Origin: Calothrix sp. FI2-JRJ7
Lineage (GTDB): Bacteria; Cyanobacteriota; Cyanobacteriia; Cyanobacteriales; Nostocaceae
Assembly (NCBI GenBank): GCA_019359675.1
Contig: JAHHGX010000081.1
Span: 62,001 to 126,000 of the forward strand
DNA length: 64,000 nucleotides
Direction of reading: 5' to 3'
Position numbers and translations under genes: made by a program
Notes under the pieces: generated by a model
What the model was told of the DNA's origin: nothing
The model's database searches: none
What the model saw: only the letters and a program-made list of their open reading frames with translations
Shown: piece by piece, positions 1 to 64,000 of the stretch
How positions within the stretch are numbered: the first letter of the stretch is position 1
Layout: every line of letters starts with the position of its first letter

Positions 1-221
1 TTAAATACATACTCAGCGCGTGCAGGTGCAGGAACTAGGCGCCAGTTCTTGTAAGCATTGCGTGCTGCCATTACCGCTTCGTTGACATCTTCGTTTGTAG
101 AACGGGGAAAAGTAGCGACAATTTCATTTTTAGACGCTGGGTTAATACTTTGCAGCCTATTGTCAGTGCAATCTAACCATTTACCGTTGATGAAATTACG
201 ACAAGTGAAGGTAGCAGCCAT
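1..221 (-). CDS. aldehyde dehydrogenase family protein, N-terminal part (runs off the window)
   Basis: The minus strand reads from an ATG at 221 into a protein starting MAATFTCRNFINGKW, followed by an INPAS segment and a stretch of the form EAVMAARNAYKNW. This is the classic N-terminus of NAD(P)-dependent aldehyde dehydrogenases (FING.W, NPA, A..AF..W). A GGAG ribosome-binding site lies about ten bases upstream. Only about 73 residues are visible, so the catalytic Cys and Glu, the cofactor loop and the substrate cannot be judged. It probably oxidises an aldehyde to the acid in the cytosol. The family call is firm; the subfamily is not assignable. Confidence 0.82.
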   Translation of the reverse strand, partial: MAATFTCRNFINGKWLDCTDNRLQSINPASKNEIVATFPRSTNEDVNEAVMAARNAYKNWRLVPAPARAEYVF

Positions 222-341
222 AATTTATAACTCCAAATCGGTAGTACACTGATACAGTTGCATTTAGTTTCGCTCGAATTTTATAAATCGTCAATATATT
301 TTTCCATATGCTTCCGGTACGTGACACCAGAGAATACGTAG

Positions 342-401
342 GGTGCGTGACAGCCTGAAAAATTCAGCAAATAAACGAAAAATAAGCTGCTGTCACGCAC
401 C
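342..401. repeat. 60-bp palindromic element, GGTGCGTGAC family, copy 1
   Basis: Perfect 13-base inverted arms GGTGCGTGACAGC (342-354) and GCTGTCACGCACC (389-401) flank an AT-rich centre. Elements with the same arm core and almost the same length occur at 3125-3183 and 17552-17610, and a larger relative at 42097-42229. It lies downstream of the small secreted-protein gene and could fold as a hairpin in its transcript. Confidence 0.75.
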
Positions 402-478
402 AGTACTAATGAATGCCAGTAATTAGGATTTGGTGCTGAAAAATTATGAGGTAGCAATTTCTGTTCAGCAACGGAATC

Positions 479-784
479 TTAGTCTCGGCAACGTTGCTTG
501 CCACCGTGTTCTCCGCTAATGTTTTTACATCCCAACTTGCTTAAATAAGCGTGGCAAGATCCTGCACCTTTACCGCTTCCTAATTCTTCACCGTTTGCTC
601 CTTTGCCATAACACTTAACTGTACCTGCTGTTGGATTGGCGCTTGTACTTACTCGTGAACTGGCAGTATGTGCCGATTGATTGGTCTGCGCTAGCAATAA
701 GGAAGGAAATGCTACTACAGAAGCAAAAACTGATGCTGCTATCAAGGTGCTAAAAGAGGTAAACTTTAATGTCCGTAATTTCAT
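479..784 (-). CDS. small secreted cysteine-containing protein, function unknown
   Basis: Predicted 101-residue protein. The N-terminus is a clear signal peptide: basic MKLRTLK, then a hydrophobic core rich in Ala, Val and Ser, ending in LLLAQ. The mature part is polar, with a Ser/Thr-rich linker and a C-terminal half holding four cysteines in the contexts CYGKG, SCHAY, GCKN and RCRD, which could form two disulfides. I prefer the ATG at 784 because an AGGA motif sits nine bases upstream; an in-frame TTG three codons earlier has no room for it. I recognise no family. Probably periplasmic or secreted. Confidence 0.65.
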   Translation of the reverse strand: MKLRTLKFTSFSTLIAASVFASVVAFPSLLLAQTNQSAHTASSRVSTSANPTAGTVKCYGKGANGEELGSGKGAGSCHAYLSKLGCKNISGEHGGKQRCRD

Positions 785-890
785 TGTTTTCAATCCTGGT
801 TAAAATTAGTTATTCGTTTGAGGTTTTGAATCTCTCACTTTTACATATGTCAATCCAGGAATATTTATGCAAGTTCGCAGCTACCTTTAC

Positions 891-2696
891 TTACAATATT
901 GCCAAAACTCCTACAGGAGAACCCGAACCTGCTTGCAATAGCATTGGCGCCACGACAATTTTAAATCCACGCACAGGTAATTTATCAAGGTTTGTTAAAT
1001 TCTCTAAAACAATGCGGGGCTTTTCTAAGACCATCCGGTTAATAGTAAACGTCGTATCCAAACCACCATCAACACCATGTGTATCAATCCCTACTCCTGC
1101 TATTTGCCGCTCTCTAAGTAAAAACTTTGTTGCTTCGGTGCCAAACCCAGGAAAATGCATGTTACCATTTACGTCTTCACACATAAAAGCACTGGGGTCA
1201 TGCCATTTTGCTGACCATGCTGTATGCAATAAAACAACACAATCGTGAGGTATTTCACCGTGTAGCTCTTCCCAGTCCAAAATATCAGATACATTCAGCG
1301 TATAGTCAGGATTCTCTTGGGCTTTTGTACTGATATCAATTACAACTGCTGATGCTAATAATGATTCTGCTGGGTATTGGTCAATAGTGGTGCCGTCTTT
1401 ATAGAAACTGATTGGTGCGTTGATGTGAGTGGCGCTGTGTTCACCAATTGTTAGTTCGCGTAAAAAGTAACCGTGGGTTTTAATTTGTGCGGCAGGTGTA
1501 AATTTTACAGGTGGGTCGCCTTGCCATTGAGGAATGTTGTTACTAATAACATGGCTTAAATGAATTATATTATTGTCACTGCACAGGCAAGATGCCTGTG
1601 CTACATGTGTTTTTTGTACTACATTTGTACGTGCTACATTTGTCAATTTTTCCAGAGTAGCAGCCATGACATCGCGTGTTTGTCCAGTGACAGTACATAT
1701 TAATGCTTCTCTATAAACACGTTGTGCATTGTGGTGCTTATAATTTGCGGCGCCGCTAGAAACAGTAACAGCAGCATGAGCAATGCGTGTAGTTAATTCA
1801 ATAGCCCAAGCACGTAAATGTAACTTTTGTGCAAAACTAATATCTTTATTTACTAACGCATCACGAATAGTAGCGCGACAATCATTCAACTCATCCTGTA
1901 ACGAAACATAAGCATTGGTAATAAACGATAAATTTTTCTTGCGTGCTGCCACCTCAATAATATTCAAGCCAGCAAGCGCACATCCCGTAGCCAAAAAAGT
2001 AGATTTTAAAACATTACTCTTATCCTGCTCATGAATCCAACCAGGAGGTTTAATAAACACCACAGATTCCGAAGCCAAAAACCAATTACTGAAAACAACC
2101 TCCACAGTATTAGTAGATGGCATCGCAGCGGTGGGAGCAACCGCACTAACACTAACAAACCCATCTTCCTCAAAAGGCGCCATCCCAAACAAAGCACTCC
2201 CATCAGGTAAACTAGCAGCCACAATAAACTCGTGAAAAACACCCCAACCCGTCACCCAAGGAACCACCCCATTCAAAACATACCCACCCTCTACTTTAAA
2301 AGCGGTAATAAGCGGTGTACCTTCACGTCGTAACTGTGAAAAACCCACACCTAATAAAACCTCACCCTTACTCACACGCGGTAAATACTTCGACTGCAAC
2401 TCACCATTACTGCTGTTTACCAACATACCGACAGCACTTTGGTGTTGAGTTTGTAAAAAAGCTAAGGCGCCACTATAACGAGCAACAAGTTCTTGAAATA
2501 TACCATACTCAACTTCTTCTACTTCCTTTCCACCCCAAGCACGAGGTAAACGCAGCGCAAGTAAATCTAAATTTCCTAACCCTCGTAAAGCGCTAAAAAG
2601 TTCATTACTGTCACTATCGATAGCATTAGCATTCTTTTGTACTTCTGTAAGTAAAAACGATTTAATGGTATCAATTTGATTCAAGTCGTTGTTCAT
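891..2696 (-). CDS. acyl-CoA dehydrogenase-like domain fused to a cyclase (kynurenine formamidase-like) domain
   Basis: About 601 residues from the ATG at 2696 (MNNDLNQIDTIK); the frame stays open 38 codons further upstream, but that part is unlike the family. Residues 1-360 resemble acyl-CoA dehydrogenases: an RLPRAWGG segment, a central beta domain with VLNGVVPWVTG, and helices near the C-terminus. Residues about 378-601 resemble the cyclase/formamidase family (PF04199), with HSATHINAP in place of the usual HxGTHxDxP metal-binding motif (Asp to Asn, and the following His missing) and a later GIDTHGVD. The junction (HVAQASCLCS) is encoded by a dispersed hairpin repeat at 1581-1601. This may be two formerly adjacent genes joined in frame. 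Substrate unknown; the changed metal motif may reduce cyclase activity. Confidence 0.7.
   Translation of the reverse strand: MNNDLNQIDTIKSFLLTEVQKNANAIDSDSNELFSALRGLGNLDLLALRLPRAWGGKEVEEVEYGIFQELVARYSGALAFLQTQHQSAVGMLVNSSNGELQSKYLPRVSKGEVLLGVGFSQLRREGTPLITAFKVEGGYVLNGVVPWVTGWGVFHEFIVAASLPDGSALFGMAPFEEDGFVSVSAVAPTAAMPSTNTVEVVFSNWFLASESVVFIKPPGWIHEQDKSNVLKSTFLATGCALAGLNIIEVAARKKNLSFITNAYVSLQDELNDCRATIRDALVNKDISFAQKLHLRAWAIELTTRIAHAAVTVSSGAANYKHHNAQRVYREALICTVTGQTRDVMAATLEKLTNVARTNVVQKTHVAQASCLCSDNNIIHLSHVISNNIPQWQGDPPVKFTPAAQIKTHGYFLRELTIGEHSATHINAPISFYKDGTTIDQYPAESLLASAVVIDISTKAQENPDYTLNVSDILDWEELHGEIPHDCVVLLHTAWSAKWHDPSAFMCEDVNGNMHFPGFGTEATKFLLRERQIAGVGIDTHGVDGGLDTTFTINRMVLEKPRIVLENLTNLDKLPVRGFKIVVAPMLLQAGSGSPVGVLAIL
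1581..1601. repeat. REP-like hairpin (ACAGGCA...TGCCTGT family) inside a coding region
   Basis: Nine-base arms GCACAGGCA and TGCCTGTGC around AGA. The same hairpin occurs between genes at 45476-45496 and 63038-63058, with a degenerate copy at 6371-6404. Here it is read through in frame and encodes part of VAQASCLCS between the two domains of the fused gene. Confidence 0.8.
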
Positions 2697-3124
2697 AACT
2701 ACAAGGCGCCGTATTTTGGGGAAAACAAAAATATAAAACAAACCCTTGCGTTTTTGCCTCTTCCCCAAAAAATAATCCCCAGCACACCCCCGTAAATACC
2801 GGGAGCGCACAGGGGTTCAAATGTTGCAGCAAAAAGTGAATTAGTAATAAGTTAACAGGTTTTAATTTAAAATCTAAGTAAATTTAGATTAAGATTTGGT
2901 AAAACAGGCTAAGTAGGGATACACAGTTACTGACCAGAACTGAGTAATGTATCCATAAAGCTACTGACTTAGGTTGATTTTGCGCTTCTACCCAGAAAAT
3001 TAATTGCTGTAGACGTAAGCTTTTCAGTATTAATTTTTTTATCTAGATTGAAAATATTACGTTTTAAACGAAGAGTATGGGGAGAGGGTACACACCCCCC
3101 ATTTCTAGAGCGCGTCGTAAGTAA

Positions 3125-3183
3125 GGTGCGTGACGCTACTAGTTCATTTGTTTTAGTTTGCGATTGTTATGGCGTCACGCACC
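3125..3183. repeat. 59-bp palindromic element, GGTGCGTGAC family, copy 2
   Basis: Arms GGTGCGTGACGC (3125-3136) and GCGTCACGCACC (3172-3183) are perfect inverted repeats. It ends eight bases from the stop codon of the gene at 3191-3802, so it may act as that gene's 3' hairpin. The rest of the 2697-3190 stretch is AT-rich with no gene seen. Confidence 0.78.
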
Positions 3184-3190
3184 CTACATT

Positions 3191-3802
3191 TTACGGTTCA
3201 AAGCGACATCGTAGAGAGTCAAAGACTTTTTCGATTTTTGGAAGCGCGTTTTCGCCGTTAGTAATGATACTGACGTTTCTTTCTATGCCGTTTTCAGTGA
3301 TTTTGACTAGATAGCGAATTGCGGGGACGGGTGTAGCTTGTTCGTCAAATATTTGTTTCCCGTTTTGAACTGAGACAGGAATGGTTTTACCACATAGCTC
3401 TTTGTTCTCGGTTTTTGAGTCAGTCGGAATAAAGTCACCCTGAAAAATTTCTTGGAGTGTATCGTCTAAATTAACTGTGTCGTCCTCTGGTGTTTGTTCT
3501 ATTGGTACTTTGCTAACAAAGAGTGTCACATCTGGTGGACTTGTTTTACTTGTGATGATAGCAATATTTTTGGCGCCGAAGTTTAAACCAGCGACTCCTT
3601 TGGCGCCACCAGGTATCTGATAATCGAATAAACTCTGAGCAATTGCTTCTGCTCGTGCTGGAGTTAGTACATTAGTTAGCGTTTTTGTTGCAACTCCAAC
3701 CAAAGCAGTACCAACCAACCCAAATGCTCCCAGCAGAATTAAAAGTAATTCCCATACTCGTACTGGATAATCAGGTGTGACATTTGTTGATTCTTCTTTC
3801 AT
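3191..3802 (-). CDS. membrane-anchored protein of unknown function
   Basis: 203 residues: a short cytoplasmic N-terminus, one hydrophobic segment at about residues 17-40 (VWELLLILLGAFGLVGTALV), then a soluble domain of about 160 residues presumably outside the membrane. Two cysteines (ELCGK and LRCRF) could pair. I recognise no catalytic motif. It starts 17 bases after the P-type ATPase stop codon on the same strand, so the two are probably co-transcribed and it may be an accessory or unrelated passenger. The 3' end abuts a palindromic repeat. Confidence 0.6.
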   Translation of the reverse strand: MKEESTNVTPDYPVRVWELLLILLGAFGLVGTALVGVATKTLTNVLTPARAEAIAQSLFDYQIPGGAKGVAGLNFGAKNIAIITSKTSPPDVTLFVSKVPIEQTPEDDTVNLDDTLQEIFQGDFIPTDSKTENKELCGKTIPVSVQNGKQIFDEQATPVPAIRYLVKITENGIERNVSIITNGENALPKIEKVFDSLRCRFEP

Positions 3803-3819
3803 ATATAACCCTGCAACAC

Positions 3820-6270
3820 CTAACTTAAATCGACTCCTAAAAAACGGTTAAAGAATTTAGAACGCCATACTGCTCTTAGTATAAAACACCACTCAAATGC
3901 TACTAAGACCAAAAATAGACAATCTTGCCAGCTTAATACTGCTAGTTCAAAAAAGCGCCGTAATGGTGGCAGCGTTAGAACTACCATATATACTACAAAT
4001 AATATTGATGCAGCAATAGTGTAACGCCAGTCATTACTCAAAGGTTCTGCGGCAACCCAAACTCTCGTTGGAGGTTTGAGGAAGGGAAGTAAAAATAAAT
4101 GGCACAAAACGAGAATACTTACCAAAGCTGTACGGGGAAGTGTGTAGTCAACGTCGTTAATGTTTTGACCCGGTGGTAAATCTAAAACGGCTCTAACAAG
4201 ATAGAGTAAGAAAACCAACAGTGCAACTAATGTCATCGTCAATGTGGCAGGAATTGTAAAATGCATCAACGAGCGAACCATACTGCTATGCTTTGTTGTT
4301 TCTCCTGGTTTTGCCCAAATTGGAAATACTGCTGTTGGTAATCCAACTCCAAACATTGCTAACAGTGCGCTATGTTTGTTTACTAGTGGGAAGCTATTGG
4401 CTACCATACCTGTTGACAAAATTAGCAGTGCGACACAAAATACCCTAACTATAAATAGTGCTAGTGAGTCACGAATACCGTTACGAATTCTTTGACCTTC
4501 TAAAAAGGCAAATGGTAATGCTGCAAAAGAGTCTTTAAGTAAAATAATATCGGCAACGCTGCGAGTTGCTTTAGAACCACTCTCCATTGATATAGCTAAA
4601 GATGCTTGTTTGAGAGATAAAACGTCATTAACTCCGTCACCAATCATTGCCACATAATTACCTTGTAAACGCAGTGTTTGTACAAGTTTGGCTTTTTGTT
4701 CGGGGGTAATACGACCAAAAACAGTAGAAGTTTTTGCTGCTGCTGCAAATTGAGAGTCATCCATTATTGCTAACTCTAAACCTGATACGACGCTAATATC
4801 GTCACGTAACCCTGCTTGTTTAACGAGTGCTGCTACTGTGTCTGGGTTGTCTCCCGAAATAATTTTGAGGTCAATACCTGCTTTGTTGAATGAATGTAGT
4901 GTCTCACTTGCTTGCGGACGGAGTTTATCGCTAAAGACGATAACACCTAGAGGTGTGAGTGTACTTGGCAAAGCTATTTTTTCTGGTTCAGAGCTAATTA
5001 CATCCAAATTTTCTGTATAAGCGAACAAAAGTACTCGCAAACCTCGTTCAAAGTTTTCTTGGATGTAATTATTTATTGATTCGGGTAATGATATTGATGG
5101 AGCTAATATTTCCGGCGCCCCTAAAATAAAAGTACCATGTGGTTCATCATCGAAAGCGATTGCACTCCACTTACGCGCGCTAGAAAAAGGTATTTCTGAT
5201 AAAGTAGAACGTTGTTTACCGCTACAAGATGACTCAATTGCCTCACTAGTACGATTAGGCGCCGTTGTATTAGTTACATAGTCTCCTAACCTTTGTCGCA
5301 GTTCGGTTTCACTAATACCAATCGCCATAAGATGCTGTAGCTCTATTTGATTGCTTGTTAATGTTCCTGTTTTATCTAAACAAAGTATATTTACGTGGCT
5401 AAGTGATTCTACGGCATTAGCTTGTTGAATTAATACATCTTGACCCAACATTCTGACGGCTGCTGCACCATAAGCTAAAGTAATCGCGATTAGTAGTCCA
5501 CTTGGAACCAAGCCAGCAACAACAGCAGCATGTTGAACAATATCAGCTAAAGAATAAGAGCGACTGGTAAAGCTAATGCCAACTAAAATCCATAAATAGC
5601 AAGCAAGTAATAATAATATGCGAATAATTAAATTAATTTCTTGCTGTAGCGGTGTATTAACGTGACGAAATGCGCGCGCTCCCGTCATTAGTTTATATGC
5701 TACCGTTTCGGCGCCAACTTTTACAGCTTCAAAACAAGCAGCGCCGTTCACACAAAAAGTACCAGAGTAAACACTATCTTGGGCGACTTTGGATATTAAA
5801 TCAGATTCACCCGTTAATAAAGACTCATCAACATCAATGCGACCATCACCAACAACAACCCCATCAACTAAAATTTGGTCGCCAGCAGCAAGGACTATAA
5901 TATCACCCTGAACAATTTGTGTAGGGTCAATGTCACGTTTATTACCTTCTCGAATTACAGTAGTGTGAGGACGGTTAAGCAAAGCGATTTCGTCAAGCTT
6001 GCGCTTCGCCCATATTTCTTGGCAAACAGCGATAATAACACCGCTAGAGATAATAACTACAACCAGAAAAGCATCGCTATAACGGCGTAGTAGAATCATT
6101 ACAGCGCTAATCGCAAAGAAAACGATATTAATAAAATTGAATATATTCTCGTTTATAATTTGGCGGTACGAACGGCTCGTTTGCAGAAACACATTGTTGC
6201 CAAGACCTTCTGCACGCCGCTTTATCGCTTCTTCCTCCGTTAGACCTTGCGGTTGTAAGTAGTTATCCAT
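3820..6270 (-). CDS. cation-transporting P-type ATPase (HAD-IC)
   Basis: 816 residues with the full P-type ATPase layout: membrane helices near 40-60 and 66-85, actuator domain with TGES at 153-156, helices near 215-265, phosphorylation motif DKTGTLT at 299-305, a nucleotide-binding domain, GDGVND near residue 527, then six C-terminal helices. It pumps a cation across the plasma membrane using ATP. The helix before the DKTGT loop carries VPSGLL (255-260) rather than the PEGL of typical Ca/Na/K pumps, and there is no CPC heavy-metal motif, so it is not a copper or zinc pump. It may belong with the CtpE-like group; the ion is not assignable. The start ATG (MDNYLQPQGLTEEEA) fits the family. Confidence 0.85.
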   Translation of the reverse strand: MDNYLQPQGLTEEEAIKRRAEGLGNNVFLQTSRSYRQIINENIFNFINIVFFAISAVMILLRRYSDAFLVVVIISSGVIIAVCQEIWAKRKLDEIALLNRPHTTVIREGNKRDIDPTQIVQGDIIVLAAGDQILVDGVVVGDGRIDVDESLLTGESDLISKVAQDSVYSGTFCVNGAACFEAVKVGAETVAYKLMTGARAFRHVNTPLQQEINLIIRILLLLACYLWILVGISFTSRSYSLADIVQHAAVVAGLVPSGLLIAITLAYGAAAVRMLGQDVLIQQANAVESLSHVNILCLDKTGTLTSNQIELQHLMAIGISETELRQRLGDYVTNTTAPNRTSEAIESSCSGKQRSTLSEIPFSSARKWSAIAFDDEPHGTFILGAPEILAPSISLPESINNYIQENFERGLRVLLFAYTENLDVISSEPEKIALPSTLTPLGVIVFSDKLRPQASETLHSFNKAGIDLKIISGDNPDTVAALVKQAGLRDDISVVSGLELAIMDDSQFAAAAKTSTVFGRITPEQKAKLVQTLRLQGNYVAMIGDGVNDVLSLKQASLAISMESGSKATRSVADIILLKDSFAALPFAFLEGQRIRNGIRDSLALFIVRVFCVALLILSTGMVANSFPLVNKHSALLAMFGVGLPTAVFPIWAKPGETTKHSSMVRSLMHFTIPATLTMTLVALLVFLLYLVRAVLDLPPGQNINDVDYTLPRTALVSILVLCHLFLLPFLKPPTRVWVAAEPLSNDWRYTIAASILFVVYMVVLTLPPLRRFFELAVLSWQDCLFLVLVAFEWCFILRAVWRSKFFNRFLGVDLS

Positions 6271-6370
6271 TAAATAAGGCAGTGGTTAATCAAAGTGCTA
6301 GCTGTTCTAATATAAACACTACAACAGCACATAAGTTAACACGATTTTTATTCCACCTGCCATAACATCC

Positions 6371-6404
6371 CCCTCTTGTAGCACAGGCATACGAACTGTG
6401 CAGT
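6371..6404. repeat. degenerate REP-like element (CTTGTAGCACAGGCA family)
   Basis: The flanks CTTGTAGCACAGGCAT and CTGTGCAGTCAC match the element at 63032-63065, but the second hairpin arm is damaged (ACGAACTGTGC instead of CCTGCCTGTGC). It sits between the ATPase gene and the truncated MFS gene. Confidence 0.6.
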
Positions 6405-6430
6405 CACATAGTTAGAAAAAACACACACAA

Positions 6431-6814
6431 CTAATTAGCTTCGGAAAGACTTACAAAGGCGCCCGAAGCTGGATAAAATAGTACAAATGCTGCTAGTAAT
6501 AGTGGAAAGTTCTGGCTAAAGGAAACCAGCAGCAAAGAAATACCAAAAGCTACACCTCCACCCAAGATAAGCTGGCGCCTAAAACCAATATCCCCCAGTA
6601 TTCCCAGAATTGGTTCTATCAAGCTACTGATAGTATTCGGTATTGTAAGTAACATTCCAACTTGTAGATAAGAAAGATGCAAGTCATTACGAATTAACGG
6701 CCACGCGGCGCCACGTACTCCATCAACAAGTTCATCTAATAATTCAATAACTAGGAAGATGAAGGTTAATAAAATTACATTCCTAGTAGTTTTGTTTTTA
6801 CCATTAAGTGGCAT
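6431..6814 (-). pseudogene. truncated MFS transporter (N-terminal third only)
   Basis: The reading frame gives 127 residues: a basic N-terminus and about four hydrophobic helices, with the MFS loop 2-3 signature in the form LGDIGFRR. It ends abruptly at SLSEAN followed by TAG. MFS permeases normally have about 400 residues and 12 helices, and no continuation of the frame was found downstream. The start ATG and helix pattern are intact, so this is a 3'-truncated remnant, not a frameshift. It cannot transport as it stands. It lies at the edge of a stretch rich in remnants. Confidence 0.7.
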
Positions 6815-7197
6815 GAAAGTATTCTCCCGTCCTCAAAATTTGATACCAACGCAAAATCGTGACAACGTTGGAGAGGAGGGGGAATCCACGAGCAAAATTT
6901 TCGCCCTAAAAGTAAGACGAATCGTTTGCTGAATAATTTTCTAGCAGCTTACCAGGGTGGAAACATCATATAGGGCTAGTAATCTTGTGTGTTAATACTG
7001 TAGCATAGTTAACTACAAAATTTTATTTCTCTAAAAGTAATCCAAGATTTTTATCAATTACACGAAAAATCAGTTTTTTTAGCCTGCTCCCGGCAGGCTT
7101 TGTTCGTATAGTCTCACGCTTCGAGGGTGTAAATGAGTGTAAAATCACACGTATTATAATTAAAATTTGGTACGCCAAAGCTCATGATTTTGATTAA
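6815..7197. other. gene-free stretch
   Basis: No coding sequence supported. A GC-rich hairpin AGCCTGC-TCCCG-GCAGGCT (about 7081-7099) lies downstream of the 172-residue gene, but on that gene's strand it is followed by A residues, so it is a poor intrinsic terminator for it. Confidence 0.4.
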
Positions 7198-7716
7198 TTA
7201 CAGCGTAGTTTTATCTACAAATAGACCTGGTATTTCTCTAAGGTCGTGACCCCCAAGTGTTAATGGTTGATTCAATACATCCATAGAGTTGACTATTACA
7301 ATCTCGGATGCATTACTAGATTTAAGGGCATTTATTGCATTTTCAGGAATATTATCTAAGAAAATAATTATTTTTATAAATCCTTTATGTTGAATTGCAA
7401 TATCAAACATTGTTTCAAGTTCTAGCCCATAGTCCCACAATTCATTTAAAGTGGGTATTCCATCTGATCTTATTAGCTCAGAGTTTGAAACATATTCATC
7501 CCATACTGGCTCACAAGCTTCATTTCCTTTTGTTGTAATTGGATAGTCTGGAAAAACTCCCCAAAATGGTTCTCCTCTATTTACACGCCAACTAATTGCA
7601 GGTAATAAATTACTTTTGACATAATTATCGTATCCAGCAAACTCTGCCTCGTTTCTTAACCATTTAACAAGTAGCTCCTGAGCATATTTTTGAGCGTGAG
7701 TTTTAGGTTTTAGCAT
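7198..7716 (-). CDS. protein of unknown function, possibly nuclease-like
   Basis: 172 residues with a helical N-terminus (HAQKYAQELLVKWL) and a beta-rich centre. The segment ELETMFDIAIQHKGFIKIII has the look of the core strand of PD-(D/E)xK-type nuclease-like proteins (D..I..KG..), but the expected ExK is not clear (IIIFLDN), so the assignment is speculative. A GAGGA ribosome-binding site precedes the ATG. The gene starts 16 bases after the stop of the helicase fragment at 7733, suggesting a former helicase - small protein operon whose helicase partner has been destroyed here. Confidence 0.55.
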   Translation of the reverse strand: MLKPKTHAQKYAQELLVKWLRNEAEFAGYDNYVKSNLLPAISWRVNRGEPFWGVFPDYPITTKGNEACEPVWDEYVSNSELIRSDGIPTLNELWDYGLELETMFDIAIQHKGFIKIIIFLDNIPENAINALKSSNASEIVIVNSMDVLNQPLTLGGHDLREIPGLFVDKTTL

Positions 7717-7732
7717 TTATTGTTCCTCGTTA

Positions 7733-8697
7733 TTATAATTTAACTTCATTCAAATCTAGATAATCATATACAAATGCTTTTCTCAGCAAAGGGTAAGGTA
7801 TGTACTCATCATACTTCTGAAGTTGCGGCGCCTCAGCTTCACTTACCAGGTGTTCGGGTATTATACGCTGTGTACACAACGAAGTTATCTCTGGGCCCAG
7901 ATTCTCTACTTTAGATGACGGTAATCTAACTCTAATATAGTATGGACACGAACCACCAATACTTTTTATTTCTAACGATTCACGGCAAAAAGTATTTAGC
8001 ATTCTTTCTAAAGTTTTAAATCCTGCTGTTCCTAACCAAGGAAATATTACACATTTGCCTTTCGGTAGTCGCACAATATAGTTCTCATCCAAACCTAAGC
8101 TTTGTACTAGTTCGCGTACTTGTTTTAATCGCTTTAAAGCATTTGGTTGTAAATAGCTATATTCAGTATCTTCGCATAATACGCGACGCATACGTTGTAG
8201 AACTTTAGTATGTACTCTGCCACTACCACCACGCCAAAATACACTACCTTGTCCTTCAGTGGGTTTAACAGATACCGACTTTTTACGAAAGTCTACATCT
8301 AAGACTTGCCATGTTCTTCCTGCTAAACCAAATTCACTACCAACAGTTGGTATTATAGCTATACTACCAATATTAGTTACATCGTCTTTAACGGCAAATT
8401 CGAGATTTTCAGGGAAAACAGCATAAAACTGGAATCTATTAACGATTTTCTCGCCGTTCATGCCTAACATTAATCGACCTTTGTCTGTTTTCTGGATATG
8501 GTGAATACCTACTAGGTAGTTTAGTAATAATCGATAATCGTCTTAAGATATATATTGAAAAGTTGATAAAGCTAAGATTCGTTTTGCCAAATTAGCTGGT
8601 GATATTTGACAATTAGCTGCAATAATACTCATTGTTTGGTGATATAACAACGAGAACGGGTATTTTACTGGTTTAAATGGTTCTACCAAACGTTCAG
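7733..8697 (-). pseudogene. C-terminal fragment of a DEAD/DEAH helicase, near-copy of 10112-12289
   Basis: The segment aligns without gaps, at a constant offset of 2397 bases, to 10130-11094 inside the intact helicase gene, with about 95-97 percent identity by eye. Upstream of the still-open 245-codon part the copy has a CAA to TAA nonsense change (about 8543-8545, YISQDD in the intact copy), and homology ends abruptly near 8697. The helicase motor domains are missing, so it cannot act as a helicase. Its last residues (NEVKL) differ from the intact copy, and the nuclease-like gene follows directly. Confidence 0.85.
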
Positions 8698-8746
8698 GGC
8701 AAACGCATCTGTAAGTCACTTAGCTGAGAACCACTGTAATTACGAC

Positions 8747-9010
8747 ATGTATAATCTAACTTCATTTAAAACATTGAATACTAAGCAGCAGCAAGAAGAA
8801 TTGATTATATTACAGCAAACCTCGTTATCTGAATCTGATTCTATTATTTCTTCTTTTGGAGAAGTTGGAGAAAATCTCGGTTGGAATGGCTGGTGCCGTT
8901 CTGGATATCGCGATACAAGTGGAATGTTACATAAAGGAATAAATCCGCTTAGAGCTTTTGTTTCCGATTTAACGCGCGAATATCAATATCAACAACAGAC
9001 TATGGTATAA
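8747..9010 (+). CDS. short open frame of unknown function, doubtful
   Basis: 87 codons from ATG to TAA, polar and rich in Gln, Ser and Glu, with a segment WNGWCRSGYRDTSG. I recognise no family, and there is no strong ribosome-binding site. It lies between two gene fragments in a decaying region, so it may be a piece of a lost gene or a chance frame. Confidence 0.3.
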   Translation: MYNLTSFKTLNTKQQQEELIILQQTSLSESDSIISSFGEVGENLGWNGWCRSGYRDTSGMLHKGINPLRAFVSDLTREYQYQQQTMV

Positions 9011-9028
9011 GTAATTCGGTTATAGGTT

Positions 9029-9526
9029 TTAGAGCCGTTTTCCAGTAATCATCATCCGCACCCCGCCCGCAGGAGCAAGGGTAAACCCACGACGTTGTAA
9101 TTTAACGGGTTTATCCTCTGCTAAAACAAGTTGATACTTGGATAAAACCGTTGCTAGGACTAATTTCATTTCCAACTGAGCTAAGGCATGTCCTAAACAC
9201 CGCCGACTTCCACCACCAAAAGGCAAGTATTCTCCAGCAGAATACTGGCGCCCCATAAAACGTTCTGGTTTAAACTGTTTCGCATTGGGATACAAATCTT
9301 CCTGGTAATGTACAAGGTAAATACTTGGCGTAGTTTCTGCATCAAACTCATATCCGGCAATCTTTATGGATGATTTGCTGATGCATGGGAACAGTATTGG
9401 AATGACTGGGGTCTGAAATTGTATAAGTTGAAGTAAGTCATACCAATTAGGTATTGAGGCACTGACGCAGCCGAAATTTAAATCAAACTTTCCAAAAGTA
9501 AAATTATGTTTAACTTCAACAAACAA
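9029..9526 (-). pseudogene. cytochrome P450, C-terminal fragment
   Basis: The frame contains the P450 heme-binding signature [15 protein letters not shown], preceded by PERF (in [11 protein letters not shown]), and continues to a normal-looking C-terminus. Homology to P450s starts only around [15 protein letters not shown]; the first 35 or so residues are unlike the family. The oxygen-binding I helix, the ExxR motif and the N-terminal two thirds are gone (a full P450 has about 450 residues). It is a 5'-truncated remnant, probably of a cyanobacterial CYP110-like monooxygenase. Confidence 0.8.
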
Positions 9527-9615
9527 CTAGCTGCTTGACAAAACTTGAGAAAGTGTTCCATTTTATACGTATCCCAATTTAACCCCGTATAGAAACTATA
9601 GCGAAAAATTAAAGT

Positions 9616-10008
9616 ATGAAGCTAATTAAACAAGGAACTGCGGGGTTGTTGCTAACCCTAGGAATTTTTCTCCTCACCTATGCAGCATACAAGGCAGAGA
9701 ATAATGACCTTTATAGAGCTAAATATTTATTGCTGCGTGGTATACCTCTAACTGGAGCAGGCGGATTGCTGGTATGGGAAATGTATCAAAAAGATCGTAA
9801 ACAGCGACTCCATTCAGTATTTTACCAACTACTAAATCAAAATCAGGGTAGAATTACACTCATGCAGTTTGCCTTGGAAGCACAGCTAACGGCAGGTGTT
9901 GCTAAACAGTATTTGGATGAAAAAGCAAAGGACTTCGGTGCAGCTTTTAACGTTAGTGAAGATGGGCAATTTTATTATTGTTTTCATAGTATCCTTTCAG
10001 GAGGGTAA
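9616..10008 (+). CDS. small membrane protein with a C-terminal helical domain, unknown function
   Basis: 130 residues. Two hydrophobic segments (about 8-25, GTAGLLLTLGIFLLTYAA, and about 38-56, LLLRGIPLTGAGGLLVWEM) make a hairpin in the membrane. They are followed by a cytoplasmic domain of about 70 residues (FYQLLNQNQGRITLMQFA...YCFH) that has the helix pattern of a small winged-helix fold. It starts with ATG and has a basic MKLIKQ beginning. It looks intact, unlike its neighbours. No function can be named. Confidence 0.6.
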   Translation: MKLIKQGTAGLLLTLGIFLLTYAAYKAENNDLYRAKYLLLRGIPLTGAGGLLVWEMYQKDRKQRLHSVFYQLLNQNQGRITLMQFALEAQLTAGVAKQYLDEKAKDFGAAFNVSEDGQFYYCFHSILSGG

Positions 10009-10043
10009 ATAACCAAAATAATTCGCAATTTACCTTCGGTACA

Positions 10044-10092
10044 CTTCGTGAACACGAAGGTCATAACTTGGTAGAAACGTGATTAATCACGT
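10044..10092. repeat. hairpin and palindrome cluster between convergent genes
   Basis: A hairpin CTTCGTG-AA-CACGAAG (10044-10059) is followed by the palindrome ACGTGATTAATCACGT (10077-10092), with a further TTAATCACGTCTCTACGTC unit after it. The helicase gene ends 20 bases downstream of the palindrome, and its last codons appear to run into repeat-derived DNA. It may end transcription for both convergent genes. Confidence 0.55.
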
Positions 10093-10111
10093 CTTTACAT
10101 TAATCACGTCT

Positions 10112-12289
10112 CTACGTCTTTTCTGGAAAGTAAAATATAACTTCATCTAAATCAAGATAATCATGTACAAATGCTTTTCTTAGCAATGGGTAAGGTATGT
10201 ACTCATCATACTTCTGTAGTTGCGGCGCCTCGGCTTCACTTACCAGGTGTTCGGGTATTATACGCTGTGTACACAACGAAGTTATCTCTGGCTGAAGATT
10301 ATCTACTTTAAATGACGGCAACCTAACTGTAATATAGTATGGACACGAACCACCAATACTTTTTATTTCTAACGATTCACGGCAAAAAGTATTTAGCATT
10401 CTTTCTAAAGTTTTAAATCCTGCTGTTCCTAACCAAGGAAATATTACACATTTGCCTTTCGGTAGTCGCACAATATAGTTCTCATCCAAACCTAAGCTTT
10501 GTACTAGTTCGCGTACTTGTTTTAATCGCTTTAAAGCATTTGGTTGTAAATAGCTATATTCAGTATCTTCGCATAATACGCGACGCATACGTTGTAGAAC
10601 TTTAGTATGTACTCTGCCACTACCACCACGCCAAAATACACTACCTTGTCCTTCGCTGGGTTTAACAGATACCGATTTTTTACGAAAGTCTACATCTAAG
10701 ACTTGCCATGTTCTTCCTGCTAAACCAAATTCACTACCGACAGTGGGTATCATGGCTATACTACCAATATTAGTTACATCGTGTTTAACGGCAAATTCGA
10801 GATTTTCGGGGAAAACAGCGTAAAACTGGAATCTATTGACTATTTTCTCGCCGTTCATGCCTAATATTAATCGACCTTTGTCTGTTTTCTGGATATGGTC
10901 AATGCTTACTAGGTAGTTTAGTAATAATCGATAATCGTCTTGAGATATATATTGAAAAGCTGATAAATCTAAGATTCGTTTTGCCAAATTAGCTGGTGAT
11001 ATTTGACAATTAGCTGCAATAATACTCATTGTTTGGTGATATAACAACGAGAACGGGTATTTTACTGGTTTAAACGGCTCTACCCAACGTTCTTGCATGT
11101 AAAGCTGTATAATGGCGATGCTTTGTATAAGCTGCCACGGTATTTGTTCGTATATAGGCGCCTCATCTAAAACTTCTTCTGCACATACAAAGCGCATATC
11201 TGAAGGTTTACCGCGTCTTCCCGCACGTCCTAACCTTTGTAAAAAACTTGCTACAGACATAGGTGCTTCTAATTGAATAACTCGTTCTAAGTTTCCAATA
11301 TCAACACCTACCTCTAACGTTAAAGTTGCCGCAGTCACAGCAGGTTTATCTTTTTCACGCATCGCATTTTCTGCTGTTTGTCGTAAACTAGCGGCAATGC
11401 TGCCATGATGGACGTGGTAAATATCTGGCTCTTTTTTCCGTGCGGCAATTTGTCGTAATGCTGCTATTATCGATTCGGTTTGAGCTTTATTATTGGCGAA
11501 GATAAGACATTTACTGTTTTTACTGAGATTGTATATGTATCCCTCATAACCCTCTTGCCCCCCTTGATAAGGGGGGTTGGGGGGATCAGAAATGTAAAAA
11601 TGTTCTAAAGCCAGTTTTATATTGCGTTTTCCAGCTTCGAGCTTTGGTGTAATTACTTGTTTATCGGTATCTGAACGTAACCACTCTTCAGCTAACTCAT
11701 AATCTCCTAATGTTGCCGATAACCCAATTCGACGATGTTGTTTTCCTGTAACTTGGGCAATACGTGCAAGTTGGCATAATATTTGACAACCTCGTTCGGT
11801 TCCCATAAAAGCATGAACTTCATCAATTATTACAAAACGTAAGTCTCCAAACAATCTGGGCAAATCATCATTTTTGTTAATTAGCAAACTTTCTAATGAC
11901 TCTGGAGTTATTTGTAAAATCCCACGCGGGTTTTTTAAGGCTTTATTTTTATGACTTTGCGCTATGTCTCCATGCCAAGGTATTACTGGGATATCTGCTT
12001 CACGCAGTAATTCATTTAGACGCTCAAATTGGTCATTTATCAATGCTTTGATGGGGCCAATATAAATTACTCCAATACTACGGGGATTTTCTGCGTGTAA
12101 TACCGTGATTACTGGCAAAAAAGCCGCTTCTGTTTTACCTGCGGCAGTTCCAGCAGCAACCAGCAAATGCGCGTCTGTGTCAAATATTACTTCGCTTGCT
12201 GCGGTTTGAATGGGTCTTAATTCCGTCCAGTTATTGTTGTAAATATATTCTTGGATAAACGGCGCCAGTCTGTTAAAGGTTTTGTTCAT
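10112..12289 (-). CDS. DEAD/DEAH-box superfamily 2 helicase, Lhr-like
   Basis: 725 residues with intact helicase motifs: Q-like WTELRPIQ near 21-28, Walker A GTAAGKTE at 47-54, TPE near 128, DEVH at 156-159, SAT at 191-193, and a second RecA domain with a QRLGRAGRRG motif VI. The C-terminal 300 residues form an accessory domain that is also present as the fragment at 7733-8697. Residues about 235-252 (DPPNPPYQGGQEGYEG) are encoded by a dispersed repeat (11558-11584) inserted in frame. It should unwind nucleic acid using ATP in the cytoplasm. Lhr-like helicases occur in repair and in defence systems; neither is shown here. The extreme C-terminus (IFYFPEKT) differs from the duplicate. Confidence 0.82.
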   Translation of the reverse strand: MNKTFNRLAPFIQEYIYNNNWTELRPIQTAASEVIFDTDAHLLVAAGTAAGKTEAAFLPVITVLHAENPRSIGVIYIGPIKALINDQFERLNELLREADIPVIPWHGDIAQSHKNKALKNPRGILQITPESLESLLINKNDDLPRLFGDLRFVIIDEVHAFMGTERGCQILCQLARIAQVTGKQHRRIGLSATLGDYELAEEWLRSDTDKQVITPKLEAGKRNIKLALEHFYISDPPNPPYQGGQEGYEGYIYNLSKNSKCLIFANNKAQTESIIAALRQIAARKKEPDIYHVHHGSIAASLRQTAENAMREKDKPAVTAATLTLEVGVDIGNLERVIQLEAPMSVASFLQRLGRAGRRGKPSDMRFVCAEEVLDEAPIYEQIPWQLIQSIAIIQLYMQERWVEPFKPVKYPFSLLYHQTMSIIAANCQISPANLAKRILDLSAFQYISQDDYRLLLNYLVSIDHIQKTDKGRLILGMNGEKIVNRFQFYAVFPENLEFAVKHDVTNIGSIAMIPTVGSEFGLAGRTWQVLDVDFRKKSVSVKPSEGQGSVFWRGGSGRVHTKVLQRMRRVLCEDTEYSYLQPNALKRLKQVRELVQSLGLDENYIVRLPKGKCVIFPWLGTAGFKTLERMLNTFCRESLEIKSIGGSCPYYITVRLPSFKVDNLQPEITSLCTQRIIPEHLVSEAEAPQLQKYDEYIPYPLLRKAFVHDYLDLDEVIFYFPEKT
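11558..11584. repeat. C/G-run hairpin repeat inserted in frame in the helicase
   Basis: CCCCCCTTGATAAGGGGGG followed by TTGGGGGG. A near copy lies at 36168-36194 at the 3' end of the acyltransferase gene. On the coding strand both copies read as Pro-rich peptides ending in a Gly-Gly pair ([18 protein letters not shown]), so the element tolerates insertion into genes. Confidence 0.8.
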
Positions 12290-12418
12290 GTTAAATATAC
12301 ATATATATAGAGAAATTACTTAAGCTTACATCAAATGCAAACACAAGTAATCTTACAGTGGAACGGCACCGTGAAGTAAAGCTATAAATGCAACATAATA
12401 AATTGAACAATAACAATA

Positions 12419-12967
12419 ATGGATATATCTAAGTTTATCAAGGAACCATCGCAACGTAAGGTGATGATTCTCAAAAATGATGATATTGTTGAGATTTTTA
12501 TCCCTTCGGTAGGATTATTTTCGCGCTTTACAATGTTAAGTCTAATTTTTTTGATTTTTCCGGTTTGTTTAATCAATTTTTTTACAGTTTCGCTTCCCAA
12601 CAATATCAGATTATTTCCACCAGTATTTACTTTTAATTTAGTAATTTCACTTATAGCTATTGGAGTAGTTCTACTATCTGAGTTTGCTCAAAAACGCTTT
12701 TCTATCACTCGCAAAAAAATATCTTGGAGCTATGAAATTTTTGGACTGAAGCTAAAAGAGCCTTTCCCTGCTTCAGTTCCCGGAATTGTTCGCATTGCAA
12801 AAACTCGCCCATATTGGAATCGCTGGTTTCTAGAAATTTGGGCTGGGCGCCGACTTTACGAAATTTCTACCAGCGATTTCTCTCCATTTGCAGTGACTAA
12901 TTCTGAAATTGACCTGCTAGCACGGGAGCTGAGTAATTGGTTTGAATTGACGATTCTACAGGATTAG
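12419..12967 (+). CDS. two-helix membrane protein, unknown function
   Basis: 182 residues: a cytoplasmic N-terminus, hydrophobic segments near 35-58 and 67-87, then a basic domain of about 90 residues (KRFSITRKKISWSYEIFG, YWNRWFLEIWAGRRLYEI) resembling the PH-like domain seen in many small bacterial membrane proteins. It is convergent with the PAP2 gene and overlaps its 3' end by 71 bases. No catalytic motif seen. Confidence 0.6.
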   Translation: MDISKFIKEPSQRKVMILKNDDIVEIFIPSVGLFSRFTMLSLIFLIFPVCLINFFTVSLPNNIRLFPPVFTFNLVISLIAIGVVLLSEFAQKRFSITRKKISWSYEIFGLKLKEPFPASVPGIVRIAKTRPYWNRWFLEIWAGRRLYEISTSDFSPFAVTNSEIDLLARELSNWFELTILQD

Positions 12968-13883
12968 ACTTCACGTTGAAAAGTATACAAGCTGATAACC
13001 AAACTAAACCAGCAGCGTAACCAGCCGTAACATCTGTCAACCAATGTACACCCAAATATAACCGACTAAAACCAATTGCCATAATGAAGGCAACCGCAAG
13101 TGCAGAAATTTGATTACGGTACTGAGGATATTGTTTAGCTAATGTGTAGCCAATATAGCCATAAACTATCATCGATACCATTGAGTGACCACTGGGGAAG
13201 CTGTAATGACCAACTTCTACAATTCTGTCCCACAATTTTGGACGTGACCGAGCAAATAATAATTTGAGTAGACAATTCAATCCAATTCCACCAAATGCAG
13301 CAACCATCAGGGTATTTGCATCTTGGCGCCGATTCTGACGCAGTAACCAATGTCTATATAATCCACTAACCAATAGTAAAGTTGTCCCTTCTCCGAATAA
13401 AGTGGCGCCAACCATAACGGTATCAAGGAACGGAGAATGTAATTTCTGAATTGTCAATAATACTTTTTCATCAAGTCCACGCGCATACACTGCTAAAGTA
13501 CAAAGTGCCAACGCACCAACGGCGCCGGTCATTAGCACCTCAGTACTAATTGCGCTTTTAACCTTTTCTGAATTTATAACCTGGGTAGGTATGGTGTAAC
13601 TAACATCCATACTGTAGTTTGAGACAATTTTTTGAATTAGTCCAGCAATGGCGCTTTGACTCCAGTTGGGGTGATACAGCACAAGAATGTTACCTGTATC
13701 ACTATTTGCTTGCACTCGTTCAATAGCTCTATGCTGCGATAGTTGAGATTCTAAATATTTTTTGAGCGCTTTATTCCCATATAGTCCGTACACTTTATAT
13801 CTAGCTCTACCTGTAACAGCAGTATGTACAGGGGTAATTAATGAATGTTTGGATGTGATATTTCGGGAGAGTTCGTTATACAT
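12897..13883 (-). CDS. PAP2-family membrane phosphatase with N-terminal HMA-like domain
   Basis: 328 residues. Residues about 15-95 resemble a heavy-metal-associated ferredoxin-like domain, without a clear CxxC. The rest is a PAP2 phosphatase with the three catalytic motifs intact: KLLFARSRP (207-215), PSGH (230-233) and SRLYLGVHWLTD (273-284), embedded in about five membrane helices. PAP2 enzymes dephosphorylate lipid phosphates or undecaprenyl-diphosphate at the outer face of the membrane. The HMA-like extension is unusual for a PAP2 enzyme and may mediate protein contact instead of metal binding. The start ATG (MYNELSRN) is the only good candidate. Confidence 0.8.
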   Translation of the reverse strand: MYNELSRNITSKHSLITPVHTAVTGRARYKVYGLYGNKALKKYLESQLSQHRAIERVQANSDTGNILVLYHPNWSQSAIAGLIQKIVSNYSMDVSYTIPTQVINSEKVKSAISTEVLMTGAVGALALCTLAVYARGLDEKVLLTIQKLHSPFLDTVMVGATLFGEGTTLLLVSGLYRHWLLRQNRRQDANTLMVAAFGGIGLNCLLKLLFARSRPKLWDRIVEVGHYSFPSGHSMVSMIVYGYIGYTLAKQYPQYRNQISALAVAFIMAIGFSRLYLGVHWLTDVTAGYAAGLVWLSACILFNVKSNPVESSIQTNYSAPVLAGQFQN

Positions 13884-13954
13884 TAGTTTAGTTAGTAGTT
13901 TTAAATAAATTGCTTTCCAGAGAGGGCTTAGTTAATATACGAAAGGTTTGGAAG

Positions 13955-15430
13955 ATGTTTACTGCGTCAGAAACTCCTGTAATCGCGACTATTTTAGTTG
14001 TCGCCTTTGGTATTTTAGGTTGGGGCTTTTATCGCGCCAGACCTTTTGGTAAGCTAGGAATCTTAGCCTGGTTGCAATCGCTTGTGCTAATGACTCCGTG
14101 GCTACTGTTCTTTGGCTTGTTCGCTGCGGGGATTTATATTAATATTATCGGCATTGTTTTGCTGCTAGTTGTCTCCGCAGGAATATATGTGTACTTAGGG
14201 CGCCAACTTCGTGCTGCTGGACAAGATGTTATTTTACGCCAAAAAGCTGTTGAGAGATTGGAGAAAGAAAGTCAATCTGATACAAATGCACCTCAAGTAG
14301 CGATATTGGTACCTGAAACGCTATCGATACCCGATGATGATTTGAGTGCAATTAAAAGTATTTTTGGTATTGATACCTTTTTTGCCACGGAAACAATTCC
14401 TTATCAAGATGGCGCCGTCTTTAAAGGTAATCTACGAGGAGAACCTGAAGAAACTCACAACCGCTTAACTGAGAGTTTAAAGTCACGTGTAGGTGATAAA
14501 TATAGATTGTTCCTTGTGGAAAATGCGGACTCTAGACCTGTTGTTATCGTGCTTCCTAGCCGTAATGACCCGCGTCCAATGTCGATAGCGCAAAAAGTGT
14601 TTGCTGGAATTTTGTTAACTGCGACACTTAGTACTTGCTTAGAAGCTGCTGGTTTACTCTTGGGTTTTGACTTCTTTTCTTATCCTGCACGCTACCAAGA
14701 GACTTTACCTATCGGTGGAGGCATTTTCATTATTTTAATCGCGCATGAAATTGGTCATTGGGTAGCTGCACGGCGCCATCAAGTTCGTTTGAGTTTACCT
14801 TTTTTCCTGCCAGCAGTGCAAATTGGTTCATTCGGCGCCATTACTCGCTTCGAGTCATTACTACCCAACCGTAAAGTCCTATTTGATATATCCCTAGCTG
14901 GCCCTGCGACTGGAGGAATTCTTTCTCTAGTACTGTTAATAGCTGGATTGTTGCTATCAAAACAAAACAGCTTGTTTCAAATACCTAACGAGTTTTTCCA
15001 AGGTTCCATTTTAGTCGGAACTTTGTCACGGGTAGTACTAGGCGCCGCGTTACAATCACCAACAGTACCAGTAAACCCATTAGTAATTATTGGATGGTTG
15101 GGTTTAGTAGTAAATGCTTTAAATTTAATGCCCGCAGGTCAACTAGACGGTGGTCGCATTGTTCAAGCAATATATGGACGCAAAATAGCTAGTCGAGCTA
15201 CTATTGCCACCTTAATAGTACTAGCACTAGTTGCTCTTGGTAATCCATTAGCTATGTACTGGGCAATAGTAATTGTATTTCTACAACGCGACCTCGAACG
15301 TCCTAGCTTAAACGAAATTACCGAACCCGACGACCAAAGCGCAGCTTTAGGTTTACTCGCACTATTTCTAATGATTGCAACACTTATTCCCCTAACCCCC
15401 GCTTTAGCCGGTAGACTGGGAATAGGTTAG
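13955..15430 (+). CDS. site-2 protease family (M50) membrane metalloprotease
   Basis: About 491 residues from ATG 13955, which has a GGAAG-like ribosome-binding site; a TTG 15 codons earlier is less likely. Two helices are followed by a soluble domain of about 100 residues, then the multi-helix protease core with the zinc motif HEIGHW (His264 region) and the second motif NLMPAGQLDGGR near 395. Size and layout fit the cyanobacterial/plastid EGY-type site-2 proteases, which cleave membrane proteins within the bilayer. Both metal-binding motifs are intact, so it should be active. Substrate unknown. It stands alone, divergent from the PAP2 gene. Confidence 0.85.
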   Translation: MFTASETPVIATILVVAFGILGWGFYRARPFGKLGILAWLQSLVLMTPWLLFFGLFAAGIYINIIGIVLLLVVSAGIYVYLGRQLRAAGQDVILRQKAVERLEKESQSDTNAPQVAILVPETLSIPDDDLSAIKSIFGIDTFFATETIPYQDGAVFKGNLRGEPEETHNRLTESLKSRVGDKYRLFLVENADSRPVVIVLPSRNDPRPMSIAQKVFAGILLTATLSTCLEAAGLLLGFDFFSYPARYQETLPIGGGIFIILIAHEIGHWVAARRHQVRLSLPFFLPAVQIGSFGAITRFESLLPNRKVLFDISLAGPATGGILSLVLLIAGLLLSKQNSLFQIPNEFFQGSILVGTLSRVVLGAALQSPTVPVNPLVIIGWLGLVVNALNLMPAGQLDGGRIVQAIYGRKIASRATIATLIVLALVALGNPLAMYWAIVIVFLQRDLERPSLNEITEPDDQSAALGLLALFLMIATLIPLTPALAGRLGIG

Positions 15431-15441
15431 ATTAAAACTAC

Positions 15442-15507
15442 AGAAACCGGGTTTCTTTAGCACTAAGCATTACAACTATAAATGTTTATAACAGAAACCC
15501 GGTTTCT
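15442..15507. repeat. 66-bp element with AGAAACCNGGTTTCT ends, copy 1
   Basis: Both ends are the palindrome AGAAACCCGGTTTCT or its complement form. The interior (CACTAAGCAT...AATGTTTATAAC) matches the element at 17660-17725 in the opposite orientation. The pair flanks the Uma2 genes and the gene remnants. Confidence 0.8.
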
Positions 15508-15569
15508 CAATAGTAAACAAAGTCTACAATAAAAATACTCCGAAGCGTGGTAGCAACAAAAAATCCATT

Positions 15570-16151
15570 ATGTCCTTACCCGTTATATTACAATTGCCAT
15601 CATCATATAAAATGACAGACGAGCAGTTTTTCGAGTTCTGTCAAGTTAACCGTGACTATCGTATCGAACGTAATAAATTCGGAAAAATATCTATAATGTC
15701 ACCCACAGGCGGCAAAACAGGGAATCGTGGTGGTAATATATTCGGACAGCTTTGGGTTTGGGCACAAAATGATGGAACAGGTTTAACTTTTGACTCCAGC
15801 ACAGGGTTTATACTATCAACAGGCGCCGAACGTTCTCCTGACGCTTCATGGATGAAATTAGAACGTTGGAATAATTTCAATGATGAACAGCAAGAAAAAT
15901 TTCTACCTATTTGTCCTGACTTTGTAGTTGAATTAAGGTCAGCGAGTGATAATCTCAAACCATTACAGGAAAAAATGGAAGAATATATGCAAGAAGATGA
16001 AATAAAACTTGGTTGGTTAATCGACAGAAAAAACCGCAAAGTATATATTTACCGTCCGGGAATGTCAGTAGAATGTCTTAATAATCTTGACACAGTTAGC
16101 GGTGAATCGATTTTACCAGGATTTGTTTTAAATATGAGCCTAGTTTGGTAA
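15570..16151 (+). CDS. Uma2 family (DUF820) nuclease-like protein, copy 1
   Basis: 193 residues of the Uma2/DUF820 family, very common in Nostocales. The fold is related to PD-(D/E)xK restriction nucleases: visible are MTDEQFFEFCQVNRDYRIER, SPDASWMK, PDFVVELRSASD (the D..E core) and LGWLIDRKNRKVYIYRPG. The conserved acidic residues are present, so nuclease activity is possible, but the function of the family is uncertain; proteins of this type are usually recorded as accessory genes. A second copy follows 51 bases downstream. A GGCGCC site falls within the coding sequence (FSTGAERS region). Confidence 0.85.
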   Translation: MSLPVILQLPSSYKMTDEQFFEFCQVNRDYRIERNKFGKISIMSPTGGKTGNRGGNIFGQLWVWAQNDGTGLTFDSSTGFILSTGAERSPDASWMKLERWNNFNDEQQEKFLPICPDFVVELRSASDNLKPLQEKMEEYMQEDEIKLGWLIDRKNRKVYIYRPGMSVECLNNLDTVSGESILPGFVLNMSLVW

Positions 16152-16202
16152 TTTACCACGGCGCCACCAGTTAAAATTATAATCCATAAGGAAATCTCCA
16201 TT

Positions 16203-16784
16203 ATGTCCTTTCCCCTTGTATTACAGTTACCATCTTCATATAAAATGACTCCTGAACAGTTTTTTGAGTTCTGTCAGGTTAATCGTGACCTACGCATCGA
16301 ACGTAATAAATATGGAGATATATCAATAATGCCTCCTACTGGTGGAATAACTGGAAATCGTAATTTCAACATCGCTGTGCAATTAGGAGTTTGGTCAGAG
16401 CAAAACGGTACTGGTATTTGTTTTGACTCAAGTACTGGGTTTACACTATCAACAGGCGCCGAGCGTTCACCAGATGCTTCTTGGATAAAATTAGAACGTT
16501 GGAACAGTCTATCACAAGAACAACAACAAAAGTTTGCCCCCCTAACTCCAGATTTTGTTATTGAGTTGAGGTCAGCGAGTGATAATCTCAAACCATTACA
16601 AGAAAAAATGGAAGAATATATGGGAGAAAAGGGGATACAGCTTGGTTGGTTAATCGATAGAAAAAATCGTAAGGTGTATATTTATCGTCCGGGAATGCCT
16701 GTAGAATGTCTTGATAATCCTCCGACATTAGATGGTGAGAATGTTTTACCTGGATTTGTTTTAAATATGGGTAAGGTGTGGTAA
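16203..16784 (+). CDS. Uma2 family (DUF820) nuclease-like protein, copy 2
   Basis: Same length (193 residues) and about 80 percent identical by eye to the preceding gene, with the same motifs (PDFVIELRSASD, LGWLIDRKNRKVYIYRPG). The 3' flanks of both copies share GGCGCCACCA and TTAAAATTATAATCC, so the duplicated unit includes the gene plus about 40 bases downstream. A tandem duplication is the simplest explanation. An AAGGA motif precedes the start of this copy. Confidence 0.85.
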   Translation: MSFPLVLQLPSSYKMTPEQFFEFCQVNRDLRIERNKYGDISIMPPTGGITGNRNFNIAVQLGVWSEQNGTGICFDSSTGFTLSTGAERSPDASWIKLERWNSLSQEQQQKFAPLTPDFVIELRSASDNLKPLQEKMEEYMGEKGIQLGWLIDRKNRKVYIYRPGMPVECLDNPPTLDGENVLPGFVLNMGKVW

Positions 16785-17228
16785 TTCAATAGGCGCCACC
16801 AATTAAAATTATAATCCCAGTAAAAGATTATTCTTGAGCATACTTACAAGCGTCGAATTATCTTTATTACCTAGGACTGACGATACTGTCATTAATCATG
16901 AGTGGATGCGTACCACTTGCGAGCGTCCTATTAATTTTGGTCGCCTATAATAATTTGAATTAACCTTAAATTAATAGCTTCAAGGCTATTTAATGCAGCC
17001 CTATTAGTAATTATGTATTATAAATAATCTTGTTGATAAGCTGCAAAATTTTCGCGCATTGTTTCGTGACTATCACGTAGTTCGGTTCTTTCGTTCAAAG
17101 CGCGTGCTAAATTTTTAATTAAGTCGATAACTTTCCTATAAAATCAAGGCTTACAGGTGCTTATAGTCTCAATTTGAGCCAGGATGCCTTCCTTGTAGTA
17201 AATAATGGGTGTAACAAAAGCCCTATAA
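16785..17228. other. gene-poor stretch with decayed coding sequence
   Basis: No intact gene. It contains the duplicated 3' flank of the Uma2 unit (about 16790-16816) and one short remnant (17018-17147). Otherwise AT-rich and featureless to me. Confidence 0.4.
17018..17147 (-). pseudogene. short remnant of an unidentified coiled-coil-like protein
   Basis: The minus strand keeps an open frame of about 40 codons ending in TAA, reading VIDLIKNLARALNERTELRD and then SHETMRENFAAYQQDYL. The composition is protein-like and amphipathic, but there is no start codon: a TGA lies just upstream of the visible part. Probably the 3' end of a lost gene. Confidence 0.3.
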
Positions 17229-17551
17229 GCATTTCAAGCTTATTTCTCAACAAATATAGCACGCGCTCAATTAATTGGATTAGTCATTGGTGGCGCCGTT
17301 CTTGCTATTAGTATATTTCCCCAAGTGATAAACTGGCGCCTCGATTATACTGCTACCAGTGGGCAATTAGTTCAAAGTAACATCCTCGCGCTTTACCATT
17401 TTCCAGGGACACCAACCAATTGGATTGTACTCCCCGAAGCCGTCATGCATCGTTTGTACTTGCAGTTCGTGGATAAACACACGGTTGGCAGCAATTGCAG
17501 GCATCCTCATTATTCCAGAACGCTACTATTGTCAGCCACAACGCTCTTGTC
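17229..17551 (+). pseudogene. remnant of an unidentified membrane-anchored protein
   Basis: The open frame has no good start codon and reads ARAQLIGLVIGGAVLAISIF (a hydrophobic helix), then a soluble stretch with NILALYHFPGTPTNW and VMHRLYLQFVDKHT. It looks like genuine protein sequence with one membrane anchor. It is cut on the left by TAA (17226) and on the right by the palindromic element at 17552. Family not recognised. Confidence 0.35.
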
Positions 17552-17610
17552 GGTGCGTGACGCTACAAGTCTTATCACTACGTTGAAATATTTTCGTAGC
17601 GTCACGCACC
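17552..17610. repeat. 59-bp palindromic element, GGTGCGTGAC family, copy 3
   Basis: Perfect 15-base arms GGTGCGTGACGCTAC (17552-17566) and GTAGCGTCACGCACC (17596-17610). Same family and size as 342-401 and 3125-3183. It marks the point where the neighbouring remnant stops making sense. Confidence 0.8.
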
Positions 17611-17659
17611 CTACGGTTTTTATGTACTACTTGGTTTTGGCGCCTTTGCGTTGCGTTCG

Positions 17660-17725
17660 AGAAACCAGGTTTCTGTTATAAACATTTATAGGTATTATGC
17701 TTAGTGAGGAAGAAATCGGGTTTCA
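17660..17725. repeat. 66-bp element with AGAAACCNGGTTTCT ends, copy 2 (inverted)
   Basis: Reverse-complement relative of 15442-15507: AGAAACCAGGTTTCT, then TGTTATAAACATTTATAG, then TATGCTTAGTG and a slightly decayed end. It finishes two bases before the DUF3122 stop codon. Confidence 0.78.
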
Positions 17726-17727
17726 AT

Positions 17728-18216
17728 CTAATCAAACTCGGTGACTAGCATTTGCCATTCGGTGATAATGTTTGTGGGTATTTTGATTTGAGTGTCTGAA
17801 CCTGATAGTGGGAGATTCAGTTTTAAAGATTTGGTTGTTGGCAGTTGATTTAATATGGCTGTGAATTTATATTCTCCTACATTCGGCGCCGGTGAACCGG
17901 ATGCATAAACATCTGGTGCAGTTAATAGTAACCCATGTGCTGTCATGACTTCTAATGGCTGCGGATGCTCAAATTTTACTATACTTGGAAAACCTACTAG
18001 TCGAAGATTGATGTCGGACGAGGCGCCGGGATTCTTAACTTTGTATAATATAATTTGCCATGCATGTCCTGTTTCGTCTTTAATTGATGCTTGTGAATGA
18101 TAGCGCATTACTCCCGGTGATTCTTGGTGCTGACGAAGTAATGCGGTGGCACTTGGTGCAAAACCAAATGTTAACGTCAATAACGTCAAAAAATATACTA
18201 GAAGTTTTTGTGGCAT
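17728..18216 (-). CDS. DUF3122 family exported protein
   Basis: About 162 residues from the ATG at 18216; an in-frame GTG at 18234 would add six. The N-terminus is a signal peptide (KLLVYFLTLLTLTFGFAPSATA). The mature protein is a compact beta-rich domain (DETGHAWQIILYKV, NLRLVGFPSIVKF, PNVGEYKFTAIL) that fits DUF3122, a family I know only from cyanobacteria. Probably periplasmic or thylakoid-lumenal. No biochemical function is known to me. It stands apart from the downstream DUF928 operon, with 115 bases between. Confidence 0.75.
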   Translation of the reverse strand: MPQKLLVYFLTLLTLTFGFAPSATALLRQHQESPGVMRYHSQASIKDETGHAWQIILYKVKNPGASSDINLRLVGFPSIVKFEHPQPLEVMTAHGLLLTAPDVYASGSPAPNVGEYKFTAILNQLPTTKSLKLNLPLSGSDTQIKIPTNIITEWQMLVTEFD

Positions 18217-18331
18217 TTTTGTCAGAGTTGGCACAATAACAAATTTAGGCGTTAGTTATATCTCTATAAATAACGCATGAAACTTGTTATTCGCAGCATC
18301 TAAAACCACCATCAGCATACGTAAGGAAAAT

Positions 18332-19141
18332 TTAATGTTGCTTGCTTAATCTATGGTAACTATTTGGGTCATCTGAAATTATTCGCATTTCGGTAATTTC
18401 ATCTAAACCGATGTTAGTAAGCAAGTTTTTCCAATCGGTTTGAATGGTAGTATTTTGAGGGTTTTGTTGTTTTAGCTGTATGAGCGTTGCCAAAGCTTGA
18501 TGCCATATACCGTTTTGAGCATATATGGCAAATCTTTGCAATGGTTGCGCTGTTTGTAGCTGTTGATCAATTGCTGCTGCAAGGTTAACTCGGCTAACTA
18601 CACCTTCAACGTAAACTGGAGGTGATTGCTTTTCTTGGTTACAATATACAGAAAGAAACCAACGGTATTGCTTATTAACTTCTAATGCTGGAATGTTTGC
18701 TGGAACTTTTATATTGATTATTCCAGGTTGTTTGGGTAGAGATATCTCTTTTTTATAAACTGGACTTGATTTTTCATTCAGAAGCACAAATTCTGTTGGA
18801 TACCCAGAACTTTTGGTATATGGAAGGTAAAACCAAAAGGTCGGACGTTCATCTGTTGTTAACCCCCACACGTTTTTTACCGTCGCTGGTTCTTCGGTTT
18901 CTGGCATTAAAGCGGTGAGTTTAGGAGTCGTCGAAGGACATGTATCACGACGACCACCCCCTGTGCGACGTCCTCCTGGTGGTGTTCCTTCTGGCAACTT
19001 TGGACGCACAAATTCTTTATTTGCACTATGAAGAACTTGTTTTGATGATACAGACAATATCGACTTTATCTCAGTTGCTTGACTACTGCACGCAAAAGCT
19101 AATGCTACAAATATTATTTGTGATTGTAAAAAAAGTTTCAT
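18332..19141 (-). CDS. DUF928 family secreted protein
   Basis: About 269 residues from the ATG at 19141, which has a TAGGTG motif upstream. Signal peptide (LFLQSQIIFVALAFACSS), then a Gly/Arg-rich patch GGRRTGGGRRDTC, then the conserved DUF928 core (CPSTTPKLTALMPE, PTFWFYLPYT, YRWFLSVYCN, VEGVVSRV) and a helical C-terminus with WHQALATL. DUF928 proteins are known to me as frequent neighbours of CHAT/CHASE2 and TPR-CHAT genes in cyanobacteria. It starts 22 bases after the CHAT/CHASE2 stop, so it is the last gene of that operon. Likely periplasmic partner; role unknown. Confidence 0.8.
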   Translation of the reverse strand: MKLFLQSQIIFVALAFACSSQATEIKSILSVSSKQVLHSANKEFVRPKLPEGTPPGGRRTGGGRRDTCPSTTPKLTALMPETEEPATVKNVWGLTTDERPTFWFYLPYTKSSGYPTEFVLLNEKSSPVYKKEISLPKQPGIINIKVPANIPALEVNKQYRWFLSVYCNQEKQSPPVYVEGVVSRVNLAAAIDQQLQTAQPLQRFAIYAQNGIWHQALATLIQLKQQNPQNTTIQTDWKNLLTNIGLDEITEMRIISDDPNSYHRLSKQH

Positions 19142-19163
19142 ATTCACACCTACGGCAAAATAG

Positions 19164-21527
19164 CTAAAACCTAATGCTCTTTATTATCAAAGCCGTTCCA
19201 CTTAATGCTATTACACTTGGTACTAACGGCGCCCAATAACTCTCACTGAGGAACCCAAAACACACCATATAAACTATTCCAGCCGCTGTCATGATAGTGA
19301 TTATCAATCGCATTCTTTGTTTACGCAATCGTAGCGTAAAAACTCCTCCTACTAAAGATGAACTGAATATCCAAATTATCTCATGTATAGGCACCAAAGT
19401 TTGTAGTAAAGAACGATTATCAAGAACATGGCTAAGAATTTGACTTAGCATATGTGCGTGAATTACCACTCCTGACTTTTGTGTATTTGGGTCACTACCT
19501 AATGGTGTTGGTAAATAATCTTGTAAATCTCCTTTGGCAACAACTCCAATAAGTACAATTTTATCCTTGAAAGAACTTGGGTTGACCTGAGAGGTTAAAA
19601 TTTCTGTCAGCGATACTTTTTCAGATAGTTTATCACTCGCGCGCCAGTTAAGCAAAACTTGTCCACCACTTGCGTCGATATTTTGATATCCTCCACTATA
19701 ACGAGTCAAGGGTTGGAAAGTCGCTTTGTCAATTTTGAGTGTATTATCAGCAGGGTTTATGGTAACTTCCTTAATACCTCTAAATTTAAAATATTCAAAC
19801 GCTAACTGTAAGCTTAAAGAATACTCTGCTCTACATAGCGAGTTAGGTTCTTGCTTCATAAACAAAAGATGGCGCCTAATTATACCATCTTCGTCTCGAA
19901 TAAAATCACTAAATCCCAAACGGTCGCGAATGTGTTGAGAAGGGATTTCTGGTGGTGGTGCTATACCTTTACTATTGGCGCCAATATAACTACCTTTACA
20001 TATAGTAATTAAATTTCTTGTTTGCTGAAGACGCTTTGTTAACTCTGGGTCTTCAGATTTAAAGTCGCGGTATATATCTAAACCAATTACAGAGGGTTGA
20101 TACTGTTCTAATTTTTCTAAAAGTATGTTTAATGATTTATCTGAGATTGAAGTCCCCTTTAGAGACTCACCTTTGCGACGCTGTTCTGCTAAGTCATTAT
20201 CATCTATTGTCACCATTATTATACGATTATCGGGTTGTTCTTTAACAACTAAAGAGCGTAACCACAGCATTTGGTCGAATATTTTTAACTCTGTAGTCTC
20301 AAATAACCCAAACAATCGCATTAATATTAATACGGATGTAACTAAACTAACAATTATAGTAAAGTAGATTTTAGTTCGATAATTATAAAAACGATTTGAC
20401 GGCACCGATATCTTATTGTTATTACTTATTTCTGTAGATGTCGTGATATTATTTAAAAGCTGGCGCCAATTTAAAGGTATCTGTATCGGATTACTTTGGC
20501 AAATCATTGGCAGCCAAGTGCAATTCGGAAATGTATCTTCAAGTCCCTGTAATCTTTCTCTCGCAAGACGTACAGCAAGATAAAATTCTGCCCCATTCGC
20601 AAATTCATTTAAAAAATACTTTAAAAATTCGCTAGCAATTTTGTCAGGAACAGGTTCACGCATAAAAATGATTTCAGGTATTTGTAAACAAGAAAGTTCT
20701 CTTGCTAAACCCAAACCATCACAAGAATTAAATATTGCTAATTGTAATCCACGGGCAACAGCTTTTTGAAGCGCATACCGCAATTCTGTCATACTCAAAC
20801 TGTCGGTTTGATTTAAATAGATTTTGCCGCTTTCGTCCGACTGCGTTAAACTGTGTCCAGCAAAAAATAATATATCCCAATTATTATCCCATAACTGGTC
20901 ATTCAACTCCTGGCGCCTTGGTTCAACTAAAAAAGTAATATCCTTGTCGGGTATTCGTTCGAGTATGTTTCTATCTGCTTGAGTATCAATACCTCTACTA
21001 TCACCAACTATTGCTAAAATCTTAACCCTCGAATTGGTATGATGAATGATATCGCTGCGTTCGTAGTTGGGAGATGAAACTGCTATTTCTGATGAAGTGT
21101 AGCGTTCTAACAAGTCCCAAGCGTGCCAAGGCAAACGTAGTAATGTACTATTATCTGTTTGTAGTATAACTCTAATATTATCTGTACTATCGAGACGTTC
21201 CAACCATTTTTCTCGTAGTGGACGGAAGGAATCAGATTGTAACCAAGAATTAAAGTTTGTGCGGAGAATTTGAGCAGTTGTTTGACAATCAGCAGTTATG
21301 GATACATTCGTCACCTGTACTTTATCAGCAGACAAACGAAACGCACTACCTAAACGTCGGTAATTTGAACGCCAATGATTATAGTACATTAATAATTGCG
21401 GCGCCGCTGGTAATCTACCCATAATTTCGATATCAGGTAGTCTACCTTCAGTCCCAATTTGTAACGTTACAGTAAATCCGATATCGAAACTGCCGTCACC
21501 AAATTTTAAAACAACTAGCTTGCCCAT
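19164..21527 (-). CDS. CHAT domain - CHASE2 domain membrane protein
   Basis: 787 residues. The N-terminal 340 form a CHAT (caspase-HetF-related) domain with the catalytic pair intact: His225 in FFAGHSL and Cys269 in IFNSCDG. A membrane helix near 385-410 leads into an extracytoplasmic CHASE2 sensor domain (VMVTIDDND-like strand, VIGLDIYRDF, GYQNIDASGGQVLLNWR), followed by about three C-terminal helices. This suggests a transmembrane sensor that controls a cytoplasmic caspase-like protease. It lies between DUF1822 (39 bases upstream) and DUF928 (22 bases downstream) on the same strand, a trio I recognise as recurrent in cyanobacteria. Signal and protease target unknown. Confidence 0.85.
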   Translation of the reverse strand: MGKLVVLKFGDGSFDIGFTVTLQIGTEGRLPDIEIMGRLPAAPQLLMYYNHWRSNYRRLGSAFRLSADKVQVTNVSITADCQTTAQILRTNFNSWLQSDSFRPLREKWLERLDSTDNIRVILQTDNSTLLRLPWHAWDLLERYTSSEIAVSSPNYERSDIIHHTNSRVKILAIVGDSRGIDTQADRNILERIPDKDITFLVEPRRQELNDQLWDNNWDILFFAGHSLTQSDESGKIYLNQTDSLSMTELRYALQKAVARGLQLAIFNSCDGLGLARELSCLQIPEIIFMREPVPDKIASEFLKYFLNEFANGAEFYLAVRLARERLQGLEDTFPNCTWLPMICQSNPIQIPLNWRQLLNNITTSTEISNNNKISVPSNRFYNYRTKIYFTIIVSLVTSVLILMRLFGLFETTELKIFDQMLWLRSLVVKEQPDNRIIMVTIDDNDLAEQRRKGESLKGTSISDKSLNILLEKLEQYQPSVIGLDIYRDFKSEDPELTKRLQQTRNLITICKGSYIGANSKGIAPPPEIPSQHIRDRLGFSDFIRDEDGIIRRHLLFMKQEPNSLCRAEYSLSLQLAFEYFKFRGIKEVTINPADNTLKIDKATFQPLTRYSGGYQNIDASGGQVLLNWRASDKLSEKVSLTEILTSQVNPSSFKDKIVLIGVVAKGDLQDYLPTPLGSDPNTQKSGVVIHAHMLSQILSHVLDNRSLLQTLVPIHEIIWIFSSSLVGGVFTLRLRKQRMRLIITIMTAAGIVYMVCFGFLSESYWAPLVPSVIALSGTALIIKSIRF

Positions 21528-21566
21528 ATGAAAAAGTGTGAAGTCCCAAATTTGGTAGTATACGAA

Positions 21567-22514
21567 CTAAATTACAAAATGTTCGGTAATATAAGCTCCA
21601 TCATGTCCTACCCTTACACTAAACCTTTCTCCAACTTCACCACTAAACTGTAACTGAATGTAATTATCGGCACTTCGCGATTGAGCTTCTAAGAATAAAT
21701 TTAGAGACTCATCCAATACAGATAATACAATAGACGGCTGTAGATAGACGGCGCCTGTAGGATGCAATTGCAGACGTACACTAGTTTTTAACTCTGTTTG
21801 AGGTATAATTTCCACTATTAATATTACGGGTTGATTGGCAATTTGAATTCCCAAATCGAATAACTTTGCCCGTCTAATCGTTGGCGCAAGAGTCTCTTTT
21901 ATTACTGTATCACCACTAATAGCTTCCACACTACGAAATACATACGCAGGTCGAAGTTCAAGATTTTCGAGTAAAGACTCAACAGTTTGCCAACCATATT
22001 CAACCACACCAGACACCCATCGACTCAAACTAACTAAAGTTGATTCAGCTAATTTCTGCCGCTCAAGATGTTCTGCTAAATCTTCCAATGGCAACAACTC
22101 CTCGTAATGCAGTACTGAAGTACTGCAAAACTTCACAAACCCCATCACTTTAGCTTCCTCCAAACACTCATCAATCACCACCACAACATAAGCTACACGT
22201 GTACCCCAACTTTCAGGAGGGATGTAACAAAAATCCTCATTTATGGAAGCAGGACGACATTCAATTTTACCAACTCCAGGCACATCCAAATCAGCAACAT
22301 CCATAGATAACCGCATAACTGGATTCCAAGAGTCAGCAACATTAACGTCAGTTGACACACCCATTAAATTAAGGTAGTAGCTCACAGTCAACACTGAAAG
22401 TGTATTCAAAAGAACTTTTTCGGCTTTTTCGCGAGTTGGTTGCAGTTGAGCAAAACTCCGTGCTGTAAAAATCGCAGTTTCAGATATTGGCAACGGCAAA
22501 GCATTGCATGTCAT
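21567..22514 (-). CDS. DUF1822 family protein
   Basis: About 315 residues from the ATG at 22514 (MTCNALPLPISETA), which has an AGGAG ribosome-binding site six bases upstream; the frame is open further, into a pseudogene, but that extension is unlikely. The pattern of AEKVLLNTLSVLTVSYYLNL, GVSTDVNVADSWNP and WGTRVAYVVVVID fits DUF1822, a cyanobacterial family usually found beside CHAT and CHASE2 proteins. No membrane segment, so cytoplasmic. It is the first gene of the DUF1822 - CHAT/CHASE2 - DUF928 operon. It may act as an adaptor for the CHAT protein; function not established. Confidence 0.82.
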   Translation of the reverse strand: MTCNALPLPISETAIFTARSFAQLQPTREKAEKVLLNTLSVLTVSYYLNLMGVSTDVNVADSWNPVMRLSMDVADLDVPGVGKIECRPASINEDFCYIPPESWGTRVAYVVVVIDECLEEAKVMGFVKFCSTSVLHYEELLPLEDLAEHLERQKLAESTLVSLSRWVSGVVEYGWQTVESLLENLELRPAYVFRSVEAISGDTVIKETLAPTIRRAKLFDLGIQIANQPVILIVEIIPQTELKTSVRLQLHPTGAVYLQPSIVLSVLDESLNLFLEAQSRSADNYIQLQFSGEVGERFSVRVGHDGAYITEHFVI

Positions 22515-22593
22515 ATTTACTCCTAGACGGTAAATGCTGCTATTCACATATCTGCTAATTTTAAAGATATTACGCACGATATCTATAAAATTC

Positions 22594-24110
22594 TCAAGAA
22601 CCAGCAACTTCACCACTATACGGCAGTAATATACTAAACTCGGTGCCTAATCTCAATAGTGATGTAAAAAACAACTGTCTGCTATGCTGCATTATCATTT
22701 GATGGTTAATCGATAACCTTAAACCCGTTCCTTGTCCTACAGGTTTTAGTGTAAAAAATAATGCGCTAAATACCTGGTTAAAACGGTTTTGCGCTTCGGT
22801 ATAATTACTAGGTGCGACTGGCGCCTCCTGTTCCCCTATAATTAATTCTAGTTCTGGAATAATATCTATAATCACCTGTCCGTTGGCGCCTAACGCAACT
22901 AGTAACTTATCTTTCCAAACTCTCAACTCTTGGGTACTGAGTGTAAGTAACTGCTGTATTAGTGATTTAAAAGCTTGAGTAAAAGCAGCATAAGGGACTG
23001 TGCGCTGAAATTGGTCCAATTTACCGCTAATGAAAAATCCTCGTTGCTGCACAATAGGTTTATGAATCTCGTGTACCAAAGAAGATTTTCCAATCCCAGA
23101 ATATCCGGACACCAATATAACTTCACTTCTGCTGGTCTTTTTATCTTCTTATCTTCTTTTGTAGTTCGTTCAAAAGCAGCTAATAACGTTTTGACTTCTT
23201 GTTCTCGTCCATACAGTTTTTCTGGAATGAGCAGTTGAGCAGTTTTGTCACTCTCCCCTAATGCAAAATCTCTAATTTCTCCAGTAGTTTTAATATCATC
23301 CAAGCAGCGTTGTAAATCTTTCAATAATCCATTTGCGCTTTGGTAACGGTCTTCTGCGTTTTTAGCCATTAATTTCTCAATTATCGCAGCTAACACACGT
23401 GGTACAGTTGAATTTGTTTGAAGAGACGGCGCCTGTTTAGCAATATGAGAATATATAATAGAGAGCGCATCATCCGATTGAAATGGTAAGTTTCCTGCAA
23501 GCATTTCATAGAAAGTTACCCCTAACGAGTAAAAATCGCTGTGGTAATCAAGCGAACGGTTCATTCGTCCAGTTTGTTCAGGAGATATATACGCTAAAGT
23601 TCCTTCGAGTTGGTTGAGGTTAACGATTTCGAGTGTCTGTTTATCTAAACGTGAAGCGATGCTAAAGTCTGTTAATTTAACTTCGTGCGTATCTAGATTT
23701 AGAATTATGTTTGCTGGTTTGATGTCTTTGTGAATAATGTGGTGTTGATGCAGCTCTCCAAGTGCTTGTGCAAGTTGTACGGCAATACTTAGAAATGAAA
23801 CGAGTGATAATTGATGATTTTCTAGGTAATGCTTGAGACTGATACCACCAAAATCTTCTAAAACCAAAACCACACTATTTTGATAGTTCTCTAAACTTAT
23901 AGCTCTAACAACCGTGGGCAAGTCTAGACTTTCAATAATACTGTACTCGTGCTTTAACCGTGCTACTTGCTCAAGCGAAGGATATTCAGCTTTGAGTACC
24001 TTGAGGATTACTCGTCTAGATTCCGACACCCCTCGGTAAATGATTGAATTTAAACCTTCATGAATTAATTCTGTAATTTCATAACCGAGTATCATCGACT
24101 GCATCATCAT
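22594..24110 (-). pseudogene. wrecked giant Ser/Thr protein kinase - ATPase - histidine kinase
   Basis: It starts with a good Ser/Thr kinase domain (HKDIKPANI catalytic loop, TDFSIA in the DFG position, and an SPEQTGR activation segment), then a linker KLYGREQEVKTLLAAFER. Near 23130 a frameshift moves the AAA-type ATPase (SGYSGIGKSSLV Walker A) into another frame. The ATPase then jumps straight into the tail of a histidine kinase (KPVGQGTGLRLSINHQ). GAF and dimerisation regions, normally about 1,000 residues, are missing. Intact relatives in Nostocales are about 1,800 residues. One frameshift plus one large internal deletion make this a pseudogene, though the kinase domain alone could still be translated (22959-24110). 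Confidence 0.85.
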
Positions 24111-24240
24111 CTCCTGGGAAATCTAACTAACTATCACTGTCTCTATATTTCCCACTGGCAAAACAAATATAACCAATTGAATCAAAATAAAATTCTACTC
24201 TTGACAAAACAACTTTATTGTGATACACATAGGCATCTTG

Positions 24241-24400
24241 CCTGTGCGGTCATCTGTATAAAAATTTCGTTAATTACACAGATTCATTCTATTAAATAGC
24301 GCTTTTTTTGCGTTCACGGAGTGTCTCCGGAGGAGAATAATACGTAATTTTAAAAATAAAAGTAATAATATTTGCCTGGTGCTAGCATTTTTACCACAGC
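24241..24400. repeat. 160-bp dispersed repeat, copy A
   Basis: It runs from CCTGTGCGGTCAT through TTAAATAGCGCTTTTTTTGC and ends in TTTTTACCACAG. It aligns with 25471-25630 at an offset of about 1,230 bases with a few differences, in the same orientation. The two copies flank the YdeI-like gene. Confidence 0.8.
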
Positions 24401-24426
24401 GACTTCTAGGACACAGAGAGAAGAAT

Positions 24427-25011
24427 TTATTGCGACAAAGGATTTTTATTTTGTGCTGCTGCATTTACTGTTTGCTCAATCCGCTTTAATCTTGTTTCTA
24501 GGCGCCTAGCAGATGTAACCCATAACAGGATATTCTTTTTAGAAGTGCTGCTAAATCCTTGGAAATTCTGGAATGCTATCTCGTTTGCTTGCAAAGCTAA
24601 TTGTAAATCATCTGGAATAATCAACGCTTCGATAGCATCTAAGGTAGTCCAGGAACCATCGAGTTTTGCTGCTTCAATTTTAATTAAACCAGCTTCGGTC
24701 ATTAAACCTTGTTCGATAAGTTCTTCTATATATTGTTTATTTAGCTTTGACCAAACGCTTTTGGGTTTGCGAGGTGTAAATATTTGCATGTAACGTTCTG
24801 CATCTAAGGATTTAACTTTACTATCAATCCAGCCAAAACACAAAGCTTCTTTTACAGCTTCGCTATATTTTACACTTGGTTTACCGCTTTTAACTTTGTA
24901 ATAAATAAGCCAAATTCTAATACAAGTACTGTGGTTTTCTCTAAGCCATTGGCGCCATTCTTGACGTGATGAAGCATAAACCGATTTTAGCGTATCTTCA
25001 AATTTTGGCAT
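24427..25011 (-). CDS. YdeI/OmpD-associated family protein
   Basis: 194 residues from the ATG at 25011. Conserved features are EWRQWLRENH, the VKYSEAVKEALCFGWIDS block, FTPRKPKSVWSKLN and the C-terminal FQGFSSTSKKNILLWV. This matches the YdeI/OmpD-associated (OmdA) family, which has been linked to protection from peptides and stress in other bacteria but whose biochemical role is unclear. Cytoplasmic, no catalytic motif certain. It is bounded on both sides by direct 160-bp repeats, so it may have arrived, or be lost, as a unit. Confidence 0.8.
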   Translation of the reverse strand: MPKFEDTLKSVYASSRQEWRQWLRENHSTCIRIWLIYYKVKSGKPSVKYSEAVKEALCFGWIDSKVKSLDAERYMQIFTPRKPKSVWSKLNKQYIEELIEQGLMTEAGLIKIEAAKLDGSWTTLDAIEALIIPDDLQLALQANEIAFQNFQGFSSTSKKNILLWVTSARRLETRLKRIEQTVNAAAQNKNPLSQ

Positions 25012-25186
25012 TGTCAATTTTATTTCAACCTAAAGATAGATGTAATTTTATTTTTTTTTTGTAAAATTATTAGAAGAATTCGGTTTTTGATTAATCTCTT
25101 ACTCAATACCCGTTTTTGTTGCGCTCACTGTGTTAGGCTTTGAAAGCTTTTGTCAAGTTGACTTAACCTACTGGTGTTATTGTGAG

Positions 25187-25330
25187 TTAAGTCTGACTGT
25201 TAACTATTTCGGCTAAGTAAGTTTTAAGTTTGTCTGCCTGTTTTTGTGGAAACGGCTGTTTATCAAGGAAAAGAACAGCTATGTATTGTGCATCTAATTT
25301 GAAAACGAATTGTAATTGTTTACTGAGTTA
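25187..25330 (-). pseudogene. short 3' remnant of an unidentified gene
   Basis: The minus strand has an open frame ending in TAA that reads QLQFVFKLDAQYIAVLFLD and then KQPFPQKQADKLKTYLAE. It looks protein-like, but a TAA a few codons upstream leaves it without a start. The rest of 25012-25470 holds no gene that I can support. Confidence 0.3.
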
Positions 25331-25470
25331 TGTTATTTTACTCCGGCGCCGGACTAATTTACATAGATGTTCGATGAAAAATGCAGAAGCTCACATCTCA
25401 TACTTCTGTTAAAAATAAGCTTTTTTACTCTTTTCTCTGTGCCCTCTGCGTCTCTATGGTAAAATAAACA

Positions 25471-25630
25471 CCTGTGCGGTCATATGTATTAAAAAATAGC
25501 TAATTACACACATCTATCCTATTAAATAGCGCTTTTTTTGCGTTAACGCAGTTTGCCCGGAGGGCAAATAATACGTAATTTTTAAAGATAAAAGTAATAA
25601 TATTTGCCTGCTGCTAGGATTTTTACCACA
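25471..25630. repeat. 160-bp dispersed repeat, copy B
   Basis: Second copy of 24241-24400. It continues into an ACCACAGAGACGCAGAGACG stretch and a CGCAGTATCCCGCAGGGAAT hairpin-like piece, which belong to a widespread family of cyanobacterial intergenic repeats (also at 26751-26780, 41817-41850 and 63076-63150). Confidence 0.78.
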
Positions 25631-25723
25631 GAGACGCAGAGACGCGTTCACGCAGTATCCCGCAGGGAATTATCGCGTCTGATATTGAACCTGTTGCTCC
25701 AATGACGTTGTAGTTGTTATTTA

Positions 25724-26296
25724 CTATTGATCTAACCAGTTAAGTAGTCCAAGTGAAGTGGCACCTCCTACAAGGTGAGCGCCAATTAAATTGACGTTTG
25801 CCAAAACTACGAAAAGGTCTAGGGGACGAATGGTATTTTCAGGTCTCGTGATTGCCACTCCTTGAGGCACAGCCAGAATTTTCGATAGTGCAGTAATAAC
25901 GGTAACTTCAGATGCTAAAAAAGCTAAAGCTAGTCCTATCAAACTGGCGATTAATCCAATTTCTAATACTTGAACTACATCCTGCTTTCTTGGATGTAAT
26001 TCACGATTTGGGGACTGTAAAAGTTTGTCAAAACGTCTGTAGCGGTTTCCCCAATAAAGTCTAAAACACAGCACTAAAATTCCAATAATACCCAAAAAGA
26101 CTCCAACCTGCATGGCTGAATTAGTCGTTGTTTGGACAGTGGAACTACGGCTAAATATAGCCAAAAACAAAGCCAAGCTAGAAATACTACCTAGTGCTAA
26201 TTGTATCCAGAAGCTAATTGGTCTTACTACTTGAAAAGTAGCTGCAAATCTTTGCTTAGTTGGTATAGGTAAGTATGAATTCAAGTCATTTGACAT
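25724..26296 (-). CDS. DUF3611 family membrane protein
   Basis: 190 residues with four hydrophobic segments (about 27-48, 62-82, 108-132 and 160-180). It begins with a soluble stretch before RPISFWIQLALG and ends GGATSLGLLNWL. The layout and the RPISFW, YWGNRYRRFDKLL and GLIASLIGLALAF segments fit DUF3611, shared by cyanobacteria and plastids. Likely a thylakoid or plasma membrane protein; function unknown to me. It is a single gene: the upstream 570 bases hold a MITE-like element and the downstream side a repeat. Confidence 0.8.
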   Translation of the reverse strand: MSNDLNSYLPIPTKQRFAATFQVVRPISFWIQLALGSISSLALFLAIFSRSSTVQTTTNSAMQVGVFLGIIGILVLCFRLYWGNRYRRFDKLLQSPNRELHPRKQDVVQVLEIGLIASLIGLALAFLASEVTVITALSKILAVPQGVAITRPENTIRPLDLFVVLANVNLIGAHLVGGATSLGLLNWLDQ

Positions 26297-26347
26297 AATA
26301 TTACCTTGGTTGATTTCCTATTGAATGTTTTATGTTAGCTCAATCAG

Positions 26348-26498
26348 TTATACACCTATATAGGACTTACGCTGCATAAACCTGGTTTCTACGCATTCAT
26401 TGTCGCAGACAAATCGTCATTTTTATTACATGCTATCAACGTATATTTTAGGTTTCTAGGTTTTCATGCGTAAGTCCTGCTATATATAGATGTATAAC
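26348..26498. mobile_element. MITE-like element with imperfect terminal inverted repeats
   Basis: The left end (26348-26373) and right end (26468-26498) are inverted copies. They share GTTATACA, CTATAT and AGGACTTACGC and differ by one base and a 5-base insertion. The 151-base element encodes nothing. Its interior (26381-26428) matches the complement of part of the 81-bp element at 43356-43436, so two repeat families are nested. GGACTTACGC-type ends recall cyanobacterial insertion sequences, so a transposase could act on it in trans. Confidence 0.65.
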
Positions 26499-26868
26499 TC
26501 GAACGTTTGTGAATAATTAATTAGCAACCCCCTGTGTCGTTTTATTTGGTATTGCAAAACCTAAGTATTATTCAAAAAATTAGTTAAAGACCTTGATAGA
26601 TATATTCTTTGTTAACAATCAAAGCAGCGTATCCTACCTAGGTGTCAAATATAAACTAAAGTTAAATCAATTAAATCAATCTTTAGAGTGATGTAATAAC
26701 TGACACGTATCTTGGCTAAAATTTATGATGATGCTTCGACTAAAAATGTCTCTAAATGCCTCTGTGACTCTGTGGTAAAAATATTTACCATTAATGGCAT
26801 TCGCATTGATTGATAGTACTTCAAAGAAAGGACTCTTCGTGCTTAATACACAATTTTCGGGTAATATT

Positions 26869-27366
26869 ATGTCCAATAATTTAAGCTACAATCAGGTTTA
26901 TGATGAGATAAACCAGCATAAAGGTAAGTTGCTAACACCTTTTCAGCACAAAACTCTGGTCAAGTATCTACAGACAAATTTGCAGCGAGAATATCGCTGT
27001 CGAATTGAAATAATGCTACTAGCAGATGCAGGTAAATCTCAAACGCAAATCTGCGAAATTGTCGGTTGTTCACAAGAAATGGCAAGTTCTTGGATTGCCA
27101 TTGCAGCAACTGGTTTAGCGCACAAATGGAATTCACGACCAATTGGTAGACCTAAAATTATCAATAATCAGTTTTTAGAACGTTTGCAAGAACTTGTAAA
27201 ACATAGTCCGCACGAATACGGTTATGCATTTGGGTGTTGGACAGCACAATGGTTAAGTAAGCATCTTGCTCAAGAATTTGGCATTCAAGTCAGCGACCGT
27301 CATATTAATCGTTTGCTTAAAAAAATGGGACTTTCGACTAAATCTACTAGTACTGTATGTGATTAA
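26869..27366 (+). CDS. transposase-derived helix-turn-helix protein (IS630-like N-terminal part)
   Basis: 165 residues from the ATG at 26869; an earlier in-frame ATG at 26794 lies inside repeat DNA and is less likely. Two helix-turn-helix units are visible: EIMLLADAGKSQTQICEIVG with CSQEMASSWIA, and a second near YAFGCWTAQWLSKHL with ISDRHINRLLKKMGL-like sequence. This is the DNA-binding half of IS630-type transposases without the DDE catalytic half. Stand-alone versions are common in Nostocales and may be regulators. It ends 25 bases from the CHAT-TPR gene, convergently. DNA binding is likely; the target is unknown. Confidence 0.72.
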   Translation: MSNNLSYNQVYDEINQHKGKLLTPFQHKTLVKYLQTNLQREYRCRIEIMLLADAGKSQTQICEIVGCSQEMASSWIAIAATGLAHKWNSRPIGRPKIINNQFLERLQELVKHSPHEYGYAFGCWTAQWLSKHLAQEFGIQVSDRHINRLLKKMGLSTKSTSTVCD

Positions 27367-27391
27367 TGAAAGAAAATTGCCTGTGGTACAA

Positions 27392-29992
27392 TTACAACCA
27401 ATTACCTATTAATACATATGCTGCCCAATGGGTTGGCGCCTTATAATTAGGATGGTTGAGAAGTTTTAACTGTGCTTGTTGTAGCGCAGTTGCTCTACTA
27501 ACTTTTGCGTCTTTCAATTTGCGGTAAAATTCACCTACAAATATTGCTGTTGGTTCATCTTCGATTTGCCATAATGAAGCAATTGTACTACGGGCGCCTG
27601 CTTTAATCGCGACTCCAGCTAAACCAAGAGCAGCACGTTTATCACCTTCGGCAGTTTGACAAGCACTCAAAACAAGTAATTGTAGTGCTTCAAGTTGGGT
27701 TTGGTCACGACTACGCAATATATTATCGAATTCACGCACATTGATGGGTCCATCTGCTGCCAAAATAAACGTATCCTCTGGACGCGAGCTAAATTGACCG
27801 TGAGTGGCAAGATGAACAATGTTAAAGGGTATATCGTGAACTAGATTGTTTAATTCTTTGCTTGTAAACTCCTGATTCAGCAATGTTTTGGTTTTAATGC
27901 CAGCTTGGCTAATTTGCTCTAACTCTGATTTTATTCCAGGTAAGGAGGCAAATTCTTTATATGGATATGGAGGTTCGATTAAACCAGCAGTTAAAGCATT
28001 TAGCTTTTGTCTTTGCAATGGTTGAGGGTCTAAAAGCTGTAATCCTGCATTCATTGCAATTGCATATTTTTCAACCAAGTAATTTTTTCCATCAAAGAGC
28101 GCTGAGAATGGTATGCTACCTAATACAGTGTCAGGAATAAATACAAGAGTATTAACACCATTAGGCGCCAAATTAGGTTCTAACTCTTTAACTAGCCATG
28201 TATAAAGCTTTTGCGATTGAATTTTTAAGCTTTCAGTTGCTGAAGGGTCGATTAAATCGTGTCTTAGTTGGGCAACTGTTGTCTCTACTTCAGCTTGACT
28301 TATTTTAGTTGTGTAGAGTTTTAGCTGTTGATTGGGAATTTTGACTATAACTTGGAGTGTATCGGCAAGAATAATAGGATAAAGTATAGCTGTATTCGGA
28401 TTCTCTTTATCTACAACTTTATCTAAGACAACTTTTTTGCCTTGTAAACAAGCTTCTTTAAAAAAGTTATCAAGTTCGGCAAGTTGCAAAGCCTCAATAT
28501 GCTGACGTGCTTTATCAAGAACTTTTGGGTCTGGGTGCCCTGGAGTTTGAGATTCTAAAAGTAGTGCTACCAATTGACGATATACTGGTTCTACGCTCTC
28601 CTTGAAACTAAACTGTACATCAGTATTCACCGCTACTAAGTCACTACGAAGTTTTGATAGCGTTTCTACTGCTGCATCATATGACGCAATGGCGCCAAAA
28701 ATATCTTTTCGTATACGTAACAATCGACCAAGCTGCCACTGTAATTGATACGTAATCACATCATCTACATTTTCTGCTTGCGCTATCACCAAAGCCTTTT
28801 GCGTTAATTTTAGCGCTTCTGGATACTGTCGCGTTTTTTCATACAACTCTCCCATGTCACTCAATGCGTATGCATATGCATGATTATCATTAATATCGCG
28901 CGCAATTTGAATAGCGTTAGTAAGTACAGCATAAGGACGCTGCATGTTACGGTCTATTTGCATTAAACGTTCTGCAAAGTTAATTCGTGCGTAAATAGCT
29001 GTGCGACTTGGTGGAAGTTGTTGAAGTAGCGGTTCAATTACAGAGATTAAGCTTGTAGCTTCTGTATATTTTTTAGCTTGTATTAATAAACTTACATGAT
29101 TCAGTAATGCTTCGACTTTAATTTGCGGTGATGGAGATATATCAACGGTTTGTTTGTAATATTCAATAGCTTGCTGTGATTTTCGTTCTGAGAGTGCATG
29201 ATTTCCTAAACTAAATAAACTTTTGCCAATTTCAGTATTATTATTTAAAGCACGAGCAACTTTTAAACTTTGTTCTAAAATTATGCGTGATTGCTTTAAA
29301 TCTCCCACTAATTGCAAAGCATCACCTAGCGAACGCAAACCCGCTAATTTCTCTATTGAATCTGGTTGTGAGTCAAATGCCGCATTTACTTCTTTGAGAA
29401 GTTTGACAGCATTATGATAGTAACCCAATATTTGTAGTGACTGTGCTTGGTGAACACGCGCTTTTAAACTACCGTGTTTATTACCTGCTTTCTCAAATAC
29501 TTTTTCTGCTTGTGCCCATGTCGAGAGTGCTGCATTCGTTTGCCCTGTAGAATATAATAGGCGCCCTTGTATGATTAAAGTTTGGGCTAATAGGTTTTGG
29601 TTTTTTGGTTCTGCTCCTTGTAAACGCAAACTAGTTGTAAGTGCTTCAGATGCCAACTTCCAATTACCAAGCTGCTGATATGCTAAAGATAAATTAGCCA
29701 AGGTGGCAGCTTGTTTTAAAGCATCACCTTTTTTTTGATATTCTTGTACTGCTTGCTGTAACACTTGTACGGCTTCTGAATATCTGCCAGCATCATATAA
29801 TAGTTTGCCTTGGTCGGTTTGAGATTTTTGGTTTTGGATTATTGGGGTGATACTTTGTGTATAATGCGGGTTTGCAAGACTTGGTAGTGCAAACCCACAT
29901 ATTAATAAACTCACTAATATCAAATCTCGTCTAATCCACAATCTTAAAATGGATTGTAAATAACGGAGAAATAAATACCATTTTCTTGCCAC
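27392..29992 (-). CDS. TPR - CHAT domain protein, probably exported
   Basis: 866 residues. It starts with GTG at 29992, where an AAGGA motif lies seven bases upstream. A hydrophobic stretch near 22-40 (LILVSLLICGFALPSLA) looks like a signal peptide. Residues about 55-450 are tetratricopeptide repeats (YSEAVQVLQQAVQEYQKKG and others). The C-terminal CHAT domain has the caspase-like dyad His731 (HLATHGQF) and Cys778 (LSACQTAEG) intact. CHAT-TPR proteins are proposed cysteine proteases. The start overlaps the end of the TpsB gene by 49 bases, so the two are translated from one transcript, and the protease may process or license the two-partner-secreted protein. Confidence 0.85.
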   Translation of the reverse strand: MARKWYLFLRYLQSILRLWIRRDLILVSLLICGFALPSLANPHYTQSITPIIQNQKSQTDQGKLLYDAGRYSEAVQVLQQAVQEYQKKGDALKQAATLANLSLAYQQLGNWKLASEALTTSLRLQGAEPKNQNLLAQTLIIQGRLLYSTGQTNAALSTWAQAEKVFEKAGNKHGSLKARVHQAQSLQILGYYHNAVKLLKEVNAAFDSQPDSIEKLAGLRSLGDALQLVGDLKQSRIILEQSLKVARALNNNTEIGKSLFSLGNHALSERKSQQAIEYYKQTVDISPSPQIKVEALLNHVSLLIQAKKYTEATSLISVIEPLLQQLPPSRTAIYARINFAERLMQIDRNMQRPYAVLTNAIQIARDINDNHAYAYALSDMGELYEKTRQYPEALKLTQKALVIAQAENVDDVITYQLQWQLGRLLRIRKDIFGAIASYDAAVETLSKLRSDLVAVNTDVQFSFKESVEPVYRQLVALLLESQTPGHPDPKVLDKARQHIEALQLAELDNFFKEACLQGKKVVLDKVVDKENPNTAILYPIILADTLQVIVKIPNQQLKLYTTKISQAEVETTVAQLRHDLIDPSATESLKIQSQKLYTWLVKELEPNLAPNGVNTLVFIPDTVLGSIPFSALFDGKNYLVEKYAIAMNAGLQLLDPQPLQRQKLNALTAGLIEPPYPYKEFASLPGIKSELEQISQAGIKTKTLLNQEFTSKELNNLVHDIPFNIVHLATHGQFSSRPEDTFILAADGPINVREFDNILRSRDQTQLEALQLLVLSACQTAEGDKRAALGLAGVAIKAGARSTIASLWQIEDEPTAIFVGEFYRKLKDAKVSRATALQQAQLKLLNHPNYKAPTHWAAYVLIGNWL

Positions 29993-31740
29993 GTGTTTTT
30001 CCTTGAGTCTATAGATACTAAAGGAATACCCCAGTCTATTTGTGCATTTAACCGGCTACCCAACTGTAATCGTAATCCTAAACCTGTTGATACTAAAGTA
30101 CTTGTTTCGGGATTTGGAGTATCACCTTTATTCCATGATGTACCGACATCAATAAAGGGTACTACTTGTAATACTGATTGTGACTGACGCTGGCGCCATA
30201 TTGGTAAGCGAACTTCTGCACTAGCAAAAAATCCGTTGTCAGTAAGCAGCGCATCTTGACGATATCCTCTAACACTTTGTTGTCCACCTAAACCAAATTG
30301 TTCGAGTGCAACAAGTGGTCTGTCGGCAAACTGTAAATCACCACGTAAAAGTAATAAAGTATCAGGAGCAAGTAACCTTACCCACTGTGCTTGTCCTCTC
30401 CATGCATAAAACCTACTATCTGGAGAATCGGCGTTAGTTGTAGAATTAAGTGCATCGAGTCCAATACTAAACTGCGAACGTGCGGCAAATACCTGCTGAC
30501 TATCGCGCTGCGTCCATTCTTGAATAAACCGTAATGCTGTTACACTAGTTCTACCATTAGAGTCGGCGCCAACAGCAGGAAATGGAATTGGGCCATTTGG
30601 GTCGTCATTTAATAAGCTAGCTTGACTTTCGCGTCGAGTTAGTGCAAGTCCTACTGCTAACTCACGATTTGGTTTTTGAATTATGGGTTGACGTAGTGTA
30701 ACTTCGTAATATTTTGAATAAGATTCAATATCAAGTATGTTAAAGGGACGTTCGATAACGTTGTTGTCAGATGTTCCGTAACTAAAAGCAAAAGTACCGT
30801 TGCGAGGATTAATTGGGACTGTATAGTTAAAGTCAAAAGAGTTGCTACCATCAGTATTCGTATAGCTACTGCTCAAACTATCACCCCATCCTAAAAGGTT
30901 TGCTTCGCTTAATTGCACAGAGCGTCTAAAACTACCTACACTTGGTGAACGTCCATTATCAATACTAAACTGCGCGTCAAATGTCTTAGCTTCACGCACC
31001 TCTACTGCAAGTGTACTAACACCAGGACGAGTACCTGCAGCTAGTTCCGCAGAAAGATTTTGAATTAACGGGTTCAACTGAAGAACTTGCAACGCTTCGA
31101 GCAAACGTTCTCTATTTAAAGGTTTTCTAGTGGCAATTTCTAAACGACTTCGTACATAACCAGCATTGAGTCTGCGTGTACCGTTTACCTTAATCTCTTC
31201 GAGCGAACCTTCAATAACTCGAATTTCAACTACCCCATCCTTGAGCTTTTGCGGTGGTATATATGCTCCACTCGTAATATAACCTCTGTCAACATAATAC
31301 TTTGTAATTTCCGAGCGAACCTGAAATAGCTCGGCAATTGTAATTGGACGGTTTCTATACTTTTCTGTAATTTTATCAAAATCTTTCGCGCTGAATACAG
31401 TACTACCACTCACGTTGAATTTTGTTACTTTTATTGTCTGCGGGATATCCCCAGGCTGATTTTGTTCGGGTGCTGTCGGTGTATTTACGTCGCTGCCCGG
31501 TAACAATTGTTCGGGAGGTGGCAACTGTGGTGGCGCCGTTGGTTCAGGCAAAGGTCTATCAGATGGTGGCTTTATTTCTGGACGCGGGAAATCTGGATTT
31601 TGCTGTCTACCTGGTAAATCCTCTGGTCTTATTACCTGTGCTTTCAGTGATTCTACTGTGTTAACAAGAGTTATAACAACAAGATATAAAGGAATGTAAA
31701 ATCGCTGAATACGACTGTTTAAAAGCAATTTATAAAACAT
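29944..31740 (-). CDS. two-partner secretion outer-membrane transporter (TpsB, ShlB/FhaC/HecB family)
   Basis: 598 residues. Signal-like N-terminus, a Pro-rich linker (residues about 38-95), a POTRA domain (IKVTKFNVSGSTVFS, YYVDRGYITSGAYIPPQKLKDG), then the ShlB beta-barrel, with the conserved GLGGQQSVRGYR barrel motif and a last strand ending in Phe (YFSVIYNPF), as expected for an outer-membrane barrel. It exports a TpsA partner, almost certainly the hemagglutinin-like protein at 32447-34777 across the divergent promoter region. The CHAT-TPR gene overlaps its 3' end. Confidence 0.9.
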   Translation of the reverse strand: MFYKLLLNSRIQRFYIPLYLVVITLVNTVESLKAQVIRPEDLPGRQQNPDFPRPEIKPPSDRPLPEPTAPPQLPPPEQLLPGSDVNTPTAPEQNQPGDIPQTIKVTKFNVSGSTVFSAKDFDKITEKYRNRPITIAELFQVRSEITKYYVDRGYITSGAYIPPQKLKDGVVEIRVIEGSLEEIKVNGTRRLNAGYVRSRLEIATRKPLNRERLLEALQVLQLNPLIQNLSAELAAGTRPGVSTLAVEVREAKTFDAQFSIDNGRSPSVGSFRRSVQLSEANLLGWGDSLSSSYTNTDGSNSFDFNYTVPINPRNGTFAFSYGTSDNNVIERPFNILDIESYSKYYEVTLRQPIIQKPNRELAVGLALTRRESQASLLNDDPNGPIPFPAVGADSNGRTSVTALRFIQEWTQRDSQQVFAARSQFSIGLDALNSTTNADSPDSRFYAWRGQAQWVRLLAPDTLLLLRGDLQFADRPLVALEQFGLGGQQSVRGYRQDALLTDNGFFASAEVRLPIWRQRQSQSVLQVVPFIDVGTSWNKGDTPNPETSTLVSTGLGLRLQLGSRLNAQIDWGIPLVSIDSRKNTWQENGIYFSVIYNPF

Positions 31741-32050
31741 AATAAACGAATTTGCTAAACCACACCACTCAAACTAAGCGTAAGTACAAAAGTCCTACTT
31801 AACGCGTATGCCATCTGAATGACAATTATTTCTTAAGCTTTGACAATTTTATGGTATTTAAGTTAATCTCAACACATACTGCCTAAATTTATGCCAAATT
31901 GGCATAATTTCAAGTGTACAGCTTGTTACATCCCTGATACTGGCGTTTTTTTTGTTGTGATGCATAAGTTGATAAGCCTCGCATCTATAGAAAGGCAAAA
32001 GCACAACGCTTTTAGTTTGTGCTTACAGAAAGATAACATTTACAATACTT
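31741..32050. promoter_or_regulatory. divergent promoter region between the TpsB operon and the Cys-rich protein/TpsA genes
   Basis: 310 bases, AT-rich, no gene supported; a 64-codon frame inside it is unconvincing. It must hold the promoters for both directions and contains the 7-1-7 palindrome at 31891-31905. Confidence 0.5.
31891..31905. promoter_or_regulatory. 7-1-7 palindrome, possible operator
   Basis: ATGCCAAATTGGCAT has perfect seven-base arms (ATGCCAA and TTGGCAT) around one A. It lies about 150 bases from each divergent start. The symmetry suits a dimeric regulator; which one is unknown. Confidence 0.4.
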
Positions 32051-32383
32051 ATGAGCAAACAACTAGAATCAAACACCTACCCTGACGCTGGTTTCGGTAC
32101 ACTTCCAGAGGATGCAAGCAAATTGCAGCAATTGCAACATGATGTTTTGCAAGAATTTATGAAACTCTTAAATAACTCTCAAATGGATGATATAGTTAAG
32201 CGTTATGGTTTGACGGCTGATAAAGTGATTAAGTTTGAGGCTGTTATTAACTTGAATAAAATACAAAGCATGGGTGTAGCACTTAGCGACCAGGAAATGC
32301 AGCAAAGCTTAAAACAAATTCCAGGAGAGGAATTAAAGCTATTTAGTTGCTGTTTGTGCAATGGTCGGTGCTGCCCTTGCTGA
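32051..32383 (+). CDS. small protein with a cysteine-cluster tail, unknown function (precursor-peptide-like)
   Basis: 110 residues. The first 95 are polar, acidic and mostly helical, with no signal peptide (PEDASKLQQLQHDVLQEFMK, ALSDQEMQQSLKQIPGEEL). The last 12 are SCCLCNGRCCPC, with seven cysteines in a symmetric CCxC-NGR-CCxC pattern. There are no other cysteines in the protein. A long helical leader followed by a short Cys-dense core is how ribosomally made, modified peptides are built; a metal-binding tail is the alternative. No modifying enzyme is visible within the window. The gene lies directly upstream of the TpsA gene (about 60 bases) and divergent from TpsB. Confidence 0.65.
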   Translation: MSKQLESNTYPDAGFGTLPEDASKLQQLQHDVLQEFMKLLNNSQMDDIVKRYGLTADKVIKFEAVINLNKIQSMGVALSDQEMQQSLKQIPGEELKLFSCCLCNGRCCPC

Positions 32384-32446
32384 TAATGTAGTATTGTGGG
32401 CGCCTAGCCCACCTTACAAAATATTCTCGCGCTCGTGGTTACACAA

Positions 32447-34777
32447 ATGTTACATCCGTGGGTACATTACATTAAGTTAGATTGTGCAAGAGTTATATTT
32501 CTTGCAGCAACATTACAAATAAGTGTACTATCTAATACGTGTGTAGCTCAAATTACTTCAGATACTACCTTACCTATAAATTCGCGCGTTTCCGGTCAAG
32601 GTGACACCAAAGTGATAGAAGGTGGAACGCAAGCTGGGAAAAGCTTATTTCACAGTTTTGAAGAATTTTCAGTTTTAAATAGAGAAACAGCTTACTTCAA
32701 CAACTCTCTACATATTCAAAACATAATTACTAGAGTTACAGGCAAGTCTAGTTCTAATATCGATGGTACACTTCGCAGTAACGGCGCCGCGAATCTGTTT
32801 CTAATTAATCCTAACGGTATTATATTCGGCGCCAATGCTTCATTAGATATTGGCGGTTCGTTTGTTGGCACTACAGCTAGCAGTATAAAATTTGAGGATG
32901 GTAGCAAATATAGCGCAGTAGAACCTCAAACACCTTTACTTACAATAAGTACACCAATTGGTTTACAATTTGGCACCAATCCTGCATCAATTCGTAATCA
33001 ATCTCAGGCAAGTCCGAACGGTGCAACTGGCTATTTTAATAATCCTGAAGGTTTGCGGGTTTCACCTGGCAAAACTTTAGCATTAATAGGTGGTGATATT
33101 TATTTAGAGTCAGGAAATTTAACAGCACCATTAGGTCAAATAGAACTTGGAAGCGTTGGAAGTAATAGTTTTGTGAATTTAATACCAACAAGTGGAGATT
33201 GGATTTTTGGTTACAAAGATGTTAAGAATTTTCAAAACATACAAATTACAAGCAAAAATCTTTCAAATTCATCGAATATTACAACTAGTGGTAATAGCGG
33301 TAGTGGAAATATTCATGTTATTGGCAATATTGTAGAAATATTTGGTGTTAGTGGTATTTTTAACCTAACTTTAGGTGACAAAAATGCTGGTGATATTGTT
33401 ATTGATGCAGATAAACTCATACTTAAAGATGGCGCCCAAGTGCTAGCTGGTACAGTTGGAAATGGTACAGGAGGAAATTTAACTATAAATGCTTCTAATA
33501 TAGATGTGCTTGGTGGTTCATATACTGAATTGAATTATTTCGCTATTAGTACATTAGGTAGTACGACTTACAAAGATGGAAACGCAGGGAATGTTAACAT
33601 TAATACTGGAACATTACGAGTTAAAGATGGAGGAAATATAGTAGTTGAATCAAGCGGTATAAATACACAAGAATCATTATTTAAAGATGTGTTACCTGCA
33701 ACAGGCAATGCTGGCAATTTGACTATTAATGCTACACAGTTAGTAGAAATAATAGGTAAATCTCCTGAAAATAACAGTAATTTATCTGCTACCACATTAG
33801 GTTCTGGAAATGCTGGGAAATTAACTGTTAATACAGGTAAACTAATAGTTAATAATGGTGCAGAAATAAAGGTAGGTAGTAGAGTCGAAATTAATAGTAG
33901 TGGAAAATATCTTGGAGACAGATTTAATTTAGGTAAAGCAGGTAACTTAGATATAACAGCAAATTCTATACTCATTGATAATCAAGGCAAAATTACATCC
34001 GAGACAGATTTAGGGCAAGGTGGTAATATTACCTTGCAAACACAATTATTACAGATGCGTCGTAATAGTTTAATATCTACCAGTGCAGGTAAAATACAAT
34101 CAAGCGGTGATGGTGGTAACATCACAATTAATGCTCGTAACGGTTTTATAGTTGCGGCAAGAAATGAAAATAACGATATTATAGCCAATGCGTTTAGCGG
34201 TTCTGGTGGTAAAATTACAATTAACGCGAATGGTATATTAGGTATCAAAGCACTTAATCGAGAAGATTTAATACGTAAGATAGGTAGTAACGACCCATCT
34301 CAAATCGACTCACAAAAGCTTTCTACAAGTGACATTTCTGCAATTTCTCAAACTAATGCGAATTTAGACGGGGTAGTAAGCATTATTACTCCAGATGTTG
34401 ATAGTAGTAGCGGTTTAGTTAATTTACCAGAAAAACCTAATGTACCAACAATAACCCAAGCTTGCAAAGCAGACACTACTCGGCAAAACAAATTCTCTAT
34501 AGTTGGACGCAGAGGACTAGCTACAAATCCAACAGAATTTTTAAGAAACACTACAATACCAGATAACGATTGGATTTCTCTAGAAAATTACCCAGAAAAT
34601 CCTACAGTGCAAAATCCGAATCAACAATCTCAGACCCTCACTACATATAACAACAATAATAATTCAGTTATAGAAGCACAAGCATGGAAAGTAGATAAAG
34701 ATGGAAGTATTATATTAACAAGTACCGCACCAACAGTTATACATCACTCTAAAGCATTTGTGGCGCCTGCATGTTAG
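32447..34777 (+). CDS. two-partner-secreted hemagglutinin-like exoprotein (TpsA)
   Basis: About 776 residues from the ATG at 32447 (a GTG at 32435 is possible). Signal peptide, then the conserved TPS secretion domain: ITSDTTLPINSRV, GGTQAGKSLFHSFEEF, and LFLINPNGIIFGANASLDIG carrying the diagnostic NPNG. The rest is a right-handed beta-helix of Gly/Asn-rich coils (GNAGNLTINA repeated with variations) and a short C-terminal domain with VEAQAWKVDKDG. It should be secreted through the TpsB barrel and act outside the cell in adhesion or as a surface protein. No toxin domain seen. The stop codon overlaps a hairpin. Confidence 0.88.
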   Translation: MLHPWVHYIKLDCARVIFLAATLQISVLSNTCVAQITSDTTLPINSRVSGQGDTKVIEGGTQAGKSLFHSFEEFSVLNRETAYFNNSLHIQNIITRVTGKSSSNIDGTLRSNGAANLFLINPNGIIFGANASLDIGGSFVGTTASSIKFEDGSKYSAVEPQTPLLTISTPIGLQFGTNPASIRNQSQASPNGATGYFNNPEGLRVSPGKTLALIGGDIYLESGNLTAPLGQIELGSVGSNSFVNLIPTSGDWIFGYKDVKNFQNIQITSKNLSNSSNITTSGNSGSGNIHVIGNIVEIFGVSGIFNLTLGDKNAGDIVIDADKLILKDGAQVLAGTVGNGTGGNLTINASNIDVLGGSYTELNYFAISTLGSTTYKDGNAGNVNINTGTLRVKDGGNIVVESSGINTQESLFKDVLPATGNAGNLTINATQLVEIIGKSPENNSNLSATTLGSGNAGKLTVNTGKLIVNNGAEIKVGSRVEINSSGKYLGDRFNLGKAGNLDITANSILIDNQGKITSETDLGQGGNITLQTQLLQMRRNSLISTSAGKIQSSGDGGNITINARNGFIVAARNENNDIIANAFSGSGGKITINANGILGIKALNREDLIRKIGSNDPSQIDSQKLSTSDISAISQTNANLDGVVSIITPDVDSSSGLVNLPEKPNVPTITQACKADTTRQNKFSIVGRRGLATNPTEFLRNTTIPDNDWISLENYPENPTVQNPNQQSQTLTTYNNNNNSVIEAQAWKVDKDGSIILTSTAPTVIHHSKAFVAPAC

Positions 34778-34804
34778 TAGAGACGTCACATGTAACGTCT
34801 CTAC
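34777..34804. terminator. bidirectional hairpin between convergent genes
   Basis: Arms GTAGAGACGT (34777-34786) and ACGTCTCTAC (34795-34804) with an 8-base loop. The last base of the TpsA stop codon and the whole flippase stop codon lie in the arms. No long T run, so termination is inferred from position. Confidence 0.5.
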
Positions 34805-36075
34805 TTGGGTATGGCGATTTTATCAGGTTGTTGTGTAAACACCTTTTTCATGACCCAAATAGTAAAAATAGGTATTGCAATAACCTGTGATATTAATACA
34901 GTACATGCAACCGCAAAAATGCCATACTTAACTGCAATCAAGAGCGAAACAGCAAAAATACCTGTAAAAATTAAGTTCCAGTAAAAATCAAGATGCGTTT
35001 TATTTACAGCTTGCAGTAACTGCGAAGTTGCTCGCGATAATGCTATAGGTATAGCCGATAAACAAATTACAATCAATATCGGTATTCCTTCTACCCATTT
35101 TTTCCCAAATACAATCGGCACATAAAACGGCGCCAGACTAGATTGTAAAATTACCAATGGAATCACAATTAATGCAATAGTTTTTAATCCTCGAAAGAAC
35201 TGCTTTTTCATTTGCACTTTGTCACTCTGTACAGAACACAAATAAGGGTAAAGCGCTGACGTAAAAGCATTGATGACGCTTTGACTAATTCCTAAACCTG
35301 CATTAAACGCGAAAAAATACACTCCTAATGCTTCAATACCAATAAAATATCCCACTAATAAATAATCTAAATTCATTCTCAGTTTACTTAGTGCATTTAC
35401 ACCAAGCATTTTTAGCCCAAAGGTAGTAATTACACGCCATTTATCTAATGTAAACGATTTGGGCGGGCGCCAGCTATGATTCATCAAGTTGACTATAATA
35501 TTAATGGGTATAGTCATAACTACAGGTAAAATTACAGCCCAAGACCCCATTTTACCCAAAGCTAAAATTATAGTTAAAATATTTCCAAAAATTAATTGTA
35601 CTGCTGTAGATATAGCAGTGATTTTTAATCGATTTTCACGTTGGATAAGATTAGCTTGAATAGTAAATATAGGTAGAAATAAATAAGCTGTTGCAACTAC
35701 ACAAATCGGCAAAATCAGTTGACTATTTTTATAAAAACTAGCAATTGGGAATGCTGCTAAACATTGAAATATAAATAATAATATACATACCACCCAATTT
35801 AGCCAGTAACTCGTATTGCACACAGTTTCTAGCTCATCTTCAGTTGCTTGCACAAGTTTGGCGCCAAATCCAGGATTAATAGTTAAAACATAGCCAAAAT
35901 CAACAATAGTAAAAATTAATGAAGCAACACCATAATCATACGAAGTAAAAGTACGAGCTAATACCACAGTAGTGGCTAACCTTGCAACCCGATTAAAAAG
36001 TTCTGCACCCCCTAACCAGCCAATATTACTAATAAAGCGGTCTGATAATAGCCGTTTTATTTTATCAATTATCAT
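34801..36075 (-). CDS. polysaccharide flippase (Wzx/PST family)
   Basis: 424 residues with about 12 hydrophobic helices. The N-terminus (FISNIGWLGGAELFNRVARL, TTVVLARTFTSYDYGVASLI) is typical of the lipopolysaccharide/polysaccharide flippase family. It should move lipid-linked sugar repeat units across the plasma membrane. It lies downstream of an acyltransferase, an O-antigen ligase/polymerase and a tyrosine autokinase on the same strand, so this is a Wzx/Wzy-type exopolysaccharide cluster. The family is clear; the sugar is not. Confidence 0.85.
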   Translation of the reverse strand: MIIDKIKRLLSDRFISNIGWLGGAELFNRVARLATTVVLARTFTSYDYGVASLIFTIVDFGYVLTINPGFGAKLVQATEDELETVCNTSYWLNWVVCILLFIFQCLAAFPIASFYKNSQLILPICVVATAYLFLPIFTIQANLIQRENRLKITAISTAVQLIFGNILTIILALGKMGSWAVILPVVMTIPINIIVNLMNHSWRPPKSFTLDKWRVITTFGLKMLGVNALSKLRMNLDYLLVGYFIGIEALGVYFFAFNAGLGISQSVINAFTSALYPYLCSVQSDKVQMKKQFFRGLKTIALIVIPLVILQSSLAPFYVPIVFGKKWVEGIPILIVICLSAIPIALSRATSQLLQAVNKTHLDFYWNLIFTGIFAVSLLIAVKYGIFAVACTVLISQVIAIPIFTIWVMKKVFTQQPDKIAIPK

Positions 36076-36163
36076 TTAACTATAAATACGGAACAATTGT
36101 ATAATTTTATGCTAATACCGCTGTAAAATCAAATACTTTATAAATACGCGATACAGCAAATTC

Positions 36164-36757
36164 TTAGCCCCCCTTATTAAAAGGGGTTGGGGGGATAAAT
36201 TCCATCTCTTGTAGCATAGAGTGTAGATTATTCCTAGTTAAGGTATGATTAATGCGAATAACTTTAGCAGGATTTCCGGCAACAACCGCATTTTCAGGAA
36301 CATCCTTTACAACAACAGAACCCGCTCCAATTACAGCATTATCTCCAATAGTAACGGCGCCAATAATTACAACATTCGAGCCGATATCAACATTATTTCC
36401 TATTTGTGGACAAGCACTACAAGAGCCATCAGCTAGTTTTTTATTTCCAATTGTGGTATTATGCCTTAAGGTACAATTATCTCCAATTGTCGAATAATGG
36501 TTAACAACTAACCCGATTCCATGTAATAACTTCAAATTCTTGCCGACTTGGACATCCCAAGGTAATTCTATTCCAAGTATCCACTCGACGACAAAAATAT
36601 AAAGATTACAGTAGATTTTGGAAAATATGTTTAATGGAACAGGAAATTTCCCAATTATTTGTGCGGAACGAAAAAAAGTTAAAGCAAAACGTGTTTTAGA
36701 ACTGCTGTCTTTATTGGTTTGCCAATCTTGGAATATATAGTTAATTATGCTTCTCAT
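36164..36757 (-). CDS. hexapeptide-repeat acyltransferase (serine acetyltransferase-like)
   Basis: About 197 residues from the ATG at 36757 ([12 protein letters not shown]); the open frame extends upstream but overlaps the neighbouring gene. The core is a left-handed beta-helix of hexapeptide repeats ([54 protein letters not shown]) ending in AGNPAKVIR, as in serine O-acetyltransferases and polysaccharide acetyltransferases. The context argues for acetylation of an exopolysaccharide sugar. The last ten residues ([10 protein letters not shown]) are encoded by a dispersed repeat, which has replaced the native 3' end. Confidence 0.8.
36168..36194. repeat. C/G-run hairpin repeat at the 3' end of the acyltransferase gene
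   Basis: CCCCCCTTATTAAAAGGGG followed by TTGGGGGG, the same family as 11558-11584. The acyltransferase stop codon (36164-36166) lies just beyond it, so the repeat is translated. Confidence 0.8.
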
Positions 36758-36794
36758 TTGATTATTAATATTGGTTGATTTGATAAAAAAGGCT

Positions 36795-38186
36795 TTAAGG
36801 AGTAGTTGTTTGTGGTTTCCACTGCCAACCAGCAATTGCTAATATTGTCCACCAATAGAAAAACATCGTTGTATGACTCCAAATGTTTTCGGTAATCATC
36901 CCAACGGGTACAGCAAGTAAAAACGCCAACAAAGTTAAACATAGCGAACGTTGTGAAGCGACTGTTAAAGGAGATTTTATAATGCTCCACAACCGAACAC
37001 CTTGGGCAAAAAAGAATAAAATATAAGTGGTAAATCCAACAATTCCTCCTTCAACTAATGCGCGTATATAGTCGTTGTGAGGTAAAAGTTTGTTCGTGCT
37101 GACATGTATACTTAGTCCTAACCCAAAACCAAACAATGGATATTCCTGCCATTGTTCGAGTAAGTACGTCCACTGGGACAGGCGCCAGTTAAAGCTGTTA
37201 TTATCTCCTTGAGCAAGCAGAATTGCGCGTGAAATATCCATATCAGGGTTTAATAAAGGTGTATTACCTAGCGAACTCAAACGTTCTTGTCCAAATGGAG
37301 TGCTGGCAAATAAACCAATTACAAACATGAAAAACAGTATTCCACCAATGAGTTTTAGCAAATTTAATCGTGGTACAATTAGTACTAACACGAATATTGC
37401 CAGCATCATTAAGCTGAATAAAGCTTTGGTGCTGACAAAAAACATCGATAATACTCCTAATAACAAAATCCACGGTAAACGATTTTTAGCTTCACCTAGT
37501 TTCCACCAAGTTAAAGAGATAAAAAGTAGTAGGTAAGTTGCGAAACTGTTAGGGTGTCCAAAGGTACCTTTAATACGTGCATCGCTTCCTGACAGCAAAG
37601 GTGGCAATATGGACGGTAGAAACATTTGCAGTAAAGCTAATGTTATTGGCGGTACTAACCCTAGTAATAATTGAGACAACATTACAGATGGTTCTACTTG
37701 GTCTTTGAGTTGCATTACTAGCAAGTAAATCATCAACCAAGAAAATAACCGTACCCATTCGCGTAAACTATCTACTAGATAGGCGCCATCTAGTCCTAAA
37801 CCACCAAGGGGTAAAAGCACTACCCAAACCGCTTGCGTTAATATCCATACAACAAAAAACCACCAAAAGCTATCTGTGTGGACTTTTTTTTGTTGCAGTA
37901 GTAATTTAGTGACATACATTAGCGTTAGTATATCAATACCAATTGCTAAAACAGAAGGTATTTGTAACTGCGAAAATATGTCTACTGAACTTCGCACTAT
38001 TAACAGTACGAGAACAGCTTGAGAAAAACTTGCAAAAAAGTAGGTTAGCGCTAGTATTACAACTACCGCTAAACCCATCAATAACGGCTGTATTCCAACT
38101 GCAACACCAGCAGCAAAACCTATTGCTATACATGCCGATACCAGGAATGTTACTAAAGGTAATTGGTGTTGATTTGTTGGCGCCAT
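36795..38186 (-). CDS. O-antigen ligase/polymerase family membrane protein
   Basis: 463 residues with about 12 hydrophobic helices and a long periplasmic loop near residues 310-365. [19 protein letters not shown] and [15 protein letters not shown]... followed by [16 protein letters not shown] are typical of the O-antigen ligase/Wzy superfamily (conserved His in the HND.. segment). It should join or polymerise lipid-linked sugar units outside the membrane. It starts two bases after the autokinase stop codon, so the genes are tightly coupled. Confidence 0.85.
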
Positions 38187-38188
38187 AC

Positions 38189-40357
38189 TTACCTCTCTGA
38201 TGTATTATTCGGGTTAAAGGTGCCGCCAATGCGTGCTAACCCCTTCGGTAATGTAGTTTGGTCATCACTTATATTACGGTAGTTACGATAGTATTTGTCA
38301 CTAAGCGTATTAATTCCATTTACTACTACTCCTAACATTGGAATGCGGTCGCGCGTCAAATCGGATACTGCTTTCTGAAATATTTCTTTGATGGTGTAAC
38401 GAGGACGAGTCACTAGCATAATGCCATCGCTAAGTTGACCTAATGTCGTTGCATCTGCACAAACACTGAGTGGAGGAGTATCTAAAATTACTAAATCATA
38501 ATTTTCGGCAGCTTCCATCATCAAAGCTTTCATTTGTTTAGATTCGAGTAACTGCGATGGACGTGTGGACATGGAACCGCAAGTTAATACAGAAAGGTTT
38601 TCAATTGCTGTAGGCTGAACAAAATCTGCAAGGCGCCGACTCTGGGTAATAGCGTCACTAAGACCTGGCGCATTTTGCAAATTGAATACACGGTGTAACT
38701 TAGGTCGGCGTAAGTCAGCATCGATAAGTAAAGTTCGACGCGATAGCATTGCCGAAACTGCTGCTAAATGTGATACTACTACCGATTTGCCCTCACCACT
38801 CAGTGCGCTGCTGACGACAATTGAATGTAATTTACTAGCACTGCGGCATTCGAGTGTTTTTAATAGCATTCGATACGGCTCGACTAATCCCATATCATCT
38901 AGGAATAAGTCGGCTTCTGCGAGCGCTAAATTCGATTTCGATAGACGTGGCAAAACTCCTAGTAAAGGTAACTCTAACAACTCAGCTTCAGCGACATCAT
39001 GCAAGCGGTTGTCCATCATTTCGAGTAGAAGCACCATAGCCGTTGATAAAAGAATTCCAAAGGCGCCTGCAATAGCTAAAATAATTGTGGATTTGGGTGT
39101 ACTAGGAACCGTTGGAACAGTCGCGACTTCAATAACACGAATATTACTAACTTTTTGAGCTTCGGCAATGCGAGCTTCTTCGAGTTTACGCTCAAGTGCC
39201 TTGAATGATTCAGCAGCTTGTTCACGTGCGCGTGTTAACGCTGTTAAAGGTTCCTGTTTAATAGGTAGCTGCGCGAGTCTAGCTTGCAGCTTGACTCTTT
39301 CTGCTTGCAAAGTTCGTAATTTATTTGCAACTGCTGTTCCCTCAACTGTATTTGTAACGAGTTGAGAGTTAAGAGTTTGGCTTAAATTATCATTCGATAC
39401 ACTAGTGAGTGCATTTCCACTAGATACACGCGCTAATTCTTGTTGATACATTGCACGCAAAGTATCACGTTGTTGTATCAAGCTATTTAACTCTGGATGT
39501 TGAGGAGTAAAACGCTGTTGAAGAGCGACTATTTGCGTTTGCAACTCAGTTAGTTTTACTCGCAAGTTTTTTATTTGCTCATCTTGACCGCTACGTACCG
39601 AAGCATATGCACTACCTAGGTTACTCGAATTAGTAACTTGACGCAATGAAGCATCTCGCGAACGTGCTTCTTGTAGTTGAGCAAACAGCATTCGTTCTTG
39701 GTCTTCGAGATTTGCCAGACTTGTCACCAAACTCTTACTTTGCTCATCAAAAGAAACAACACCACTTGTTTGACGGTATTTATTTTCTTTAATTTCGGCT
39801 GCTTTGAGCCGTTGTTGAGCGTTGGGAACTTCGTTTTTCTCTAGAAATTCTCTGACTTTCGTCGCTTCTGAACTCATGGATTTGATGTTTTCTTCAACCA
39901 TTGCGTCAGTAACTGCGTTGACTAACCTAGTAGCAAACACAGCGTCTGCTGCTTTATAGCGAAGTTCCAGGATATTAGTAGCAGGAATAATTTTGACTTT
40001 TAAATCGCGACTAAGTTGTTTAAATGAAAGTTTTTCTGAAGAAGAACCTGTTTGAGGGTTAGCTTTGAGAGCAGTAAGGGCTTTTTCGAGAACTTGCTGT
40101 GATTTAATTAATTCTGCTTGGTCAGCTAATGGACTTGCTCCTCCTGGAGTTCCTGCATCTAATTGAGTGATGTCACGTCCAAGTGCAGATACCGAGACAC
40201 TTTTGTTATCGAGCATTAACCGGGAGCTTGTCTCATACATACGTGGAGCTACCGCTAAGTAGGTGACGGCGCCTGCCATTACTGCTGATAAAGTTAAAAA
40301 GGCTGGTAAACTCCGCCTTCTAACAACTGCCCATAAAGATGATATGCCTTTTTCCAT
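38189..40357 (-). CDS. polysaccharide co-polymerase with C-terminal tyrosine autokinase (Wzc-like)
   Basis: 722 residues. Helix near 15-35, a Wzz-type periplasmic coiled-coil domain (about 40-430, with long Gln/Leu/Arg-rich helices and a Pro-rich PTVPSTPKS segment before the second helix), and a cytoplasmic BY-kinase domain with Walker A SGEGKS near 520, Walker A' LLIDADLRRP and Walker B LVILDTPP. The tail has a small tyrosine cluster (KYYRNYRN), the usual autophosphorylation site. It sets chain length and export of the exopolysaccharide. Complete relative to family length. Confidence 0.88.
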   Translation of the reverse strand: MEKGISSLWAVVRRRSLPAFLTLSAVMAGAVTYLAVAPRMYETSSRLMLDNKSVSVSALGRDITQLDAGTPGGASPLADQAELIKSQQVLEKALTALKANPQTGSSSEKLSFKQLSRDLKVKIIPATNILELRYKAADAVFATRLVNAVTDAMVEENIKSMSSEATKVREFLEKNEVPNAQQRLKAAEIKENKYRQTSGVVSFDEQSKSLVTSLANLEDQERMLFAQLQEARSRDASLRQVTNSSNLGSAYASVRSGQDEQIKNLRVKLTELQTQIVALQQRFTPQHPELNSLIQQRDTLRAMYQQELARVSSGNALTSVSNDNLSQTLNSQLVTNTVEGTAVANKLRTLQAERVKLQARLAQLPIKQEPLTALTRAREQAAESFKALERKLEEARIAEAQKVSNIRVIEVATVPTVPSTPKSTIILAIAGAFGILLSTAMVLLLEMMDNRLHDVAEAELLELPLLGVLPRLSKSNLALAEADLFLDDMGLVEPYRMLLKTLECRSASKLHSIVVSSALSGEGKSVVVSHLAAVSAMLSRRTLLIDADLRRPKLHRVFNLQNAPGLSDAITQSRRLADFVQPTAIENLSVLTCGSMSTRPSQLLESKQMKALMMEAAENYDLVILDTPPLSVCADATTLGQLSDGIMLVTRPRYTIKEIFQKAVSDLTRDRIPMLGVVVNGINTLSDKYYRNYRNISDDQTTLPKGLARIGGTFNPNNTSER

Positions 40358-40427
40358 AACTTTTATCTCAATAAATGCAGAATTCGTCTATCACATAACC
40401 GTACAAACACTAGTTTTAGTAACAAAA

Positions 40428-41585
40428 CTAAACGATATACGCTGTTTTTTCGGCTTTGCTAGCGCCTAACAAATTCTGATAAACTTCTATATTCTGTGCT
40501 GTTATTTTATCCCAAGTATAGTAACGCTGAACATGACGCTGTGCATTGACTGCCATATTTGCCAGTTCATTGGGATGATTTAATGCCCATTTCAAAGCAT
40601 TTACAAAACCATCGATATCACCATTCTGAAATAGTACACCACGCTCTTGGTCTACAAGTTGCTGGTGAGGAAGAATATTACTTGCCAGTACAGGAACACC
40701 TTCACACATTGCTTCGAGCATAGCTAGTGGTAAACCTTCAACATTAGAGGGTAAAACAAATAATCCTGCACCTCGGACAATTTCAGCTAACCGTTTACCA
40801 CGCAATTCTCCTGCAAACACAATTTGTTTACTACCTGCAACTTTTTGCAGCATTAAATTTGTGTATGCTTGAGTATCACTAATACCACCTGCTAGCACAA
40901 GTTTCCAACCTTGATATTTAAGTCGAAGAAAAGCTTCGATTAATAAATCTGGACATTTTTCTGGTACTAATCTACCTAAAAATAGTAAGTAACGTCCTTG
41001 TGTAAGTCCTAAAGCTTTACCATAAGCAAAGTCTGGGTCTGATTCTGAATAACCAGCAGGTGCATTAGGAATATAAACTGTATCGCGTTTGTAAGTTTCG
41101 GAAAAATAACTTTGTAGTGCTTGGGATACTACGATAATTTCGTCAGCATACTTTACCGCTGCTTTCTCACCAGCTAAAATTACTTGACTCGAAAAATTCC
41201 CCCACTTCGCACGTTGCCAGTCTAAACCTTGACAAGTTACAACAATTTTAGAAGCTCGTAAAACGCTTGTAATGCTACTAAATAAAGCTGGACCTAAAGC
41301 ATGGAAATGTACTATATCATATTGCCTACCAGATGCTGCCACTGCACCTAGAGCAGAACTCATAAACGCATCTACACCTTTTGTAAAAAAACTTGGTAAA
41401 GATATAACTTGCACACCTTGATAGTTGCTCGAACCAAACCAGCTACCTTCGGTATAAGAACAACGTGCAAATAAATCTACAGTATGTCCTTGTGTAACTA
41501 TTCTAGGGTATACTTCCGCACAGTAGTTTTCGATTCCTCCCTGTTTAGGAGGTAAACCTTTAGCACCAATAACAGCAATTTTCAT
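40428..41585 (-). CDS. glycosyltransferase family 4
   Basis: 385 residues beginning MKIAVIGAKGLPPKQGGIEN, the nucleotide-sugar glycosyltransferase start of GT4, with YLLFLGRLVPEKCPDLLIEAF in the centre and the C-terminal donor-site motif FVLPSNVEGLPLAMLEAM, where the conserved Glu residues are present. It adds a sugar to the growing exopolysaccharide unit in the cytoplasm. It is the first gene of the cluster on this strand; 70 bases separate it from the autokinase. A priming transferase is not present in the window. Confidence 0.87.
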   Translation of the reverse strand: MKIAVIGAKGLPPKQGGIENYCAEVYPRIVTQGHTVDLFARCSYTEGSWFGSSNYQGVQVISLPSFFTKGVDAFMSSALGAVAASGRQYDIVHFHALGPALFSSITSVLRASKIVVTCQGLDWQRAKWGNFSSQVILAGEKAAVKYADEIIVVSQALQSYFSETYKRDTVYIPNAPAGYSESDPDFAYGKALGLTQGRYLLFLGRLVPEKCPDLLIEAFLRLKYQGWKLVLAGGISDTQAYTNLMLQKVAGSKQIVFAGELRGKRLAEIVRGAGLFVLPSNVEGLPLAMLEAMCEGVPVLASNILPHQQLVDQERGVLFQNGDIDGFVNALKWALNHPNELANMAVNAQRHVQRYYTWDKITAQNIEVYQNLLGASKAEKTAYIV

Positions 41586-41897
41586 ATCTATAATAATACA
41601 AATAGTTAAATAACAAATGTTTTATTCATAAAACGGTAAATAATTTTTGACATTCCCCAAGCAGTAATATCACCTGCGTAAAAACCGCGTGTTGTACCAA
41701 TATAATTTCATTCCGGAAAATTTACTAGCTTTCATAAATTCTTCATAAAATCTTTACAGATTACTGTAACGTAGCGTATTGCATTGTTGATCAAAATCAT
41801 GGTCATACAGTTTTTTACCACAGAGACACAGAGTACACGGAGAGAGGAGAGTAAATTGACCTTTACTACACATCTGGGACTTTGTGCCACAACCTCT

Positions 41898-41942
41898 CAA
41901 ATTTTATGAGACAGACCATTAGGGTCTGTCTCATAAAATTTG
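41898..41942. repeat. perfect 20-bp inverted repeat with 5-base loop
   Basis: The left arm CAAATTTTATGAGACAGACC (41898-41917), loop ATTAG and right arm (41923-41942) are exactly complementary. It may be a minimal insertion-sequence derivative or a strong transcription barrier. Confidence 0.85.
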
Positions 41943-42096
41943 GGGAATAAAGTTTTGGTGTGTCCTTTATTCCTAATTCTTTCTTAGCGTCCTTTGCGTG
42001 CTTTGCGGTTCGTTTTTTTAACCCACTAAAATTAATGACATGAACTAGTGGTTCGTGTCATTTAATTTGGGGCGTTGGCGCCTGCCGTTACGGTAT

Positions 42097-42229
42097 GGTA
42101 GGGTGTGTGACACCACGGGAAAATTCCACTCAAGATGAAAAGACTTGTAGCACCAGATTCTCGGTGGTGCGTCAAAGCCCATAATTTTTCATTTGATTGA
42201 AGATTGTAATAGCTTTGACGCACCCTACC
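42097..42229. repeat. 133-bp palindromic element with GGTAGGGTGYGT ends
   Basis: The ends GGTAGGGTGTGT (42097) and its complement ACGCACCCTACC (42218-42229) are inverted. The interior repeats GTGCGTCAAAGC (about 42168-42179), which also pairs with the right end. It resembles the 59-60-bp GGTGCGTGAC elements and may be a longer member. Confidence 0.6.
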
Positions 42230-42237
42230 TATTCAAT

Positions 42238-42711
42238 TTAATAATTATTCTTATTATTACAACGAACTTTCTCGAAATACTGTTGATGTTCGTCTGATGC
42301 TAACCAGTATGTTGAAGCGGGTTTGATATCTGTTACAATAGCTTTTTCAAATTTTCCAGAAGATTGTAAACTCTGTTTAGAATTTCTGGCGATAGTTTCT
42401 TGCTGACTTGTGTGGTAAAAAATTACACTACGATACTGTTCACCTCGGTCGGCGCCTTGTCGATTTAAACTTGTAGGGTCATGAATGTCCCAAAATATGT
42501 TTAGTAGCTCTTCATAACTTACAATTGCAGGGTCATACTCAATCTGCGCTACTTCTGCGTGTCCAGTAATTCGCGACACCACATCAAGATGACACGGGTT
42601 TTCAAAATGTCCTCCCATGTACCCAACAGAAGTTGATAGTACTCCCTTCACTTTACGATATGCTGCCTCTACACCCCAGAAACAGCCAGCCCCAAATGTT
42701 GCTTTTTCCAT
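42238..42711 (-). CDS. msrA: peptide-methionine (S)-S-oxide reductase MsrA
   Basis: 157 residues with the catalytic motif GAGCFWG (Cys10), GYMGG, HAEVAQIEYDP, FWDIHDPTSLNRQGADRGEQYRS-type sequence and a C-terminal half ending in YFEKVRCNNKNN, where Cys can serve as resolving residue. It reduces methionine-S-sulfoxide in proteins, with thioredoxin as donor, in the cytosol. It follows the peroxiredoxin gene (51 bases) on the same strand, a sensible oxidative-stress pair and possibly under the same PerR-type control. Confidence 0.93.
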   Translation of the reverse strand: MEKATFGAGCFWGVEAAYRKVKGVLSTSVGYMGGHFENPCHLDVVSRITGHAEVAQIEYDPAIVSYEELLNIFWDIHDPTSLNRQGADRGEQYRSVIFYHTSQQETIARNSKQSLQSSGKFEKAIVTDIKPASTYWLASDEHQQYFEKVRCNNKNNY

Positions 42712-42761
42712 ATATATAATAATACAGGGTAAAGGTTTTTCCCTTTACCCTTTACCTCAGT

Positions 42762-43310
42762 TTATACTGCGGCGCCTACACGAGCGCTCTTAAGATAAGC
42801 AAGCATCGTGTCAGCATCAGAAACTTCAAACGGGTCAGTAGTACAATTATCTTCGTGACCTTCTTCTATAAATATTTTTTCGATTTTGCAATCATTAACC
42901 ACCATTGCATAACGCCAAGACCTCATTCCAAAACCCAAGTTGGACTTATCCACCAGCATTCCCATTTTACGGGTAAACTCACCATTGCCATCAGGCAAGA
43001 TAAACATTCTTTTGATACCTAAATTTTTAGCCCACTGGAACATCACAAACGCATCGTTCACAGACAAGCAAATAACCTCGTCAACTCCCTGCGCTTTAAT
43101 TTCATCGTAAAGTTCTTCATAACGTGGTAAGTGCGTCGAAGAACAGGTAGGAGTAAACGCTCCAGGCAATGCAAGCAGTACAATTCGTTTTCCACCAAAA
43201 ATTTCTTGTGTCGTCAGGTCTTGCCAACGAAAAGGGTTAGATCCACCAATTGACTCATCGCGTACACGGGTTTTGAAAACTACGTTTGGTACTTTTGTTA
43301 CCGCTACCAT
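42762..43310 (-). CDS. type II peroxiredoxin (redoxin family)
   Basis: 182 residues. The peroxidatic site [12 protein letters not shown] (Cys56) is intact, preceded by IVLLALPG and followed by [15 protein letters not shown] and [15 protein letters not shown]. This is the PrxII/PRX5 type that reduces peroxides with thioredoxin or glutaredoxin. In Synechocystis the peroxiredoxin gene sll1621 is divergent from the PerR-type regulator slr1738 and controlled by it; the same arrangement is seen here with 287 bases between. The extra cysteine VVNDCKIE may be resolving or structural. Confidence 0.9.
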
Positions 43311-43355
43311 CTCATCTACTCCTAATATATGTATGTTTGTTGCTGGACTACGCTC

Positions 43356-43436
43356 AGAAACCCGGTTTCTTCATTCAAATCTTTTATAAAAATGACGATT
43401 TGTCTGCGACAATGAATGCGTAGAAACCGGGTTTCT
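43356..43436. repeat. 81-bp element with AGAAACC..GGTTTCT palindromic ends
   Basis: The ends are AGAAACCCGGTTTCT (43356-43370) and AGAAACCGGGTTTCT (43422-43436). The interior is shared, inverted, with the MITE-like element at 26381-26428. It sits inside the peroxiredoxin-PerR intergenic region, moving the operator away from the peroxiredoxin start. Confidence 0.75.
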
Positions 43437-43464
43437 AGGATTTGGTTTGTCTTTTTACTCCAAC

Positions 43465-43479
43465 TCAGAATAATTCTGA
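43465..43479. promoter_or_regulatory. candidate PerR/Fur-type operator (7-1-7 palindrome)
   Basis: TCAGAATAATTCTGA has perfect seven-base arms around one A, the architecture of Fur-family boxes, and shares the AATnATT core of PerR boxes. It lies 118 bases before the regulator start and about 155 bases before the peroxiredoxin start. Confidence 0.6.
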
Positions 43480-43597
43480 TTTAAGAATTAGTCAATAGTA
43501 ATAAATACTCATATTCAGTAATGCTTCTGATTGTAGTATGATTTCAAGACGCGAACCATTACAATATAGAGACACCATTAAGTGGCAGCAATAAGCA

Positions 43598-44020
43598 ATG
43601 AAAGAATTAGTCGATGATATAGTTAAGACCTTAAGAGGGAAAGGTCTAAAAGTGACACCTCAGCGGTTTGCCGTTTACGCGAACTTACTATCACGTCAAG
43701 ACCATCCAACAGCAGAGCAGATACTTCTTGACTTGAATAAGCAGGCGCCAATATCATCGCAAGCAACGGTATACAGTGCGCTTCAAGCTTTACGCGATGT
43801 TGGTTTAGTGCGTGAAGTGCTTTTAGAAGCGGGTGTATCACGCTACGACGCGAATGTAGAAAAGCACCATCACTTTTATTGTCGTGGGTGCAAAACAATA
43901 GAAGATATTCCTTGGGAGGCTTTTCCCAATGTTAGTTTAGATAAATTACGTCCAGGGTTAAAAGCGCAAACTTACGAAGTTACTGTATATGGAACCTGCA
44001 ACTGTAATATCGAACACTGA
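43598..44020 (+). CDS. perR: PerR-type Fur family transcriptional repressor
   Basis: 140 residues with the Fur winged helix (LKVTPQRFAVYANLL, SSQATVYSALQALRDVGLV) and metal ligands VEKHHHFYCRGC (His90-92, Cys95, Cys98) plus a tail CNC (Cys134, Cys136). The tail is C-x-C, not the usual CxxC. Peroxide-sensing PerR proteins derepress peroxiredoxin genes when bound iron oxidises a His. The divergent peroxiredoxin and the 7-1-7 palindrome support PerR over Fur or Zur. The 3' end overlaps the next gene by 32 bases. Confidence 0.85.
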   Translation: MKELVDDIVKTLRGKGLKVTPQRFAVYANLLSRQDHPTAEQILLDLNKQAPISSQATVYSALQALRDVGLVREVLLEAGVSRYDANVEKHHHFYCRGCKTIEDIPWEAFPNVSLDKLRPGLKAQTYEVTVYGTCNCNIEH

Positions 44021-44600
44021 TTTTATTACCGACTTAGCCCAAGCAGCAGATGCATTTCGAGATAGCAGTAAAACTCGTCCCAAACCTGATGTAGTTGTGA
44101 ATGCACTACTACAAGCAGAGAAAACAGCAAAGCAACAAAAATTAACATACCCGTTTACCTCATTATCAGGGAACTGGCGCCTATGTTTTGCCACCGGAAC
44201 ACGTAAAGTCAGAAAACGTTCCGGCATAATTTTAGGTAAAGGTTTTTACATGCCTAAATTTTCTCCTGCTTATATAGGTTTTGATACATTAGATACATCT
44301 ATAAACAGAGGTAGAATAAGTAATAAAATTCAGTTTGGCGGATTTGCGCTAGAATTATCAGGCTTAACTCAATATATCGATAAAAAAAATCTACTAGCTT
44401 TTGACTTCCATACTTATGAAATAAATTTATTTAATCACAAACTATATAGTGGTAATGTCCCTGGTAGTCAAACAAATATAAGTAATTTTTATGACCAAAA
44501 AATAGCCAAACTAGCGTTTTTTGCATTCTTTTTAGTAACTGAAAACTTCATTGCAGCGCGTGGTCGCGGTGGTGGTTTAGCATTATGGATAAAACAATAA
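43989..44600 (+). CDS. protein of unknown function, PAP/fibrillin-like
   Basis: 203 residues, no signal peptide or membrane segment. The centre LSGNWRLCFATGTRKVRKRSG resembles the LxGxWxLxY start of plastid-lipid-associated (fibrillin) domains, followed by beta-rich segments and a C-terminal hydrophobic helix and ARGRGGGLALW. It overlaps perR by 32 bases in another frame, so it is probably translated from the same transcript. The match to fibrillins is weak; unknown function is the safe label. Confidence 0.6.
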   Translation: MEPATVISNTDFITDLAQAADAFRDSSKTRPKPDVVVNALLQAEKTAKQQKLTYPFTSLSGNWRLCFATGTRKVRKRSGIILGKGFYMPKFSPAYIGFDTLDTSINRGRISNKIQFGGFALELSGLTQYIDKKNLLAFDFHTYEINLFNHKLYSGNVPGSQTNISNFYDQKIAKLAFFAFFLVTENFIAARGRGGGLALWIKQ

Positions 44601-44616
44601 TTGAGGTAATCTGACT

Positions 44617-44718
44617 ATGAAAAGAATAGCTGGCTTAATATTTTTTATTGTGATTGTGGTAGCGGCTGTCACTCTTGGATTAAACTGGATGCGGCGCCAA
44701 AAAACAACGAGAAGATAA
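44617..44718 (+). CDS. 33-residue single-span membrane protein
   Basis: ATG at 44617 with GAGGT upstream. The sequence starts MKRIAGLIFFIVIVVAAVTL, continues GLNWMRR and ends KTTRR: a hydrophobic helix between basic ends. Its TAA overlaps the ATG of the glycosyltransferase by one base (TAATG), the arrangement of translationally coupled genes. Too short for family assignment, but the ribosome-binding site, the composition and the coupling all argue it is real. Confidence 0.6.
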   Translation: MKRIAGLIFFIVIVVAAVTLGLNWMRRQKTTRR

Positions 44719-45473
44719 TGTCGAGTGTATCGATTATCATACCCACTCTTAATGAAGCAAGCAGTTTAGAGCAAACACTGCGTCAGCTAACTGTTCTTAA
44801 CCCAAAAGCAAAAGAAATTCTGATAGTTGATGGAGGAAGTTCAGATAATACAATCGAATTAGCTAAACACTGCTTGCATTTTTTCCCTCTTAATGTAGAT
44901 GTAGAAATTATTAAATGTGATGTTAAAGGACGTGCGGTTCAAATGAACTTTGGCGCCTTGTATGCGAGTGGTGATATTTTATGCTTTCTCCATGCTGATA
45001 CTCAGGTATCCCATGATATAGTCACAGTGATTGAACAAACTCTGACAAACTCAAAAATTTCCTGTGGTGGGTTTATTTCTTTAATGACAGGTACTCAAAC
45101 AACACGCTGGGGTATATCGCTGCACAATTACCTCAAAACTTACTATGCACCCTTAATATTTCGTCCCTACTCATTTTTTAAAGGTTTGCGATTATTATTT
45201 GGCGACCAAGTAATGTTTTGTAGACGCCAGGATTTTTTAAAATGTGGTGGATTTAATGAAGCATTACCAATTATGGAAGATGGTGATTTGTGTTTAAAAT
45301 TATCCAAATTAGGACAAATTCGCTTAGTTAACCGCGTTGTTACAAGTTCTGACCGTCGCGTTGCACGTTGGGGTGCAATTAAAGCAACAGCTATTTATTT
45401 ATATGTGGGAATTTTGTGGGGTGTTGGTGTTGATGCTAATTATTTAAAAAAGTTTTATGAGGATATTCGCTAG
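44718..45473 (+). CDS. family 2 glycosyltransferase, TIGR04283-like
   Basis: 251 residues starting VSIIIPTLNEASSLEQTL, with the donor site LIVDGGSSDNT, FLHADTQ (DxD-type motif) and a C-terminal GFNEALPIMEDGDLCLKL. The VKGRAVQMNFGA and FGDQVMFCRRQDFLKCGGF blocks are characteristic of the TIGR04283 group, named for a suggested role in arsenosugar biosynthesis. It is translationally coupled to the tiny membrane protein before it. Acceptor unknown. A REP-like hairpin follows its stop codon directly. Confidence 0.85.
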   Translation: MSSVSIIIPTLNEASSLEQTLRQLTVLNPKAKEILIVDGGSSDNTIELAKHCLHFFPLNVDVEIIKCDVKGRAVQMNFGALYASGDILCFLHADTQVSHDIVTVIEQTLTNSKISCGGFISLMTGTQTTRWGISLHNYLKTYYAPLIFRPYSFFKGLRLLFGDQVMFCRRQDFLKCGGFNEALPIMEDGDLCLKLSKLGQIRLVNRVVTSSDRRVARWGAIKATAIYLYVGILWGVGVDANYLKKFYEDIR

Positions 45474-45475
45474 AA

Positions 45476-45496
45476 GAACAGGCAGGATGCCTGTTC
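45476..45496. repeat. REP-like hairpin between convergent genes
   Basis: GAACAGGCA-GGA-TGCCTGTTC: nine-base perfect arms, three-base loop, filling the gap between the stop codons at 45473 and 45500. A member of the ACAGGCA...TGCCTGT family; probably a bidirectional transcription or RNA-stability element. Confidence 0.75.
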
Positions 45497-45499
45497 CAC

Positions 45500-46222
45500 T
45501 CAAATATACTGTTGATTAAGATTCCAATCATAGTACAAATATTTTACTGAAGTTGATGCTGTGAGTGGTAGTTTGGTATTTAAGTAAGAACGTATATATT
45601 CGGGTACAGATGGCGCCACCTGTAGAAAGTCTTGACGGTACCATTTAAAGATTTTGCTACAATAGAGTATGTCTTTATCTGCATCGTATTTTACTTTGTC
45701 TAGATTATTAATAAAACGACGCACGTCACTATCTAATTGAGAAAGAACTTGGTCGGGGTAGTAAGCACCCGCACGCAGTAACGGACAACCGATAGAAGCG
45801 CATACTATCGCAAAATGTATTCGTGGTTCCTGTAATTTTTCTCTCAGTATCTTGTTTTCAATTTCAGCTAAACTGTAGTTTTTACCGCCAACTATATAAA
45901 TCTGACGCTGAAAAAACGATAAGAAAGCCAGCCAATTTGGTATTCCTAAAATTCTTGGTAATACTGACTTAATTGGATATTTGTCTAAAATTGTTGCAAC
46001 TGTAAATGCATTATATAAGTTTATCCACAAAGCCAACTGGTCATTAATGTTTAGGGGAGTGCCTGCATTCTCGTTTATTTGTAGTGTCGCGATACTCGAT
46101 AGCCAGTTAGCTAGCACTTCTGGTTCATCCCGTTTCCAAGCAGCATAGTTAACACGTCCCTGCTCATTAACATACTTTTTCAGCAATGTATCCCACAAAT
46201 CAAAATTAATGGAATTATTCAC
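45500..46222 (-). CDS. DUF547 family protein
   Basis: 240 residues starting with GTG at 46222 (MNNSINFDLWDTLLKKYVN). The core WINLYNAFTVATILDKYPIKSV, LREPRIHFAIVCASIGCPLL-type sequence and FKWYRQDF are diagnostic for DUF547. The Cys and His in HFAIVCAS recall thiol-protease-like sites, but no activity is established to my knowledge. The start codon overlaps that of the divergent N-formylglutamate amidohydrolase-like gene by 14 bases, so one of the two starts may lie further in. Confidence 0.8.
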   Translation of the reverse strand: MNNSINFDLWDTLLKKYVNEQGRVNYAAWKRDEPEVLANWLSSIATLQINENAGTPLNINDQLALWINLYNAFTVATILDKYPIKSVLPRILGIPNWLAFLSFFQRQIYIVGGKNYSLAEIENKILREKLQEPRIHFAIVCASIGCPLLRAGAYYPDQVLSQLDSDVRRFINNLDKVKYDADKDILYCSKIFKWYRQDFLQVAPSVPEYIRSYLNTKLPLTASTSVKYLYYDWNLNQQYI

Positions 46223-46994
46223 AATACATACACCTACAGTTCAAGCAATACCGCTAATTGCTAATTTACCTCATAGTGGCTTATATATCCCGCCGGATAT
46301 TGCTCTAATGATGGCGCCTGCTCATCTCCAATCCTTACCCAACAGCGACTGGCATCTACAAAAACTTTACGATTTTTTACCATCTCTGGGCATAACAGTC
46401 ATGCAAGCCAACTACAATCGTTACGTAGTTGATTTAAACAGACAAGCCAAAGAACCTTTAAGCGGTAACTTTTGGTCTGCGGTCATTCCAATGCAAACAG
46501 CTTTCGGTCAACCGATATATCAAACTACTCCGGCGCCGTACCAAATTCAAGAACGCATTAATAAATATTATACAACTTACCATAATCAACTTAGCCAACT
46601 TATCGAACAAAAAGTCCGAGAGTTTGGCAAAGTATACTTACTTGACTTGCATAGCTTTGGTGGGTTAATAGATGACCAAGTTTGTTTAGGCAACATCAAC
46701 GGCAAAACCTGTACAGAACGCTTTATAAACACCGTCGAGCTAGCTTTTATTAATCAAAAATATCAAGTCGTCAAAAATAAAACCTTCACAGGTGGATATA
46801 TTACAAGACATTACAGCGAAAACAAAAGCGTAGAGACTTTACAAATAGAAATTAAATATCAAACATATCTATCAGAGCAAGACCTTGACAAACCGCTAAT
46901 TCCCCAATGGGATGTACCAAACTTTCATGCCGCAAAAGTAAAATTACAACAAGTCATCGCTGATATTGCGAACAAATTGCATCTGAATTACTAG
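46209..46994 (+). CDS. N-formylglutamate amidohydrolase family protein
   Basis: 261 residues. LIANLPHSGLYIPPDI (His motif), NYNRYVVDLNRQAKEP (Asp/Asn-Arg motif), KVYLLDLHSFGG (LHS) and a C-terminal LQIEIKYQTYLSE (EI) are the conserved blocks of the PF05013 family. It would hydrolyse N-formylglutamate or a related N-formyl/N-acyl amino acid with a bound metal. No hut genes are nearby, so histidine breakdown is not implied. The 5' end overlaps the DUF547 gene. Confidence 0.82.
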   Translation: MELFTIHTPTVQAIPLIANLPHSGLYIPPDIALMMAPAHLQSLPNSDWHLQKLYDFLPSLGITVMQANYNRYVVDLNRQAKEPLSGNFWSAVIPMQTAFGQPIYQTTPAPYQIQERINKYYTTYHNQLSQLIEQKVREFGKVYLLDLHSFGGLIDDQVCLGNINGKTCTERFINTVELAFINQKYQVVKNKTFTGGYITRHYSENKSVETLQIEIKYQTYLSEQDLDKPLIPQWDVPNFHAAKVKLQQVIADIANKLHLNY

Positions 46995-47008
46995 AAACAA
47001 GGATAAAA

Positions 47009-47310
47009 CAATAACACAAGGTTCTTTAAGATACGATTTATGTCAACATAAACGTAAACCAGCATACATTAGAGTTACTGATGATGGAACTCCAATTGGT
47101 TTTTATGAATTTAAAAATAGACAGTTAGTACAATCTTGTAGTATTGATGCTTTTATTTGTAGTGGGTAAAAAAATAATCGATTAGTTGCTATTTGGAATT
47201 TAAAAGATCAAACGGTAGATTTCAATGTCTCATCACAGAGTAACCGAGAAATAGAAAAGGCTAATTTGGCTGAAGCTAAGAAAGCATTGAGAATATTTAG
47301 CTACAAATAG
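47009..47310 (+). pseudogene. degraded gene of unknown function with an internal stop
   Basis: The frame reads GSLRYDLCQHKRKPAYIRV and then TDDGTPIGFYEFKNRQLV, and meets TAA at 47167. It then continues in the same frame as NNRLVAIWNLKDQTVDFNV and KANLAEAKKALRIFSYK before TAG at 47308. Sequence on both sides of the stop looks coding, but no start codon is present upstream. A decayed gene; family not recognised. Confidence 0.5.
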
Positions 47311-47439
47311 TATTAAAACCGGGTTTTTACAATATTTTGGTATGAATTTACTAAGTAGTATATTAAAGTTTAAGTAATATTCCATACTTAGTTTGTCATA
47401 CTCCATACAATTAGCACATAATAGAATAGTCAGATTACA

Positions 47440-48693
47440 GTGTGCAATCAATTCATGCTGACTTCATCAGTTGTTTTATCTATCATTGTCACCATGATTA
47501 TTCTCGGCGCCGGAATTATGGGGCTGTGTATTTTTAGAACAAGTAAAATTTTAACTTTATTTGAAATAGAAGCCGACCGTTCCAGTTGGCAAATAATGTA
47601 TCGATTAATGATTTTTTTCCTGTGTGGTTACTCATTATTAGCTTATTTAATTAGTGCAAAGCTTTTTGAATGGATACCATTGTTGACTGGAATGGTTTTC
47701 TTTCTCGGAGCGCTGTTTGTTTGGTTTAGCGTTAACGTGTACTATCGGACTCTAAATCGATTTTTGCAAATACAAGATAAGTACCGAGCGGCAAAAGAAA
47801 ATGCTGAAACTATTTTGTTTCAATTGCAGAAAGTTCAGCAATCTCAATTACAATCAATTCATCGCGAGACGATGTTGGCTTTAGGGCAAATGGTTGCTGG
47901 AGTCGCACACGAAATTAATAACCCAGTCAGCTTTATAGAAGGCAACTTAGGGTATGTTAGTTCATACACTAAAAATTTATTAGACCTTTTAGAGACTTAC
48001 GCTTCTGTATACCCAAATCCTGATAGTAAAATAATTAATGCCATAGCTTCAAGTGACTTAGAGTTTATCAAATTAGATTTTCCGAACATTCTAAATTCTA
48101 TGGAAGCAGGCACAACTCGTATTAGTGAAATAGTACAGTCGCTCTCAAGTTTCTCACGGTTGAATGAAACAGGCTTTAAAAAAGCTGATATTCATGAAGG
48201 TATTGATAGTACACTAACAATTTTAAGCCATCGTCTTAACTCTTGTGGGCGCCGGACTAAACATATTGCAGTAATTAAAGAGTATGGCGAAATTTCAAAA
48301 ATATATTGTAATCCGCGTATATTAAATCAAGTATTCTTTCACGTCATCAATAACGCTATCGACGCACTAAATAAAAAAGCAGCCACAAGTCAAACAGAAG
48401 AAGAAATACCAACTATTCGCATTTGTACATCTTATTCTCAAAAAAATGAAATTAATATTCAAATAACTGATAACGGCAGTGGAATTAGTAAAGAAGTTTG
48501 CAAAAATATCTTTAGACCGTTTTTTACTACCAAACCAGTAGGACAAGGAACAGGTTTAGGCTTATCTATAAGTCATCAAATCATCGTCGAACAGCACGGT
48601 GGTACAATCAAATGCACATCAACCGAAAATGAAGGTGCTGAATTTATAATTACACTCCCCATCGATGAATCTTTAAAATTTTATCAAAGTTAA
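47440..48693 (+). CDS. membrane sensor histidine kinase
   Basis: 417 residues; GTG at 47440 or ATG at 47455. Three N-terminal membrane helices (about 10-32, 54-74, 79-101) with almost no extracytoplasmic domain, a coiled linker, the H box MVAGVAHEINNP with His157, then the ATPase with an N box (FFHVINNAIDAL), G1 DNGSGISKE and G2 GQGTGLGLSISHQ. It autophosphorylates on His and passes phosphate to a response regulator that is not in the window. The lack of a sensor loop suggests it senses the membrane or takes signals from a partner. Its tail is close to the histidine-kinase scrap in the 22.6-kb pseudogene. Confidence 0.87.
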   Translation: MCNQFMLTSSVVLSIIVTMIILGAGIMGLCIFRTSKILTLFEIEADRSSWQIMYRLMIFFLCGYSLLAYLISAKLFEWIPLLTGMVFFLGALFVWFSVNVYYRTLNRFLQIQDKYRAAKENAETILFQLQKVQQSQLQSIHRETMLALGQMVAGVAHEINNPVSFIEGNLGYVSSYTKNLLDLLETYASVYPNPDSKIINAIASSDLEFIKLDFPNILNSMEAGTTRISEIVQSLSSFSRLNETGFKKADIHEGIDSTLTILSHRLNSCGRRTKHIAVIKEYGEISKIYCNPRILNQVFFHVINNAIDALNKKAATSQTEEEIPTIRICTSYSQKNEINIQITDNGSGISKEVCKNIFRPFFTTKPVGQGTGLGLSISHQIIVEQHGGTIKCTSTENEGAEFIITLPIDESLKFYQS

Positions 48694-48738
48694 GTACACC
48701 TATATTTAACTATAGAACTGTAAAATCAATCTTATAGA

Positions 48739-48756
48739 GCGGGCATCCCTGCCCGC
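48739..48756. repeat. GCGGGCA...TGCCCGC hairpin
   Basis: Seven-base arms around TCCC, shortly after the histidine kinase gene. No T run follows. A dispersed GC-rich hairpin or weak 3' stabiliser. Confidence 0.5.
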
Positions 48757-48864
48757 CCTAATTGTAATTTTAGAAGTCATTCTTAGACAGTTCTAAAATA
48801 TTTACTGTTTTAACGACCAATATAGCCCATTCCACAAGAGATTGCACAAGATGGTTTGTTGTTT

Positions 48865-50312
48865 TTAGGCTTTGAAGGTTAATATTGGGCTTAACATTGC
48901 TACAACTTCTATCATTTTTGCTTCTACTTGTACATCAATAACTGATTGTATTGGTTTATAAGCGACAGGCGCCTCTTCAATTCGACGTTCTTCCCGTAAA
49001 GTAATACAGTCAACTCCAGTTAACCCCAATTCTTGTTCGCTATACGAAGCACCTTGACGAGTTAGCTCAAAGCGACTACGTTGTCTTCCTGCACCGTGAG
49101 ATGCAGAATTTAGAAATTTAGGGTTACTTTTTCCCACGCATAAATATGAACTGGCGCCCATTGAACCGGGAATAATTACGGGTTGGTTCTCAAATGCTGG
49201 GCAGGCGCCTTTACGTGTTACCCATTTGTTAATTACGGGTTGAGGTAAAGTAATATTGTGAGGTAAATGATAAACTAGCGGCGCCTCGATATCACCAAAT
49301 ACTTGGCGTAACCGTAACCGTAATAACTCCGCTAAAAGTAAACGATTTAGAAATCCATAGTTTGCTGCTGTTGCTTCTGCTTGTAGATAACTTGCTACGA
49401 GTTCAGGATGCGAATTTATTGATAATGGGAAGATATGAGAGTCAGGATATTTTACGCCCGGCGGCCATGCAGATAAAGCTTTATCACGCCATGCACCACC
49501 GATGTATTTACCGACGTTACGTGAACCAGAATGAATCATAAAAGCAAGCTGCCCTTCTTTTACTCCCCATAAATGTGCGAGTCCACGATTTTCAATTTTG
49601 TCTACACGCTGAATTTCAACAAAATGATTACCACCACCAATAGTGGCTAAACCTCCATCGCGCACAACTCCTTCATCTGGCACAAGTTCGCATGGCGCCT
49701 TTTTCCAGTTACCTTCCATCGAACCATTAAGAAAAATACGGTCTACTTCTTTGGCTAACTGTGCAAAATCTGATTTAACGAAACTTCCTGTTGGCGCCTT
49801 CCACATAGCATCAAGCCATCCTAGCACACCATCCTGAAACAGTGCGCGCATACTTGAAGCGGTCATCGTCACATCACGAGTACCAAAAAAGTAATCGCCT
49901 TTCATTAATTCGACAAATTTATCACGCTGTGGCAGAAATTTATCGATGGTTAAATTTGCAACATGTAACCGCATCCCGCAGTTAATATCAGAACCGACAG
50001 CAGCAGGAATCATCATATTCTCGGTTTCAATAACCGAACCAATAGCAACACCTGCATCTCCTGGATGAAATCTGGTGTAGCACAGGCACCGCACACACAA
50101 CCACCAGCAGGATGTTGCATACTAGCAAGTAGCGCAAGTTGATTAAAAGCCTTTGCTTCAACAGGAAAATCTTCGGCTAAAAGAACCGAAGCAACAGGTA
50201 CATCTCGCTTTGATTTATTTAAGCGAACCGAATAGGTTTTATTTTCGTAGCTAACATCTAAACCCTGACGCGACAACGCGCGCAAGAGACGACACATATT
50301 TTTGGGCTGCAT
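48865..50312 (-). pseudogene. rtcB: RtcB-family RNA ligase gene with a single frameshift
   Basis: Two frames together give a full RtcB protein of about 480 residues. The N-terminal frame (from 50312) ends in CGACATPDF, and the second frame takes up at HPGDAGVAIGSV near 50069, where one T seems to be missing from a short T run. Catalytic features remain in the second frame: VGSDINCGMRLH, GGGNHFVEIQ, HSGSRNVG and SHGAGRQRSR (guanylylated His). RtcB joins 2',3'-cyclic phosphate and 5'-OH RNA ends. It may be a true pseudogene or a sequencing slip; the rest of the gene shows no other damage. Confidence 0.82.
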
Positions 50313-50674
50313 GAAACCTCTAGTTGTAAATAACTAGTACTCAAGTAAGTTTTTACTTTTTGAAGAGTAGAGACATTGGTTCAGCAGCCGCGTCTCTTTT
50401 AGTGTTTGCTTAATCACATTTGTACTTAAACAACATGCAACTAGCTAGGCGATGTTTCCACTATTCCACAAATTGCAAAAAATGGGGTTGAAAATATGAC
50501 AGATTTTTTACTGCCACATAACTAAATAGCTAAATTGCTCTATTTATGACAGGCTGGAATATAGAGCAGTTTTTTTTTGGCATTCCCTTTCTACCACGAG
50601 CGTGAATATTTTATATTTTGTGATGCAACCTCGGCTAGGTACGCTGTCTGTGGTGTCGTCTGATTTATAAATAA
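50313..50674. other. gene-free stretch with an orphan terminator
   Basis: No coding sequence seen. It lies between divergent genes and holds a strong intrinsic terminator (50536-50578) with no gene upstream on that strand. Confidence 0.5.
50536..50578 (+). terminator. intrinsic terminator without an upstream gene
   Basis: TGCTCTAT (50536-50543) pairs with ATAGAGCA (50561-50568), followed by G and nine T. The only gene upstream is on the other strand, so a small RNA may end here. Confidence 0.65.
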
Positions 50675-51643
50675 ATGATTAAACAACAATTTATACCAGG
50701 GTCAAATCTACCAAATTCCGAAGAAAATAAACTTTTATGTTGGCTTTCTTCTGAACTAGGCGCCCGACTTGGGCATAACAGTCAATTATCACCTACAGAG
50801 AGTACCCCTATCTACTGGGGCGCCAGCTATTTTGGCTTGAACGAAGTCAAAAGCTTTCAGTCTGCTGATTTTTACCATCAAACCAAAATATTACAGCTTT
50901 GCAATTACTATGTACTAGAACAAATATACGCAATTGAAAAAGCTTGTGTAAATTATATGGCAAAACTGGTACTGATGCATGAAAGTACTGAAGAACAAAT
51001 GCTCTATAGCTTGTTTTGTGCTGATGAAGCGATGCACCTAGCCAAAATTAAACCATTTATTCCAATTCTACCATCACTAACACGGCAAGACGAAGGCAAT
51101 CAATTACTCAAATTTTTAAATGATGTAATTGATACTCAAGATAAAGCTGTTATTTTATTTGTCCTCCTTGTTTTGGACGGGTGGAGTTTGAGCTATTACC
51201 GTAGCTTGGCAATAGAATGCCGTGAACCTGATATAAGCTTGATATTACAAGGTTTTTTGACAGATAAAAGCCGTCATCACGCAACGTCGGTAATGCTATT
51301 TCATAATTTGCCTTTAAGTATGGAAAGCCAAAGCACAATTGTGGAAACTTTATCTAAATTTTTGCAAATTATGCAGGTTGAACCACAGCAAATGATTGTC
51401 TCGATAATGGCACAAATTAAAGGAGATTTATCGCGACACCAAAAAATCCGTATCTTTGAGGAGCTAGACACCGAAGCTCAAAGCATGACTCGTTTAAAAT
51501 TTTTACGCTCTTTAATGCGAAACCCTAATTCTTTTAGTATTGTACAGATGCTAGAAGCGCGCGGAGCTTTTCAGGCATATAATCAAAAAAAAAGTGGCTA
51601 TGCCACTCATGCTTGTAATTCCCAGGTAGAACCTAAAAGTTAG
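50675..51643 (+). CDS. ferritin-like (di-iron type) protein, function unknown
   Basis: 322 residues, all helical, no signal peptide. Potential metal ligands sit in helices: Glu82 and Glu88 (LEQIYAIEKA), ExxH at 118-121 (CADEAMHLAK), and a later DKSRHHA. This spacing suggests a ferritin-like four-helix di-iron site, as in small oxygenases and oxidases, but I cannot name a subfamily. Asp in place of Glu in the last motif makes the assignment tentative. It is a single gene downstream of the orphan terminator and followed by an M48 protease on the opposite strand. Confidence 0.55.
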   Translation: MIKQQFIPGSNLPNSEENKLLCWLSSELGARLGHNSQLSPTESTPIYWGASYFGLNEVKSFQSADFYHQTKILQLCNYYVLEQIYAIEKACVNYMAKLVLMHESTEEQMLYSLFCADEAMHLAKIKPFIPILPSLTRQDEGNQLLKFLNDVIDTQDKAVILFVLLVLDGWSLSYYRSLAIECREPDISLILQGFLTDKSRHHATSVMLFHNLPLSMESQSTIVETLSKFLQIMQVEPQQMIVSIMAQIKGDLSRHQKIRIFEELDTEAQSMTRLKFLRSLMRNPNSFSIVQMLEARGAFQAYNQKKSGYATHACNSQVEPKS

Positions 51644-51727
51644 TATATTGCTTATACAATTTTCAAATAGTATAAACCTACACTGTTCAGAAAATTTAAT
51701 TGTTGTAGAGCAATTTTTAGGCTATGA

Positions 51728-52690
51728 TTAGTTTCCCGTCCTACGGATTCTCTCAATTTCACGTTGGAGTTCCTCAAGCTGGCGCCTTAGTCTATCAGCT
51801 TCAGTATCATTATTTACCTCAACATTAACGGCTCCTTCGGCATTTGAACGCATGTAGTTGCCCTGACGTATTTGTTCATATTCTGCTGATACAGCCCACT
51901 CACGCAAATAATGCACACGCTCGACTGCGAAAGGGTGGCTTTGCATTTCCCCTATTACCCCTGAATACATTAGCAGTTTGTAAACCTGGTTCAGCCCATC
52001 TTCATCAAGTGCCTGATATTCTTCTGACTGTTTAATAAACTCTTGTAAATGGCACTCGTGGGCATAATTTATACTACCTCCACTTATTTTCATCATCGTC
52101 TTCATCACCGTGTTTAGGTCTTCAATCACAAGCAAAGCCGCACGGTCACAAGATAATTCAGCTTTACGGCGCCATTCGTAAAAGGCTAGCAATAAACCCT
52201 GGCTGACAACTTTACCGATACCAAATGTTACCTGACCAATCGCAGTTGCAGCCTGACTCACCCACTTCGCCATTTGAATTAAAATAGTATGACCACACTT
52301 AATATGCCCCAGTTCATGGGCTAACACCGCCCTAATCTCGACTTCACTAAGTAAGTCTAGTATGCCTGTATTGATGACGATGCAGGGATTTTCTTTTCCA
52401 AGCGAGTAGCTGTTGGCGACAGCATTTTGTTCGATGAACAGTTTAGGCTCGCAGGTAATGTCCAAATCCCGCACGCATTCGCGAAACATATGGTAAATAG
52501 TGGAATATTGACGAGGCCCAACTTGGATGGTGTTGCCCATTAGAAAAACTAACTGCGGGCGTTCGGCAAAAAATTCTACAAATTTACGTGCAAGGAAATC
52601 GAACCCTGGTAGGCTGCGGAGCGTCTGTTCCGCTTGCCTATCTAAGGGATGTCGGAATGCTTCCGCTTTAATTCCTGGGTAAGAAGCCAT
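51728..52690 (-). CDS. M48 family metallopeptidase
   Basis: 320 residues. Zinc motif HELGH (His125, Glu126, His129) in AVLAHELGHIKCGH; the third ligand is in the ELSCDRAALLV segment (conserved Glu/Asp). Two moderately hydrophobic segments surround the catalytic site (LIQMAKWVSQAATAIGQVTFG), so it may be membrane-attached like HtpX/Oma1 relatives, but it lacks an N-terminal anchor. The C-terminus is a charged coiled coil (RLRRQLEELQREIERIRR). Likely protein quality control. Start ATG (MASYPGIKAEAFRHPLDRQA) fits the cyanobacterial versions I recall. Confidence 0.85.
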   Translation of the reverse strand: MASYPGIKAEAFRHPLDRQAEQTLRSLPGFDFLARKFVEFFAERPQLVFLMGNTIQVGPRQYSTIYHMFRECVRDLDITCEPKLFIEQNAVANSYSLGKENPCIVINTGILDLLSEVEIRAVLAHELGHIKCGHTILIQMAKWVSQAATAIGQVTFGIGKVVSQGLLLAFYEWRRKAELSCDRAALLVIEDLNTVMKTMMKISGGSINYAHECHLQEFIKQSEEYQALDEDGLNQVYKLLMYSGVIGEMQSHPFAVERVHYLREWAVSAEYEQIRQGNYMRSNAEGAVNVEVNNDTEADRLRRQLEELQREIERIRRTGN

Positions 52691-52829
52691 AATGCAATTT
52701 GTTTATGACCAAAACTAAGTTATGTGGCTAATATAACAATTGCCCACATAGTTAACGATGGCGCCTCGTTTTTCAAAGAGCGCGCATAATTGCTTTCTAA
52801 AGTTAAATTTCGTATGGAACGTAAAGCGT

Positions 52830-54356
52830 GTGATTGAGGCAGAAGTTCATTTGTCATTACACAACTTCCTGCGGTCGCAGGCGGGTTTCCCAGCGTGGCA
52901 CCATCATTTAACGATGGCGCGGTTGGTTGCGCGCGCCTTGCGTTTGGGAAGAAGCGCCTTAATTCAAGTTGGCGCAGTTTGTGGTTATCAAGGCAGGTAT
53001 CGCACTAGTTTTATTGCGTCGGCGTTAATGTGGCAATCTGGAGTCGTTATTGTTGCTCCTTCCGTTGTACAAAATCGTTTGCTTAAAGTTGAAATTCCTC
53101 GCTTACAGCAGTGGTTACGAGTTGATAAGCCAATTAGAACAGGTGATGCTTGGGTCGGTGGTGACTTTCAAGGAATACTTTTAACGACACCCGAAGTTTG
53201 GCTAAAGGCGCAACTTACACAAAACGGCGCCTTTAGCGAGGGGATTCCTACAATTATTGATGGGATTGATGATTTAGAAGATTGGGTGCGCGCTAGTCTT
53301 ACTGTTACGCTTTCTCCTAATTGCTGGGATGAGCTTGCGCTAGCTTATCCGTTTCACGAGTCAGTTATTCGCAATTCGAGGGTTGAACTAACGCACAATA
53401 TCTTTAAACATCCCGCTAATCCCTACGAATGCTATGCAGTCTCTGAAGCAGAAATCGAAATTTTACAGCGATTGTACTCGGTTTTAGATATACCTACCCT
53501 CCCTGACACATGGAAAAAATTCTATTCTAATTTTCAAGCTCAATCTGAATCCCCTCTTCTTTGGGCTACTATTAATCGGACGTATGGGACATTTTATTTA
53601 CATACCTGCCCAGTTAAATTCGGTCAAATATTGGCACCGATTTGGCAGCGTCAACCAATTGTACTAATTGGTAGTGCTGTAGAAACAGAAACCGAGGCGC
53701 CGTTATTTCGAGAGCGTATGGGAATAGGAGAGGTAACTTGTTTAAAGTTTTCTGGTGATAATCAAACCGAAGCGATACAACTTTACGTGCCTTATAACTT
53801 ACCCCTACCTAATACACCCGAATATCAAGCGGCATTTATTCACAAAACCCGTACATTAGTATGCCTTAGTGCAACGGCGCCTGGGTTAACGGTAATTTTA
53901 GTAGGGGATGTGCCACTGAAAGCCCAAGTGGGGACAATTTTGGCATCAGAATTTGGTTCACGGGTGCAAGTTGAGAAAACGTGTTTGGATGAAAACGGTA
54001 TTTTAGTAACAGGTTGGGAATTTTGGCGTCAGCATCAAAGCGTTTTACCTTCACCGACTCTAATGATTATTGCCACATTACCTTTACCATCCTTGGAAAA
54101 CCCCTTGGTATCACTAAGGGTGTCATATTACAAGCGTACACATCAAGATTGGTTTCGGTTATACCTTTTACCCACAGCTTTAAATGAATTGCAGCGTGCC
54201 ATCGCACCAGTTCGTGAAAACCAAGGAGTAGTCGCTTTACTCGATAGTCGTGTTGTTAACCGTAGCTATGGCGCCCAAATTCTCAATTCTCTTAGTCCGC
54301 TTTCTCGCATTAACTACCTCGACCCAAATTTATTCAACCCAACCAACAATGATTAG
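52830..54356 (+). CDS. DinG-like helicase-fold protein without Walker motifs
   Basis: About 508 residues from GTG 52830 (VIEAEVHLSLHNFLRSQ); ATG 52758 would add 24 unlikely residues. The N-terminus (LTMARLVARALRLGRSALIQ) and the C-terminal third (YYKRTHQDWFRLYLLPTALN and then IAPVRENQGVVALLDSRV) match the DinG/XPD helicase fold, including the last motif region. However, the Walker A place reads GYQGRYRTS with no GKT, and the DEAH place reads IDGIDDLED. ATP hydrolysis is therefore doubtful. I recall similar degenerate proteins in other cyanobacteria, so this is probably a conserved, repurposed helicase relative, not decay. Confidence 0.7.
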   Translation: MIEAEVHLSLHNFLRSQAGFPAWHHHLTMARLVARALRLGRSALIQVGAVCGYQGRYRTSFIASALMWQSGVVIVAPSVVQNRLLKVEIPRLQQWLRVDKPIRTGDAWVGGDFQGILLTTPEVWLKAQLTQNGAFSEGIPTIIDGIDDLEDWVRASLTVTLSPNCWDELALAYPFHESVIRNSRVELTHNIFKHPANPYECYAVSEAEIEILQRLYSVLDIPTLPDTWKKFYSNFQAQSESPLLWATINRTYGTFYLHTCPVKFGQILAPIWQRQPIVLIGSAVETETEAPLFRERMGIGEVTCLKFSGDNQTEAIQLYVPYNLPLPNTPEYQAAFIHKTRTLVCLSATAPGLTVILVGDVPLKAQVGTILASEFGSRVQVEKTCLDENGILVTGWEFWRQHQSVLPSPTLMIIATLPLPSLENPLVSLRVSYYKRTHQDWFRLYLLPTALNELQRAIAPVRENQGVVALLDSRVVNRSYGAQILNSLSPLSRINYLDPNLFNPTNND

Positions 54357-54471
54357 TTGATTTGTGCTACTTGTTTAATATTCTGTAACCTACAACCTAT
54401 GCTCAATGGCTATTTAATCGCGCTATTATCAGCGTGTAAGTGTGTTTGAAATACCAAATTTTAATTAAATT

Positions 54472-54687
54472 ATGGGTGAAGCTAAACGTCGTAAAGAATC
54501 GCTAGGGGAAAAATACGGGCAGGAACAGCAAATTCTGCCGTGGTTGCCTATAACTAAAACCCAAGCCGAAAAGTTTGTCAAATGGACTACTAAGGGCGCC
54601 TGGTATGGAATTGGTGCAATGGTCGCTATCTGGTTAACGGTGCGTTTTATTGGTCCAGCTTTCGGTTGGTGGCAAACTGTAGGTTAA
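54472..54687 (+). CDS. DUF2839 family small membrane protein
   Basis: 71 residues: a basic cytoplasmic start MGEAKRRKESLGEKYG, then one membrane segment (GAWYGIGAMVAIWLTVRFIG). The MGEAKRRK start and the single helix match DUF2839, a small protein found throughout cyanobacteria. Function unknown. It follows the DinG-like gene by 115 bases on the same strand. Confidence 0.8.
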   Translation: MGEAKRRKESLGEKYGQEQQILPWLPITKTQAEKFVKWTTKGAWYGIGAMVAIWLTVRFIGPAFGWWQTVG

Positions 54688-55199
54688 CAGCCAAAAAGGT
54701 CAAGGGAAAAGATTTAACATAACTATTTATTTTCCCTGACCCAGTTGTATTTTTATTAAACTAGTATAATTACTTTGATAAAAAGTAATCTACAATACTG
54801 AAAATTCTAAAATCTAACTAACGGTTTAGAGCTAAGTAGCTAATGATACTTTTTTATTAAAGCTTAAGAATCGACCTGCCGAAATGGCAACATTCTCTAC
54901 CGATGCTCAGTTATCTTCATTTTTATCAGTCGAGCGATTTGGTGATTTACTTCGGGATTGTAGTCAAACTTATATCAGCAGCATTGATATAAGTCTATAC
55001 AAGTTATCAGGTGTATTAACCATTAGGGCATCTATTAAATTAGTACGAAAGCAGACTATCTTGGCTAGTAGTTTAATTAGACACTATTTTTTACTTATAC
55101 TTAGTTGTATTTTTAGTTGGAAGGCAAGTGAAATAAGCTTTGCCTTGTAAGAGTACAACAAGGATATAGCAAAAGCGTGTATATATTTAGACATATGTA
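54688..55199. other. gene-free stretch
   Basis: About 500 bases, AT-rich. An 88-codon frame (54884-55150) has no convincing start signal or protein character and is not called. The candidate small RNA follows. Confidence 0.4.
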
Positions 55200-55300
55200 C
55201 TCAAGAATAGCGATTTTTTGATTTGCGTTATTGTTAGTGTGAAAGGCTTATAGTCTTGAGCAAACTGATGGTACAAAAGTAAAAATACCATCGTTTTTCT
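55200..55300 (+). ncRNA. candidate small RNA ending in an intrinsic terminator
   Basis: CTCAAGA (55200-55206) can pair with TCTTGAG (55254-55260) to close a stem of about 60 bases. It is followed at once by a terminator hairpin GATGGTA (55267-55273)/TACCATC (55286-55292) and GTTTTTCTT. There is no gene for 500 bases upstream on this strand. Exact 5' end and promoter unknown; an alternative is the leader of the DUF1815 gene with early termination. Confidence 0.4.
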
Positions 55301-55667
55301 TAAGAAAAGTAGCACATGTTACGGTGGTTCGTGAATTTTTGTGCTATTTGTAGCTTTTCCGTGCTTGACTTGTACTCAATCTGAGTTAGTGTTAAAGCGG
55401 ACTCACTACAAGAGCGAAGTCTACAAACGTTGCATTACATGAAGATAAGGTTAAATCTGACAATTCTGTCCGATATAACTAACGTCAAAAGTGAATGTTT
55501 TGATACGGCAGCAAAAATTCCTATGCACTACCTTAAGCGTGAGGTAGCTTCCGGGACTTTGTAGATAACCTGGAAATTGTAATGATTAGTTTACAATACC
55601 AGTTTATGAGAAAATCTAAAGAAAATATAAAAGTACGCCCGATACCGTGGTGTAAGGAGGAAAAAAA

Positions 55668-56015
55668 GTGTTTCTAAGATTAGCGCAACAACACAGGCAA
55701 TTTGTCCAAGACTTGGTAATGAATTTACAGGCATTGGCGATAGTACTCGAACGTCGTGGCTATCCTGCATCTTGCTATACCTGTGGCGACCAAATGAACA
55801 GTGCTTCATTTATGGTGAGCTTAGGAGAAAACCACTTAATTCGCTTTTTGGTATCCGATTATGGAATTACCTGGACTGAAATGCGTGATGACCGTGAGTT
55901 AATGAAGTTGGAAGGAGCAGAGGCTGTTAATCAGTTGCAAGAATTGGCTAATATTGTCAAATACTCTATGCAAGAGAAAGGCGCCGCTAACAAAACCCTT
56001 GCCAAGCGTCACTAA
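55668..56015 (+). CDS. DUF1815 family protein
   Basis: 115 residues with a GTG start preceded by a near-perfect AAGGAGG ribosome-binding site, which fixes the start. The sequence FLRLAQQHRQFVQDLVMNLQ, CYTCGDQMNSASFMVSLGEN and FLVSDYGITWTEMRDD matches DUF1815, a small cytoplasmic family confined to cyanobacteria. A CxxC (CYTC) could bind metal or be redox-active. Function unknown. A long leader of about 350 bases without a gene precedes it. Confidence 0.8.
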   Translation: MFLRLAQQHRQFVQDLVMNLQALAIVLERRGYPASCYTCGDQMNSASFMVSLGENHLIRFLVSDYGITWTEMRDDRELMKLEGAEAVNQLQELANIVKYSMQEKGAANKTLAKRH

Positions 56016-56617
56016 GTATAATAAATACAACTAGTATATTTATTTACAAAGTGCGTGAAGACAAGGTAATTATGAAATGCTCCTACTGGGAATGCTAATA
56101 GCTAATTGCTTGTTTTTAAAACGATACCAAAGTGCTAAAAACGCTGTTAGCCTTTAGCCATTGCCCTGAAGCCCAGAAAGCAAGCGTGCAAGACACTCAC
56201 CTTATCTCAATAAGATTTAATACTAGCAAGTGGTTTTGCAGTAATAAATCAACGAGAGCAGTGATGTTCAGTTGAATAGGAAGCGTATATAGCACCGAAG
56301 CGAGTTAACTAGAATTTAATCATGAGCAAGTCAGGCGGTCATGTTCATGAATGGGGTGACATACGAGTAATAAAACCGAAAGCGATTCGACTCGCGGTGC
56401 TATAATTGCTGACCAACAAAGAAATTAAACACAAACAAATACGTATTGGACTTCAACTCTTAGAGTTATAAATATTCAGGGCTTTTCGATACTTGTTGAA
56501 TTATTTCTCAAATTTTTTAGTTACGAGTCATTTTCCCGCTTAACTACAATATCTATTGTTATGCTATTTCCAGAGCAGAATCGAAATAGTTAGGCATAAA
56601 AATGGGAAAGTTTTAAT
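56016..56617. other. 602-base stretch without a coding gene
   Basis: No protein gene seen. It contains the inverted-repeat structure at 56288-56404 and otherwise AT-rich sequence. Confidence 0.5.
56288..56404. other. 117-base inverted-repeat structure (structured RNA or small mobile element)
   Basis: TATAGCACCG (56288-56297) pairs perfectly with CGGTGCTATA (56395-56404). After a 3-base bulge, CGAGT (56301-56305) pairs with ACTCG (56390-56394). Inside, two TCATGA copies can also pair. No match to 6S, SRP, tmRNA or RNase P hallmarks. The strand is not determined. Confidence 0.45.
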
Positions 56618-57112
56618 ATGTCCGAAGAAAAAGTAAATCAATACTCGTTACCCACAAGTACAATTACCAATCCATCATCTAGTACATACGAAAACTGGTT
56701 CGAGTACCCAGTGCGCGTATATCCTCACCATACAGACTATGCTGGAGTAGTCTGGCATGGCACTTATTTAACTTGGATGGAGGAAGCACGTGTTGAGTAT
56801 TTACGCACTTGCGGTATAAACTATGCCGATTTAGTTGCTTTAGGTTGCGATTTACCAGTTGTAGAGTTATCTATACGTTACCATCGGTCACTGCAACTAG
56901 GAACAACAGCAATTTTAAAAACCCGCATGGGAGATTTAAGCGGTGTACGTATTAATTTTGATTATGCTCTCGAATCTGAAGATACCCAAGAGTTATATTT
57001 AACCGCAGCAGTAACACTCGTAGCTGTAGACCGAGAGCGTGGTAAAATAATGCGCCAACTCCCAGCTAACGTCAAAGATGCGCTTCTCAAAATTTCTAAC
57101 CCTATGAATTAG
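56618..57112 (+). CDS. acyl-CoA thioesterase, 4HBT hotdog family
   Basis: 164 residues: a polar N-terminal extension of about 25 residues, then a single hotdog domain. The catalytic loop HHTDYAGVVWHGTYLTWMEEAR carries the 4HBT-type Asp (Asp40). It is followed by YLRTCGINYADLVALG and a beta sheet ending in VTLVAVDRERGKI. It hydrolyses an acyl-CoA in the cytosol; relatives in cyanobacteria include the 1,4-dihydroxy-2-naphthoyl-CoA thioesterase of phylloquinone synthesis, but the substrate is not certain here. Monocistronic by position. Confidence 0.8.
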   Translation: MSEEKVNQYSLPTSTITNPSSSTYENWFEYPVRVYPHHTDYAGVVWHGTYLTWMEEARVEYLRTCGINYADLVALGCDLPVVELSIRYHRSLQLGTTAILKTRMGDLSGVRINFDYALESEDTQELYLTAAVTLVAVDRERGKIMRQLPANVKDALLKISNPMN

Positions 57113-57304
57113 ATTATCATTTCTATTAAGATAGCGTGGAAGGATTTGAGTTCCCCACGCTTTTATGCTGGTATAAAATATAATTCAATACGTACAATAA
57201 GATACCAAACCTTTCTCTTAAATGTCATAAGTACCCCGAAGGATGTCAGTGTATGGAGTTGTGACTATAAGTTATACTGTGCAATACAAGGGACAGAGAA
57301 TTAA

Positions 57305-57484
57305 TTATCTACCACTGCGCGTATTTTGAGTAAACTGTTGAATTAGATCAAGTAAAGTTATACCGTAACCTGCCTGTAAAAAGAAAATTACTGCGGCAAT
57401 TAATGCTGCATTTACAAGTGTTGTTTTAATGACTCTGAGAAGAAATGTAAAGATAATCCACGCTACAATTAAAGCTACGAACAT
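57305..57484 (-). CDS. 59-residue hydrophobic membrane protein
   Basis: ATG at 57484 to TAA at 57305. The sequence starts MFVALIVAWIIFTFLLRVIK and continues TTLVNAALIAAVIFFLQAGY, giving two hydrophobic segments with a basic spacer, then a polar tail ending NTRSGR. It lies 238 bases downstream of dxr on the same strand. The clean hydrophobic-polar pattern argues that it is real; the ribosome-binding site is weak. Unknown function. Confidence 0.55.
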   Translation of the reverse strand: MFVALIVAWIIFTFLLRVIKTTLVNAALIAAVIFFLQAGYGITLLDLIQQFTQNTRSGR

Positions 57485-57722
57485 ATATTGTATAAAAGTA
57501 GTTAAGTATGAGTTTTAGTCAGTGGCTAATGGGTAAGTTTTAATTCTGAACCAAAACAACGATAATAGTACTCGATTTTTATGAGACTTAAAATAAATTT
57601 AAGTATTTATTGTTGCTATCATTGACATTGATTGTTACATCTGTCTATTGAATTATGTTTTCTCTATGCTCTTCGTGGCTTTGTTTCCCCCGGATTTATA
57701 CATCCGAGGGTTGACAACTAGA

Positions 57723-58913
57723 CTAACGTAATGAAATAAACTGGGGACGAGTTTCTAATTGCGATAGAAAATCTATAACTTGTTGTCTTGCCCATTTATC
57801 GGCGCCTATAATATCTTCCAAAGAAGGATTTTGTGCATTATTATGACGCGCACACGTCATTTCAATACAACGTGGGATATCTAAAAACTTAATTTTCTCA
57901 TCTAAAAACAGAGCTACTGCCTGTTCATTAGCTGCGTTTAATACTGCTGGCATCGAACCACCTGCCCGACCTGCTGCGTATGCTAAATTCATACATGGGT
58001 ATTTTTGATGGTCAGGTTCACGGAAAGTCAAATTTCCAGCTTTGACTAAATCGAGACGTTCCCAGTCTGTAAAAATTCTTTCGGGATATGACATTGCATA
58101 CAGCAATGGTAAACGCATATCAGCCCAACCAAGTTGAGCTAGTACTGAGGTATCTTGAAGTTCAATTAGTGAGTGAATAATACTTTGCGGATGAATTACA
58201 ATTTCGATGTTATCGTAGTCCATCCCAAACAAAAAGTGTGCTTCAATTACTTCTAAGCCTTTATTCATCAGGGTTGCAGAATCAACGGTAATTTTGCGTC
58301 CCATTGACCAGTTTGGATGCTTTAAAGCATCGGCAACTGTAACTGAAGCTAAATCGGATACTGCCCAGTCACGGAAGGCGCCTCCTGAAGCTGTCAGAAT
58401 AATCTTACGTAATCCGTGAGTTGGTACACCTTGTAAACATTGAAATATTGCAGAATGTTCTGAGTCAGCAGGTAGTAATTTAACACCATACTCTTCAATT
58501 AAAGGTAGAACAACTGGGGCGCCTGCAATTAAAGTTTCTTTGTTAGCAAGAGCAATATTTTTACCTGCTTTAATTGCTGCGATAGTTGGAAGTAAACCAG
58601 CACAACCAACTATACCTGTAACAACGCTTTGGGAATCACCATAAGCAGCTACCTCAATAATTCCAGCTTCACCTGCAAGCAAAATTGGTTTGTAATCAAG
58701 GTCTTTAATGCCATCTTGAAGTATCGGCAATTTTTCAGGAGCGCAAATTGCTGCTATACTCGGTCGAAACTGCCGAATCTGTTTGATTAGCATTTCAACA
58801 TTATTACCAGCCGCTAACCCTACAACCCTGAATTGGTCAGGATATTGTGCCACAATATCTAAAGTTTGGGTTCCAATTGAACCTGTGGAACCAAGAAGAG
58901 TTATTGCTTTCAC
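57723..58913 (-). CDS. dxr: 1-deoxy-D-xylulose 5-phosphate reductoisomerase
   Basis: 396 residues, the usual length. NADPH-binding start [32 protein letters not shown], the substrate/metal region [15 protein letters not shown] with the catalytic Asp and Glu, [34 protein letters not shown] and [10 protein letters not shown] are all intact. It converts DXP to 2-C-methyl-D-erythritol 4-phosphate in the MEP pathway, feeding carotenoids, phytol and quinones. Cytosolic homodimer. Single gene; 53 bases separate it from the pentapeptide-repeat gene upstream on the same strand. Confidence 0.96.
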
Positions 58914-58966
58914 AATTTTTTAATTATTAAAGAATAACTCTAATATAAAATGCTTTGGCATTTACA

Positions 58967-59464
58967 TTATGGGCACATTAGTGTTTCGCGAGTGTCGCGT
59001 CCGGTTTTGGAATTTGTACCTTTGGCGACTTTACATAATTTCTCTTGCTCGTCGTCGCGTAATAATACGTCGGTAAAGTCTGCTCCATCGATTACGGCGC
59101 CATCAAATTTTGCACTAGCAGCAAAAGCTCCTTCTAATACTGCGTTGGTTAAGTTCGCTTTAACTAAGCGTGCGGAGTCTAAGGTAGCGTTTGTTAAATC
59201 AGCACCTGTAAAATCTACTGACTCAAGGTTTGAAGCAAAGAAACTTACACCGCGCAAATTAGAGTTAGTAAAGTTGCTTTGCTTTAAGTTGGCTTTGGTA
59301 AAGCTAGAGTCGCTCAAGTCACGTCCTGAAAAATCAGCGTCAATCAAAATCTCTTTGTTATAGTCGAGTGCAAAACTCGCAGGCGCCAGCCCGAAGTTGA
59401 AAGTTAAGCAAATTATTCCGTAAAAGAATAAACTAAGTATATACGTCCAAATACGTTTAGTCAT
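58967..59464 (-). CDS. exported pentapeptide-repeat protein (thylakoid lumen type)
   Basis: 165 residues with a signal peptide (ILSLFFYGIICLTFNFGLAPASFA) and a run of A(D/N)Lxx pentapeptides (ADFSGRDLSDSSFTKANLKQ and on to FDGAVIDGADFTDVLLR), forming a right-handed quadrilateral beta-helix. It ends with a short Cys-containing tail (EKLCKVAKGTNSKTGRDTRE), with the second Cys at the end (LMCP). This layout matches lumenal pentapeptide proteins of cyanobacteria and plastids (TL15/TL17 type). Its start is 26 bases from the divergent YraN gene, so their promoters must overlap. Confidence 0.85.
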   Translation of the reverse strand: MTKRIWTYILSLFFYGIICLTFNFGLAPASFALDYNKEILIDADFSGRDLSDSSFTKANLKQSNFTNSNLRGVSFFASNLESVDFTGADLTNATLDSARLVKANLTNAVLEGAFAASAKFDGAVIDGADFTDVLLRDDEQEKLCKVAKGTNSKTGRDTRETLMCP

Positions 59465-59490
59465 ATAGTTTTGAAGTAGTATTTACATCT

Positions 59491-59934
59491 ATGGCTCCTT
59501 CTAATCATTATCTCGACATCGGTACATTAGGTGAAGACTTTGTAGCCGAGTGGTTAGCTGAAAATGGCTCAAAAATTCTACACCGTAGATGGAAGAGTGG
59601 TCGTAGAGGAGAAATTGATATTATTGCGCTCGTTGAAGCAAAAGAAAAAATAAATATTACTACTCAAGATTTAACACTAGCGTTTGTTGAAGTGAAAACG
59701 CGCAGCGCACGAAACTGGGACTCTGGAGGAAGATATGCCGTAGAGTCACGTAAACAAACTAAATTAAGGATAGCAGCACAAATGTTTCTGGCAGAACACC
59801 CAGATAAAGAAAACTATACGTGTCGCTTTGATGTTGCTATCGTCTGTTGTAAGCCAAAACCTAAAAGCCAACATGCAGAAAATTTAGAGTATTATTTAAC
59901 CCTACAAGAATATATTACAGGTGCTTTTGATTGA
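59491..59934 (+). CDS. YraN family (UPF0102) nuclease-like protein
   Basis: 147 residues, GTLGEDFVAEWLAENG at the start, then RRGEIDII (Glu41, Asp43) and LAFVEVKTR (Glu67, Lys69): the intact PD-(D/E)xK core of the YraN/UPF0102 family, related to Holliday junction resolvases. Biological role uncertain; found throughout bacteria. It has a cyanobacterial-type insertion between the two motifs (EAKEKINITTQDLT). Divergent from the pentapeptide-repeat gene. Confidence 0.88.
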   Translation: MAPSNHYLDIGTLGEDFVAEWLAENGSKILHRRWKSGRRGEIDIIALVEAKEKINITTQDLTLAFVEVKTRSARNWDSGGRYAVESRKQTKLRIAAQMFLAEHPDKENYTCRFDVAIVCCKPKPKSQHAENLEYYLTLQEYITGAFD

Positions 59935-60013
59935 GATGCCGATAACTGGTAGGGTCAAGTCCTAACTACCAGTCACCGTACAATTATTCAATTATTTTCT
60001 CAAACTTAACTTT

Positions 60014-60403
60014 TTAAGCGAGTGTTTCTGGGCAATAACCCAAACCTCGCACAAACTGTTGACGGAACGCTTCAATTTCTTCTCTTTCAGGATTTCCATG
60101 TGAGACTATCGCGACTTGATAGCGACGCATTACATCAACAGGATACTGTCCAGCTTCTAGACTCCACAGTGCCATTTGTACCCGCATTGGTGGTTCGTAA
60201 GCAATTCCTAACTCGTTTAAGAACGCGCGAAAATCACCATCTATGTCCGATGATACTTGACCTGTAAGTTTAACTCGTACCACCCAGCCATCAATTTGAT
60301 GAATCACAGTTACGAAAGAAACAGGCAACTGTGGTCGGGAGTGTAAAAATTGAATTACTCTTAAGGTTAGACTGGCATTTGCCAGGTAATACAAATGTTC
60401 CAT
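60014..60403 (-). CDS. conserved protein of unknown function
   Basis: 129 residues from the ATG at 60403 (MEHLYYLANASLTLRVIQFL); a TTG at 60427 would add eight. An alpha/beta protein with VSFVTVIHQIDGWVVRVKL and a conserved-looking ending (RRYQVAIVSHGNPEREEIEA, FVRGLGYCPETLA). No signal peptide, membrane segment or recognised catalytic motif. I believe it recurs in other cyanobacteria but cannot name it. Convergent with the YraN gene, 79 bases away. Confidence 0.6.
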   Translation of the reverse strand: MEHLYYLANASLTLRVIQFLHSRPQLPVSFVTVIHQIDGWVVRVKLTGQVSSDIDGDFRAFLNELGIAYEPPMRVQMALWSLEAGQYPVDVMRRYQVAIVSHGNPEREEIEAFRQQFVRGLGYCPETLA

Positions 60404-60491
60404 TTCGCTGCTTGGGATGAAAGCCAATCCTACATATCTATTATTGGAACAATAACCCCATCATCCGGTAGGGTAAAAGCCCCCGTTTTTT

Positions 60492-60511
60492 ATTGGGTAG
60501 GTTTACCCAAT
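60492..60511 (+). terminator. hairpin with T-rich tail, no obvious upstream gene
   Basis: ATTGGGTA (60492-60499), loop GGTT, TACCCAAT (60504-60511), then TTTTATATTTT. The nearest upstream gene on this strand ends at 59934 with an oppositely directed gene in between. It may mark an unannotated transcript or an early stop in the queA leader. Confidence 0.4.
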
Positions 60512-60643
60512 TTTTATATTTTCGTTTACGTGTCACCTAATAGTACTCATCATAAACTCAAAAGATAAGATTGACCCCTAATCGCGTAAAGTTCATTTAT
60601 AAAGAAAAGCTAAAATTACTTTATATCCATTATCAGAATCTAG

Positions 60644-61783
60644 ATGCAGCAGGACTTAGAGCAACTCAATTTCAATCCCACCTCCACAGACGGAGAGAAA
60701 TATTGTGATTTAGACCGTTCGACAGCTGGTTACGACTACGATTTACCCGAACAATTGATAGCTCAAAATCCAGCAGTTCCCCGTGACAGTTCAAAATTGC
60801 TAGTAGTAAATTCGACTAGTAAAACTAATACTAGTTCCCTTTTACACCATATATTCCGTGATTTACCGGATATTTTACAACCTGGTGATTTATTGATAAT
60901 GAACGACACCAAGGTTTTGAGTGCGCGTTTACACGGTCGTAAATCTACTGGCGCCAAGTTGGAAGTTTTACTCTTAGAAGAGCGTGAACAAAATTGTTGG
61001 TTGGCATTGGTAAAACCAGGAAAGCGATTTAAGATTGGTTCACAGATATTTTTTGAGGCGCCTCCTTATGATGGCACACTAGCAGCGACAGTAATAGACT
61101 CAGATAAAGCAACAGGTGGACGGGTATTAAAATTTCATGTGCCAAATGGAAAATCTTTGGTGCAATTATTAGATACATTCGGCGAAGTACCATTACCTCC
61201 GTACATAACACAAAGCCAAGCATCCGACGAGCAGTATCAAACCGTATATGCTAATACGCCAGGTGCAGTAGCGGCGCCAACAGCAGGGCTACATTTTACA
61301 CCTGAACTACTTGACACATTAGAGAAAAAAGGCATAAACCACGCGTTTATAACTCTACATGTGGGTGTAGGAACGTTTCGTCCCGTCGAAGTTGAAGATG
61401 TAACTACACACACAATGCACTCCGAATGGATAGAAGTGCCATCTACGACAGTCGAGCAAATCAAAGCAACGCAACACAAAGGTGGAAGAATTATAGCAGT
61501 AGGAACAACCGTTGTTAGAGCATTAGAAGGCGCCGCAGCAGAAACCGGGGAAATAACAGAATTTTGCGGCAAGACAAATTTATTTATCTACCCTGGTTTT
61601 CAATGGCGAGTCATTGAGGGGTTAATAACCAACTTCCACTTACCTCGCTCCAGTTTACTAATGCTAGTCAGCGCACTTATCGGTCGAGAAAACTTACTCA
61701 ATATATACAAAGAAGCAATAAACGAGAATTACCGCTTCTACTCATTTGGTGACGCAATGCTAATTCTCCCTGAAAAAACATAA
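60644..61783 (+). CDS. queA: S-adenosylmethionine:tRNA ribosyltransferase-isomerase
   Basis: 379 residues. After a polar N-terminal extension of about 26 residues, the QueA core begins YDYDLPEQLIAQNPAVPRDS. DLLIMNDTKVLSARLHGRK, PLPPYI, NTPGAVAAPTAGLHFTPELL, THTMHSEWIEV, VRALEGAA and TNFHLPRSSLLMLVSALIG are all intact. It transfers the ribosyl part of SAM to preQ1 in tRNA wobble position 34 to make epoxyqueuosine. No preQ1 riboswitch was seen upstream. Family length is about 345, so the extension is the only oddity; a later start is possible. Confidence 0.94.
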   Translation: MQQDLEQLNFNPTSTDGEKYCDLDRSTAGYDYDLPEQLIAQNPAVPRDSSKLLVVNSTSKTNTSSLLHHIFRDLPDILQPGDLLIMNDTKVLSARLHGRKSTGAKLEVLLLEEREQNCWLALVKPGKRFKIGSQIFFEAPPYDGTLAATVIDSDKATGGRVLKFHVPNGKSLVQLLDTFGEVPLPPYITQSQASDEQYQTVYANTPGAVAAPTAGLHFTPELLDTLEKKGINHAFITLHVGVGTFRPVEVEDVTTHTMHSEWIEVPSTTVEQIKATQHKGGRIIAVGTTVVRALEGAAAETGEITEFCGKTNLFIYPGFQWRVIEGLITNFHLPRSSLLMLVSALIGRENLLNIYKEAINENYRFYSFGDAMLILPEKT

Positions 61784-61871
61784 ATATTCATCCATCACAC
61801 TGTATATTTCATCCGCAATACTGGGAAACCTAGACTTATAGCCTTTAAATATAAGTACAGGTCTACCTGAT

Positions 61872-63026
61872 ATGTCTCATAATTATCATTCTCATAAGTA
61901 TTTACGCCTTTATTCCCGAATTACGCTTTTTACAGCTTCTGTTTTATTAGCACTAACGGCGCCGAGTTTCTTAAACACTCATAGTAAACTATTGGCACAA
62001 AACGTTGTTACTCAAGACTTAGAAGCAGCAGGTTTATACCAGCAAGGTGTAATCCGTTACAGCCGTGGAGATTATCAGGGTGGAGAAATGTTACTAAGGC
62101 AAGCATTACAGCGCGACCCCAACTTAGCAGCCGCGCGGACTTATCTTGGTAACATCATGTTGAAGCAAAATCGTATTGAATCAGCAGTACAAGAATATTC
62201 AGAAGCAGTACGAATAGACCCAAACTTTGCAGAAGGTTACTTTAACTTAGGTTTAGGACTGCACAAGCAAGGACAACGCGAAACAGCAATAACTGCCTAT
62301 CGTCAAGGATTAGTGGTTAACCCAACAATGGCAGCAGCACACTATAACATGGGGTTAGCATTATACGAACTAGGACAAATAAACGAAGCAATAACAGCTT
62401 ACCAACAGGGAATAAATATCGACAGCAGTAATGCAAACGCTTACTACAACTTAGCTATTGCTTTAGAACAAACAGGACAAGTTCAAGAAGCAATGAATTC
62501 ATATCGCCAAGCATTAAACATCAATCCAGATAACGCTGCTGCTTATAATCGTTTAGGTAGTTTAATGGCAAAAAGCGGTCTAACAACCGAAGCTGTAGCA
62601 ACTTACACTGAATCAATTCGTCGTACAGCCGTAAATCCAGATGCTTATTATAGTATCGGCATGGCTTGGATGAACCAAGGTGAATATAAAAAAGCAAACA
62701 GAGCATTCAAACGCGCGCAGCAACAATATCGCCAACAAGGTAATATTCAACTAGTCGAAAAAATCGAACAACTAATCATCCAAACAGCACAAGGTGACAA
62801 ACCCATCACACCAGCTGCATCTGAACCTCAAGTTCAACCCGAAGCAACAACCCAAACTGAAACCCCAACCGAAAACACCGAAACCCAAACTCAAACTGAA
62901 ACCCCAACCGAAAACACCGAAACTCAAACTCAAACTCAACCCAATAATTCCAGCGAATCAACCCAAACAAAAGTAATAGAATTCGGTCAACCAGTGCCAG
63001 CCGAATTAGAACAAAATAAAAGTTAA
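61872..63026 (+). CDS. exported or anchored TPR protein with a low-complexity tail
   Basis: 384 residues. A hydrophobic N-terminal segment (RITLFTASVLLALTAPSFL) looks like a signal peptide. Residues about 50-300 are seven tetratricopeptide repeats (LYQQGVIRYSRGDYQGGEML, YFNLGLGLHKQGQRETAITA, and so on), a scaffold for protein contacts. The last 75 residues are Thr/Gln/Glu-rich and contain a 13-residue unit (QTETPTENTETQT) repeated exactly. The family is common in cyanobacteria; partners unknown. It follows queA by 88 bases on the same strand. Confidence 0.8.
   Translation: MSHNYHSHKYLRLYSRITLFTASVLLALTAPSFLNTHSKLLAQNVVTQDLEAAGLYQQGVIRYSRGDYQGGEMLLRQALQRDPNLAAARTYLGNIMLKQNRIESAVQEYSEAVRIDPNFAEGYFNLGLGLHKQGQRETAITAYRQGLVVNPTMAAAHYNMGLALYELGQINEAITAYQQGINIDSSNANAYYNLAIALEQTGQVQEAMNSYRQALNINPDNAAAYNRLGSLMAKSGLTTEAVATYTESIRRTAVNPDAYYSIGMAWMNQGEYKKANRAFKRAQQQYRQQGNIQLVEKIEQLIIQTAQGDKPITPAASEPQVQPEATTQTETPTENTETQTQTETPTENTETQTQTQPNNSSESTQTKVIEFGQPVPAELEQNKS
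62853..62930. repeat. tandem 39-bp duplication inside the TPR gene
   Basis: Two head-to-tail units, 62853-62891 and 62892-62930, differ by one base and encode QTETPTENTETQT twice. In frame, so copy number can change without breaking the gene. Confidence 0.85.
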
Positions 63027-63037
63027 TACCTCTTGTA

Positions 63038-63058
63038 GCACAGGCATCCTGCCTGTGC
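63038..63058. repeat. REP-like hairpin (ACAGGCA...TGCCTGT family)
   Basis: GCACAGGCA-TCC-TGCCTGTGC, nine-base perfect arms, just downstream of the TPR gene. It is followed at 63076-63150 by ACCACAGAGACCACGAGAG and GCAAAGGTCGCAAAG repeats, which recur at 41817-42010 and 25621-25650. Confidence 0.8.
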
Positions 63059-63157
63059 AGTCACGTCACTTTCTTTACCACAGAGACCACGAGAGTTCAC
63101 AGAGGAAGAGAGTAAGAAAATTAACCGCAAAAGGCGCAAAGGTCGCAAAGAAAAACA

Positions 63158-63739
63158 TCAGTGAGAGAGCAAATAACCTAAAGCACGACGAACATATAAT
63201 TGCCACGATTCTGTAGTAGGTGGAAAAATTAACCCATAAAGCATAATGCCGCTCATCATGTCAAACACAATACCTGGCTCTAAATTTACAGAAACTTCTT
63301 TTCTCGCTTTTGCCCTTTCTATAACTACAGCAAAAGCATCTCGTCGAGGTTGTAAATACTTTTCCCAATAAATACGCGCGAACTGAGAATTACTCGATGC
63401 ACTACTAATTATCATCGCTACAGTCTTTCTTCCTAGAGGAGTAAAAGTTATTTGCGCGGCGCCTTCAATTAATGCATCAATGTCACTCCATATACTTCCT
63501 GTGTCAGGGATTTCCACATCTTGCCTAACACTCTCAATCGCATCAGCTACTAATTCTTCTTTAGATGTGTAGCGTCGATAAATAGTCGTCTTACCCACAC
63601 CCGCGCGCGCGGCAATTCCATCAATACTCATAGCATCAAACCCTACTTCAGCAAGAAGTTCTAGGGTTGCTTGCAGCATTGCTTGATGAGATTGGAGACT
63701 CCTGGGTCTTCCTGGCGATTTTTTGCTGTTACTACTCAT
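63158..63739 (-). CDS. TetR/AcrR family transcriptional regulator
   Basis: 193 residues. N-terminal TetR DNA-binding domain: GRPRSLQSHQAMLQATLELL, GFDAMSIDGIAARAGVGKTT, IYRRYTSKEELVADAI (helix-turn-helix about residues 30-52). The C-terminal ligand domain (FTPLGRKTVAMIISSAS, YLQPRRDAFAVVIERAKA) resembles the TetR_C_16 group. It likely represses itself and the divergent gene at 63787; a perfect palindrome lies between them. Ligand unknown. Confidence 0.88.
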   Translation of the reverse strand: MSSNSKKSPGRPRSLQSHQAMLQATLELLAEVGFDAMSIDGIAARAGVGKTTIYRRYTSKEELVADAIESVRQDVEIPDTGSIWSDIDALIEGAAQITFTPLGRKTVAMIISSASSNSQFARIYWEKYLQPRRDAFAVVIERAKARKEVSVNLEPGIVFDMMSGIMLYGLIFPPTTESWQLYVRRALGYLLSH

Positions 63740-63755
63740 ATATGTTATTATATTT

Positions 63756-63770
63756 ACGATACAGTATCGT
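63756..63770. promoter_or_regulatory. candidate TetR operator
   Basis: ACGATACAGTATCGT, perfect seven-base arms around one A, in the 47-base gap between the TetR gene and the divergent gene. Position and symmetry fit autoregulation. Confidence 0.65.
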
Positions 63771-63786
63771 ATTTAAAAAGTGAAAT

Positions 63787-64000
63787 ATGAATCCGCGTCC
63801 TAGCTACATGAATAAAAATAGCACTTTGACGCTGACCGAAGGGTTAGAGGAATATTATGCATTAAATCCTAACGTCACAGACCCTAGAAAACTTCCTCCA
63901 GATTTTGCCAAAATTCTTTTAGCGCATGATGTGTCCCACGTCATCTACGGTTGCGATACTGGGATGTACGATGAACTCAAAATTTTGCCCCTAACTTGGT
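63787..64000 (+). CDS. divergent partner of the TetR gene, N-terminal part (runs off the window)
   Basis: From the ATG at 63787 the visible 71 residues start MNPRPSYMNKNSTLTLTEGL and include DPRKLPPDFAKILLAHDVSH and VIYGCDTGMYDELKILPLTW. The LLAHDVSHVIYG stretch has a faint likeness to the HDxxH metal site of Coq4-type proteins, which is only a guess. Probably the gene controlled by the TetR regulator. Confidence 0.6.
   Translation, partial: MNPRPSYMNKNSTLTLTEGLEEYYALNPNVTDPRKLPPDFAKILLAHDVSHVIYGCDTGMYDELKILPLTW

What the first reader, a model, noticed from the sequence alone, without database searches (positions are those of the whole stretch)
1..64000. GGCGCC acts as a highly iterated palindrome in place of HIP1
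Counting by eye I find about 100 copies of GGCGCC, spread evenly and mostly inside genes on both strands. An AT-rich sequence of roughly 38 percent GC would give about three. I did not see a single GCGATCGC, the HIP1 octamer that is abundant in many cyanobacteria. This looks like a lineage-specific substitute for HIP1, perhaps tied to a methyltransferase or to chromosome organisation. I cannot check whether it has been described.
Basis: partly seen in the sequence, partly recalled or inferred. Interest (0 to 1): 0.75.

Follow-up and report, generated by a model that had tools for sequence, protein, structure and literature searches.

The report
GGCGCC replaces HIP1 across genus
The genome around this window, and every held genome of its cyanobacterial genus, is peppered with GGCGCC in place of the usual HIP1 sequence, an already reported kind of replacement that proves to be genus-wide and is now being lost faster than it is renewed.

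Summary
In detail: 113 GGCGCC in the window (3.3 expected from composition), no HIP1, 14,889 copies in the genome against 8 of the reversed control. Codon usage does not explain it (589 in genes against 50 after synonymous shuffling). The kind is known: Elhai (2015) reported GGCGCC as an alternate HIP in Calothrix PCC 7103, here a congener.

New here: all 7 held genomes of the genus carry it (1.15-1.72 per kb); none of 138 other sampled family genomes exceeds about 0.11 per kb. All 7 have little HIP1, lack a C5 methyltransferase found in 131 of those 138, and share an orthologous C5 methyltransferase whose relatives elsewhere go with scarcity of GACGTC and GGCGCC.

In aligned congeners, third codon positions inside the motif change less than in the same codons outside (36 of 912 against 340 of 2,925; a stricter count is weaker, 31 of 583 against 115 of 1,405). 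Yet losses outnumber gains 43:3 (nine control words 112:107), mostly C-to-T at the inner C. Crowded sites are lost more often than isolated ones.

Most likely: a methylation-linked site system whose density matters, fixed once in the genus ancestor, held more weakly than HIP1, now in net decline. Methylation itself is not shown.

The parts
1..64000 (.). 113 copies of the palindrome GGCGCC (the alternate HIP). First bases: 38, 946, 1749, 2176, 2466, 2705, 3572, 3602, 5114, 5258, 5710, 6458, 6574, 6707, 7827, 9247, 10224, 11157, 12261, 12846, 13325, 13404, 13521, 14199, 14411, 14772, 14834, 15041, 15822, 16160, 16455, 16792, 17292, 17335, 17639, 17885, 18022, 19228, 19871, 19977, 20462, 20912, 21400, 21750, 22820, 22885, 23428, 24501, 24951, 25345, 27435, 27593, 28164, 28691, 29560, 30192, 30565, 31532, 32399, 32783, 32828, 33431, 34762, 35129, 35466, 35860, 36356, 37181, 37782, 38179, 38632, 39062, 40268, 42077, 42451, 42771, 43744, 44176, 44693, 44952, 45612, 46313, 46532, 47506, 48248, 48968, 49153, 49204, 49280, 49694, 49793, 50759, 50819, 51781, 52168, 52760, 53226, 53696, 53876, 54270, 54595, 55980, 57801, 58377, 58518, 59096, 59382, 60950, 61057, 61273, 61529, 61958, 63458
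   Evidence: The methyltransferase genes discussed lie outside the window: P0002 at G000:C79:135478-136434 (-), a second copy at G000:C38:10026-10931 (-), P0001 at G000:C31:280281-281390 (+). No PF00145 match of G000 lies in the window's contig C81.
27300..47200 (+). Stretch used to find the syntenic regions in the genus; the gain/loss tests then used the own genome and five congeners (G127, G138, G115, G030, G101); G076 was left out because only 12 kb aligned
   Evidence: (7 of 7 genomes matched). Sites of the whole window retained, with all-G+C control words in brackets: G127 85 of 93 (132 of 185), G138 67 of 75 (110 of 142), G115 67 of 77 (109 of 163), G030 56 of 65 (71 of 98), G101 59 of 78 (88 of 158)

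Best explanation
GGCGCC is an alternate HIP, probably methylated as GG(m5C)GCC by a C5 methyltransferase (P0002, GRCGYC class). It replaced HIP1 once, in the common ancestor of the genus, with loss of the usual HIP1-linked C5 methyltransferase, and was inherited by all sampled members. Individual sites are held by a force that acts on density over some hundreds of bases, so isolated sites are kept and crowded ones are dispensable. Strand discrimination in mismatch repair is the best-fitting such function. The hold is weaker than on HIP1, and at present sites disappear, mainly by C-to-T at the inner cytosine, faster than new ones arise. Shown: abundance, distribution, presence and absence of the two genes, reduced synonymous change, net loss, more loss where crowded. 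Inferred: methylation, its position, the enzyme's specificity, the order of events, mismatch repair.
For: All 7 genus genomes carry 7,475-20,380 copies, against 0-1,053 in the 138 other sampled family genomes; HIP1 31-163 in the 7. P0002 orthologues of all 7 form one clade (100/99 support). P0002 relatives outside the genus go with scarce GACGTC (31 of 38 with, 34 of 100 without, have 20 copies or fewer) and scarce GGCGCC (26 of 38 against 34 of 100 under 1.5 per Mb). Third-position change, motif against the same codons outside, on two sister pairs: pooled 36 of 912 against 340 of 2,925 (P 1.8e-13); GGC 17/304 against 62/555, GCC 10/304 against 76/672, GCG 9/188 against 125/886, CGC 0/116 against 77/812. 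Losses 43, gains 3; 16 and 2 at two further loci. GC-ending codons outside the motif are not in net loss (gains to losses CGC 58:50, GCC 49:52, GCG 75:81, GGC 68:34). Of the 84 losses in the looser trio count 50 are to GGTGCC/GGCACC. Loss falls from 21 of 116 (neighbour within 100 bp) to 3 of 67 (500 bp or more) while flanks stay nearly level (permutation P 0.0014).
Against: No methylation data and no measured specificity for P0002. P0002 relatives occur in 38 HIP1 genomes without GGCGCC enrichment (some of these matches are fragments), and 7 genomes without P0003 still have 2,878-6,883 HIP1 copies, so neither gene alone explains the switch. Maintenance is weaker under the strictest count, which takes only sites where all other genomes agree: 31 of 583 against 115 of 1,405 (P 0.03), with no reduction at the inner C (GGC 17 of 183 against 24 of 303); in PCC 7103 and in the pair G000/G030 the inner C is not protected either (11 of 77 against 19 of 127; 9 of 89 against 13 of 156). 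The crowding effect is partly generic: control words show a weak trend of the same sign (85 of 941 against 45 of 695), and the excess for GGCGCC over it is about 1.7 standard errors by my arithmetic on those counts. The presence/absence evidence rests on one clade and counts as one event.
Confidence: 0.55

Rival explanations
1. By-product of methyl-directed mismatch repair (Elhai's G-meC ratchet): mutations that create GG(m5C)GCC are preferentially kept, with no selection for a function of the sites; the present sites are its slowly decaying product.
For: The other GRCGYC members are depleted (GACGTC 4 against 62.5, GGCGTC 11 and GACGCC 14 against 40), as the model predicts (PMC4390886 sections 18, 19). 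The model also says that the bias stops once sites are dense, which fits the few gains seen now.
Against: The model expects protection at saturation, not 43 losses to 3 gains. A raised GGTGCC-to-GGCGCC rate that I first saw in the trio count (5 of 34) did not hold: the five come from three places, none of them a clear gain, and the singleton count has none. Two genomes (G127, G076) have a single P0002 copy, so the second copy that the paper calls possibly critical is not needed.
Confidence: 0.23
2. Sites for a sequence-specific DNA-binding protein (chromosome organisation, recombination or repair entry), with methylation incidental.
For: Reduced change at several positions of the motif, strongest at the fifth base (third base of CGC: 0 of 116).
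Against: No candidate protein was looked for beyond methyltransferases and Vsr; spacing is close to random over 400 kb.
Confidence: 0.1
3. DNA-uptake sequence maintained by biased transformation.
For: Short, very frequent, mostly in genes, under-represented at very short spacing.
Against: Uptake should give steady gains; here gains are nearly absent. Not tested directly.
Confidence: 0.04
4. Very-short-patch repair by a Vsr-type endonuclease creates the motif.
For: The commonest exchange is C/T at the inner position.
Against: Vsr (PF03852) found in 0 of 145 family genomes, while the same search rings in 5 of 14 control genomes.
Confidence: 0.02
5. Codon usage or base composition.
For: Gly-Ala (GGC GCC) is the commonest reading frame (275 of 589 in contig C20).
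Against: Synonymous shuffling within genes leaves 50 of 589 and 7 of 99; sites lie in all three frames and non-coding DNA is enriched too.
Confidence: 0.01

Closest known systems
Alternate HIP GGCGCC of Calothrix PCC 7103 and D253 (Elhai 2015, PMC4390886)
   Different: The paper reports it as a sporadic property of single strains and thinks a second methyltransferase copy may have been critical; here it is genus-wide (7 of 7 held), two members have one copy, and site turnover is measured.
HIP1 (GCGATCGC)
   Same: GC-rich palindrome at about one site per kb, linked to methyltransferases.
   Different: Other sequence; HIP1 sites in the comparison genus are lost on 3 of 180 branch-sites against 43 of 448 for GGCGCC, although HIP1 has two more bases that could change.

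Membership tests
HIP (highly iterated palindromes, class proposed by Elhai 2015) | GC-rich palindrome (75% GC or more for those that replace HIP1) | tested here: met
   GGCGCC, 100% GC
HIP (highly iterated palindromes, class proposed by Elhai 2015) | about 1,000-2,000 copies per Mb, far above expectation | tested here: met
   14,889 in 8.66 Mb = 1,719 per Mb; 809 against 25.6 in 464 kb
HIP (highly iterated palindromes, class proposed by Elhai 2015) | seen only where HIP1 is low or nearly absent | tested here: met
   31 HIP1 copies in the genome, 31-163 in the genus
HIP (highly iterated palindromes, class proposed by Elhai 2015) | a methyltransferase able to methylate the sequence | tested here: inconclusive
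   P0002 present in 7 of 7; GRCGYC class inferred from site scarcity elsewhere and from Elhai's assignment of two such enzymes to PCC 7103, where P0002 has two matches; not measured
HIP1 | sequence GCGATCGC over-represented | tested here: not met
   0 in the window, 31 in the genome
HIP1 | very strong site retention between related species (as measured here in genus g4) | tested here: not met
   retained above codon-matched controls but lost at 9.6% per branch-site against 1.7% for HIP1
DNA cytosine-5 methyltransferase (PF00145), for P0002 | family profile over its cut-off | tested here: met
   219 bits, cut-off 22; TIGR00675 168.8 bits, cut-off 100.65
GRCGYC-specific methyltransferase, for P0002 | methylates GRCGYC | not testable with these tools
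   no methylation data, no REBASE

The most novel reading that the evidence does not exclude
A whole genus switched once from HIP1 to a second methyl-marked palindrome, kept it through the divergence of its species, and is now losing it while still protecting isolated copies. This would be a natural experiment showing that what is selected is a mark within some hundreds of bases of every point, whatever its letters.
Probability: 0.32. Interest if true: 0.75.

Novelty: new member of a known kind. Interest (0 to 1): 0.5.

Why it matters
Elhai calls the relation between HIP sequences and their methyltransferases a mystery. A second site system that has persisted across a genus removes one of his arguments for a function peculiar to HIP1 (that alternate HIPs are sporadic and do not persist in clades). 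The gain/loss and distance tests turn 'function or by-product' into something that more genomes can decide. The inner-C substitution hotspot also points to the methylated base, which the repair model needs and which the paper says is known for no enzyme of GRCGYC specificity.

Tried and rejected
Codon usage, composition and low-order Markov explanations: rejected. Vsr-type repair: 0 of 145 genomes. Fully neutral relic: disfavoured, though the strictest count leaves only weak evidence against it. A raised GGTGCC-to-GGCGCC gain rate: seen first, withdrawn after looking at the places. Even spacing as a general property: true of the window only. P0001 (370 aa, in 7 of 7) as the enzyme responsible: set aside, because it is in 104 of 145 family genomes whatever their GGCGCC count. 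A methyltransferase specificity from solved structures or NCBIfam: only general C5 methyltransferase matches. Rfam on the window: no match at gathering scores. The long site-free stretches of contig C20: looked at for ORFs and RNAs only, nothing conclusive. A HIP1 conservation paper that I recall (NAR 2018) is not held and was not read. Of Elhai 2015 I read the abstract, the passages around GGCGCC, sections 12, 13 and 19, and the first parts of sections 14 and 18; no other paper was opened.

Limits of the counts: trio counts can count a change on an inner branch more than once and can take parallel changes for gains; the sister-pair count and the singleton counts avoid most of this. Singleton counts keep only sites where all other genomes agree, which favours slow sites. 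Of the other words run, GCGCGC gave 1 loss and 2 gains, AGCGCT 2 and 1, CGCGCG 9 and 2, and the octamer TGGCGCCA 1 and 3 (flank changes included). Multi-base differences include a few misaligned sites; with one-base losses only the distance effect stays (54 of 572). In the HIP1 codon test 9 of 380 changes were seen, 8 of them in one frame and probably one shared event; the HIP1 trio count had 3 losses and 1 gain. The tables were copied by hand. Only 2 of 6 named P0002 loci were read for neighbours.

Full report
Observation. GGCGCC occurs 113 times in the window where composition predicts 3.3, and HIP1 is absent. In 464 kb of the same genome it occurs 809 times; the next palindromic hexamers well above expectation are CGCGCG and GCGCGC. 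In the whole genome there are 14,889 copies against 8 of the reversed word. Within genes 589 copies (400-kb contig) fall to 50.1 +/- 4.0 after synonymous shuffling, and 99 to 7.3 in the window; non-coding DNA is also rich in it.

Distribution. Among 145 family genomes, drawn evenly from a larger group, the 7 of the window's genus (all that are held) have 7,475-20,380 copies each and the 138 others (55 genera) 0-1,053. HIP1 is the mirror image: 31-163 in the 7, and above 1,000 in 135 of the 138 (up to 8,803; the lowest are G082 with 30, G022 with 535, G083 with 990). Aligned stretches range from about 94% identity with the window's genome down to 77% for G076 against G127, the latter over 12 kb, so the trait has lasted through the divergence of the genus. 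In 388 genomes of the class, among which only the window's own stands for the genus, no other combines more than one copy per kb with more than four times the reversed control; G363, G490 and G376 deserve a look.

What is known. Elhai (2015, PMC4390886) described GGCGCC as an alternate HIP in Calothrix PCC 7103 and in 19 kb of strain D253, found GRCGYC-type but no GGCGCC-specific methyltransferases, and proposed a G-meC-dependent mismatch repair as the cause. He argued that alternate HIPs are sporadic and do not persist in clades. A search for GGCGCC with Calothrix in the open-access library found that paper alone; wider searches listed nothing further on it that I could see from titles and abstracts. 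Subscription papers are not covered.

Methyltransferases. The seven genomes hold 9-17 PF00145 matches each, fragments included. Clustering leaves two kinds present in all seven. P0001 is in 104 of 145 family genomes and so is not special. P0002 is in 45 of 145, including all seven; its seven orthologues are one clade, apart from the extra copies, and G127 and G076 have no extra copy. Its neighbours were read in two genomes: similar genes flank it in both, with no restriction gene evident in NIES-4105, while PCC 7103 has a further methyltransferase and a 435-aa protein one gene away. Outside the genus, genomes with a P0002 relative have fewer GACGTC (median 7 against 83 copies, P 1.5e-7) and fewer GGCGCC (median 0.73 against 4.22 per Mb, P 0.003), as a restriction-linked GRCGYC enzyme would give; 7 of the 38 have more than 20 GACGTC. 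GACGTC is scarce in all seven genus genomes (38-78 copies), and in the window's genome GGCGTC and GACGCC are scarce too, so that only GGCGCC of the four is enriched. P0003, a C5 methyltransferase shared by four HIP1 genomes examined, is in 131 of 145 family genomes and in none of the seven. I take it for the CGATCG enzyme that Elhai found lost in PCC 7103, which is inference. Seven other genomes lack it and keep HIP1.

Turnover. In the syntenic region of six genus genomes, with G101 as outgroup, GGCGCC was lost on 43 of 448 branch-sites and gained 3 times, while nine control words together gave 112 losses and 107 gains. Two further loci gave 16 losses and 2 gains (controls 57 and 41). In a HIP1 genus of similar divergence, HIP1 was lost on 3 of 180 branch-sites and not gained. 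So GGCGCC is in net decline. It does not look like a wholly neutral relic: on two sister pairs, third codon positions inside the motif changed in 36 of 912 cases against 340 of 2,925 for the same codons outside (the looser trio count gave 0.6-6.8% against 15-18%). The contrast shrinks when only sites on which all other genomes agree are counted (31 of 583 against 115 of 1,405, P 0.03) and is absent there for the inner C. The main loss is C-to-T at the inner cytosine (50 of 84 in the trio count; 23 of 43 singletons), as expected if that base is methylated. The third base of CGC in the motif, whose change to T would give GGCGTC, changed in 0 of 116 sister-pair cases.

Crowding. Pooling the three loci (577 branch-sites, 177 sites, 59 losses), loss falls with distance to the nearest other site: 21 of 116 under 100 bp, 15 of 121, 7 of 101, 13 of 172, and 3 of 67 at 500 bp or more, with flank substitution nearly level (0.0162, 0.0171, 0.0152, 0.0131, 0.0143); permutation P 0.0014, bootstrap interval of the distance coefficient -0.79 to -0.12. 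The first locus alone gave P 0.022 and the two others P 0.025. Control words show a weaker trend of the same sign, so I treat this as moderate evidence. It agrees with the shortage of gaps under 60 bp.

Reading. The best account is a methyl-marked site system that took over from HIP1 once in the ancestor of this genus, in which density rather than each site matters, and which is now being lost faster than it is renewed. Elhai's ratchet explains why only GGCGCC among the GRCGYC words is common and why gains may stop at high density, but not the excess of losses. Neither P0002 nor loss of P0003 is sufficient alone. Methylation, specificity and any role in mismatch repair remain to be shown.

Noticed in passing
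464 kb of G000 including the window: Many other palindromes are almost absent: TTCGAA 0 (153 expected), TGCGCA 0 (62.5), CCATGG 0, GCATGC 0, GTCGAC 0, GATC 145 (1,642), GGCC 99 (672), which suggests many past or present restriction systems.
   Followed up: no
464 kb of G000; alignments of the G127 region: CGCGCG (183 against 25.6) and GCGCGC (132 against 25.6) are the next over-represented palindromes; CGCGCG also shows net loss (65 losses, 21 gains in trios; 9 and 2 in singletons), GCGCGC less clearly (31 and 16; 1 and 2).
   Followed up: partly
G363, G490, G376: Possible further GGCGCC-rich cyanobacteria outside the family: 9,489 (control 2,450), 3,074 (165) and 1,169 (25) copies.
   Followed up: no
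G022, G083: Large family genomes with little HIP1 (535 and 990 copies) and few GGCGCC (326 and 3); they may use yet another word.
   Followed up: no
L100:1222-4513: In Calothrix PCC 7103 a 658-aa C5 methyltransferase and a 435-aa protein sit just before the gene (RuBisCO-like by recall, no family search run) next to the P0002 orthologue; NIES-4105 lacks them there. It may be an inserted restriction-modification pair.
   Followed up: no
L126-L145 (contig C20), about 253171-259910 and 341386-347537: Two stretches over 6 kb without any GGCGCC, of lower GC (0.36); the second is mostly one 2,013-aa ORF. They may be recently acquired DNA.
   Followed up: partly
G127/G138 against G115: The inner C of the motif seems protected in G127/G138 (8 of 215 against 49 of 399) but not in PCC 7103 (11 of 77 against 19 of 127); the hold may differ between lineages.
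   Followed up: no
window 27392-45473 and 57723-61783: CHAT/TPR protein, two-partner secretion pair (ShlB/TPS) and polysaccharide synthesis genes; a DXP reductoisomerase at 57723-58913 and a queuosine synthesis protein at 60644-61783.
   Followed up: no
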